The notes below the pieces were generated by a model. It was not told the DNA's origin. It saw nothing but the letters and a program-made list of their open reading frames with translations, and searched no databases. From Paralimibaculum aggregatum (GTDB lineage Bacteria > Pseudomonadota > Alphaproteobacteria > Rhodobacterales > Rhodobacteraceae), in NCBI RefSeq assembly GCF_030270585.1, contig NZ_BSYI01000050.1, forward strand, positions 1 through 39,658: 39,658 nt of DNA, given 5' to 3'. The position numbers and the translations under genes are program-made. How positions within the stretch are numbered: position 1 is the stretch's first letter; every line of letters starts with the position of its first letter. Shown here piece by piece: positions 1-39,658 of this stretch.

Positions 1-1036
1 GCCACGATGCCCCCGCAGCCGCCGCGCCGGTGCAGGGGCGGGGCGCGCCGGGGCGGCCCCGGCCACAGGCGCCCGCCGCGGCATCGGCCCGGGCCCGCAC
101 CGGGCAGCCCCGCGCCAGTGCCCCGCACCGGAGGCCCCGCGCCAGCGCGCCGCACCGAAGCCCCGCGCCGGAGCGCCGCACCGGGATACTGCACCGAGAA
201 CACCGCGCAGAGGCCGAGCGCCAGAACACCGCGCCGGAGGCTGCGCGCCAAGACACTGCACCGGAAGCCCTGCACCAGGGCACCGCACCGGAGGCCCCCG
301 TCAGGGCGCTGCGCCGGAGGCCCTGCACCAGAACGCTGCACTGGAGGCTCCTAGTCAGGGCGCCGCGCCGGAAGCCTCATGCCAGGGCGCCGTGCCGGAG
401 GCCCTGCTACAGGACACCGCACCGGAGGCCCTGCACCGGGGCGCCGAGCCGAAAGCCTCGCGACAGGATGCGGCGCCGGAAGTCCTGCACCGGGGCGCCG
501 CGCCGGGGCGCCGCGACAGGACATTGCACCGGAGGGCCTGCACCATGTCGCTGCACTGGAGGCCCCGCGCCAGGGCGCCCCGCCGGAAGCCTCGCGACAG
601 GATGCTGGGTCGGAAGCCCGCACCACGGCAGCGCACCCGAGGCCCCGCGTCGAGGCCCCGGGCCAGGGCACTGCACCGGAGGCCCCGCGTCGGGACGCTG
701 CACTGACGGCCCCGCGGCAGGGCGCGGCGCCCGGGGGCCTCGTGCCTGGACGCCGCGCCGGAGATCCTGCACCAGGGCAATGCATCGGAGGCCCCGCGCC
801 AAGGCGCCGGACCGGCGGCCCCGCGCCGGGGGACCGCCCGGGGGCCTGGCGCCAGAGCGGGGCACCGGAGGCACCGCCTCGGGGCCCCGCGCCGGGGCGC
901 CGCACCGGGGCGCCGCACCGGGGGGCCCCGCGCCAGGGCACTGACTGGGGTGGGGGCGCGACGGCCCCGCGCCGGGGCACTGCGCCGGGGGGAACGGGCG
1001 AGGGCCGTGCGCCGGGGGGGGCGCCGCCCTCCCGGG
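1..1036. repeat. Degenerate 27-bp tandem repeat tract, no intact gene
   Basis: This gene-free stretch is filled by an imperfect tandem repeat, clearest from 125 to 808. Unit starts are at 125, 152, 178, 205, 231, 258, 285, 311, 338, 365, 392, 419, 446, 473, 500, 526, 553 and 580, then after an irregular block at 673, 700, 727, 755 and 782. Most units are 27 bp, but those at 152, 205, 285 and 500 are 26 bp and the one at 727 is 28 bp. Read in the unit's own phase, each 27-mer gives a variant of APEALHQGA, and the phase is restored from unit to unit although the indels shift the overall frame. Long open frames here on both strands are GC-driven. It may be a decayed or mis-sequenced repeat-protein gene that continues off the left edge. 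Confidence 0.8.
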
Positions 1037-1720
1037 TCAGACCACCTGCACCTCGAGCTGGCCGAGGCTGTCGATCTCTGCCAGCATGCGGTCGCCGCGG
1101 GCCACCGGGCCGACCCCGGCCGGGGTGCCGGACATGATAAGGTCGCCCGGCGCCAGGGTGAAATATTCCGACAGGATCGCGATCTGCTCCGGCACCGACC
1201 AGATCATCTGCCCGAGATCGCCTTGCTGGCGCACCGCGCCGTTCACCGTCAGCCGGATCGCGCCGGCCGCCGGGTGGCCGATCTCGGCCGCCGGCACCAG
1301 CGCGCCGAGCGGCGCCGAGGCGGCGAAGGCCTTGCCGACCTCCCAGGGCCGCCGCCGTTCCTTGGCCTCGCCCTGCAGGTCGCGCCGGGTCATGTCGAGC
1401 CCCACGGCATAGCCCCAGACATGGTCCAGCGCCGCCGCCTCCGGGATGTCGCGGCCGCCGCTGCCGAGCGCCACCACCATCTCGATCTCGTGGTGCACGT
1501 CGGCGGATTTCGGCGGATAGGGGAAGCGCCCGTCGGTGGCGATGTCGCCCGGGTTCTTCTGGAAGAAGAAGGGCGGCTCGCGGTCCGGGTCGCCGCCCAT
1601 CTCGCGGGTGTGCTCGGCATAGTTGCGCCCGATGCAGTAGATCCGGCGCACCGGGAACATCGCCGCGCTGCCGCGCACCGGCAGCGCCGGGGTCTCCGGC
1701 GGATCGATCACCCAGTCCAT
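1037..1720 (-). CDS. Fumarylacetoacetate hydrolase family protein (acylpyruvate/fumarylpyruvate hydrolase type)
   Basis: A 227-residue FAH-fold enzyme, the usual length for the short single-domain branch that hydrolyses acylpyruvates such as fumarylpyruvate or decarboxylates oxaloacetate (FAHD1-like). The family signature IYCIGRNYAEH is at residues 28-37. Putative divalent-metal ligands are E78 and E80 in VHHEIE and D109 in GLDMTRRDLQ. The C-terminal SGTPAGVGP loop is typical. I chose the ATG at 1720 because GGAGA lies 6-7 nt upstream; the 21 residues ahead of it in the open frame look non-coding. It is the last gene of a minus-strand run, 37 bp after rlmJ. The exact substrate cannot be read from sequence; an aromatic ring-cleavage product (gentisate route) is one option, but no such genes are adjacent. 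Confidence 0.9.
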   Translation of the reverse strand: MDWVIDPPETPALPVRGSAAMFPVRRIYCIGRNYAEHTREMGGDPDREPPFFFQKNPGDIATDGRFPYPPKSADVHHEIEMVVALGSGGRDIPEAAALDHVWGYAVGLDMTRRDLQGEAKERRRPWEVGKAFAASAPLGALVPAAEIGHPAAGAIRLTVNGAVRQQGDLGQMIWSVPEQIAILSEYFTLAPGDLIMSGTPAGVGPVARGDRMLAEIDSLGQLEVQVV

Positions 1721-1757
1721 CGCTCGTCTCCCTTTCCTGTGGTTCGCGCCCGGCGGT

Positions 1758-2531
1758 TCAGGCCGGGCCGAAGATCCCGGCAAACGGCGCCCAGGCCTCG
1801 GCCAGCGCCGCCGCCGTGCCGTGCGGCGTGCCGGCGAGCGCCAGCCCGGCGCCCTGCATGCCGCGGGCCGGCGGCGCCAGCAGGCGCATCTCGGCCACCG
1901 TCAGCCCCGGCAGCGCGGCCCGCAGCCGCGCCAGCATCGCGCGGTGCCGCCCCGCCGGCAGCACCGGGTACCAGAGCGCGGCGACGCCCTCCGGCCAGCG
2001 CGCCACCACGCCGAGGAAGGTCTCGGCGGCCTGCGCGTATTCCTCCTTGACCTCGTAGGAGGGGTCGATCAGCGCCAGCCCGCGGCGCGGCTTCGGCGGG
2101 GTCAGCGCCAGCAGCCCTTCATGCCCGTCGCGGCGGTGGATCGCAACGCCCGCGCCGCCGAGCGCGCGGCCCAGCGCGGCATGTTCGGCCGGGTGCAGCT
2201 CGCAGAGGGTGAGCCGGTCCTGCGGCCGCAGCAGCGCCCGCGCGATCGCCGGCGAGCCGGGATAGGCGCGCGGCCCGTGCGCCGCGCGCACCGCCGCCAG
2301 CGCCGCGGCATAGGGCCCGGCCGGCGCCGCCCGCCCGATCCCCGCCGCCGCCTCGCCGGTCTTGCGCGCCTCGGCGCTGTCGAGATCGTAGAGCCCGCGC
2401 CCGGCATGGCTCTCGAGATAGCTGACCGGCCGCGGCTTGCGGGTGAGCAGCGCGAGCAGCGCCGCCAGCGCCGCGTGCTTGTGCAGGTCGGCCGGGTTCC
2501 CGGCGTGATAGGCGTGCTGGTAGGAGAGCAC
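1758..2531 (-). CDS. 23S rRNA (adenine(2030)-N6)-methyltransferase RlmJ
   Basis: RlmJ methylates A2030 of 23S rRNA with SAM. The 257-residue product shows the family's N-terminal signature MLSYQHAYHAGNPADLHKH, where the motif X region binds cofactor, and the catalytic motif IV as DPSYE at residues 156-160. The common form is DPPYE; I believe the serine variant is frequent in alphaproteobacterial homologues. Length is slightly below the roughly 280 residues of the E. coli enzyme. The start is a GTG at 2531, five bases after the stop of the GNAT gene, so translation is probably coupled. Nothing in the neighbourhood suggests more than housekeeping function. Confidence 0.9.
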   Translation of the reverse strand: MLSYQHAYHAGNPADLHKHAALAALLALLTRKPRPVSYLESHAGRGLYDLDSAEARKTGEAAAGIGRAAPAGPYAAALAAVRAAHGPRAYPGSPAIARALLRPQDRLTLCELHPAEHAALGRALGGAGVAIHRRDGHEGLLALTPPKPRRGLALIDPSYEVKEEYAQAAETFLGVVARWPEGVAALWYPVLPAGRHRAMLARLRAALPGLTVAEMRLLAPPARGMQGAGLALAGTPHGTAAALAEAWAPFAGIFGPA

Positions 2532-2536
2532 GGCGC

Positions 2537-3124
2537 TCAGAGCTCCCGGAGCCAGAACTGCATCGGCTTCTCGGTCTCCGCCGCGGCGCCGACATCCTTC
2601 CAGGAGAAGCCGGTGCGCCCGGCCGGCATCGGCGCGTAGCCGCGCTTGCGCCAGAACGGGTCGAGCGGGGCGTAGCCCGCCGGCCGGGCCGGGTGATCGT
2701 CCGGGCGCAGCACCGCGCAGAACGCGGCATGGCGCCGCCCGAGCGTCCGGGCATGGGCCTCGCGGTGGTCGAAGAAGGCATGGCCGACGCCGCGCCCGCG
2801 ATATTCCGGCAGCAGCACCGATTCGGCGTTGTAGAACACCGTCTCGAGCGGGATGCCGGCGGCGGCGAAGGGCGCGCCGAACTCGCCGGCATGGTCCTCC
2901 AGCGGCGTGCCGGTGGCGCAGCCGACCAGCCGCCCGCCGTCCCAGGCGCCGACCACCACGGCGCCCGGGCTCTCGCGATAGGCGGCGAGATAGCGCGCCT
3001 CGTAGTCCATGTCGCCGTCATAGAGATAGGGGAAGGCGCGGAACACCGCGATGCGCAGGCGGGCGATCTCGGGGATCCAGCGCTCCAGCGCGGCGGGCGC
3101 GATCGGGCCGGTGGTCAGGCTCAT
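2537..3124 (-). CDS. GNAT family N-acetyltransferase
   Basis: A 195-residue acyltransferase expected to move an acetyl group from acetyl-CoA to an unidentified amine. The acetyl-CoA-binding motif A is visible as LLPEYRGRGVGHAFFDHRE near residues 107-125, with the Q/RxxGxG/A loop as RGRGVG. The C-terminal WRKRGYAP segment fits beta 6-7 of the fold. Its ATG overlaps the stop of the hydantoinase-like gene in an ATGA junction, and the next gene (rlmJ) begins 5 bp after its stop, so the three genes are co-transcribed and coupled. The substrate is not predictable; amino acids or small amines are usual for stand-alone GNATs. Confidence 0.85.
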   Translation of the reverse strand: MSLTTGPIAPAALERWIPEIARLRIAVFRAFPYLYDGDMDYEARYLAAYRESPGAVVVGAWDGGRLVGCATGTPLEDHAGEFGAPFAAAGIPLETVFYNAESVLLPEYRGRGVGHAFFDHREAHARTLGRRHAAFCAVLRPDDHPARPAGYAPLDPFWRKRGYAPMPAGRTGFSWKDVGAAAETEKPMQFWLREL

Positions 3125-5241
3125 CGGCGGGTGCCCTCCGGGGCGGTCTCGGCGAGGCGCGGGCGGCCGGTGGCGGTGACGGTGATTTCGCCCTCGACAT
3201 ATTGCCGCTTGCCCTCGATGGTGGCCTCGCGGCGGGCGATGCGGTGGGCGAATTCCGGCGCATCGGCGCCGGCCGCCAGCGCCTGGGCGCGGAGCCGGTC
3301 GGTGAGCGCGCCGGTCAGCGCCGCCTCGGCCGCCCCGGCATCGGGGAAATCCTCCGGGCCGTCCGGCAGATGCGCGCGGAAGCGGCCCTCGCCGGGCGCC
3401 GTGACCACGGCGGTGAGGCTGAGCCGCACGCCGCCGACCACCGCGCCCACCGCATTGGCGACCCCGGCATGCGGCGGCACCGCGTTCTCCGCCCCCAGCA
3501 TCTCCGCCACCGCCGGATAATAGGTCGGCGCGCTGGCCCCGAGCCCGATCAGCGGCACGGTGAGCGGCAGCGCCGGCGCGGCGAGCCCGCGATGGCGCTC
3601 CAGCGCCGCGGCGGCGAGCGGCGAGACCGCGAGCCCCGGCGGCAGCCCGTCCTCCTGCAGCGCGGTCTCGAGCACCAGCTCGGCCGAGCGCCGGGTCAGC
3701 CGCGCGACGATCATCCGGGCCAGCGCCTCGGGGCCGTCGGCGAGGGCGTTCCCGTCGGTGCGGCGCTGGCGGGCGAAGAGCGCCGCGGCGGCGCGGGCGG
3801 CGGCGGCGTCCCAGCCCGATTGCAGGCCGAGCACATGGGCGGCGTCGGAGGGGGTGAGCGCGGCCCGGCGGATCAGCCCGCGCGCCTCGAGCCGGCGCGC
3901 CGCCTGGCCGAGCTTGCGGTCGGCGGTGAGCTTGTCGGCGGCCTCCGGGCGCTCGGCGAGGCGTGCCATCACCGCGGCCTCGGCGCCGGCGAGCCCGGCC
4001 GCCGGCACCGGCGCCAGCAGGAACACCCCGTGCAGCGCATCGGCGCGCGGCGCCGCCGCCTGCCGCGCCAGCGCCTCGTGGACCAGCGCGGGGTGCTCGG
4101 TGGCCAGCAGCGACACCGGCAGCGCGCGCCGCGGCCCGAGCACGATGCCGGGCCCGTCCGCCGCCTCGACCAGGCTCACCCGGCTGTCGCCGCCGAGCCC
4201 GTGCGTCGCCATCGCCACCGCCTCGACCATGGTGCGGTGCCCGCCGACCGAGGCGCCGTCCGGGTCGAGCCGGGGCCGGCCGCCGCGCAGCACCGCGATG
4301 TCGGTGGTGGTGCCGCCGATATCGGAGACCAGCGCATCGGCCAGCCCGGTCAGCCAGCCGGCGCCGACCAGGCTCGCCGCCGGGCCCGAGAGGATGGTCT
4401 CGATCGGGCGCTCGCGCGCGAAGCCGGCCGAGACCAGCGCGCCATCGCCGCGCACCACCATCATCGGCGCGGCGATGCCGAGCGCCGCGGCGCGCGCCTC
4501 GGTGGCGCGGATCAGCCGGTCGATCATCGGGGTGAGGCGGGCGTTGAGCAGCGCGGTGAGCGCCCGCCGCGGCCCGCCGACCCGGGCCGAGAGCAGGTGC
4601 GAGCAGGTCACCGGGCGCCCGGTCAGCGCGCGGATGCGCTCGGCGGCGGCGAGCTCGTGCGCCGGGTTGCGCACCGCGAACAGCCCGCAGACGGCATAGG
4701 CCTCCGCCGGGGTGCCGGCGAGGGTCTCGGCGAGCCCGGCCTCGAGCGCCGCGAGGTCGAGCGGCGCGGCCTGCGCGCCGCTGGCGTCGTGGCCGCCGGC
4801 GATGCGGATCAGCGGCGCGTCGTCGAGCGCCCGGTCGAGCCCCTGGCGGGCCAGGTCCGCCGCCTCGAAGCCGATCGCCACCAGCCCGGCGCGCCCGCCC
4901 TGGCCCTCGACGAGCGCATTGGTGGCGAGCGTGGTGGAGAGCGAGACCAGCCCGATCTCCGCCGGCGAGGCGCCGGCCTCGGCCAGCACCGCCTGCATCG
5001 CCGCGCCGAGCCCGCGGGCCAGATCCCCCGGCGTGGTCAGCCGCTTGGCGCTGGCGACCACCGCCGCCGGGCCATGCTCCAGCCGGTCGGCATCGACCAG
5101 CACCGCATCGGTATAGGTGCCGCCGGTGTCGAGCCCGAGCAGCATCCGCGGCAGCGCGCGGCCGCCCGTTGCCGCGCCCGCAGACCCGCCGGTTGCCGCG
5201 CCCGCAGCCGACCCGCCGCTCCGGATGCCTTCCGCCGCCAT
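3121..5241 (-). CDS. Hydantoinase/oxoprolinase family protein (HyuA-type, ATP-dependent)
   Basis: HyuA-family proteins use an actin/ASKHA-like ATPase fold to drive hydrolysis of hydantoins, 5-oxoproline or related lactams. The N-terminal ATP-binding motif LGLDTGGTYTDAVLVD begins near residue 35, and the second motif SDIGGTTTDIAVLRGG is mid-protein, as in Hydant_A_N plus Hydantoinase_A. The open frame runs much further upstream, but the ATG at 5241 has GGAGG six bases ahead, giving 706 residues. A second candidate at 5145 (MLLGLDTGG) starts exactly at the domain but has no visible ribosome site. The extra 32 residues are Gly/Ala-rich and derive from a 16-bp direct repeat (5168-5183, 5192-5207). 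No hyuB partner is adjacent, which is unusual. It heads the minus-strand run and overlaps the GNAT start by 4 bp. Confidence 0.85.
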   Translation of the reverse strand: MAAEGIRSGGSAAGAATGGSAGAATGGRALPRMLLGLDTGGTYTDAVLVDADRLEHGPAAVVASAKRLTTPGDLARGLGAAMQAVLAEAGASPAEIGLVSLSTTLATNALVEGQGGRAGLVAIGFEAADLARQGLDRALDDAPLIRIAGGHDASGAQAAPLDLAALEAGLAETLAGTPAEAYAVCGLFAVRNPAHELAAAERIRALTGRPVTCSHLLSARVGGPRRALTALLNARLTPMIDRLIRATEARAAALGIAAPMMVVRGDGALVSAGFARERPIETILSGPAASLVGAGWLTGLADALVSDIGGTTTDIAVLRGGRPRLDPDGASVGGHRTMVEAVAMATHGLGGDSRVSLVEAADGPGIVLGPRRALPVSLLATEHPALVHEALARQAAAPRADALHGVFLLAPVPAAGLAGAEAAVMARLAERPEAADKLTADRKLGQAARRLEARGLIRRAALTPSDAAHVLGLQSGWDAAAARAAAALFARQRRTDGNALADGPEALARMIVARLTRRSAELVLETALQEDGLPPGLAVSPLAAAALERHRGLAAPALPLTVPLIGLGASAPTYYPAVAEMLGAENAVPPHAGVANAVGAVVGGVRLSLTAVVTAPGEGRFRAHLPDGPEDFPDAGAAEAALTGALTDRLRAQALAAGADAPEFAHRIARREATIEGKRQYVEGEITVTATGRPRLAETAPEGTRR

Positions 5242-5352
5242 CTCGCGCCTCCGCTGCCGCCCCGCCCGGCCGCGCCCTGGCGATGCGGCCTCCGCCGGCT
5301 CATACGCGAATCCGCCCGGCTGGCAAGGGGCGGCGGCCCGCCGGCCGCTCCC

Positions 5353-5389
5353 CGCGAGGCCACCTCCGCGAGGCCACCTCCGCGAGGCC
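5353..5389. repeat. Short 14-bp tandem repeat
   Basis: The unit CGCGAGGCCACCTC occurs at 5353-5366 and 5367-5380, followed by a partial third copy to 5389. It lies in the gap between hyuA and the small upstream gene. No function is evident; replication slippage is the simplest explanation. Confidence 0.8.
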
Positions 5390-5396
5390 GGGCGGC

Positions 5397-5654
5397 TCAG
5401 GCGGCGCTGCGCCGCCGGGGCGGCGGCAGGGCGGCGCCCTGCTGCGCCTCCAGCCGCCGGGTCGAGACCGCGACCCGGGCGACGCAGTCGCGCACCCCGG
5501 CGAGCAGGATCCGTGTCTGGACGTCCAGGCGGCAGCCGTTCTCGAGCAGGAACTGCTCGATCGTGAATTCCACGTTCTCGAGAGGCATGCGGATCGAGGC
5601 GAGAACCTCGTCCACGCGCTGTGCCCCACCCTGAGCCGATTCTCGGTCGTCCAT
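5397..5654 (-). CDS. Small conserved-looking hypothetical protein
   Basis: I do not recognise this 85-residue protein. It has a polar N-terminus, a central amphipathic part (VDEVLASIRMPLENVEFTIEQ onward) that should be helical, and a basic, Pro/Arg-rich end. Its residue mix differs from the Arg/Ala/Pro-rich shadow frames around it, which argues for real coding. I prefer the ATG at 5654, with GAGG five bases upstream. An in-frame ATG at 5696 would add 14 residues (MLDIAGTQHKNEAG) and has a poorer ribosome site. It sits directly downstream of an AT-rich region likely to hold its promoter and is separated from hyuA by 155 bp. No membrane segment or signal peptide is visible. Confidence 0.6.
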   Translation of the reverse strand: MDDRESAQGGAQRVDEVLASIRMPLENVEFTIEQFLLENGCRLDVQTRILLAGVRDCVARVAVSTRRLEAQQGAALPPPRRRSAA

Positions 5655-5689
5655 GCCCGCCTCGTTCTTGTGTTGGGTTCCGGCTATGT

Positions 5690-5815
5690 CCAACATGCAT
5701 TTCGTCTCTTAACGAAAGGTAAACGCAAGATCTTGAGACCGGTCCAAGTTGACGCAAATCACCGAAAATTTCCGATGAATTAAATCAGTTGTATAGAACA
5801 ATGTTGAGAAGAATC
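5690..5815. promoter_or_regulatory. AT-rich intergenic region, likely promoter for the leftward small gene
   Basis: In a window of very high GC, this stretch is conspicuously AT-rich. It contains a 10-bp palindrome CAAGATCTTG and runs such as GAAAATTTCC and GAATTAAATC. The gene to its left reads leftward and mnmD also reads leftward, ending at its right. It therefore probably holds the promoter of the small hypothetical gene and perhaps of the hyuA run. On the minus strand TTGCGT and AAGATC are spaced 17 bp apart, but I would not insist on that pair. Confidence 0.45.
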
Positions 5816-5891
5816 CATCCGGGCGCGGATCGGATGCGGATCGGGGGGCCGCTCGGGGGCGCCAGCCGACCGCCCTGAGCGGCGCGGCGAC

Positions 5892-6581
5892 TCAGCCGCC
5901 GGGGCGGCTGCCGGCGAGCATCTCGCGCTTGCGGCCGTAGCCGGGGCGCTTCGCCATGCGGAAGCCGGCGGCCTGCAGGCCGCGCCGGACATGGCCGGCC
6001 GCGGAATAGGTGGCGAGGCTGCCGCCCGGCGCGGTGTGCGCGAACACCTCGGCCAGCAGCGCCGGCTCCCAGAGCTCGGGGTTGCGCGCCGGGGCGAAGC
6101 CGTCGAGGAACCAGGCCTCGGCCCGCCCGCCCCAGCGCGGCAGGGTTTCACGTGCATCGCCGAGGATCACCTCGAGCCGGGCGCCGGGCAGCGCCAGGCT
6201 GCCGCCGCCGCGCCAGCCGGCGAGGAGCTCGGCGGCGAGCGGGGCGAGCTCGGGCCAGGGGGCCAGCGCGCGGGCCATCTCGGTGGCGGCCAGCGGCGCG
6301 ATCTCGAAGGAGGTGAAGGCGAGCTCGGCGCCCGGCGCGGCGCGTTCGCGCCAGAGCGCCCAGGCGGCGAGGAAGCCGAGCCCGGTGCCGAAGCCGAGCT
6401 CGGCGACGGCGAAGCCGGCGGCGCCGGAGAACCGCCGCGCCAGGTCGTTGCCGGCGAGGAACACGTGGCGGGTCTCGGCGAGCCCGTCGTCGGCGGAATA
6501 GTAGGGGTCGCCGAAACGGGTCGAGACCGGCAGATTGCCGTCTCGCCATTCGATCCCGCGCTCGCTAGCGTCCCCGGCCAT
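5892..6581 (-). CDS. tRNA (5-methylaminomethyl-2-thiouridine)(34)-methyltransferase MnmD
   Basis: MnmD performs the last step of mnm5s2U34 synthesis, methylating nm5s2U in the wobble position of tRNAs with SAM. The 229-residue product matches the stand-alone methyltransferase domain (DUF752 type). It has DPYYS and GLAETRHVFLAGN near residues 25-44, the SAM-binding loop ELGFGTGLGFL, and the diagnostic LDGFAPARNPELW. The ATG at 6581 gives MAGDASERGIEWRDG, a normal N-terminus for the family; the long open frame upstream is a shadow of the divergent gene. In gammaproteobacteria this domain is fused to an FAD oxidoreductase as MnmC; here an FAD oxidoreductase begins 47 bp away on the other strand. 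Confidence 0.9.
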   Translation of the reverse strand: MAGDASERGIEWRDGNLPVSTRFGDPYYSADDGLAETRHVFLAGNDLARRFSGAAGFAVAELGFGTGLGFLAAWALWRERAAPGAELAFTSFEIAPLAATEMARALAPWPELAPLAAELLAGWRGGGSLALPGARLEVILGDARETLPRWGGRAEAWFLDGFAPARNPELWEPALLAEVFAHTAPGGSLATYSAAGHVRRGLQAAGFRMAKRPGYGRKREMLAGSRPGG

Positions 6582-6628
6582 CGGACTGCTCTGGCGCGGC
6601 GGCGGCGCGAAGGCAAGGGGGGCGGCAT

Positions 6629-7732
6629 GTGAGCGAGGTGCTGGTGATCGGCGGCGGGGTGTTCGGCCTCTGGTGCGCGCGGGCCTGCCTGGCGCTCGGG
6701 CTCGACACCGTGCTGGCCGAGCGCGGGGCGCTGGGCGCGGGCGCCAGCGCGACGCCGGTGGGGGCGCTGGCGCCGCACGAGCCCGGGCCGCCGGCGGCGC
6801 AGACCGCGCTGAAGGCGCTGCAGCTCGACGGGCTGGCGGCGCTGCCGGCCGAGATCGCGGCGCTGGAGGCGGAGACCGGGCTGGCCACCGGCTATGTCCG
6901 CTGCGGCCGGGTGCGCCCGCTCGCCGATGCCGCGGCGCGGGCCCGGGCCGCGGCGCAGGCCGGCCATGCCGCGGCGCTCTGGCGCGGCCTCGGCGAGGTG
7001 CGGCTGCACGAGCGGGTGCCGGCGCGGCTGGCCGGGCTGGTGGCGGCGGCGGCGGCGCCGGCCGGGATCGCCGAGGACACGCTGACCGCGCGGATCGACC
7101 CGCCGCGCTATCTCGCGGCGCTGGCGGCGGCGGTGCGGCGCCGGGGCCGGGTGCTGGAGGGCTGGCACTGTCGCGGCCTCGAGCCCGGCGCCGCGCGGTT
7201 CGACCGGGGCCGGCTGGCGGCGCGGCATATCGTCGTCGCGGCCGGCTGGGAGAGCCTCGCCCTCGCCGGCCTCGCGCCGCCGCGCGGGGTGAAGGGGCAG
7301 GCGGCGGTGCTGGGGGTGCGGCTCGACCCGGGGCTGCCGCTGGTCGGCGCGCCGGGGCTCTACATCGTCGGCCATGCCGGCGGCACCGCGGTGGGCGCGA
7401 CCTCGGAACACGATTGGGTGAGCGAGGGCCCGGATTCCGCGCTCGACGCGGTGATTGCGCGGGCCCGGGCGGTCTCGCCGGCGCTGGCCGGGGCGCCGGT
7501 GCTGCGGCGCTGGGCCGGGATCCGGCCGCGGGCGCCGGGGCCGGGGCCGATCGCCGGGGCGCTGCCGGGGGCGCCGGAGATCCTTCTGGCGGCCGGGGGC
7601 TACAAGATCGGTTTCGCCCTCGCGCATCTCGTCGGCCGGGCGCTGGCGGCCGCGATCGCCGGCTGGACGCCGGCGATTCGGCTGCCCGAAATCGCCCATC
7701 CTGCCGCACATTTAGGCAGTTTGCCGGACTAG
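6629..7732 (+). CDS. FAD-dependent oxidoreductase, probable MnmC-type oxidase partner of MnmD
   Basis: A 367-residue DAO-family flavoprotein. The N-terminal dinucleotide-binding motif is VIGGGVFGLWCARACLALG, followed by the acidic residue ending beta 2 (VLAER). The C-terminal part (RRWAGIRPRAPG and LLAAGGYKIGFALAH) resembles the substrate/FAD side of glycine oxidase and the MnmC oxidase domain. Because it is divergent from mnmD with a 47-bp gap, the best inference is that it supplies the activity converting cmnm5s2U to nm5s2U, so that both MnmC halves are encoded separately. A generic amino-acid oxidase role (ThiO- or DadA-like) is the alternative. The start is a GTG at 6629 behind a purine-rich AAGGGGGG; the overlapping ATG at 6627 is immediately followed by a stop. 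Confidence 0.75.
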   Translation: MSEVLVIGGGVFGLWCARACLALGLDTVLAERGALGAGASATPVGALAPHEPGPPAAQTALKALQLDGLAALPAEIAALEAETGLATGYVRCGRVRPLADAAARARAAAQAGHAAALWRGLGEVRLHERVPARLAGLVAAAAAPAGIAEDTLTARIDPPRYLAALAAAVRRRGRVLEGWHCRGLEPGAARFDRGRLAARHIVVAAGWESLALAGLAPPRGVKGQAAVLGVRLDPGLPLVGAPGLYIVGHAGGTAVGATSEHDWVSEGPDSALDAVIARARAVSPALAGAPVLRRWAGIRPRAPGPGPIAGALPGAPEILLAAGGYKIGFALAHLVGRALAAAIAGWTPAIRLPEIAHPAAHLGSLPD

Positions 7733-7796
7733 GACCAAAAACCGCGGCCTGACCGGGCCAGAGGGCGCCCGATCGCCTTGGCAATTCGTCGGACGC

Positions 7797-7802
7797 TATA
7801 AT
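7797..7802 (+). promoter_or_regulatory. Candidate -10 box of the TRAP operon promoter
   Basis: A perfect TATAAT stands alone in GC-rich sequence 62 bp before the dctP ATG. TTGGCA starts 19 bp upstream, with only 13 bp between the two hexamers, so the -35 match is imperfect. The position, direction and rarity of the hexamer here make it the best promoter candidate for the operon. Confidence 0.5.
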
Positions 7803-7863
7803 ATGGTGCTGCACCGGTCGCGATAACGCGGCCTTGGAGAACAGAGATCCCAGGGAGGACGCA

Positions 7864-8958
7864 ATGGATCGTCGTTCGTTTATCAGGACCGCCGGCGTGG
7901 GGGCCGGTGCGGCCGCTGCCACCGGTCTCGCCGCCCCGGCGGTTGCGCAGGGCCGTATCGAGATGGTCATCGTCTCGACCTGGCCGCGTGACTTCCCCGG
8001 CCTCGGCATCAGTGCCCAGCGTCTCGCCGCCCGGCTCTCCGAGGTCACCGATGGCCGGATCCAGACCCAGTACTTCGCCTCCGGCGAGCGGGTCGGGGCC
8101 TTCGACAGCTTCGACGAGGTCGCCTCCGGCAACGCGCAGGCCTATATCGGCGCGGACTACTACTGGAAGGGCAAGCACCCGGGCTGGGCGCCGTTCACCG
8201 CGATCCCCTTCGGCCTGACCTACACCGAGATCGACGCCTGGATGAAATATGCCGGCGGCCAGGAGCTCTATGACGAGCTGGCCGGCGAGTTCGGTCTCAA
8301 GGGCTTCCCCTGCGGCAACACCGGCGTGCAGATGGGTGGCTGGTTCAACAAGGAGATCGAGAGCCCGGACGACCTCAAGGGCCTCAAGATGCGTATCCCC
8401 GGCCTCGGCGGCGACGTGCTCTCCAAGCTCGGCGCCTCGCCGGTCTCGCTGCCGGGCAGCCAGATCTACGAGAACCTGGTCTCCGGCGCGGTCGACGCGA
8501 CCGAGTGGGTCGGCCCCTACAACGACTACTTCATGAAGTTCTACGAGGCCGCCAAGTACTACTACTGGCCGGGCATGCACGAGCCGGGCTCGCAGCTCTG
8601 CATGGGCATGAACGCCAGCTGGTGGGGCAGCCTCTCGAAGACCGACCAGGCGATCATCGAGTCGGCCTGCAACGAGGAGAACGCCCGGCAGATGGCCGAG
8701 ACCAACGCCGAGAACGGCCGGTTCCTCGAGCGGCTGGTCAACGAGCACGGCGTCGAGCTGCGCGAGTTCAACGACGACGTCTACGAGGCCTTCGGCGAGG
8801 CCGCGGAAGAGGTCATCGAGGAGGCTCGCGACCACTCCGACCTGGCCGCGCGGATCTTCGACAGCACGCTCAAGGCGCGCAAGGAGATCGGCGGCTGGAT
8901 GGCGATCTCCGACGTCGCCTACTCGATCAAGCGCAACGCGGTCGTCGGCATCGGCTGA
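7864..8958 (+). CDS. TRAP transporter substrate-binding protein DctP, TakP (alpha-keto acid) type
   Basis: Periplasmic receptor of a sodium-driven TRAP importer. The 364-residue precursor begins with a twin-arginine signal DRRSFIRTAG and a hydrophobic Ala/Gly stretch ending APAVAQ, so it is probably exported folded via Tat. Family hallmarks are the segment CGNTGVQMGGWFNKEI, the motif GLKMRIPGLGGDVLSKLGA and DATEWVGPYNDYF. These match the TakP subgroup, whose characterised members bind 2-oxo acids or other monocarboxylates through Na+. The ATG at 7864 is chosen over an upstream in-frame ATG because GGAGG lies 5 bp ahead and the Tat signal then starts at residue 2. dctQ follows after 99 bp containing a stem-loop, which would allow higher receptor than permease expression. 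Confidence 0.92.
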   Translation: MDRRSFIRTAGVGAGAAAATGLAAPAVAQGRIEMVIVSTWPRDFPGLGISAQRLAARLSEVTDGRIQTQYFASGERVGAFDSFDEVASGNAQAYIGADYYWKGKHPGWAPFTAIPFGLTYTEIDAWMKYAGGQELYDELAGEFGLKGFPCGNTGVQMGGWFNKEIESPDDLKGLKMRIPGLGGDVLSKLGASPVSLPGSQIYENLVSGAVDATEWVGPYNDYFMKFYEAAKYYYWPGMHEPGSQLCMGMNASWWGSLSKTDQAIIESACNEENARQMAETNAENGRFLERLVNEHGVELREFNDDVYEAFGEAAEEVIEEARDHSDLAARIFDSTLKARKEIGGWMAISDVAYSIKRNAVVGIG

Positions 8959-8977
8959 TCGCGGGCAATCCAGTCTT

Positions 8978-9005
8978 GCGGGGTGGGCGGTGCTGCCTGC
9001 CCCGC
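8978..9005 (+). terminator. Stem-loop between dctP and dctQ, probable attenuator
   Basis: A 28-base GC-rich inverted repeat starts with GCGGGG and closes with CCCCGC, with several G-T pairs inside, and is followed by GTTTCGTTTCC. In TRAP operons such a hairpin commonly causes partial termination or mRNA stabilisation, so the binding protein is made in excess of the membrane subunits. This is inferred from position and structure. Confidence 0.5.
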
Positions 9006-9057
9006 GTTTCGTTTCCGAGGCGCCGTCAAGAGCGCCCGCCAAGGGGGGCAAGTCTCC

Positions 9058-10074
9058 GTGACTGACGTATCGACGACGGCGCCGCGGCCGCCGAAACCGC
9101 TCCGGATCTTCGCCTGGGCCGTAGTCGCCGCGACCTTCGCCTTCCTTATCAACAACTATCTGACCTTCTGGCAGGACTGGCCGGGGGGCGATGCGCTGCT
9201 GCTGCGCGCCGGCGAGCTCGACGGCACGGGCCTCGCGCTGGCGGCGGTGCAGCTCGGGCTCTACGGCGCGGCGCTGCTGCTGCCGATGCTCTATGTCAGC
9301 CGCAGCCCGGACCAGCCGCTGCGCGCCGATGCCGAGATCATGTCGGGCATCGTGCGCTTCATCATCCGCGCCTCGTTCTGGATGGTGCTGCTGGTCGGGC
9401 TCGCCGACATCGTGGTCTCGTTCATGCGGGTCGAGGGCTATCTCGCCGAGTTCGTCGGCGCGGACGTGGCCAGCGCCTGGGGCTACAACGAGAGCCGGGC
9501 GCCGCAGCTGCACATGCCGCTGGTCGGCATCGCGCTGGTGCTGGCGCTGGTGACGCGCACGCTGGGCTTCCACTGGCTCGCGGTGCTGGTGGTGCTGGCC
9601 GAGCTGGCGATCGTGATCTCGCGCTTCATCTTCTCCTACGAGCAGGCCTTCCAGGGCGATCTCGTGCGCTTCTGGTACGGCGCGCTGTTCCTGTTCGCCT
9701 CGGCCTACACGCTGGTCGAGGACGGGCATGTCCGCGTCGACGTGGTCTATGCCTCGCTGAGCACCCGGGCGCAGGGCGCGGTCAACGTGATCGGCTGCCT
9801 GATCATGGGCATCCTGTTCTGCTGGGTGATCCTGTATCTCGGGATGGCCACCAAATCCTCGATCATCAACGCGCCGCTGCAGAGCCTCGAGATCACGCAG
9901 TCGGGCTTCGGCATGTATGTGAAATACCTGATGGCCGGCTTCCTCGCGATCTTCGGGGTGAGCATGATGATCCAGTTCTGCGCCTATCTGCTGGAAAGCT
10001 GGGCGGACTGGCAGGGCGTGCCCGGCGGGCATGCGCACCACGTCCACGGCGAAGACCAGATCACGGAGGTCTGA
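9058..10074 (+). CDS. TRAP transporter small permease subunit DctQ (long form)
   Basis: The small membrane subunit of the TRAP system, 338 residues from the GTG at 9058, which has AAGGGGGG upstream. Classical DctQ proteins have four helices in about 160-200 residues. This one has that domain in its C-terminal half (roughly 190-320: HWLAVLVVLAELAIVISRF, then GHVRVDVVYASLS, then two more helices). It is preceded by extra hydrophobic segments near residues 15-35, 60-85, 100-125 and 145-170. Such long DctQ forms accompany TakP-type receptors. It ends 3 bp before dctM, so the permease genes are translationally linked. Confidence 0.85.
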   Translation: MTDVSTTAPRPPKPLRIFAWAVVAATFAFLINNYLTFWQDWPGGDALLLRAGELDGTGLALAAVQLGLYGAALLLPMLYVSRSPDQPLRADAEIMSGIVRFIIRASFWMVLLVGLADIVVSFMRVEGYLAEFVGADVASAWGYNESRAPQLHMPLVGIALVLALVTRTLGFHWLAVLVVLAELAIVISRFIFSYEQAFQGDLVRFWYGALFLFASAYTLVEDGHVRVDVVYASLSTRAQGAVNVIGCLIMGILFCWVILYLGMATKSSIINAPLQSLEITQSGFGMYVKYLMAGFLAIFGVSMMIQFCAYLLESWADWQGVPGGHAHHVHGEDQITEV

Positions 10075-10077
10075 CCC

Positions 10078-12741
10078 ATGGAACTCGTCTTTCTCGCGCT
10101 GCTCGTCTTCCTGATGGCGGCGGCCCTGGCCTCGGGCTTCCCGGTGGCCTTCGCGCTGCCCGGCTCGGCGATCGTGACGATCCTCGTCGCCGCCGGCGCC
10201 GGCCTGCTGTTCGAGAGCTCCTCGGGCGCCTATTTCGCCCAGGGCGGGCCGTCGGAATGGCTCTCCGCCGGCGTCACCAACTTCCGCGGCGTCTACTGGG
10301 AGGTCGAACGCGACACGCTGATAGCCATCCCGCTCTTCGTGTTCATGGGCATCATGCTCCAGCGCTCGAAGATCGCGGAGGACCTGCTGGTCACCATGGC
10401 GCAGCTGTTCGGCCCGATCCCCGGCGGGCTCGGCATCTCGGTGGTCTTCGTCGGCGCGCTGCTGGCCGCGACCACCGGCATCCTCGGCGCCACCGTGGTG
10501 GCGATGGGGCTGATCTCGCTGCCGGCGATGATGCGCAACGGCTACTCGATGCCGCTCTCCACCGGCACCATCGCCGCCTCGGGCACGCTGGGGCAGATCA
10601 TCCCGCCCTCGATCGTGCTGATCATCCTCGCCGACCAGCTGGCCAGCGCGGTCGACCAGGCCGGCACGGCGCGGACCAATCTCTACAAGGCGAGCACCGG
10701 CGAGCTCTCGCTGCCGTCGGAATTCGCGGTGACCTCGACCTCGGCGGGCGACATGTTCATGGGCGCGCTGATCCCGGGGCTCGTGCTGGTCGGTCTGTTC
10801 ATGCTCTACATCCTCGTGGTGGCGCTGATCCGGCCCTCGCTGGCCCCGGCGGTGCCCTTCGACGGCAAGTTCGACCGCCGCCTGCTCGGCCGCGTGCTGC
10901 TGATCCTGGTGCCGCCGCTGACGCTGATCTTCGTCGTGCTCGGCTCGATCATCTCCGGCGTCGCCACGGTGAACCAGGCCGGCGCGGTCGGCGCCATCGG
11001 CGCCACCATCATGGCCGGCTACCGGCTGCGCTCGGGCCACTGGGACGCCTTCGTCCCGGCGATCCTCGCCGTGGTCTCGGTGGTCGCCATCGCCTGGATC
11101 ACCGCGAACTACGACACCAACATCAAGAACATCGTCACCCCCGAGCAGGAGCAGGGGCTGGTGATGGCGGTGATCGCGGTCTCGGTCTTCGTGTTCTCGG
11201 TGCTGTGGTCGCTCTGGCGCACCTTCCGCATCGAGGACACGCTGAACTCGGTGATGATCGACACCGCCAAGACCACCTCGCTGGTGTTCATCATCCTGCT
11301 CGGCGCGGCGATGCTGACCGCGGCGTTCCGCGCCTTCGGCGGCGAGGAGCTGGTCAAGGAGTTCCTGACCACGCTGCCCGGCGGGTTCTGGACCCAGTTC
11401 ATCATCGTGATGCTGGTGATCTTCCTGCTCGGCTTCTTCCTCGACTTCATCGAGATCGCCGTGGTGGTGGTGCCGATCGTGGCGCCGATCCTGCTGATGG
11501 ACCCCTCGGCCAACATCACCGCGGTCTGGCTCGGCGTGATGATCGGGCTCAACATCCAGTCGAGCTTCCTCACCCCGCCCTTCGGCTTCGCGCTGTTCTA
11601 CCTGCGCGGCGTGGCGCCGAAGGAGGTCAAGACCACCGACATCTACAAGGGCGTGGTGCCGTTCATCGGGCTGCAGATCATCGCCCTCGGCATCGTCGGC
11701 TCGACCCCGCCGCTGGTGAACTACCTGCCGCAGCGGATCTCGCTGCTGTCCGAGACCGCGCCGCCGCCGGTGAACCCGCTGCTGCAATCCTGCGTCGACG
11801 AGTTCCTGGCGGAGGACCTGCACGAGCGCGAGGCCGAGCTGAAGGGCGTGATCGCCAAGGCCCAGGCGCTCGACCTCTCGGCGCTGCCGCGCAGGCTGCG
11901 GGGCGATCTCGAGGATGCCTTCGAATCGGCGGCCTCGGTGTTCGGCCGGCTCGGGGAGATCGACGCGGCGGCGGCCAAGGTGGATGCGGCGGTGCCGGAA
12001 TACCGCCCGATCCACCGCCAGGTGCGGGCGCTCGAGCGCGACATCCGCAAGGCCGAGGAGCATATCGTGGCGGTCGAGCGCCGGCTCGACGGGCTGCGCT
12101 ACGAGGAGAATCCCGAGCCCGGCGCCAAGGAGGCGATGGAGGCCGAGATCGCCGCCTACAGGGCGGAGATCGAGCGCCTCACCGGCGAGATCCCGGCGGA
12201 CTGGGAGGAGCGCCACAAGGTGTTCGCCGCGGTGCTGCGCGAGGACACCACGGTGCGCCGCCAGGCCCGCAAGGCGATGACCGACGGCTATGACCCGGTG
12301 GTCGAGACCATGGCGCTGCTGCGGCTCACGCCGAAGCTCGCCGAGCTCGACGGCACCATCGCCGGGGTCAAGGCGGCGCTCGATGCCGACGGGCCGGCCG
12401 CGGTGGAGGAGCAGGTCAAGGATCTCTCCTCGCTGTTCCGCGACGCCGAGGCCGGCAAGGACGTCACCGGGGCGCTGCGCGATGCCCGCAAGCCCTATCG
12501 CGACGACGTGCCCGACCCGGCCGAGATCCACGCGGCGCTCGACGAGGCGCAGGCCGCCTATGCCGAGGAGCTGGCCTGGCGCCAGGCCGCGGCCGACAGC
12601 CTGCTGCCGGCGCTCGAGGCCTACGAGGCCGGGCTGCGCGACAGCATCGGGGTCTGGTCGCAGCCCAAGCTGAACCGCGACCAGGCGCTCGCCGTGGCCG
12701 CCTGCCGCTCGGGTCACGAGGACATCTCGCTCCACTTCTGA
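10078..12741 (+). CDS. TRAP transporter large permease subunit DctM with long C-terminal coiled-coil-like tail
   Basis: The large TRAP subunit carries the ion-coupled translocation path. Residues 1 to about 550 are typical DctM: multiple helices, the conserved IPLFVFMG and IPPSIVLIILADQ stretches, and a C-terminal half with LGFFLDFIEIAVVVVPIVAP and SSFLTPPFGFALFYLRG. The usual family length is about 430, and TakP-type members are longer. After YLPQRISLLSETAPPPVNPL (from residue 549) come about 337 further residues that are highly charged, Ala/Glu/Arg-rich, without membrane segments and with heptad-like patches (for example VRALERDIRKAEEHIVAVERR). This tail should lie in the cytoplasm. There is no internal stop or frameshift, so it is one continuous protein. 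A terminator follows 19 bp after the stop. Confidence 0.88.
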   Translation: MELVFLALLVFLMAAALASGFPVAFALPGSAIVTILVAAGAGLLFESSSGAYFAQGGPSEWLSAGVTNFRGVYWEVERDTLIAIPLFVFMGIMLQRSKIAEDLLVTMAQLFGPIPGGLGISVVFVGALLAATTGILGATVVAMGLISLPAMMRNGYSMPLSTGTIAASGTLGQIIPPSIVLIILADQLASAVDQAGTARTNLYKASTGELSLPSEFAVTSTSAGDMFMGALIPGLVLVGLFMLYILVVALIRPSLAPAVPFDGKFDRRLLGRVLLILVPPLTLIFVVLGSIISGVATVNQAGAVGAIGATIMAGYRLRSGHWDAFVPAILAVVSVVAIAWITANYDTNIKNIVTPEQEQGLVMAVIAVSVFVFSVLWSLWRTFRIEDTLNSVMIDTAKTTSLVFIILLGAAMLTAAFRAFGGEELVKEFLTTLPGGFWTQFIIVMLVIFLLGFFLDFIEIAVVVVPIVAPILLMDPSANITAVWLGVMIGLNIQSSFLTPPFGFALFYLRGVAPKEVKTTDIYKGVVPFIGLQIIALGIVGSTPPLVNYLPQRISLLSETAPPPVNPLLQSCVDEFLAEDLHEREAELKGVIAKAQALDLSALPRRLRGDLEDAFESAASVFGRLGEIDAAAAKVDAAVPEYRPIHRQVRALERDIRKAEEHIVAVERRLDGLRYEENPEPGAKEAMEAEIAAYRAEIERLTGEIPADWEERHKVFAAVLREDTTVRRQARKAMTDGYDPVVETMALLRLTPKLAELDGTIAGVKAALDADGPAAVEEQVKDLSSLFRDAEAGKDVTGALRDARKPYRDDVPDPAEIHAALDEAQAAYAEELAWRQAAADSLLPALEAYEAGLRDSIGVWSQPKLNRDQALAVAACRSGHEDISLHF

Positions 12742-12760
12742 CCCTGCGTCCCACGCTCCG

Positions 12761-12801
12761 CGCCGCCGCGTTTCCCACGCGGCGGCGTCCCCTTTTCTCC
12801 C
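12761..12801 (+). terminator. Rho-independent terminator of the TRAP operon
   Basis: A perfect 11-bp stem (12761-12771 with 12777-12787) encloses the loop TTCCC. It is followed by TCCCCTTTTCTCCC on the plus strand. It lies 19 bp after the dctM stop and before the EamA gene. Confidence 0.85.
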
Positions 12802-12815
12802 AGCGAGGCCGACCG

Positions 12816-13724
12816 ATGCTGCGTCGCCTGGCCCTTGGCCTTTACGATCTCCCGCCGGCGCTGCTGGCGCTCACCACGCTGTTCTGGGCAGGCAACACGA
12901 TCGCCGGCAAGCTGGCGGTCGGCGAGATCGCGCCGTTCCAGCTGGTCTTCGCGCGCTGGATCCTGGTGGCCGGGGTGCTCTGGCTGCTCTACGGCAAGGA
13001 GCTGCGCGCGCACTGGCCCACGGCGCGGCCGCGGCTGCGCGAGATCGTGCTGATGGCGAGCCTCGGCTTCACCGCCTTCAACGGGCTGTTCTATCTCGCG
13101 GCGCTGCAGACCAGCGCGGTGAACATCGGCATCCTGCAGGGCGCGATCCCGGTCTTCGTGCTGCTGATGGCCTATTTCGCCTATGGCACGCGGATCGGCG
13201 CGGTGCAGGTGCTCGGCGTCGCGCTCACCCTCGCCGGGGTGGTGGTGGTGGCGACGGCGGGCAGCCCGTTCTCGCTGTTCACCCTCGGCATCGGCCCGGG
13301 CGACGGGCTGATGCTGCTGGCCTGCCTGTTCTACGGCTTCTACACCACCGCGCTGCAGCGCCGGCCGAAGATCCCCGGCCGGGCGCTGTTCACGCTGATG
13401 TCGATCATCGCGGCGCTGACCTCGCTGCCGTTCTGGCTCGCCGAGGCGGTGATCTCGGCGCCGCCCTGGCCGACGCCCGAGGGCTGGGCGGTGACGCTCT
13501 ATGTCGCGATCTTCCCGTCCTGCCTGGCGCAGCTGTTCTTCCTGCGCGGGGTCGATCTGGTCGGGCCGGGGCCGGCCGGGGTCTATGTCAACCTGGTGCC
13601 GGTGTTCTCGCCGCTGCTGGCGATCCTGATCCTCGGCGAGCGCTTCGCCGGCTTCCACGCGCTGTCGCTGGCGCTGGTGCTCGGCGGCATCTGGCTGGCG
13701 CAGCGGCGCGCCCGGAGCGGCTGA
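12816..13724 (+). CDS. EamA/DMT-family transporter (RhaT-like permease)
   Basis: A 302-residue inner-membrane protein with about ten hydrophobic helices arranged as two EamA repeats. The first repeat begins LALTTLFWAGNTIAGKLAVGEI; the second includes DGLMLLACLFYGFYTTALQRR and ends LSLALVLGGIWLAQRR. Members export metabolites such as amino acids, nucleobases or sugars, and the substrate cannot be read from sequence. The ATG at 12816 has GAGG eight bases upstream. It lies between the TRAP terminator and a convergent tRNA gene, so it is probably a single-gene unit whose promoter overlaps the terminator region. Confidence 0.88.
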   Translation: MLRRLALGLYDLPPALLALTTLFWAGNTIAGKLAVGEIAPFQLVFARWILVAGVLWLLYGKELRAHWPTARPRLREIVLMASLGFTAFNGLFYLAALQTSAVNIGILQGAIPVFVLLMAYFAYGTRIGAVQVLGVALTLAGVVVVATAGSPFSLFTLGIGPGDGLMLLACLFYGFYTTALQRRPKIPGRALFTLMSIIAALTSLPFWLAEAVISAPPWPTPEGWAVTLYVAIFPSCLAQLFFLRGVDLVGPGPAGVYVNLVPVFSPLLAILILGERFAGFHALSLALVLGGIWLAQRRARSG

Positions 13725-13732
13725 GCGGAGGC

Positions 13733-13806
13733 TGGAGCGGGCAGCGGGAATCGAACCCGCACCAAGAGCTTGGAAGGCTCGTGTGATACCATTTCACCAT
13801 GCCCGC
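13733..13806 (-). tRNA. tRNA-Gly (anticodon TCC)
   Basis: Read on the minus strand the gene starts GCGGGCATGGTGAAATGGTA and ends TGCCCGC followed by an encoded TCCA. The seven-pair acceptor stem GCGGGCA/TGCCCGC is perfect. The anticodon loop CTTCCAA carries TCC, and the T arm GCGGGTTCGATTCCCGC is canonical. The total is 74 nt including discriminator and CCA. It converges on the EamA gene. A tRNA 3' end can serve as an integration site, but I see no integrase or duplicated end in the window. Confidence 0.96.
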
Positions 13807-13882
13807 GTGCCTCCACCCTCTAGGGAATTGCCGGGGAGAGGTCAAGATTCGCCCGCTGCCGCTGCCGCTGCCGCCGCGGCGC

Positions 13883-14230
13883 TCAGCGGCTCGCGAGATA
13901 GATCCGCACCGCGTCCTGCACGTGGCGGAAGCGGTCGCCGCCGAGATGCTTGCCGCCGAACCAGCGGGTGACCACGACGACATGGTTGCGCAGCTCGGCG
14001 CGCTCCAGCATGCGCAGGATCACCATGCCGGCGCCGCTCTCGCCGTCGTCGTTCTTCACCGGGCCGTCCTCGGTGAGCAGCGCCCAGGTGTTGTGCGTCG
14101 CCTTCGCGAACTTCTTGCGCCGGCAGAGCCGGCCGACGAAGGCACGCGCCTCCTCGGCCGAGGCGCAGGGGCCGCCGGAGACGGCATATTTCGAGCCGCG
14201 GTCGCTGATGACGTTCTCGAGAACCTGCAT
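13883..14230 (-). CDS. YigZ/IMPACT N-terminal domain protein (UPF0029)
   Basis: A 115-residue protein matching the IMPACT/YigZ fold. Hallmarks are KATHNTWALL near residues 43-52, the DDGESGAGM loop near 61-69 and the VVVVTRWFGGKHLGGDRF signature near 84-101. Full YigZ proteins are about 200 residues with a second DUF1949 domain; this one stops after the first, at YLASR. Single-domain versions exist, so it need not be truncated. The family is linked to translation or ribosome-related regulation, but the biochemical role is unsettled. The ATG at 14230 has only a weak ribosome site. It is downstream of and co-oriented with the transketolase genes, with 139 bp and a hairpin between them. Confidence 0.8.
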   Translation of the reverse strand: MQVLENVISDRGSKYAVSGGPCASAEEARAFVGRLCRRKKFAKATHNTWALLTEDGPVKNDDGESGAGMVILRMLERAELRNHVVVVTRWFGGKHLGGDRFRHVQDAVRIYLASR

Positions 14231-14248
14231 GGGCCATGGCTAGGCCAG

Positions 14249-14276
14249 CCCGCCGCCGGGATCAAGCGGCGGCGGG
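14249..14276 (-). terminator. GC hairpin after the transketolase operon
   Basis: CCCGCCGCC at 14249-14257 pairs perfectly with GGCGGCGGG at 14268-14276 across a 10-base loop. It lies between the stop of the transketolase C-subunit gene and the YigZ-like gene on the minus strand. No T-run follows, so it may only pause transcription or protect a 3' end. Confidence 0.4.
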
Positions 14277-14369
14277 ACCGGGCGCCATCAGGATTGGGCG
14301 CCGGCAGGAGCGGGCGCCGGGACCGGGCGGCCCCGGCACCGGGTAGCGCCGGTACCGGGCCTGCCGGGA

Positions 14370-15410
14370 TCAGGCGGCGGGGGCTGCCAGCAGCTCGCGG
14401 GCGCGGGCGGCGATGCCCTCGGCATCCAGCCGGTAATGCGCATAGAGCGCCGCCGGCGGGCCGATCGGGGCGAACTCGTCCGGCACCCCGTGGCGGGCGA
14501 AGCGCCGCCGCGGCCCCTCCACCAGCACCTCCGCCACGGCGCTGCCGAGTCCGCCGGTGAGGTTGTGCTCCTCCACCGTCAGCACCGCGCCGGTCTCGGC
14601 GGCGGCGGCGCGCACCTCGGCGATGTCGAGCGGCTTCACCGTGGCCATGTCGATCACCCGCGTCTCGATCCCCTCGGCCGCCAGCATCGCGGCGGCGTCG
14701 AGCACCGGGCGCACCTCGGCGCCGGTGGTGATGATGGCGAGATCGCGCCCCTCGCGCAGCCGCCAGGCCCGGCCGAAGGCGAAATCCGCCGGCGGCTCGG
14801 GATAGACCACCGGGTCGCGCCCGCGCCCGAGCCGGAGATAGAGCGCCCCGGGCAGGTCCAGCGAGGCGCGCAGCATCGCCCGCAGCATCGCCGCATCGGC
14901 CGGGCAGGCCACCGTCAGCCCGGCGATGCTGCGCATCATCGCGATGTCCTCGAGCGCGTGGTGGCTGGTGCCGTAATAGCCCATCGAGATCCCGGAATGA
15001 TGCGCGATCAGCCGCACCGGCAGGTTCGGATAGGCGCAGTCGGTGCGGATCTGCTCGGCGCAGAGGATGCCGAGAAAGCTCGCGAAGGTGGCGGCGAAGG
15101 GGATCTGCCCGCAGGCCGCCATGCCGGCGGCGGCGGTCACCATGTTCTTCTCGGCGATGCCGAAATCGAAGAAGCGCTCGGGGTGGCGCGCCTTGAACTC
15201 CACCGTGCGGTTGGCCGAGGCGAGATCGGCGGTCAGCACCACGATGCGCGGATCGGCATCGGCCAGCGCCGAGAGCTCCTCGCCCAGCACGAAGGCCGGC
15301 AGCGCCCTGGCCGGGGTGCCCTGCACGGTGGGCTTGGCGGCGATGTCCGAACCGTCGCCGGTGAAGAGGTCGCTCTGGTCCTGGCCCTGCGTCCTGGGGT
15401 CCCCGGTCAT
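14370..15410 (-). CDS. Transketolase, C-terminal subunit (split type)
   Basis: Together with the N-subunit this forms a thiamine-diphosphate transketolase moving a two-carbon ketol unit between sugar phosphates or analogues. The 346-residue product holds the pyrimidine-binding domain (RFFDFGIAEKNMVTAAAGMA near 100-119, with the Glu that activates ThDP) and the C-terminal transketolase domain (TVEEHNLTGGLGSAVAEVL near 275-293). The first 35 residues are a polar, poorly conserved leader. Its ATG overlaps the stop of the N-subunit gene by 4 bp, so the subunits are made in equal amounts. Split transketolases in catabolic clusters often act on unusual substrates (apulose-4-phosphate and sulfo-sugar transketolases are examples), so a central pentose-phosphate role should not be assumed. 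Confidence 0.92.
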   Translation of the reverse strand: MTGDPRTQGQDQSDLFTGDGSDIAAKPTVQGTPARALPAFVLGEELSALADADPRIVVLTADLASANRTVEFKARHPERFFDFGIAEKNMVTAAAGMAACGQIPFAATFASFLGILCAEQIRTDCAYPNLPVRLIAHHSGISMGYYGTSHHALEDIAMMRSIAGLTVACPADAAMLRAMLRASLDLPGALYLRLGRGRDPVVYPEPPADFAFGRAWRLREGRDLAIITTGAEVRPVLDAAAMLAAEGIETRVIDMATVKPLDIAEVRAAAAETGAVLTVEEHNLTGGLGSAVAEVLVEGPRRRFARHGVPDEFAPIGPPAALYAHYRLDAEGIAARARELLAAPAA

Positions 15411-16345
15411 CGCTCGTGCTCCCAGACAGGCGGCCTGAGCCCGGCATCGAGCTCGGCCATCACCGCGTCGTAATCGGCGTCGGAGAGGTTCCCGACATGC
15501 CAGTTGAGCGCGCCCTCCATCATCGCGACGCCGCGGCCCTTCACGGTGTCGGCGATGATCGCCTGCGGCGGGCCCTCGCCCGGCGGCGGCAGCGCGTCGA
15601 GCGCGCCGAGGATCGCGCCGAAATCATGCCCGTCGATCCGGCTCGCCTGCCAGCCGAAGCCGGCGAAGCGCTCGGCGAGCGGCTCCACCGCCATCACCTC
15701 CTCGGTATGGCCGTCGATGCAGAGCCCGTTGCGGTCGACGATCGCGACCAGCGCGCCGAGGCGGAAATGCGCCGCCGCCATCGCCGCCTCCCAGATCTGC
15801 CCCTCGGCCAGCTCGCCGTCGCCGAGCATCACGAAGACCCGGGCGCCGCGCCGCTGCACGCGCAGCGCCAGCGCCATGCCGACCCCGACCGAGAGCCCGT
15901 GCCCGAGCGAGCCGGAGCTGAAATCGATGCCGCGGATCTTCTTCATGTCCGGGTGGTCGCCGAAGGCGCTGCCGAAGCGGGTATGGCTGTCGAGCAGCGC
16001 CGGGTCGAAATAGCCGAGATCGCCGAGCACCGGGTAAAGCCCGATCGCGGCATGGCCCTTGGAGAGCACGAAGCGGTCGCGGTCGGGCCAGGCCGGGTCG
16101 GCCGGGTCGATGCGGAGATGCCCGTAATAGAGCGCGGCGAAGAGCTCGGCGGCGGAGAAGGTGCTGGAGTAGTGCCCGGCCCCGGCGATGCGGGAGAGCC
16201 GCACGGTCTCCTTGCGGATGAAGCGGGCGCGGTCGCTCAGGAAGCCCGGCGCGCGGTTGTGGTCGCGCGGGGCGCGGGGCGGCATGGCGGCCGCGGCGGT
16301 CTCCGGCGGCTCCCGGCTCTCTGGGGCCTCTGGGGTCTCGGTCAT
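15407..16345 (-). CDS. Transketolase, N-terminal subunit (split type)
   Basis: The ThDP-diphosphate-binding half of the split enzyme, 312 residues. Visible features are the SKGHAAIGLYPVLGDLGYF segment, FSSGSLGHGLSVGVGMALA, and the ThDP motif beginning GDGELAEGQIWEAAM and ending at VDRNG, where Gly-Asp-Gly and Asn bind the Mg-diphosphate. The ATG at 16345 has AAGGAGA at good spacing. The open frame continues upstream into the aminotransferase gene, but that is a shadow. The first 25 residues are Pro/Glu-rich and probably disordered. It lies 11 bp after the aminotransferase gene and overlaps the C-subunit gene in an ATGA junction, so the three form one operon. Confidence 0.92.
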   Translation of the reverse strand: MTETPEAPESREPPETAAAAMPPRAPRDHNRAPGFLSDRARFIRKETVRLSRIAGAGHYSSTFSAAELFAALYYGHLRIDPADPAWPDRDRFVLSKGHAAIGLYPVLGDLGYFDPALLDSHTRFGSAFGDHPDMKKIRGIDFSSGSLGHGLSVGVGMALALRVQRRGARVFVMLGDGELAEGQIWEAAMAAAHFRLGALVAIVDRNGLCIDGHTEEVMAVEPLAERFAGFGWQASRIDGHDFGAILGALDALPPPGEGPPQAIIADTVKGRGVAMMEGALNWHVGNLSDADYDAVMAELDAGLRPPVWEHER

Positions 16346-16356
16346 CGGCGTCTCCT

Positions 16357-17616
16357 TCAGGGCTGCGCGCGGGCCACCGCCTCGAGCCCCTTCCGGGTGG
16401 CGGCGAGGGCGATGCGGATATCCTCCTCGGTATGCGCCGCCGAGAGGAACATGTCGTGCCAGGGGTGCATGTAGACGCCGTGGTCGAGCGCGGTGACGCA
16501 GAACAGGCTGCCCTTGGCGAGGTCGGGGTCGTCGTCGAAGAGCATCATCGGCAGCTGCGCCGGCCCGGTCTGGCGCAGCCCCAGCCCGAGTGCCGCGGCT
16601 TGCGCCGCGATGCCCTCGCGCAGCATCTGCCCCATCGCCTCCATATGCGCCACGGCGCCGATCCGATGCAGCTTGCGCAGGGTCGCCGTGGCCGCCGCCA
16701 TCGCCGCCGCGCCGCACCAGAACGAGCCGGTGACGAAGATCCGCTGCGCCGCCGCGCGCATCGCGTCGTTGCCGGTGACCGCGGCGATGGCATGGCCGTT
16801 GCCGAGCGCCTTGCTCCAGGCCGCGAGGTCGGGGCGCACGCCGAGCGGCTCCCAGCTGCCGCCGAGATGCAGGCGGAAGCCGGCGCGCACGTCGTCGAGG
16901 ATCAGCGCCGCGCCGTGGCGGTCGGCCAGCGCGCGGGCGGCGGCGGCGAAGTCCGGCCGGGTCAGCTCCTGGTCGGTGCGCGCATCGTGGCGGAAGGCGG
17001 AGACGAGGATGCCGGCGAGATCGCCCTCCGCCGCCGCCGCCGCCTCGGTCAGCGAGGCGGGATCGTTGAACTCAAAGGGCAGCAGATGCGCCCGGTCCTC
17101 GGCAGTGGTGCCGGCGGGCCAGGGCGTGCACCAGGGCGCCGAGCCGTGATAGGCGCCGCGGGCGACGAGGATCTTGCGCCGCCCGGTCTCGGCGCGGGCG
17201 ATCATCAGGCAGGCGGTGGTGGCATCGGTGCCGTTCTTGGCGAACATCGCCCAGTCGGCCGCCGGCACGGTCTCGACCATCAGCTCGGCGAGTTCGACCA
17301 GCGCCTCGCCGGGGCCGTTGGCGATGTCCATCCGGCCGCGCTGCGCCGCCGCCGCGGCCTCGACCTCCGGGTCGCCATAGCCGAGGATCATCGGCCCGAA
17401 GGCACACATGAAATCCACGTATTCGTTGCCGTCGACATCGCGGAGCCGGGTGCCGGCGGCCGAGGCGAAGAACTGCGGGTAGCCCTGCGGCAGGCGGGCG
17501 GCGTTCATGTGCCCCCACATGCCGCCGGGGATCACCCGCGCGGCGCGGGCCCGCAGCGCGGCATCGCGCGCCAGCGGGCGGGGATCGTTTCGGAACTGAG
17601 CGGGATGTCCGGCCAT
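16357..17616 (-). CDS. Class-III aminotransferase, glutamate-1-semialdehyde aminomutase-like
   Basis: A PLP-dependent fold-type I enzyme of 419 residues. The PLP lysine is in AAWSKALGNGHAIAAVTG, the cofactor-binding Asp in LILDDVRAGFR, and the phosphate loop in FAKNGTDATTACLMIARA. The N-terminus with VIPGGMWGHMNAARLPQGYP and the overall pattern resemble glutamate-1-semialdehyde 2,1-aminomutases. However, the position at the head of a transketolase operon opposite an importer argues for a catabolic transaminase or deaminating role rather than haem synthesis. The ATG at 17616 has AGAGG about 9 nt ahead. It is divergent from the GlxA-type regulator with a 145-bp shared control region. The amino donor cannot be read from sequence. 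Confidence 0.88.
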   Translation of the reverse strand: MAGHPAQFRNDPRPLARDAALRARAARVIPGGMWGHMNAARLPQGYPQFFASAAGTRLRDVDGNEYVDFMCAFGPMILGYGDPEVEAAAAAQRGRMDIANGPGEALVELAELMVETVPAADWAMFAKNGTDATTACLMIARAETGRRKILVARGAYHGSAPWCTPWPAGTTAEDRAHLLPFEFNDPASLTEAAAAAEGDLAGILVSAFRHDARTDQELTRPDFAAAARALADRHGAALILDDVRAGFRLHLGGSWEPLGVRPDLAAWSKALGNGHAIAAVTGNDAMRAAAQRIFVTGSFWCGAAAMAAATATLRKLHRIGAVAHMEAMGQMLREGIAAQAAALGLGLRQTGPAQLPMMLFDDDPDLAKGSLFCVTALDHGVYMHPWHDMFLSAAHTEEDIRIALAATRKGLEAVARAQP

Positions 17617-17761
17617 GTCTGTCCGCCTCTTCGCTGCCGGCGCGCGGCCCCTTGCGGCCCGACCGGACGCCAGCGATCATGCCGCAGGGCCGGCCTGCCA
17701 GGCTTTGCGCAATACGAAGGAAACTTGCTCTCAGGTGAAGAACCACGCAGGGCGCCAGACC
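17617..17761. promoter_or_regulatory. Divergent control region, aminotransferase operon and GlxA-type regulator
   Basis: This 145-bp gap separates the leftward aminotransferase-transketolase operon from the rightward regulator gene and must carry promoters for both. It contains TTGCGCAATAC at 17705-17715. The core TGCGCAAT recurs, on the opposite strand, at 18861-18868 in front of the ABC importer. I see no convincing -35/-10 pair. Confidence 0.4.
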
Positions 17762-18796
17762 ATGACCGAGGCGATCGACAAGACCGGGCTGATCCCCGCC
17801 GGCGCGCGCGTGCCGCCGCGGCTGCGTCGCATCGGCATCTGCATCTCGGCCAACATGTCGCTGTCCTCGGCGCTGCTGGCCTGCGAGCCGCTGCGCTCGG
17901 TCAACCGCTTCTACCAGCAGCCGGCCTATGCGCTGGTGTTCATCGGGCCGGAGCGCGCGCCGGTGCGCAGCGGCATCGGCATCGAGGTGGCGCCGACCCA
18001 TACCTTCGACGACGACGACGAGCTCGACATGGTGGTGGTGGTCGCCGCCTACGACCAGCCGGCGGCCTACAAGAAGGCGCTGCACCGCTTCCTGCGCCGC
18101 CATGCCCGGCGCGGGGTGGATCTGTGCGGCGTCGATTTCGGCGCGATCCTGATGGCCGAGGCCGGGCTGCTCGACGGCCACCGCGCGACCACGCACTGGG
18201 AGGTGATGCCGGCGGTGGTCGACCGCTTCCCGCGGGTGGAGTTCTGCGACGACGTCTTCGTGATCGACGGCAAGCGGCTCACCTGCGGCGGGCATCTCTC
18301 CTGCAACGACCTGTTCCTTGCCGTGGTGGAGCAGCAGCAGGGCGCCAAGATCGCCCGCTTCGTCGCCGCCGACATCATCTACGGCTCGGCCCGCCCCGGC
18401 GAGACCCGCCAGAGCAACCCGCTGTCCTGGGACCCGACGATCCGCAACCCGCATCTGCGCCACGCGGTCGATCTGATGGAGGAGAACATCGAGGCGCCGC
18501 TGCCGGTGCCGGAGATCGCGCGCGAGACCGGGGTCTCGCTGCGCCAGCTGCAGCTGCTCAGCCAGCAGCATTTCGGGCAGACCCTGTCGAGCCGCTATCT
18601 CGACATCCGGCTCGATGCGGCGCGGCACCTGCTGATGTATGGCGAGATGCCGATCACCGAGATCGTCGCGGCCACCGGCTTCACCTCCGCCTCGACCTTC
18701 AGCCGGGCGTTCCGCCGGCGCTTCCGCACCACCGCGCGGGAATATCGCAAGGCCTTCGTCAGCCGGATGGCGCGGCCCTATTTCACCGAGCGGTAG
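17762..18796 (+). CDS. GlxA family AraC-type transcriptional regulator
   Basis: A 344-residue regulator with a DJ-1/PfpI-like amidotransferase-fold sensor domain (about residues 20-200) and a C-terminal AraC DNA-binding domain (about 240-340) with two helix-turn-helices. The second AraC motif is ITEIVAATGFTSASTFSRAFRR. The sensor keeps the nucleophile-elbow position in GVDLCGVDFGAILMAEAGLL. Relatives (GbdR, CdhR, ArgR types) respond to betaine, carnitine or basic amino acids and activate catabolic genes, which fits a cluster with an importer and an aminotransferase. I chose the ATG at 17762; the open frame upstream overlaps the divergent gene. The ribosome site is weak. It probably controls both flanking operons. 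Confidence 0.9.
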   Translation: MTEAIDKTGLIPAGARVPPRLRRIGICISANMSLSSALLACEPLRSVNRFYQQPAYALVFIGPERAPVRSGIGIEVAPTHTFDDDDELDMVVVVAAYDQPAAYKKALHRFLRRHARRGVDLCGVDFGAILMAEAGLLDGHRATTHWEVMPAVVDRFPRVEFCDDVFVIDGKRLTCGGHLSCNDLFLAVVEQQQGAKIARFVAADIIYGSARPGETRQSNPLSWDPTIRNPHLRHAVDLMEENIEAPLPVPEIARETGVSLRQLQLLSQQHFGQTLSSRYLDIRLDAARHLLMYGEMPITEIVAATGFTSASTFSRAFRRRFRTTAREYRKAFVSRMARPYFTER

Positions 18797-18841
18797 CGCT
18801 GCGGCGGATCGCCCGCGCATTTCATCAATTCGGTAACGCCT

Positions 18842-18870
18842 CCTGCACAATTCACCCGGAATTGCGCAGG
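18842..18870. promoter_or_regulatory. Inverted repeat in front of the ABC importer, candidate operator
   Basis: CCTGCACAATTC (18842-18853) and GAATTGCGCAGG (18859-18870) form a 12-bp inverted repeat with one mismatch around a 5-base spacer. It lies 46 bp after the regulator's stop and 97 bp before the binding-protein start. It could be the binding site of the GlxA-type regulator or the 3' hairpin of its mRNA; there is no T-tract, which favours an operator. Confidence 0.5.
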
Positions 18871-18967
18871 CATACTTCCCCCTGACCGGCCCCGGCCCGT
18901 CCGGCGCCGGCAGACCGGACGACCGCCAGCAAAAAGGCGGCAGAAAACGGCATGCAGGAGGTACATG

Positions 18968-20575
18968 ATGCAACCGGGACTTCGCTTCTCACCCGCCGCA
19001 GGGCCGGCTCTGGCCGCCCTGGCCCTGCTCGGCCTCGGCGCCGGGCTGCCCGGCCCCGCCGCGGCGCAGGACGACACCATCGTCATCGCGCGCGACAACG
19101 ACTTCAACACGCTCGATCCGAGCCGCTCCTGGTGCGACAGCTGCCAGATCTACCTGACCGCGGTCTATGACCAGCTGGTCCGCGTCGGCGCCGACAACGA
19201 GACGCTGGAGCCGCGCATCGCCTCGGGCTGGACGATCTCGGAGGACGGCACCCGCTACACCTTCACGCTCGACCCGGACGCGGTGTTCAGCGACGGCTCG
19301 CCGGTGGAGGCCAAGGACGTCGCCTTCAGCCTGCTGCGGCTGAAGAACCTCAAGGCCGGCGCCTCGTTCCTGGCCGACGGCATCGCCGCCATCGACGCGG
19401 TCGACGCCAGGACCGTGGCGGTGACCCTGACCGCGCCGGACCCGGAGTTTCTCGGCAAGGTCAGCTCGCCCTATGGCGCGATCATCAATGCCGACCTCGC
19501 CGCCGAGCACGGCGCCACCGCCGGCGCGGATGCCGCCGAGACCGACCGCGGCGAGGAATGGCTGCTGGAGAACTCCGCCGGCAGCGGCGCCTACGTGCTG
19601 GAGAGCTACCGCCCGGACGACGAGCTGCGCCTCGCCGCCAACCCGAACTACTGGCGCGCCGCGCCCGACGCCTCGGCGATCGTGATCCGCGAGGTCGAGG
19701 ACGCGGTCTCGCAGATGCAGGCGCTGCAGTCCGGCGCGGTGGACATCGCCATGCAGGTCGATGCCGACACCGCCGCCACGGTCTCCGCCCCGGATGTGGT
19801 GACCGAGCTGGTGCCCTCGTTCAACTTCGTCTATGTCGCGCTCTCGCCTGGGGCCAAGGCGCTCGAGGTCGAGCTGACCCGCGAGCTGCGCGAGGCGGTG
19901 GCGCTGGCGATCGACTACGAGGGCGTGCTGGAGTTCACCACCGGCGGCGCCGCCAACCTGATCGCCTCGCCGATCCCGCCGGGCTTCCCCGGCACGAAGG
20001 GCCTGCCGATGCCGAAGCAGGACCTCGCGCGGGCGAAGGCGCTGCTCGCCGAGGCCGGGCAGCCGGACGGCTTCACGCTGATCGCGGCCTATCCGGAGAT
20101 CAACATCTACGGCGTCGATCTCTCGATCATGATGCAGAAGGTGCAGCAGGATCTCGCCGGGATCGGCGTCGAGGTGCAGCTCGAGCCGGTGACCTTCCCG
20201 GTCTGGCGCGAGCGGGTCGGCGGCGACCACATCCCGCTGACCGCGGTGTATTTCGCGCCGGACTATTACGGCAGCGGCCAGTATGCCGGCTATTTTGGCA
20301 TGATCCCCGGGGCGGGCTGGTATGGCCGCGCCGGCGGCGACGAGGTGCCGGGCCTGAAGAACGCGGCGATGATGGCGCTGATGGAGGAGGTGCGCACCGC
20401 GAGCCCCGAGGCCGCGGTGGATCTCTACCACCGGATGGCGCTCGAGATGATTTCCGACCGGGTCATCATCCCGCTGGTCAATCCGAGCCTGGTGCTGGCC
20501 TATCGCAAGGGGATCTCGGGCATGCGCTACGCGGTCTGCTGCAACCTGCCGCTCGAAGAGCTCGTCAAGGAGTGA
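18968..20575 (+). CDS. ABC transporter substrate-binding protein, family 5 (peptide/opine/nickel type)
   Basis: Periplasmic receptor, 535 residues, the usual size for SBP_bac_5. A Sec signal peptide (hydrophobic core ALAALALLGLGAG) ends at PGPAAAQ near residue 35. The SBP_bac_5 domain starts IVIARDNDFNTLDPSRSW, and the family's ANPNYWR motif is near residue 220. Two adjacent ATGs exist at 18965 and 18968; GGAGG ends three bases before the first and six before the second, so I chose the second. It is the first gene of the importer operon. A strong stem-loop separates it from the permease genes. The ligand is unknown; the cluster suggests an amine-bearing, carbohydrate-derived acid rather than a plain peptide. 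Confidence 0.92.
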   Translation: MQPGLRFSPAAGPALAALALLGLGAGLPGPAAAQDDTIVIARDNDFNTLDPSRSWCDSCQIYLTAVYDQLVRVGADNETLEPRIASGWTISEDGTRYTFTLDPDAVFSDGSPVEAKDVAFSLLRLKNLKAGASFLADGIAAIDAVDARTVAVTLTAPDPEFLGKVSSPYGAIINADLAAEHGATAGADAAETDRGEEWLLENSAGSGAYVLESYRPDDELRLAANPNYWRAAPDASAIVIREVEDAVSQMQALQSGAVDIAMQVDADTAATVSAPDVVTELVPSFNFVYVALSPGAKALEVELTRELREAVALAIDYEGVLEFTTGGAANLIASPIPPGFPGTKGLPMPKQDLARAKALLAEAGQPDGFTLIAAYPEINIYGVDLSIMMQKVQQDLAGIGVEVQLEPVTFPVWRERVGGDHIPLTAVYFAPDYYGSGQYAGYFGMIPGAGWYGRAGGDEVPGLKNAAMMALMEEVRTASPEAAVDLYHRMALEMISDRVIIPLVNPSLVLAYRKGISGMRYAVCCNLPLEELVKE

Positions 20576-20583
20576 CGCGGCCC

Positions 20584-20614
20584 GGGCGGCGCGCGAGCCC
20601 TTCGCGCGCCGCCC
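20584..20614 (+). terminator. Intercistronic stem-loop after the binding-protein gene
   Basis: A perfect 13-bp stem (20584-20596 with 20602-20614) around loop GCCCT lies just after the stop of the binding-protein gene. No T-run follows, so it is more likely an mRNA-stabilising or partially terminating element that keeps receptor levels above permease levels than a full terminator. Confidence 0.6.
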
Positions 20615-20635
20615 CCGCGCAACGGAACCCCGCCC

Positions 20636-21649
20636 ATGGCCCGCTATCTCCTCCGCCGCCTGCTCGCCATGCCGCTCCTGCTGCTCGGGGTGGCGACGGC
20701 GGCCTTCCTGCTCGGCAACGTGGTGAAGGGCGACCCGCTCGCCTCGATCCTCAACGAGCGGCAGATGAACAACCCGGAGGTGGTGGCCGCGGCCAAGGCG
20801 CGCTGGGGGCTCGACCGCTCGATGCCGGAGCGCTACGCGATCTATCTCGGCAACCTGGCGCAGGGCGATTTCGGCACCTCCTTCCGCACCAAGCGCCCGG
20901 TGATGCGCGACCTGCTCGACCGGCTGCCGGCGACGCTGGAGCTGGTGTTCTCGGCGATGCTGTTCGGCTCGGTGACCGGGATCGCCCTCGGCGTCGCCGC
21001 GGCGCACTGGCAGAACGGCCCGGCCGATCACGGCGCCCGGCTGCTGGCGCTGATCGGCTCCTCGGTGCCGGTGTTCTGGTCGAGCCTGATCGCGCTCTAT
21101 GTCTTCTCTGTGCAGCTCGGCTGGCTGCCGGGGGCGGGGCGGCTCGACGCCGCGATCCGCCCGCCGGAGAGCGTGACCGGCTTCCTCACGGTGGATGCCG
21201 CGCTGGCCGGGGACTGGCACGCCTTCGGCAACGCGCTCGGCCATCTCGTGCTGCCCTCGGTGATGCTCGGCTGGGCGGTGCTCGGGATCATCTCGCGGAT
21301 GATCCGGGCCAGCATGCTCGACGTCATGCAGCAGGACTACATCATGACCGCGCGGGCCAAGGGGGCGGGCACGCTGCGGGTGCTGCTGCGCCATGCGCTG
21401 CGCAACGCGCTGGTGCCGGCGCTGACCATCATCGGCTTCACCTTCGCCTATCTGATCACCGGGGCGATCCTGACCGAGACGGTGTTCAGCTGGCCCGGCA
21501 TCGGCTCCTATGCGGTGGACGCGGCGCGGGCGCTCGACCATCCGGCGATCATCGGCGTGACGGTGCTCGGCGCGCTCGCCTTCCTGACCGCCAACCTGCT
21601 GACCGACATCGCCTATGTCTTCGCCAACCCGCGCATCAGGCTGGGCTGA
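20636..21649 (+). CDS. ABC transporter permease, DppB type
   Basis: A 337-residue inner-membrane permease with six predicted helices. The N-terminal helix MPLLLLGVATAAFLLGNVV is followed by a periplasmic region with the WGLDRSMPERYAIYLGNL segment typical of DppB/OppB. The cytoplasmic EAA loop that docks the ATPase is around residues 225-260 (YIMTARAKGAGTLRVLLRHA). It ends LTDIAYVFANPRIRLG, the standard DppB terminus. It follows the binding-protein gene after 60 bp with a stem-loop and is followed 4 bp later by the second permease gene. The ribosome site is weak (GGAA), so translation may depend on the hairpin context. Confidence 0.92.
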   Translation: MARYLLRRLLAMPLLLLGVATAAFLLGNVVKGDPLASILNERQMNNPEVVAAAKARWGLDRSMPERYAIYLGNLAQGDFGTSFRTKRPVMRDLLDRLPATLELVFSAMLFGSVTGIALGVAAAHWQNGPADHGARLLALIGSSVPVFWSSLIALYVFSVQLGWLPGAGRLDAAIRPPESVTGFLTVDAALAGDWHAFGNALGHLVLPSVMLGWAVLGIISRMIRASMLDVMQQDYIMTARAKGAGTLRVLLRHALRNALVPALTIIGFTFAYLITGAILTETVFSWPGIGSYAVDAARALDHPAIIGVTVLGALAFLTANLLTDIAYVFANPRIRLG

Positions 21650-21653
21650 GCGG

Positions 21654-22499
21654 ATGATCTCCGGCACCCGCCCCCTGCGGCTGCGGCCGCCCGCCTTCCT
21701 CGGCGCCCGGCTGCCGCTGGCGATCGGGCTCGGGGTGATCCTGTTCTGGGTGCTGGCGGCGCTCACCGTGCAGTTCTGGCCGCTCGACCCGCCGCTCGAC
21801 ATGGTCGGCCGGCGCCTCAAGCCGCCGAGCGCCGAGCACTGGCTCGGCACCGATGCGCTGGGCCGCGACGTGCTCTCGCGCACGCTCCACGGCGCCCGCT
21901 TCTCGATCCCCATCGCGGTGGTGGTGGTGGCGGCGGCGGTGGCGCTGGGCGGCTTCCTCGGCGCCATCGCCGGCTTCTTCGGCGGGCTGCTCGGGGCGGC
22001 GATCATGCGGCTGGTCGATGTCACGCTGGCCTTCCCGCCGATCCTGCTGGCGATGGCGGTGGCGGCCTCGCTCGGCCCGGGGCTGGAGAACGCCGCGATC
22101 GCGATGATCGTGGTCTGGTGGCCGCTCTATGCCCGGCTGGTGCGGGCGCAGGTGCTCGAGGTGCGCGAGCGCGAGCATGTCGAGGCGGCGGTGGCCGCCG
22201 GCGCCGGGCCGATGCGGGTGCTGCTGCGCCACGTGCTGCCGCTGTGCTGGACCCCGGTGCTGGTCAATGCCACGATGGATTTCGGCCAGGTGGTGCTGCT
22301 CGCCGCGAGCCTCAGCTTCATCGGCCTCGGGGCGACGCCGCCGACGCCCGAATGGGGCGCGATGATCTCCGACGGCGCCAAGTACTTCTATCACTGGTGG
22401 ATCGCCTTCGGCCCCGGCATGGCGATCCTGATCGTGGTGCTGGGCTTCAACTTCGCGGGCGACGGCCTGCGCGACCTGCTCGACCCGCGGACGGAGTGA
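21654..22499 (+). CDS. ABC transporter permease, DppC type
   Basis: The second permease of the importer, 281 residues. It has the DppC-type N-terminal region, the HWLGTDALGRDVLSRTLHGA motif near residues 62-81, and the EAA loop with EREHVEAAVAAGAGPMRVLL near 170-190. The C-terminus GDGLRDLLDPRTE is characteristic. I chose the ATG at 21654, four bases after the dppB stop; the frame is open further upstream but that part overlaps dppB. The first ATPase gene begins 4 bp after its stop. Confidence 0.92.
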   Translation: MISGTRPLRLRPPAFLGARLPLAIGLGVILFWVLAALTVQFWPLDPPLDMVGRRLKPPSAEHWLGTDALGRDVLSRTLHGARFSIPIAVVVVAAAVALGGFLGAIAGFFGGLLGAAIMRLVDVTLAFPPILLAMAVAASLGPGLENAAIAMIVVWWPLYARLVRAQVLEVREREHVEAAVAAGAGPMRVLLRHVLPLCWTPVLVNATMDFGQVVLLAASLSFIGLGATPPTPEWGAMISDGAKYFYHWWIAFGPGMAILIVVLGFNFAGDGLRDLLDPRTE

Positions 22500-22503
22500 G
22501 CCG

Positions 22504-23520
22504 ATGCCAGCCGCCCCTGCCACCGACCCGCCGCTGCTCGAGATCCGCGACCTGCGGGTGCATTTCCGCACCCCGGCGGGGGTCTTCGAGGCGGTGGGCG
22601 GGATCGATCTCGACCTGACGCCCGGCGAGGTGCTGGGGCTGGTCGGCGAGAGCGGCTCGGGCAAGAGCGTGGCGATGAAGGCGGTGCTCGGCCTGCTGCC
22701 GCCGCAGGCGCGGGTGACCGGGCAGATCCGCTTCCGCGGGCGCGACCTGCTGACCCTGCCGGAGCGGGAGATGCGCCGCCTGCGCGGCGGGCGCATCGCC
22801 ATGGTGTTCCAGGACCCGCTGACCGCCTTCAACCCGGTGGTGACCATCGGCGACCAGATCGGCGAGATGCTCTGGCTGCACGACCGCGCGCTCTCGCGCA
22901 GGCAGCTGCGCGCCCGCACCGAGGAGCTGCTGGCGCTGGTCTCGATCCCCGAGCCGGGCCGGCGCATCGGCGCCTATCCGCACGAGTTCTCCGGCGGCAT
23001 GCGCCAGCGCGCGATGATCGCCATGGCGCTGGCCAACGATCCCGAGCTGCTGATCGCCGACGAGCCGACCACGGCGCTCGACGTCACCGTGCAGGCGCAG
23101 ATCCTCGACGTGCTGCGCGGGCTGCAGGCGCGGCTCGGCATCGGGCTGGTGCTGGTGACCCACGATCTCGGCGTGGTGGCCGGCATGGCCCGCGAGATCG
23201 CGGTGATGTATGCCGGGCGCATCGTCGAGGCGGCGCCGGTGGACGATCTCTTCGCCGCGCCGCGGCACCCCTATACCCGCGGGCTGATCGGCGCGGTGCC
23301 GCGGCCCGACGGCGGCGGGCGCGGGCCGCTGGTGGCGATCGAGGGCAGCCCGCCGGGGCTGACCGAGCGGCTCTCGGGCTGCGCCTTCGCGCCGCGCTGC
23401 CCGCTTGCCGCTGCCCGCTGCACGGCCGAGCGGCCGGCGCTGCGCGCGCTCGGCTCCGGCCGCGCCGCCTGCCATTTCGCCGGGGCGCCGGCCCCGGCCG
23501 CGGCGGAGGCGGCGCGATGA
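22504..23520 (+). CDS. ABC transporter ATP-binding protein, DppD type
   Basis: One of the two ATPases of the importer, 338 residues. Walker A is GESGSGKS at residues 48-55, the signature is FSGGMRQR, Walker B is [12 protein letters not shown] and the switch His follows in VLVTHDLG. The oligopeptide-type C-terminal domain with clustered cysteines ([14 protein letters not shown]), which in relatives can hold an iron-sulfur cluster, is present. Its stop overlaps the start of the second ATPase gene by 4 bp. The last eight codons lie in a 91-bp sequence repeated at the right edge of the window. Confidence 0.93.
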
Positions 23521-23583
23521 GGGACGGCGCCGGGCCGCCGATGCTCGCGGTCGAGGATCTGGTCAAGACCTTCCCGCTCGGCA
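23493..23583 (+). repeat. Direct repeat, left copy (dppD end / dppF start)
   Basis: This 91-bp segment recurs at 39568-39658 with mismatches only at 23501 (C versus G) and 23534 (G versus C, silent). It contains the last eight codons of dppD and the first 22 of dppF. The offset between copies is 16,075 bp. Confidence 0.95.
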
Positions 23584-24542
23584 GCCGGCTGCTGACCGGG
23601 GCGCCGCTGGCCACGCTGCGGGCGGTGGACGGCGTCTCCTTCGAGATCGCCCGCGGCGAGACCTTCGGGCTGGTCGGCGAATCGGGCTGCGGCAAGTCCA
23701 CCCTCGGGCGCTGCATCCTGCGCCTGCTGCGCCCCGATGGCGGGCGGATCCGCCTCGCCGGCGACGACATCGCGGGGCTCGAGGGCCGGGCGCTGAAGGC
23801 GCTGCGCCGGCGGCTGCAGATCGTGTTCCAGGACCCCTTCGCCTCGCTGCATCCGCGGATGCGGGTGGCGCGCATCCTGGCCGAGCCGCTGATCCTCGCC
23901 GGCATCGGCGCGGCCGCCCGGCGCGCCCGCATCGCCGAGCTGCTGCGCCTCGTCAGCCTCGGCGAGGAGCATGCCCGGCGCTACCCGCACGAGCTCTCCG
24001 GCGGCCAGCGCCAGCGCGTCGGCATCGCCCGGGCGCTGGCGCTGGAGCCGGAGATGCTGGTGCTCGACGAGCCGGTCTCGGCGCTCGACGTCTCGATCCA
24101 GGCCGGGGTGCTCAACCTGCTCGACCGGCTGAAGCGCGAGCTCGGCCTCACCTATCTCTTCATCGCGCATGATCTCGCGGTGGTGCGGCACATCTCCGAC
24201 CGGGTGGCGGTGATGTATCTCGGGCGCATCGTCGAGGTGGCGCCGGCGGAGGCGCTCTACGAGGCGCCGCTGCACCCCTATACCCAGGCGCTGCTCTCGG
24301 CCGCGCCGGTGCCGGACCCGCCGAGGGAGCGGGCGCGCCGGCGCATCGTGCTGGAGGGCGACCTGCCGAGCCCGCTCGACCCGCCCTCGGGCTGCCGCTT
24401 CCGCACCCGCTGCTGGAAGGCGCAGGCGCTCTGCGCCGAGACCGCGCCGCCGCTGGCCGGCTGCGGCGCGGGCCGCGCCGTGGCCTGCCATTTCCCCGGG
24501 CCGCCGGGGGATCAGCCGGGAGGCGCCGCCGATGCCGGATGA
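23517..24542 (+). CDS. ABC transporter ATP-binding protein, DppF type
   Basis: The second ATPase, 341 residues. Walker A is GESGCGKS at residues 54-61, the signature LSGGQRQR, Walker [12 protein letters not shown], and the C-terminal oligopeptide domain has [14 protein letters not shown]. It starts in an ATGA overlap with dppD and ends inside the kinase gene (11-bp overlap), so the transporter and catabolic enzymes are one transcript. Its first 67 bases are repeated, with one silent change, at the window's right end. Confidence 0.93.
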
Positions 24543-25821
24543 GACCCGCGCCGGCCCGGCCTTCGACACCGGCGTCATCGCCGACGACCTGACCGGCGGG
24601 CTGCTGGTCGCCGGCTTCCTCGAGGCCGCCGGCATCCGCTGCCCGCTGTTCACCGCGCCGGAGCCGCTGTTCGCGCCGCCCGGCACCCCGGCCTGCGTGA
24701 TCGCGCGGCGCATCCGGCTGGCGCCGGCCGAGCAGGCGGTGACGGCCTTCGAGGTGGCGGCGCGCACGCTGCTCAGCCATCGCCCGCGGCAGCTCTACTA
24801 CAAGTACTGCGCCACCTTCGATTCCACCGATGCCGGCAATATCGGCCCCTGTGCCGAGGCGCTGCTGCGGATGACCGGGGCCGACCGGCTGGGCTTCTGC
24901 CCGGCCTTCCCGGCGGTCGGGATCACGCTCTACCAGGGCTACATGTTCCTGCGCGGCGAGCTGCTGAGCGAATCGCCCAAGCGGCACGACCCGGTCACCC
25001 CGATGCCGGACCCGCACATCCCCCGGGTGCTCGGGCGGCAGACCGGCCATTGCGTCGGCCTCGTGCCGCATGCGGTGCTGGCCGAGGGCGCCGCGGCGGT
25101 GCGGGCGCATGTCGACCGGCTGGCGGCGCGGGGCCGGCGCTTCCTCGTCTTCGATGCGCTCGACGATCGCGATGTCGCGGTCTGCGCCGAGGTGACCGCC
25201 GGCTGGCCGGCGATGACCGGGGGCGACACGCTCGCGCATCTCGCGCCGGCGGCCCGCGGCCTCGGCGGCGGGCAGCCCTATCGCGCGCCGCCGGTCGCCG
25301 GCCCCGGCGCGGTGATCGCCGGGAGCTGCGGGCCGGCGACGCTGCAGCAGCTCGCGCGCTTCGCCGCGCATCGCCCGCTGCGGCGGCTCGATCTGGTGGC
25401 GGCGGCGGCCAATCCCGGCGCCGCGGTCGGCGCGGCGCTCGACTGGGCCGGGCGGCATATCGGCGCCGGCCCGGTGGCGCTGGCGATCTCCGACGCGCCG
25501 GAGGGCGTGGCGGCGACCCAGGCGGTGCTCGGCCGGGACGAGGCGGCGCGGCTCGGCGAGCGGCTCTGCGCCGAGCTCGCGGCGGGGCTGTTCCGGCTCG
25601 GGCTGCGGCGCTTCGTGGTGGCCGGCGGCGAGACCTCGGGCGCGGTCGCCGAGGCGCTCGGCATCGAGCGGCTCGACGCGCCGCCGCCCGGCCGGCTCGG
25701 CGGCGGGCTCTGCCATGCCGCGGCACCGGAACCCATGGGCCTCTTCTTCAAGGCCGGCAAGATGGGCCCGCCCGATCTCTTCCTCGAGGCCCTCGCGACG
25801 ATGGAGACCCCCGATGGCTGA
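24532..25821 (+). CDS. Four-carbon acid sugar kinase family protein (OtnK-like, DUF1537)
   Basis: OtnK phosphorylates 3-oxo-tetronate at O4, and relatives act on threonate, erythronate or oxo-isoapionate. The 429-residue protein has both family domains. In the N-domain [19 protein letters not shown] (about 85-103), ITLYQGYMF and [16 protein letters not shown] align with OtnK; in the C-domain [10 protein letters not shown] and LFFKAGKMG bind ATP in relatives. One deviation is notable: the N-terminal ADDxTGAxD signature reads [12 protein letters not shown], without the usual Asp. The ATG at 24532 has GGAGG upstream and overlaps the dppF end. The neighbouring aldolase supports an oxo-acid-sugar phosphate intermediate. 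The exact substrate is uncertain. Confidence 0.82.
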
Positions 25822-26473
25822 CACCGCCCCCGCCGCCCCCACCGAGGCCGCGCTGCGCGCGGCGCTGGCCGAGAGCTATCTCTACCTCTCGCGGCACGGG
25901 CTGCTGGAGCTCAACTCGGGCAATGTCAGCTGCCGGTTCGGCGACGGCATCCTGATCTCGCCGAACGGCGCCTCGGCCGAGACGATCCGGCCCGGGAGCT
26001 TCGTCGCGGTGGCGGCGGATGGCAGCGCGGCCGGCTCCGGCCGCCCCTCCAGCGAGACGCCGATGCATCTCGCGGTCTATGCCCGGGTGCCGGAGGCCGG
26101 GGCGATCGTGCACACCCATTCCGACCATTGCACCGCGCTGGCCTGCTGCGGGCTGGGCATCCCCGGGTTCCACTATCTCGTCGGCGGCTTCGGCGGAGAC
26201 GACATCCCCTGCGTGCCCTATGCCACGTTCGGCTCGGCCGAGCTGGCGGAGCTGGCGGGCGCCGCGCTGGCGCGCCGCAAGGGCTGCCTCCTCGGCAATC
26301 ACGGCGCGATCTGTCACGACCGCGACATCGCGGCGGCGGCCGCCCGCGCGCACCGGCTGGAGAGCATCGCCCGGCAGTATCTGCTGGCCCGGCAGGCCGG
26401 CACGCCGCTGACGCTGACGGCGGAGAACTGGCGCGACTATCACGCGATGGCGGCGAAGTTCCGCTACGGCTGA
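25814..26473 (+). CDS. Class II aldolase/adducin family protein, OtnC-like decarboxylase
   Basis: In the known pathway OtnC decarboxylates 3-oxo-tetronate 4-phosphate to dihydroxyacetone phosphate and CO2. The 219-residue protein has the class II aldolase pattern: phosphate-binding SGNVSCR near residues 35-41, catalytic Glu in SSETPMH, zinc ligands in VHTHSDHC, and the third His in GNHGAIC. L-fuculose-phosphate aldolase-type C-C cleavage is the alternative activity. The ATG at 25814 has GGAGA ahead and overlaps the kinase gene by 8 bp. It is the last gene of the importer operon; the arsenic genes begin 89 bp later on the same strand with no obvious terminator between. Confidence 0.85.
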   Translation: MADTAPAAPTEAALRAALAESYLYLSRHGLLELNSGNVSCRFGDGILISPNGASAETIRPGSFVAVAADGSAAGSGRPSSETPMHLAVYARVPEAGAIVHTHSDHCTALACCGLGIPGFHYLVGGFGGDDIPCVPYATFGSAELAELAGAALARRKGCLLGNHGAICHDRDIAAAAARAHRLESIARQYLLARQAGTPLTLTAENWRDYHAMAAKFRYG

Positions 26474-26562
26474 GCCCCGCCGCGCCCCGCCGCGCCCGCA
26501 AGCCGGTTGATTGCCGCGCCGCTTTGGCAGAGGCTCGGCGGAAAACAGGGGAGGGCGCGACC

Positions 26563-27423
26563 GTGCGATCGGAGATCGGCCGGCGCGGGATCATCACGGG
26601 CGGCATGGCGGCGCTCGCGCTCGGCGCGGGGCGTGCCTCCGCGCGCGGCGCGGTCACGTTCGGCCTGACGCCGGTGTTCCTGACCAGCGACCGCGAGATC
26701 CTGGCGCTGCTGCGCGGCCATCTCGAGGCGGCGCTGGACCGCCCGGTGCGGCTGGTGCTGCGCCGGACCTATCAGGAGATCACCACCATGCTGCTCGCCG
26801 GCCAGCTCGATGCGGCCTGGATCTGCGGCTATCCCTTCGTGCGCCACCGGGCCGAGCTGGCGCTGCTGGCGGTGCCGGTCTGGCGCGGGCGGCAGCTCTA
26901 CCGTTCCTATCTCATCGTTTCGGCCGGGCGCGCGGCGGCCGGGCTGGCCGATCTCGCCGGCGACATCCATGCCTTCTCCGACCCGGATTCCAATTCCGGC
27001 TTCCTGGTCACCCGCAGCGAGCTGGCGGCGATGCAGGTCTCGCCGGACGCCTTCTTCGAGCGGCATTTCTTCACCTATGGCCATCGTAACGTGGTGCGCG
27101 CGGTGGCCAGCGGGCTGGCGCAGTCGGGCAGCGTCGACGGCTATGTCTGGGAGGCGCTGGCCGCCACCGAGCCGGCGCTGACCGCCGGCACCCGGGTGAT
27201 CTGGCGCTCGGAATGGCTCGGCTTTCCGCCGGTGGCCTGCGCCCGCGAGGCGGTGGGCGCGCCGGGCGTCGAGCGGCTGCGCCGGGCGCTCTATGCCATG
27301 CAGGGCTCGGAGACCGGCCGGCGGGTGCTGCGGCTCCTGCAGCTCGACGCCTTCGCCCCCGGCGAGCCGGCGCTGTTCGACGGCATCGCGGCGCGGCTCG
27401 GCTCGCTGGCGCAGGAGGGCTGA
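26563..27423 (+). CDS. AioX, PhnD-family periplasmic arsenite-binding protein
   Basis: AioX binds As(III) in the periplasm and passes the signal to the AioS kinase. The 286-residue product is a PhnD-type binding protein. An arginine-containing signal (GRRGIITGGMAALALGAG) ends ASARG, and the mature part opens VTFGLTPVFLTSDREILALL. The arsenite-sensing Cys of characterised AioX (Cys108 in Agrobacterium) corresponds to Cys88 in LDAAWICGYPFVR. Identity is fixed mainly by context: sensor kinase, sigma-54 regulator and aioBA follow directly. The start is a GTG at 26563 behind GGGGAGGG; no ATG fits the signal peptide. No phosphonate ABC permease is nearby, which excludes an ordinary PhnD role. The aioS gene starts 3 bp after its stop. 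Confidence 0.88.
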   Translation: MRSEIGRRGIITGGMAALALGAGRASARGAVTFGLTPVFLTSDREILALLRGHLEAALDRPVRLVLRRTYQEITTMLLAGQLDAAWICGYPFVRHRAELALLAVPVWRGRQLYRSYLIVSAGRAAAGLADLAGDIHAFSDPDSNSGFLVTRSELAAMQVSPDAFFERHFFTYGHRNVVRAVASGLAQSGSVDGYVWEALAATEPALTAGTRVIWRSEWLGFPPVACAREAVGAPGVERLRRALYAMQGSETGRRVLRLLQLDAFAPGEPALFDGIAARLGSLAQEG

Positions 27424-27426
27424 GGC

Positions 27427-28920
27427 ATGGTCCGGCTCGGCGCGCTGTCGCTCTCGGTGCGGGTGCCGCTGCTGGTGGCGGCGCTGATGGTGGTGGTCGG
27501 GGTGATCGCCTCGGAGCGGGTGCTCTCGCGCCTCGCCGAGACCCAGCAGCGCCAGCTCCGCGACCTCGCCGCGCTCTATCTCGACGGGCTCTCGGTGGCG
27601 GTGCTGCCGGCGGCGCTCCGGGCCGATGTCTGGGAGGCCTATGACGCGCTCGAGCGCGCCACCCGGCAGGATCGCAGCCTGCGCGCGCTGGTCACCACCG
27701 TGGTGATGGCGGAGGGCGAGATACTCGCCTCGAGCGATCCCGCGCGCTACCCAACCGGCGGCGCGGCGGGCGACCGCCTCGCCCATGCGCCGCCGCCCGG
27801 CGGGCTGGTGCTCTCCGGCGAGGCGCCCTCGGTGCGGGTGCAGGCGCCGCTCGACTACCAGGGCGAGACCATCGCGCGGCTGCATGCCGAGCTCGACGTC
27901 ACCGAGCTGCTGGCCGAGCGGCGGCGGGCGCTGCTCTATCTGGTGCTCGGCAACGCGGCGGCGACGGTGCTGCTCGCCGCCGCCGGCTATCTCGTGGTGC
28001 GCCGGATGCTGCATCCGGTCAGCCTGATCGCGGCGCATATGCGGGGCGAGGGCGGGGCCGGGCCGCAGCCGATCCCGGAGGCGCGGATCCCGCGCGGGGC
28101 CAACGAGTTCTCCGCCCTGTTCCGCACCTACAACGCCCTCGTCGCGGCCGAGCGCGAGCGCGAGGAGATCGCCCGCCGCGCCGCCGAACACCAGCGCCTG
28201 GTCAGCCTCGGCCGGCTGGCGGCGAGCGTCGCGCACGAGATCAACAACCCGCTCGCCGGGATGCTCGCCACGGTCGACACCATGAAGCGCCACGGCGACC
28301 GGCCCGGGGTCGCGGCCTCCGGCGTCGCGCTGATCGAGCGCGGCCTGATCGGCATCCGCAACGTGGTGCAGGCGATGCTCACCTCGAACCGGGCCGAGGC
28401 GGCGCAGCTGGCGCTCTCGGAGGCGGATTTCGACGATCTGCGCCTGCTGGTGACGCCGGAGATCCGCGAGCGGCACCAGCGGCTCGACTGGCAGGTGTCG
28501 CTGGGCGCCGGCGCGCGCTTTCCGGTGGCCAGCGGCCCGGTGCGCCAGATCGTGCTCAACCTGCTGCTCAACGCCACCGCGGCGGCCGGCGAGGGCGGGC
28601 GCGTCGGCTTCCGGGCGGGCTGCGACGGCACGGCGCTGCGCCTCGCGGTCTCCGACAGCGGCCCCGGCCTGCCGGCGGCGGCGCGGGCACGGCTCGCCGC
28701 GGGCGCGGCCGGCGCCGATGCGCCCGGCGCCGCCCCGCACACCCCGGATGCCGCCGATGCCGCCGATGCCGAGGGGGCCCGGGGCAATGGCGTCGGCCTC
28801 GGCGTGGTGGCGGAGCGCGCGGCGGCGCTCTCGGCCCGGCTCGACACCCGCCGCAGCCCCGCCGGCGAGACGGTGATCGAGATCGCGATCCCGCTCGCCG
28901 CCGAGACGGAGGCCGCCTGA
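27427..28920 (+). CDS. AioS, membrane sensor histidine kinase
   Basis: A 497-residue kinase with two helices (about 10-30 and 165-187) flanking a periplasmic domain that should contact AioX. A HAMP-like linker follows, then the dimerisation/phosphoacceptor domain with the H-box SVAHEINNPLAGM, His270 being the phosphorylated residue, and an HATPase_c domain (N-box LNLLLNATAAAGEGG, G1 SDSGPGLP, G2 GVGLGVV). A low-complexity Ala/Asp/Pro insert (about 435-455) sits in the ATP lid. GGAGG precedes the ATG. The stop overlaps the aioR start (TGATG), ensuring equal production of the pair. Confidence 0.9.
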   Translation: MVRLGALSLSVRVPLLVAALMVVVGVIASERVLSRLAETQQRQLRDLAALYLDGLSVAVLPAALRADVWEAYDALERATRQDRSLRALVTTVVMAEGEILASSDPARYPTGGAAGDRLAHAPPPGGLVLSGEAPSVRVQAPLDYQGETIARLHAELDVTELLAERRRALLYLVLGNAAATVLLAAAGYLVVRRMLHPVSLIAAHMRGEGGAGPQPIPEARIPRGANEFSALFRTYNALVAAEREREEIARRAAEHQRLVSLGRLAASVAHEINNPLAGMLATVDTMKRHGDRPGVAASGVALIERGLIGIRNVVQAMLTSNRAEAAQLALSEADFDDLRLLVTPEIRERHQRLDWQVSLGAGARFPVASGPVRQIVLNLLLNATAAAGEGGRVGFRAGCDGTALRLAVSDSGPGLPAAARARLAAGAAGADAPGAAPHTPDAADAADAEGARGNGVGLGVVAERAAALSARLDTRRSPAGETVIEIAIPLAAETEAA

Positions 28921-30281
28921 TGCTCGACGGACGGCGCATCGCGGTGATCGAGGACGACGCCATCATGGGCGAATCGCTCGTGCAGCGGCTCGCGCTCGAG
29001 GGCGCCGAGCCGCTGCTCTGGCGCACCGGGCGCGAGGCGCTGCGGGCGCATGCCGCGCTGGCCGGCCCGGTCGATGCGGTGGTCTGCGACATCCGCCTGC
29101 CGGATCTCGACGGCGAGGCGATCTTCATGGAGATCGCCCGCGCCGCCGCGCCGCCGCCCTTCCTCTTTCTCACCGCGCATGGCGACATCGACCAGGCGGT
29201 GCGGCTGCTGCGCGCCGGCGCGGCGGACTACCTGACCAAGCCGTTCGAGATGGATACCTTCCTCGCCCGCCTGGCCGCGGTGGCGGTGGGCCGCGGCGAG
29301 GCGACCGGGCCGGAGGGCGCGCTCGGCGTCTCGCCGCCGATGCGCCGGGTCGAGGCGATGCTGGCGCGGCTGGCCGATCACGCGCTGCCGGTGCTGCTCT
29401 CCGGCGAGACCGGGGCCGGCAAGGAGGTCGCGGCGCGGCATCTGCATGCCCGCTCGGCCCGCGCCGGCGAGCCCTTCGTCGCGGTCAACTGCGCCGCGAT
29501 CCCGGCGGAGCTGCTGGAGAGCGAGATCTTCGGCCACGAGAAGGGCGCCTTCAGCGGTGCCCATGCCCGCCATGCCGGGGTGGCCGAGCGCGCCGGCGGC
29601 GGCACCCTCTTCCTCGACGAGATCGGCGACATGGCGCTGCCGATGCAGGCCAAGCTGCTGCGGCTGATCGAGGATGCCGCGTTCTTCCGCATCGGCGGCG
29701 AGCGCCCGGTGGCGTTCCGCGCGCGCATCGTCTCGGCGACCCATTGCGACCTCGCGGCGCTGGCCGCCGAGGGGCGCTTCCGGCAGGACCTGCTGTTCCG
29801 GCTCAACGCGGTCGAGGTGGCGCTGCCGCCGCTGCGCGCCCGCGAGGCCGACATCCCCTGGCTGATGCGGCGCTTCTTCGAGGCCGCCCGCGCCCGCGGC
29901 CCGACCCGGCTGCGCGCCATCGGCAGCCTTGCCGAGGAGGCCGCGCTCTCGCATGGCTGGCCGGGCAATGTGCGCGAGCTGCGCAACCGGATCGACCGGG
30001 CGGTGGCGCTCGCCGAGGGCGAGGTGCTGGGGCTGGCCGACCTGTTCCCGGAGTTCCTGCTGCAGGGCGGCGGCGAGGAGGCCGGCGTGGCGCCGCTGGC
30101 CGAGGCCCGCGCGGCGGCGGAGCGGCGCCAGATCTCCCGCGCGCTCGAGCACACCGGCGGGCGCATCGCCGAGGCGGCGGCGCTGCTCCAGGTCTCCCGC
30201 ACCACGCTGTGGGAGAAGATGCAGCGGCTCGAGATCCGCCCCGGCGCGGCCGGCGGCGATGTCCGGAATTCCGGACGCTGA
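28920..30281 (+). CDS. AioR, sigma-54-dependent response regulator
   Basis: A 453-residue NtrC-class activator. The receiver domain (1-125) has phospho-acceptor Asp57 in VVCDIRLPDLDG. The AAA+ domain has Walker A GETGAGKE at 162-169 and Walker B TLFLDEIGDM. The sigma-54 contact loop is GAFSGA at 209-214 instead of the usual GAFTGA. A Fis-type helix-turn-helix at the end reads GRIAEAAALLQVSRTTLWEK. Its expected target is the aioBA promoter directly downstream, where a perfect -24/-12 element and two palindromes are found. The first palindrome overlaps the last codons of this gene. Ser for Thr in the loop occurs naturally in some activators, but its effect here is unknown. Confidence 0.92.
   Translation: MLDGRRIAVIEDDAIMGESLVQRLALEGAEPLLWRTGREALRAHAALAGPVDAVVCDIRLPDLDGEAIFMEIARAAAPPPFLFLTAHGDIDQAVRLLRAGAADYLTKPFEMDTFLARLAAVAVGRGEATGPEGALGVSPPMRRVEAMLARLADHALPVLLSGETGAGKEVAARHLHARSARAGEPFVAVNCAAIPAELLESEIFGHEKGAFSGAHARHAGVAERAGGGTLFLDEIGDMALPMQAKLLRLIEDAAFFRIGGERPVAFRARIVSATHCDLAALAAEGRFRQDLLFRLNAVEVALPPLRAREADIPWLMRRFFEAARARGPTRLRAIGSLAEEAALSHGWPGNVRELRNRIDRAVALAEGEVLGLADLFPEFLLQGGGEEAGVAPLAEARAAAERRQISRALEHTGGRIAEAAALLQVSRTTLWEKMQRLEIRPGAAGGDVRNSGR
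30261..30276. promoter_or_regulatory. Upstream palindrome 1, candidate AioR enhancer site
   Basis: GTCCGGAATTCCGGAC is a perfect 16-bp palindrome inside the 3' end of aioR. A related site follows 33 bp (about three helical turns) downstream. Placement about 100-130 bp before the sigma-54 promoter is typical of enhancer-binding activators. Confidence 0.6.
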
Positions 30282-30293
30282 GCCCGGCCGCCC

Positions 30294-30309
30294 GTTCGGA
30301 TAACCGGAC
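30294..30309. promoter_or_regulatory. Upstream palindrome 2, candidate AioR enhancer site
   Basis: GTTCGGATAACCGGAC is an imperfect 16-bp inverted repeat sharing the GTyCGG half-site with the palindrome at 30261-30276. Its centre is about 73 bp upstream of the -24 GG of the aioBA promoter. Confidence 0.6.
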
Positions 30310-30372
30310 GGTTCCGCCCGCCGCCCCCCGAAATCTCCCCGTAAGCCCCCGGAATCGCTGGCCCCGGCGCGC

Positions 30373-30388
30373 TGGCACGCGCCTTGCT
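30373..30388 (+). promoter_or_regulatory. Sigma-54 (-24/-12) promoter of aioBA
   Basis: TGGCACG at 30373-30379 and TTGCT at 30384-30388 give TGGCAC-N5-TTGCT, a perfect match to the RpoN consensus, 52 bp before the aioB start codon. With the adjacent NtrC-class AioR gene and two upstream palindromes, regulation by arsenite through AioX/S/R is strongly implied. Confidence 0.9.
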
Positions 30389-30439
30389 CCCGTCCCGTGG
30401 AGCCACCGATACCGATCAAGAACCAATGGGAGGACAGGA

Positions 30440-30958
30440 ATGCGGTGCAGGAAGATGGCCGAGATCGGCCGCCGGCAATTCTTGAGGGGCGGCGCGCTGG
30501 CGACCGCGGGAGCCGCCGCGGTGGCGGTGAGCGGGCCGGAGGCGCGCGCCGCCGTGGCCCCGGCGCGGGTCGCCTATCCGGCGAACCGGCTCGCCAACAT
30601 CGCCGATCTGACGGTGAACGAGCCCCTCGACGTGGCCTATCCCGACGACGACGCGCCGGGGGTGCTGCTGAAGCTCGGCCACCCGGTCGAGGGTGGCGTC
30701 GGGCCGGAGGGCGACGTGGTGGGCTTCTCCACCATCTGCCCGCACAAGGGCTACCCGCTGTTCTACAATGCCGAGGACCGGACCCTCAACTGTCCGGGCC
30801 ATTTCTCGCGCTTCGACCCGGAGGCCGGCGGACAGCAGGTCTGGGGCCAGGCGACGCAGAACCTGCCGCAATACGTGCTGCGCGTGGACGATGACGGCGA
30901 GATCCATGCCGAGGGCGTGGACGAGCTGCTCTACGGCCGCCTGTCGAACGTGCTCTGA
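30440..30958 (+). CDS. AioB, arsenite oxidase small (Rieske) subunit
   Basis: The Rieske subunit passes electrons from AioA to an electron acceptor in the periplasm. The 172-residue precursor carries a twin-arginine signal (GRRQFLRGGALATAGAAAVA, cleavage near ARA) that exports the folded heterodimer. The [2Fe-2S] ligands are Cys100, His102, Cys118 and His121, in the pattern C-x-H-x15-C-x2-H typical of AioB. The extra cysteine pair that forms a disulfide beside the cluster in many Rieske proteins is replaced by Tyr105 and Gly120. The ATG at 30440 has GGGAGGA upstream; a second ATG at 30455 would still precede the Tat motif. aioA starts 13 bp after its stop. Confidence 0.94.
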   Translation: MRCRKMAEIGRRQFLRGGALATAGAAAVAVSGPEARAAVAPARVAYPANRLANIADLTVNEPLDVAYPDDDAPGVLLKLGHPVEGGVGPEGDVVGFSTICPHKGYPLFYNAEDRTLNCPGHFSRFDPEAGGQQVWGQATQNLPQYVLRVDDDGEIHAEGVDELLYGRLSNVL

Positions 30959-30971
30959 GGGAGGGACCAGC

Positions 30972-33491
30972 ATGGCCTACAAACGCCAGATCGACCGTCT
31001 GCCGATCATCCCCGCGGACGCGAAGAAGCACAACGTCACCTGCCACTACTGCATCGTCGGCTGCGGCTATCACGCCTACACCTGGCCGATCAACAAGCAG
31101 GGCGGCACGGCGCCGGAGGAGAACGCCTTCGGGGTGGACCTCTCGGAACAGCAGGGGGCGGAGACCGAGGCGTGGTATGCGCCCTCGATGTATTCCATCG
31201 TCAAGCAGGACGGGAAGGACGTCCATCTCGTCATCAAGCCGGACCAGGGCTGCTCGGTGAATTCCGGGCTCGGCTCGATCCGCGGCGCGCGGATGGCGGA
31301 GAACCGCCGCTCCGACGTGCTCGGCACCCAGCAGCAGCGCCTGACCGAGCCGATGGTCTGGCGCTACGGCACCTGGCAGCCGACCTCCTGGGAGGATGCG
31401 CTGGATCTCGTCGCCCGCGTCACCGCCCGGGTGATCGACGACGGTGACGAGGACGACCTCTATGTCTCGATGTTCGACCATGGCGGCTCGGCCGGCGGCT
31501 ACGAGAACACCTGGGGCACCGGCAAGCTCTATTTCGACTCGATGAAGGTGAAGAACTGCCGGATCCACAACCGCCCGGCCTACAATTCCGAGGTGCACTC
31601 GACCCGCGACATGGGGATCGGCGAGCTCAACTACTGCTACGAGGACTACCAGCTCACCGACACGATCTTCATGGTCGGGGCCAACAGCCTGGAGACCCAG
31701 ACCAACCTCTTCCTCAACCACATGGTCCCCGGGGTGCGCGGCGACACGCTGGCGAAGAAGGAGGCCGAGCTGCCCGGCGAGCTGCATGCCCCGGCGAGGG
31801 TGGTGGTGGTCGATCCGCGCCGCACGGTGACGGTGAACGCCTTCGAGGAGGTCGCGGGCAAGGAGAACGTGCTGCATCTCGCGATCAACTCGGGCACCGA
31901 TCTCGCGCTGTTCAACGCGCTCTTCACCCATATCGCCGACCAGGGCTGGGTGGATGCCGAGTTCATCGCCGCCTCGACCTTCCAGGACGGCGTGGCGCAG
32001 CCGCAGGACGAGCAGCACCCGGCAGCGCTCGGCAGCTTCGAGGCGGCGCGCGCCGCCTGCCGCATGTCGCTGGCGGATGCGGCGGCGATCTGCGGCGTCT
32101 CCGAGGCCGATATCGCGAAGGCCGCGGAGTGGATCGCCATGCCCAAGGAGGGCGGCGCGCGGCGGCGCTGCGTGTTCCCCTACGAGAAGGGCATCATCTG
32201 GGGCAACGACAACTACCGCACCATCGGCGCGCTGGTGAATCTCGGCCTCGCCACCGGCAATATCGGCCGGCCCGGCGGCGGCGTGGTGCGCCTCGGCGGG
32301 CACCAGGAGGGCTACATGCGGCCCTCGGACGCGCATGTCGGCCGGCCCGCCCCCTATCTCGACCGGCTGATCATCGGCGGCGGCGGCAAGGTGCACCACA
32401 TCTGGGCCAACGACCACTACAAGACCACGCTCAACGCCTCCGAGTTCAAGCGCGTCTACAACCGCCGCACCAACATGGTGAAGGAGGCGATGGATGCCCG
32501 CGCCGGCGCCACCCGCGAGGAGCTGGTGGATGCCATCGTCGCCGCCATCGAGGCCGGCGGGCTGTTCTCGGTGAATGTCGACATCGTGCACACCCAGATC
32601 GGGCAGCAGGCGCATGTGATCCTGCCGGCGGTGGAATCGGGCGAGATGAACCTCACCTCGATGAACGGCGAGCGGCGCATGCGGCTGGTGGAGAAATACA
32701 TGGACGGGCCGGGCTCGGCCAAGCCCGACTGCCTGATCGCCGCCGGCCTCGCCCAGGCGCTCGAGCGGGTTCTGCGCGAGGAGGGCCGCGACGCCTATGC
32801 CGACCGCTTCAAGGGCTATGACTGGGCCAGCGAGGAAGACGCCTTCATGGACGGCTACCACGCCAACACCGGCCAGATCGTCACCTATGACCGGCTGCGG
32901 GCGATGGGCAACAACGGCGTGCAGGAGCCGGTGATCGGCTACGAGGACGGCAAGCTGATCGGCGTGAAGCGGCTCTATGCCGACGGCAAGTTCGACCGCC
33001 ACGGCCGCGAGGACAAGAAGGCACTGTTCTGCTGCGGCGCCTGGCGCGGGCTGCAGGCCCCCGGCAAGGCGGCGCAGAAGGCCGGCTTCCGCTTCCTCGT
33101 CAACAACGGCCGCTCCAACATCAACTGGCAGAACTGGTTCCTCGACAAGGACAACGACTTCGTCGCCGACCGCTACCCCTATCCCTTCCTCGAGATCCAT
33201 CCCGACGACATGGCGGATCTCGGCCTCGCGGCGGGGGATCTGGTGGAGGTCTACAACGATGTCGGCGCCACCCAGGCGATGGCCTATCCGGTGGAGACGG
33301 CGCGGCGCGGCGAGACCTTCATGCTGTTCGGCGCGCCCTCGGGCACCCAGGGCAACGTGATCAACGCCGGCACCAACGAGCTGATCCTGCCCAACTACAA
33401 GCAGACCTGGGCGGATATCCGGAAGATCTCCGACGCCCCGGCGACGGTGAAGCACCTCTCCTTCAAGTCGAAGGAATACCGCATGGGCTGA
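30972..33491 (+). CDS. AioA, arsenite oxidase large molybdopterin subunit
   Basis: The catalytic subunit oxidises As(III) to As(V) at a bis-MGD molybdenum centre. The 839-residue length matches known AioA. The [3Fe-4S] motif is Cys24-x2-Cys27-x3-Cys31 (CHYCIVGCGYH), and Ser102 stands where the fourth position is Ser in AioA (Ser99 in Alcaligenes), which separates it from [4Fe-4S] DMSO-reductase relatives. Also AioA-like are GCSVNSGLGSIRGARMAEN and NGRSNINWQNWFLDKDNDF. It has no signal of its own and should be co-exported with AioB by Tat. GAGGGAGG precedes the ATG. No cytochrome c or moeA gene follows, unlike many aio operons. A hairpin terminator lies 12 bp after the stop. Confidence 0.95.
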   Translation: MAYKRQIDRLPIIPADAKKHNVTCHYCIVGCGYHAYTWPINKQGGTAPEENAFGVDLSEQQGAETEAWYAPSMYSIVKQDGKDVHLVIKPDQGCSVNSGLGSIRGARMAENRRSDVLGTQQQRLTEPMVWRYGTWQPTSWEDALDLVARVTARVIDDGDEDDLYVSMFDHGGSAGGYENTWGTGKLYFDSMKVKNCRIHNRPAYNSEVHSTRDMGIGELNYCYEDYQLTDTIFMVGANSLETQTNLFLNHMVPGVRGDTLAKKEAELPGELHAPARVVVVDPRRTVTVNAFEEVAGKENVLHLAINSGTDLALFNALFTHIADQGWVDAEFIAASTFQDGVAQPQDEQHPAALGSFEAARAACRMSLADAAAICGVSEADIAKAAEWIAMPKEGGARRRCVFPYEKGIIWGNDNYRTIGALVNLGLATGNIGRPGGGVVRLGGHQEGYMRPSDAHVGRPAPYLDRLIIGGGGKVHHIWANDHYKTTLNASEFKRVYNRRTNMVKEAMDARAGATREELVDAIVAAIEAGGLFSVNVDIVHTQIGQQAHVILPAVESGEMNLTSMNGERRMRLVEKYMDGPGSAKPDCLIAAGLAQALERVLREEGRDAYADRFKGYDWASEEDAFMDGYHANTGQIVTYDRLRAMGNNGVQEPVIGYEDGKLIGVKRLYADGKFDRHGREDKKALFCCGAWRGLQAPGKAAQKAGFRFLVNNGRSNINWQNWFLDKDNDFVADRYPYPFLEIHPDDMADLGLAAGDLVEVYNDVGATQAMAYPVETARRGETFMLFGAPSGTQGNVINAGTNELILPNYKQTWADIRKISDAPATVKHLSFKSKEYRMG

Positions 33492-33503
33492 GCCATGGGG
33501 CCC

Positions 33504-33530
33504 GGGGCCGGCGCCGGGCGCGCCGGCCCC
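33504..33530. terminator. Bidirectional hairpin between aioA and acdS
   Basis: An 11-bp perfect stem (33504-33514 with 33520-33530) around a 5-base loop fills the 45-bp gap between the convergent genes aioA and acdS. It is followed by only TT on the plus strand, so termination would rest on stem strength. Confidence 0.7.
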
Positions 33531-33536
33531 TTCCGC

Positions 33537-34556
33537 TCACCCGTCCTTGTAGTGGTAGCTGTAGCCGTTCAGCGCCGGCGCGCCGCCGAGATGGGCATAG
33601 AGCACCCGCGCGCCCTCCGGGAAGAAGCCCTTGCCCACGAGGTCGATCATGCCCTGCATCGACTTGCCCTCGTAGACCGGGTCGGTGATCATCGCCTCGG
33701 TGCGGGCGGCGAGGCGGATCGCGGCATTGGTCTCCTCCGAGGGCACGCCATAGGCCGGATAGGCATAGTCCGGGTTGACGACGATCTCCTCCTCGCGCAC
33801 CGCCCGGCCGAGGCCGACGAGCTCCGCCGTGCCGTCGACGATGCCGCGCAGCTGCGCGCGGGTCTGCGCCGGGGTGCCGGAGGCGTCGATGCCGATCACC
33901 CGCTCGGCCCGGTCCTGCGCCGCGAAGCCGACGATCATGCCGCCCTGGGTCGAGCCGGTGACGACGCAGACCACGATGTAGTCGAAGCGGAAGCCGAGGT
34001 CTTCCTCCTGCCGCGCGACCTCCTCGGCGAAGCCGACATAGCCGAGCCCGCCATATCTGTGCACCGAGGCGCCGGCCGGGATCGGATAGGGCTTGCCGTC
34101 GGCATCCTTCACCGACTGGATCGCCGCCTCCCAGCTCTTGCGGATGCCGATGTCGAAGCCGTCATCCACCAGGCGGCTGTCGGCGCCCATCAGCCGGGTC
34201 ATCTGGATGTTGCCGACGCGGTCGTAGACGGCGTCGAAATGCGGCACCCATTTCTCCTGGATCACCACGCATTTCATGCCGAGCTTGGCCGCCGTCGCCG
34301 CCACCATGCGGGTGTGGTTCGACTGCACGCCGCCGATCGAGACCAGCGTGTCGGCGCCGCTCGCGATCGCGTCCGGCACGATGTATTCGAGCTTGCGCAG
34401 CTTGTTGCCGCCCATCGCGAGGCCCGAATTGCAGTCCTCCCGCTTGGCATAGATCTGCACCTTGCCGCCGAGCGCCGCGCTCAGGCGGGGCAGGGGCTCG
34501 ATCGGCGTCGGGCCGAAGGTGAGCGGGTAACGGTCGAATTTCTCCAGCAGCGACAT
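33537..34556 (-). CDS. 1-aminocyclopropane-1-carboxylate (ACC) deaminase
   Basis: AcdS splits ACC, the plant ethylene precursor, into 2-oxobutyrate and ammonia. The 339-residue PLP enzyme matches family length. The PLP lysine is Lys52 in [12 protein letters not shown], followed by [16 protein letters not shown]. Features used to separate true ACC deaminases from D-cysteine desulfhydrases are present: Glu in [12 protein letters not shown] and Leu in [14 protein letters not shown]. The ATG at 34556 has AGAGGAGA ahead. The divergent Lrp-type gene next to it is the usual AcdR partner. Its position inside an arsenic island, convergent with aioA, is unusual. A plant- or alga-associated source of ACC is a possible ecological reason. 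Confidence 0.93.
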
Positions 34557-34696
34557 CGCCGGGTCTCCTCTTTGCTTCGGGGCGGAGCCTAGCCCGCGGG
34601 GCGTGCAATGTGCTTTCCTTCTTGCGCGCTGAATCTCCGGAAATCTTACCTTTCGGGCGCATTCCTGGCGATATCGGGGCATTGAAGAGGTTTCAG

Positions 34697-35173
34697 ATGA
34701 AAGATCCTTCCGCCGGGGAGATCGACCGAATCGACCGCAACATCCTGCGCGCCCTGCAGCGCGACGGGCGGCTCTCCAATGCCGATCTGGCGAAGGCGGT
34801 GAATGTCAGCCCGGCGACCTGCCACCGGCGCACCCAGCGGCTGATCGCGGCGGGGCGGATCCGCAATGTCCGCGCGGAGGTCGATCCGGAGGCGGTGGGC
34901 CTCGGTACGCTGGTGATGGTCGGCGTGGTGCTCGACCGCTCGACGCCGGAGAGCTTCGCCGCCTTCGAGGACGCGGTGGCCGGGATGAAGGAACTGCTCG
35001 ACTGCCACCTCGTCGCCGGCGATTTCGACTATCTCCTGAAGATCCGGGTGCGCGATCTCGGCGATTTCAACCGGCTGCACAGCCGGATGCTGATCGCGCT
35101 GCCGGGGGTGCGGCAGATCCGCAGCTTCTTCGTGATGAAGCAGGTCAAGGAGAACGCGCCGCTGGCCTTCTGA
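34697..35173 (+). CDS. Lrp/AsnC-family regulator, probable AcdR
   Basis: A 158-residue Lrp-type regulator. The N-terminal helix-turn-helix ([20 protein letters not shown], recognition helix in [13 protein letters not shown]) is followed by the RAM/ligand domain with [19 protein letters not shown]. AcdR proteins activate acdS, responding to ACC or leucine. The divergent arrangement with acdS and a 140-bp shared control region fit that role. I chose the ATG at 34697, with GAGG 8 bases upstream; the open frame before it is not Lrp-like. I could not identify a convincing Lrp box. It is followed by the arsRC gene after 77 bp on the same strand, but that gene has its own operator. Confidence 0.9.
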
Positions 35174-35222
35174 GCGGGCGCGGCCGGCCGGTTTCGATCG
35201 TCATCGAATGGTCGCTTGAATG

Positions 35223-35256
35223 ATCCATGAATTCGTGTATTCACGGATTCATGGAT
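35223..35256. promoter_or_regulatory. 34-bp operator palindrome at the arsRC start
   Basis: Arms ATCCATGAATTCGTG (35223-35237) and CACGGATTCATGGAT (35242-35256) form a 15-bp inverted repeat with one mismatch around TATT. It overlaps a plausible promoter (TTGAAT at 35216-35221, 16-bp gap, TATTCA at 35238-35243) and the start codon at 35251. This is the natural autoregulatory site for the ArsR domain. Confidence 0.8.
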
Positions 35257-36144
35257 AATGAATCGCACGCCGCCACCCTCACCGCCCTCGGCCATCCCGG
35301 CCGGCTCGCCGTGTTCCGCCTGCTCGCCCGCCGCGCGCCGGACGGGGTGCGGCCGAGCGAGATCGCCGATGCCCTCGGGCTCAAGCCGACCACGCTTTCG
35401 GCCCATGTCTCGCTGCTGGCGCGGGTCGGGCTGGTGAACTCCGAGCGGGTCGGCAAGTCGGTGTTCTACCGGATCGACCTCGAGCGGGTCGGCGCGCTGG
35501 TTCAGTTCCTCGTCGCGGATTGCTGCCGCGGCCGGCCCGAGCTCTGTGTGCCGCTCGCGGCGCATGCCCTCTCACGTCTCGACACAGGACCCGATCCCAT
35601 GTCCGCCACCCAGCCCGAGCGCGTCTTCAACGTGCTCTTCATCTGCACCGGCAATTCCGCCCGCTCGATCTTCGCCGAGGCGATCCTCGCCAGGGAGGGC
35701 GCCGGCAAGTTCCGCGCCTTCTCCGCCGGCACCCGGCCGCGCTCCGAGCTGAACCCGCAGGCCATCGAGGTGCTGGAGAAGTTCGGCCACGACGTCGCGG
35801 GCCTGCGCGCGAAGAATGTCGACGAGTTCCAGGGCCCCGGCGCGCCGCCGCTCGACTTCGTCTTCACGGTCTGCGACCAGGCGGCCAACGAGGAGTGCCC
35901 GCCCTGGCCGGGCCAGCCGATCAGCGCCCATTGGGGGATGCCCGACCCGGTGAAGGCCGAGGGCAACGAGGCCGAGCGCGGCCTCGCCTTCCTCCGCGCC
36001 TATGCCACGCTGCGCCACCGGCTGACCGGCTTCCTGGCGCTGCCGGTGGCCGAGCTCGACCGGGTCTCGCTGCAGTCCCGCCTCGACGCGATCGGGCGCA
36101 GCGATGCCGGAACCCCGGCCGAAACCACCGTGGAGGCCGGCTGA
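35251..36144 (+). CDS. ArsR-ArsC fusion: arsenite-responsive repressor joined to arsenate reductase
   Basis: One 297-residue chain. Residues 1-100 are an ArsR winged helix (LGHPGRLAVFRLLARR, recognition helix in LKPTTLSAHVSLLARVGLV) with a C-terminal As(III) site Cys91-Cys92-x6-Cys99. After a 20-residue linker, residues 120-297 are a low-molecular-weight-phosphatase-type ArsC. Its catalytic loop is Cys132-TGNSA-Arg138, and two further cysteines, Cys208 and Cys216, could run the thioredoxin-linked disulfide relay. There is no stop or frameshift at the junction; an internal ATG at 35599 could start ArsC alone. I chose the ATG at 35251 because the operator covers the alternative at 35227 and the ArsR core begins about ten residues later. 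The mRNA may be leaderless. acr3 starts 3 bp after the stop. Confidence 0.92.
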   Translation: MDNESHAATLTALGHPGRLAVFRLLARRAPDGVRPSEIADALGLKPTTLSAHVSLLARVGLVNSERVGKSVFYRIDLERVGALVQFLVADCCRGRPELCVPLAAHALSRLDTGPDPMSATQPERVFNVLFICTGNSARSIFAEAILAREGAGKFRAFSAGTRPRSELNPQAIEVLEKFGHDVAGLRAKNVDEFQGPGAPPLDFVFTVCDQAANEECPPWPGQPISAHWGMPDPVKAEGNEAERGLAFLRAYATLRHRLTGFLALPVAELDRVSLQSRLDAIGRSDAGTPAETTVEAG

Positions 36145-36147
36145 GAC

Positions 36148-37227
36148 ATGGCGAACACCACGCATGACGCCCCCGCCGCCCCCGCCGCCTCGGCCGAGGC
36201 GGCGGGCCTCGGCGCCTTCGAGAAATGGCTCTCGCTCTGGGTCGGGCTGGCGATCCTCGCCGGGCTGGTGCTCGGCAGCCTGGCGCCCGGGCTCTTCGGG
36301 GCGCTGGCCGGTGCCGAGATCGCCAGGGTCAACCTGGTGATCGCGGTGCTGATCTGGGCGATGGTCTACCCGATGATGGTCGGCGTCGATTTCGCCGCCC
36401 TCGCCCGCATCGGCGACAAGCCCAAGGGGCTGATCGTGACGCTGGCGATCAACTGGCTGATCAAGCCCTTCACCATGGCCGCCCTCGGCGTGCTGTTCTT
36501 CGAGCACGTCTTTGCCGGGCTGATCCCGCCGGAGGACGCGCAGGCCTATCTCGCCGGGGTGATCCTGCTCGGCGCGGCGCCCTGCACGGCGATGGTCTTC
36601 GTCTGGTCGCAGCTCACCCGTGGCGATCCGACCTACACGCTGGTGCAGGTCAGCGTGAACGACGTGGTGATGATCTTCGCCTTCGCCCCGATCGTCGCGC
36701 TGCTGCTCGGCGTCACCGACATCCCGGTGCCCTGGGGGACGCTGCTGCTCTCGGTCGGGCTCTATGTGGTGATCCCGCTGGCGGCGGGGCTGCTGACCCG
36801 GGCGCAGCTGGTGCGCCGCGGCGGCGAGGCGGCGGTGGAGGCGTTCAAGGCACGGGTGAAGCCGTGGTCGATCATGGGGCTGCTGGCCACCGTGGTGCTG
36901 CTCTTCGGCTTCCAGGGCCAGGTGATCCTCGACCGGCCGATGGTGATCGCGCTGATCGCGGTGCCGCTGCTGATCCAGACCTACGGCATCTTCGCCATCG
37001 CCTATGGCGTGGCGCTGGCCTGGCGGATCCCCTTCAACGTCGCCGCGCCCTGCGCGCTGATCGGCACCTCGAACTTCTTCGAGCTGGCGGTGGCGGTGGC
37101 GATCAGCCTGTTCGGCCTCGGCTCCGGCGCGGCGCTGGCCACGGTGGTCGGCGTGCTGGTGGAGGTGCCGGTGATGCTCTCCCTCGTCGCGCTCGCCAAC
37201 CGGACGCGGCACTGGTTCCCCGAGTGA
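36148..37227 (+). CDS. ACR3-family arsenite efflux transporter
   Basis: Acr3 expels As(III) made by arsenate reduction. The 359-residue protein has about ten helices. The conserved Cys essential in the family lies in [22 protein letters not shown]; other hallmarks are [22 protein letters not shown], the later [18 protein letters not shown], and EVPVMLSLV near the C-terminus. The first 25 residues are Ala/Pro-rich and cytoplasmic. It is tightly coupled behind arsRC, so repression by the ArsR domain and supply by the ArsC domain match the pump. Acr3 is electrochemically driven, and no ArsA ATPase is present. Confidence 0.95.
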
Positions 37228-37261
37228 CCGCCAGACCCCCCTTCGAGCGAGGACCAACACC

Positions 37262-38275
37262 ATGGCACGGATCGCAATCAACGGCCTCGGCCGGATGGGC
37301 AAGCTGCTGCTGCGCCGGCTGATCGGGGCGGGCACGACCGACGAGATCGTGCTGCTCAACGATGGCGTCGGCGATGCCGCGCTGCATGCCCATCTCATGG
37401 AGTTCGACAGCGTGCACGGGCGCTGGCGGGCGGAGATCGGCCACGATGCCGAGAGCATCACGGTGGACGGCCGCCGGATGCGCCTGACCGGGGCGAAGCG
37501 GCTCGAGGACCTGCCGCTGGCCGCGCTCGGCGTCGATCTCGCGATCGACTGCACCGGGGCGTTCAAGACCCCGGCCCGGCTGCAGCCCTATTTCGACGCC
37601 GGGGTGCGGAAGGTGCTGGTCTCCGCCCCGGTCAGGGAGGCGCCGGCGCTCAACCTCGTCTACGGCGTCAACCACGACCGCTACGACCCGGCGGCGCATC
37701 ATCTGGTGACGGCAGCGAGCTGCACCACCAACTGCCTCGCCCCTGTGGTCAAGGTGCTGCACGAGGCGATCGGCATCCGCCACGGTTCGATCACCACGGT
37801 GCACGACGTCACCAACACGCAGACCATGGTCGACCGCCCGGCCAAGGACCTGCGCCGGGCGCGCTCGGCGCTGAGCTCGCTGATCCCCACCACCACCGGC
37901 TCGGCCACCGCGATCACGCTGATCTATCCCGAGCTCAAGGGCCGGCTCAACGGCCATGCGGTGCGGGTGCCGCTGCTCAACGCCTCGCTGACCGACTGCG
38001 TCTTCGAGATGGAACGCGAGACCACGGTGGCCGAGATCAACGGCCTCTTTGCCGCCGCCGCCGGGGGCGCGCTCGAGGGCGTGCTCGGCTTCGAGACGCG
38101 GCCGCTGGTCTCGGCCGACTATCTCGACGACCCGCGCTCGGCGATCGTCGACGGGCCCTCGACCATGGTGATCGCCGGCACGCAGGTGAAGGTCTATGCC
38201 TGGTACGACAACGAGTGGGGCTATGTCTGCCGCATGGCGGATCTCGCCGGCATGATCTCGGAGGGGATGGCGTGA
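37262..38275 (+). CDS. ArsJ-associated glyceraldehyde-3-phosphate dehydrogenase
   Basis: In ars operons this GAPDH uses arsenate in place of phosphate, making 1-arseno-3-phosphoglycerate for export by ArsJ. The 337-residue enzyme has the NAD-binding start [18 protein letters not shown], the catalytic Cys154 in AASCTTNC, and the conserved C-terminus [15 protein letters not shown]. The segment [13 protein letters not shown] differs from the usual TVHAYTATQ-like form, consistent with the ars-specific branch. It starts 34 bp after acr3 with GCGAGGA upstream, and its stop overlaps the GTG of arsJ by 4 bp, a strong sign of joint function. Housekeeping GAPDH is less likely given this linkage. Confidence 0.93.
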
Positions 38276-39549
38276 CCGCCGCCCCCCGGCCCGAGGGGCT
38301 CGCCGCCTATTGCGCGGTGACCGCGGCCTACTGGGCCTTCATGCTCACCGACGGTGCGCTCAGGATGCTGGTGCTGCTGCATTTCCACAGCCTCGGCTTC
38401 TCGCCGGTCCAGCTCGCCTGGCTGTTCCTGCTCTACGAGGCGGCCGGGGTGGTGACCAACCTCTCGGCCGGCTGGATCGCGGCGCGCTTCGGCCTCACCG
38501 CCACGCTCTATGCCGGGCTGGTGCTGCAGATCGGCGCGCTGCTGGCGCTGGCCGCGCTCGATCCGGGCTGGGCGATGGCCGCCTCGGTGGGTTTCGTGAT
38601 GGCGGTGCAGGGGGTCTCTGGGGTCGCCAAGGACCTCGCCAAGATGTCCTCCAAGAGCGCGGTGAAGCTGCTGGCGCCGGCCGGCGAGAAGGGCGCGCTG
38701 TTCCGCTGGGTGGCGCTGCTCACCGGCTCGAAGAACGCGGTGAAGGGGCTGGGCTTCCTGCTCGGCACGCTGCTGCTCGGCACGGCCGGCTTCACCGGCT
38801 CGGTGCTGGCGATGGCGGCGGCGCTGGCGGCGATCCTCGCGGCGGTGGCGGTACTGATGCCGCCCGGCCTGCCGCGGGGCGGCAGGGGCGCGCGGTTCGG
38901 CGAGGTGTTCTCGAGGGACCGCAACGTCAACCGGCTCTCGGCGGCCCGGCTCTTCCTCTTCGGCGCGCGCGACACCTGGTTCGTCGTCGGCATCCCGGTC
39001 TATTTCTACAGCGTGCTGTCGGACGGCTCGGAGGCCGGCAACCGCGCCGCCTTCTTCCAGATCGGCGCCTTCATGGCCTGCTGGATCATCGGCTATGGCG
39101 CGGTCCAGGCGGCGGCGCCGCGGCTGCTAAGGGCGAAGGCGCGGAGCGTTGCCGAGATCGCCCGGCAGGCGCGGCTCTGGGTCGGGCTGCTGACGCTGGT
39201 GCCGGCGGCGCTGGCGCTGGCGGCCTGGGCCGCGGGCGGGCCGGCGGGCTGGCTGACCGCGGTGCTGGTGGCCGGGCTGCTGCTCTTCGGGGCGGTGTTC
39301 GCGGTCAACTCCTCGCTGCATTCCTACCTGATCCTGGCCTTCAGCTCGGCCGGCCGGGTCACCATGGATGTGGGCTTCTACTACATGTCGAACGCGCTCG
39401 GGCGGCTGCTCGGCACGCTGCTCTCGGGGCTGAGCTACCAGGCCGGCGGGCTGGCGCTCTGCCTCGCGGCGGCGGCGGCGATGGCCGGGCTGAGCTGGCT
39501 CTGCGCCGGGCGGCTCGCGCGCGCGCCGGGGCTCGCCGCGACGGGCTAG
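38272..39549 (+). CDS. ArsJ, organoarsenical (1-arseno-3-phosphoglycerate) efflux MFS transporter
   Basis: ArsJ exports 1-arseno-3-phosphoglycerate, which then falls apart to arsenate and 3-phosphoglycerate, giving net arsenate efflux. The 425-residue protein is an MFS carrier with about 11-12 helices. Family-typical stretches are [20 protein letters not shown] at the N-terminus, [20 protein letters not shown] with [15 protein letters not shown] in the middle, and [19 protein letters not shown] near the end. The start is the GTG at 38272 in a GTGA overlap with the GAPDH stop; upstream GGAGGGG fits. It closes the arsenic operon. Eighteen bases after its stop the duplicated dppD/dppF sequence begins, with no terminator in between. 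Confidence 0.94.
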
Positions 39550-39567
39550 GCGCCCCGCTGCGCGCCG

Positions 39568-39658
39568 CCCGGCCGGGGCGGAGGCGGCGCGATGAGGGAC
39601 GGCGCCGGCCCGCCGATGCTCGCGGTCGAGGATCTGGTCAAGACCTTCCCGCTCGGCA
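39568..39658 (+). repeat. Direct repeat, right copy (dppD end / dppF start), cut by the window edge
   Basis: This is the second copy of 23493-23583, with 89 of 91 bases identical, and it runs into the end of the window, so the true repeat may be longer. It begins within the last codons of dppD, and no other part of dppD precedes it; the arsJ stop is 18 bp to the left. Confidence 0.95.
39592..39658 (+). CDS. 5' end of a second DppF-type ATPase gene (partial)
   Basis: The first 22 codons encode [20 protein letters not shown] and two more residues, identical to the dppF product at 23517; the only base difference (39609) is silent. The gene leaves the window before Walker A, so whether it is intact is unknown. 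It could be a full second dppF, a truncated remnant, or the start of a 16-kb tandem duplicate. Confidence 0.6.
   Translation, partial: MRDGAGPPMLAVEDLVKTFPLG

What the first reader, a model, noticed from the sequence alone, without database searches (positions are those of the whole stretch)
23493..39658. A 16,075-bp segment (dppF, otnKC, whole arsenic island) lies between near-identical direct repeats
The last 91 bases of the window match 23493-23583 with two mismatches, one silent in dppF. The copy holds only the last eight dppD codons and the dppF start, directly behind arsJ. This pattern fits tandem duplication or amplification of the segment, insertion of the segment at dppD/dppF with a duplicated boundary, or a break or collapse in assembly. 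Two mismatches argue against a trivial circular overlap. A duplicated arsenic island would be a dosage adaptation.
Basis: partly seen in the sequence, partly recalled or inferred. Interest (0 to 1): 0.7.

Follow-up and report, generated by a model that had tools for sequence, protein, structure and literature searches.

The report
Contig-end assembly artefact beside arsenic genes
The apparent second copy of a gene start after the arsenic-resistance genes is most likely a short stray tail stuck on the end of an assembled DNA piece, a fault that seems to recur at other piece ends of the same draft genome, so it is not evidence that the bacterium has doubled its arsenic genes.

Summary
In detail: 39568-39658 copies 23493-23583 with 89 of 91 matches, direct orientation, 16,075 bases apart. 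The interpretation changes because the window is one whole contig, C50, of a 201-contig draft, so the repeat is a contig tail. No second copy of dppF, otnKC, aio or ars was found in the held contigs. Of 40 other contig ends sampled, three show the same anatomy: C40 start, C57 start and C60 end. Each is a 94-99% copy, 87-259 nt long, of the middle of a gene of the same contig, same orientation, abruptly joined, with the source in an unbroken contig. In all four cases the 100 nt on the contig side of the join are 86-87% G+C; 3 of 65 other contig ends reach 86%. Other repeated ends more often pair with another contig's end. Best reading: a chimeric dead-end tail where coverage probably failed in extreme G+C. 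A real tandem duplication is not excluded, since reads are not held and 106 small contigs are withheld, but nothing specific supports it. The arsenic island is ordinary in content.

The parts
23493..23583 (+). Interior (source) copy: last eight dppD codons and start of dppF, in an unbroken contig
39568..39658 (+). Terminal copy, 89 of 91 identical, to the last base of contig C50; probable chimeric tail
39468..39567 (+). 100 nt of 87% G+C just before the join (end of arsJ and 18 nt after its stop codon)
22504..23520 (+). dppD-like ABC transporter ATPase
   Evidence: best hits below their curated cut-offs
23517..24542 (+). dppF-like ABC transporter ATPase
   Evidence: NF008453, 388.5 bits, cut-off 408
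24532..25821 (+). otnK-like 3-oxo-tetronate kinase
   Evidence: NF043035, 320.8 bits, cut-off 350
25715..26473 (+). class II aldolase family (otnC-like; profile matches start near residue 44-51, so the true start is probably inside this ORF)
   Evidence: hits below curated cut-offs
26464..27423 (+). aioX-like periplasmic binding protein
   Evidence: annotated relatives
27427..28920 (+). aioS-like sensor histidine kinase
28920..30281 (+). aioR-like sigma-54 response regulator
30305..30958 (+). aioB, arsenite oxidase small subunit (frame searched; profile matches residues 89-216, exact start not set)
   Evidence: TIGR02694, 202 bits, cut-off 95.65
30693..33491 (+). aioA, arsenite oxidase large subunit (profile matches from residue 102, so the true start is probably downstream)
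   Evidence: TIGR02693, 1201 bits
33537..34682 (-). PLP-dependent enzyme, divergent from the Lrp-type gene
   Evidence: PF00291; the opposite ORF 33495-34592 has no family match
34610..35173 (+). Lrp/AsnC-type regulator
35227..36144 (+). arsR-arsC-like fusion (HTH plus low-molecular-weight phosphatase fold)
36148..37227 (+). acr3 arsenite efflux transporter
   Evidence: TIGR00832
37262..38275 (+). ArsJ-associated GAPDH
   Evidence: NF033735
38215..39549 (+). arsJ, organoarsenical efflux transporter
   Evidence: NF033734

Best explanation
The terminal 91 bases are a chimeric dead-end tail made by library preparation or assembly. The contig runs into a stretch of 87% G+C behind arsJ where normal reads probably fail. 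The last bases then come from one or a few stray molecules in which the DNA behind arsJ had been joined to DNA 16 kb upstream on the same molecule, for example by self-ligation of a fragment in a jumping library. Shown: the repeat, its contig-end position, the extreme G+C at the join, three other contig ends with the same anatomy, and no second copy found in the held contigs. Inferred: low coverage, the chimeric molecules and how they arose.
For: (1) The window is a whole contig and the copy is its last 91 bases. (2) Three of 40 other sampled ends match the interior of their own contig in the same orientation: C40:1-259 to C40:32226-32484 (255/259), C57:1-126 to C57:6493-6618 (125/126), and 87 of the last 88 nt of C60 to C60:21511-21597 (82/87). 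The sources lie inside a UDP-glucose/GDP-mannose dehydrogenase, an RsmB/F-type methyltransferase and an FGE-sulfatase-domain gene. (3) The contig-side 100 nt at all four joins are 86-87% G+C; of 65 other contig ends 3 reach 86% in their outermost 100 nt (not quite the same place, since for the tails the join lies inside the end). (4) The source copies lie in unbroken contigs. Among the other ends of the 40 with a match of 88% or more outside their own contig, 8 of 10 have a partner within about 4 nt of another contig's end (C43e, C53s, C53e, C61e, C56s, C41s, C44s, C52s). (5) Queries covering all of 23300-39658 find no second copy in the held genome: apart from the tail itself, the longest listed match of 90% or more is 36 nt, and one 99-nt match of 89% lies in dppF (C21). 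(6) The assembler carried C40 through an exact repeat run of 133 nt, yet the tails' outermost exact runs are 59, 46, 49 and 56 nt, so identity alone does not explain the stops. (7) In 79 of 80 arsJ relatives with at least 1 kb behind arsJ, no same-strand DppD/DppF relative lies within 1 kb.
Against: No reads or coverage could be seen. 106 of 201 contigs (C96-C201, under 3 kb) read as N, so an exit contig could be hidden. Four joins of the same direct, same-contig kind are also what real tandem duplications or excised circles would give. Distances of about 2.8, 6.5, 16 and 32 kb do not fit one narrow jumping library. None of 27 readable ends of C82-C95 showed a same-contig copy, though those contigs are short. 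An interior partner is not unique to the tails: C44 start also matches inside C37, C89 end matches inside C90 (92%, 450 nt), C50's own start matches dispersed places, and the partners of C49 start (C31) and C47 start (C4) were not placed relative to a contig end.
Confidence: 0.8

Rival explanations
1. A real tandem duplication (or higher amplification) of about 16 kb, dppF to arsJ, joined behind arsJ to the end of dppD. The second copy collapsed in assembly; the arsenic genes would be present at raised dosage.
For: The join has the right order and orientation. Nothing else in the held contigs continues from arsJ, as full collapse would allow.
Against: An exit contig sharing arsJ's 3' end is absent among held contigs, though small contigs are withheld. 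The copies differ at 2 of 91 positions. The same anatomy occurs at unrelated genes in three other contig ends.
Confidence: 0.1
2. The join exists in a minority of cells as a transient duplication or excised circle, and the assembler used it only because no other reads covered the G+C-rich end.
For: Direct same-contig joins at four places. PMC3411829 (passages read) estimates spontaneous duplications in about 20% of cells or more in culture.
Against: In that paper the confirmed rearrangements had repeats at their endpoints, with a deduced cut-off of 11 bp for duplications. Here ungapped identity stops at once on the one side of the join that can be tested; the other side is unknown, so this is weak. 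Four of 42 ends (40 sampled plus the two of C50) is a high share for rare events.
Confidence: 0.06
3. The segment was inserted at the dppD/dppF border and duplicated the border, as an integrating element might.
For: Direct repeats flank the segment; aio genes lie on plasmids in other Alphaproteobacteria.
Against: A rest of dppF to the right, as a contig start, was not found among held contigs. No integrase or transposase family among the 16 segment ORFs or frames searched. The same contig-end pattern occurs elsewhere.
Confidence: 0.03

Closest known systems
Chimeric or misassembled contig ends in draft assemblies
   Same: Short near-identical tail at a contig end, abrupt join, extreme G+C. PMC2884544 (passages read) names repeats, secondary structures, G+C-rich regions and low depth as usual causes of misassemblies and gaps.
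   Different: All four tails come from the same contig in the same orientation; two searches (listings only) showed no paper on exactly this, which is no proof that none exists.
Tandem gene duplication-amplification in bacteria
   Same: The join has the order and orientation of a tandem-duplication junction.
   Different: No second copy, exit contig or depth evidence; the same pattern occurs at unrelated genes.
Arsenic islands with aioXSR-aioBA and ars genes
   Same: Gene content, and aioXSR in the same orientation as aioBA, as PMC3834237 reports for Alphaproteobacteria (passages read).
   Different: No real difference established; here the island stands beside dpp-like and otn-like genes.

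Membership tests
Tandem duplication or amplification | Order and orientation of the join: end of unit to start of unit | tested here: met
Tandem duplication or amplification | A second copy of the unit, or an exit from it, elsewhere in the assembly | tested here: inconclusive
   None found among held contigs; 106 contigs under 3 kb are withheld, and a collapsed copy would not show
Tandem duplication or amplification | Raised read depth or long reads across two units | not testable with these tools
   no reads held
Chimeric contig tail | Copy sits at the physical end of a contig | tested here: met
Chimeric contig tail | Same anatomy recurs at unrelated contig ends of the assembly | tested here: met
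   3 of 40 sampled ends; 0 of 27 ends of short contigs
Chimeric contig tail | Tail supported by few reads | not testable with these tools
   no reads held
Integrated mobile element with duplicated boundary | Integrase or transposase inside the segment | tested here: not met
   no such family among the 16 ORFs or frames searched; not every ORF was searched
Arsenic island (aioXSR-aioBA with ars) | aioBA with aioXSR in the same orientation and ars genes nearby | tested here: met

The most novel reading that the evidence does not exclude
The four joins are real: DNA next to very G+C-rich stretches repeatedly switches back to an upstream site on the same molecule, leaving error-bearing copies or tandem duplications of gene fragments, one of which now carries a duplicated arsenic island. 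The mismatches fall mostly at adenines of the source copy (9 of 12, post hoc hypergeometric p 3e-6), which would fit an error-prone copying step, although a sequencing-chemistry bias is the simpler reading.
Probability: 0.03. Interest if true: 0.65.

Novelty: not a real feature. Interest (0 to 1): 0.1.

Why it matters
If taken at face value the repeat would suggest dosage adaptation to arsenic. That the same kind of tail occurs at unrelated contig ends warns against that claim and gives a simple screen for any draft genome: compare each contig end with the interior of its own contig, and note the G+C of the join.

Tried and rejected
Circular overlap of the contig: rejected, since the partner is interior and the contig start is a different, dispersed repeat. 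A conserved gene order behind arsJ: in the same-genus genome G003, dpp and gapdh-arsJ lie about 10 kb apart on one contig but with other genes between, and a GNAT-family gene on the opposite strand, not dpp, follows arsJ. In the 80 arsJ relatives, 79 hold at least 1 kb behind arsJ; the only DppD/DppF-like hit within 1 kb is an opposite-strand ABC ATPase of 30% identity in L084, 184 nt behind; a blastn of the 91-base tail gave only chance-level hits (20 rows, E 0.06 or worse). One search had a length filter that a gene fragment would not have passed, so one search repeated it without. OtnK relatives in other genomes do not help to date the dpp-otn link. Assembler k from fixed end overlaps: the exact runs vary, so no k could be set. 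A diversity-generating retroelement, suggested by the adenine bias and by the FGE domain in C60: rejected as a general account, since the other source genes are not known targets (recalled), and C50's two mismatches are not at adenines. I did not search for its reverse transcriptase.

Limits of the background count: only 80 nt of each of 40 ends were searched, 20 ends per query, with 40 candidates scored per search. Left out of the count as a different kind: local tandem repeats at C54 end and C56 end. Papers: searches were seen as listings with starts of abstracts; passages were read in PMC2884544, PMC3834237 and PMC3411829. Reading the mismatches as sequencing-chemistry errors is recalled knowledge, not tested.

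Full report
Observation. The repeat is real in the sequence given. Bases 39568-39658 match 23493-23583 at 89 of 91 positions with the last 49 exact, spaced 16,075 bases apart. A 49-base probe from it occurs twice in the window and in none of 100 shuffles. One difference is silent in dppF; the other changes Ala to Gly in the dppD tail.

Where it sits. The window is exactly contig C50 of a draft genome of 5,505,440 bases in 201 contigs, so the second copy is the tail of a contig. A 30-base probe with up to 3 mismatches finds only these two places in the held genome. Searches with 23300-24300, 23300-24542, 24400-31500, 31300-38400 and 38215-39658 find no second copy. The best full-length relative of the dppF query is a dpp paralogue on C48 at 72-73%. 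Apart from the tail itself, the longest listed match of 90% or more is 36 nt (C16), and one 99-nt match of 89% (C21) lies in dppF. The limit is that small contigs are not held: of the 120 contigs C82-C201 that I fetched, 106 (C96-C201, all under 3 kb) read entirely as N.

A background test. I took both ends of 20 contigs (C40-C61 without C48 and C50) and searched 80 nt of each against the held genome. Three of these 40 ends match the interior of their own contig in the same orientation. C40 starts with 259 nt copied from 32226-32484 (4 mismatches). C57 starts with 126 nt copied from 6493-6618 (1 mismatch). C60 ends with 87 nt copied from 21511-21597 (5 mismatches), and its very last base differs too. 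The source stretches lie inside a UDP-glucose/GDP-mannose dehydrogenase, an RsmB/F-type methyltransferase and an FGE-sulfatase-domain gene. Like C50, each copy breaks off abruptly: the next 20 nt agree at 6 to 8 positions. Among 27 readable ends of C82-C95, compared only within 15 contigs, none shows a same-contig copy.

What other repeated ends look like. Besides the three tails, ten of the 40 ends have a listed match of 88% or more in another contig. Eight of these partners lie within about 4 nt of that contig's end: C43e/C19, C53s/C6, C53e/C28, C61e/C56 and C56s/C61 (one pair), C41s/C66, C44s/C70 and C52s/C85. The other two, C49s/C31 and C47s/C4 (53-55 nt), were not placed relative to a contig end. 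Further pairs of contig ends are C84/C85 and C89/C90 starts. Against a clean rule: C44s also matches inside C37, C89 end matches inside C90 at 92% over 450 nt, and C50's own start matches dispersed places in 13 other contigs. Still, a long true repeat should tend to break both copies, and in the four tails the source copy is unbroken and in the same contig.

The join. The 100 nt on the contig side are 87, 87, 86 and 87% G+C for C50, C40, C57 and C60. Of 65 other ends, 3 reach 86% in their outermost 100 nt (C41 start, C54 end, C50 start), with a median of 70%; the places compared are not identical, since in the tails the join lies inside the contig end. So these four contigs turn into tails where the DNA is extreme in G+C. 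The tails carry 12 mismatches in 563 positions, 9 of them at an adenine of the source copy (post hoc p 3e-6), 5 transitions to 7 transversions. That fits error-bearing copies better than evolving duplicates, but C50's own two are C>G and G>C, and the test was chosen after seeing the data. The outermost exact runs are 59, 46, 49 and 56 nt (in C60 followed by one differing base), while C40 was carried through an exact run of 133 nt, so identity to the source does not by itself explain why the contigs stop.

Relatives. Of 80 loci around arsJ relatives, 79 hold at least 1 kb behind arsJ. The only DppD/DppF-like hit within 1 kb is an opposite-strand ABC ATPase of 30% identity in L084, 184 nt behind arsJ; the 91-base tail itself gives only chance-level DNA hits there. 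In G003, of the same genus, dpp and gapdh-arsJ lie on one contig about 10 kb apart with different genes between, and a GNAT-family gene on the other strand follows arsJ. I found the join arsJ-dppD/dppF nowhere else.

Conclusion. The best account is a chimeric dead-end tail: coverage probably fails in the G+C-rich stretch behind arsJ and a stray join to nearby DNA supplies the last bases. That the joins are direct and on the same contig would fit self-ligated fragments of a jumping library, but the distances (about 2.8 to 32 kb) are wide and the library is unknown. A real tandem duplication remains possible because reads are not held and small contigs are withheld. PMC3411829 (passages) reports that its confirmed spontaneous rearrangements have direct or inverted repeats at their endpoints; here only one side of the join can be tested, and shows none.

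The arsenic genes themselves (aioX, aioS, aioR, aioB, aioA, an arsR-arsC-like fusion, acr3, the ArsJ-associated GAPDH and arsJ), with a PLP-dependent enzyme and an Lrp-type regulator between aioA and arsR-arsC, form a usual island of the kind described in PMC3834237 (passages).

On rereading the calls I mended the statement on genes behind arsJ (L084), the list of repeated ends with interior or unplaced partners, the count of segment ORFs searched and the gene at 33537-34682.

Noticed in passing
window 107-927: The contig start lies in a degenerate tandem repeat with a spacing of about 27 nt; its outermost bases also recur, at 74-97%, in 13 other contigs.
   Followed up: partly
L299, L301, L294 (ends of C40, C57, C60) with L300, L302, L315: Three other contig ends carry 87-259 nt copies of the middle of a gene of their own contig, joined next to stretches of 86-87% G+C.
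   Followed up: yes
C50, C40, C57 and C60 tails: 9 of the 12 mismatches between tail and source lie at an adenine of the source copy; unexplained, possibly sequencing chemistry.
   Followed up: partly
L033-L034 (G003 C21): A same-genus genome has dpp and gapdh-arsJ on one contig about 10 kb apart with quite different genes between them.
   Followed up: partly
window 24532-24542: The dppF-like and otnK-like ORFs overlap by 11 bases, suggesting that otnK and otnC are transcribed with the dpp operon; otnK was not beside dpp in the listed hits of relatives (the list is capped).
   Followed up: no
L288 (C54 end): The last 80 nt of C54 are a perfect 40-nt direct duplication (45-nt exact run).
   Followed up: no
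window 33537-34682: A PLP-dependent enzyme gene on the minus strand, divergent from an Lrp-type regulator, sits inside the arsenic island; its role there is unclear.
   Followed up: no
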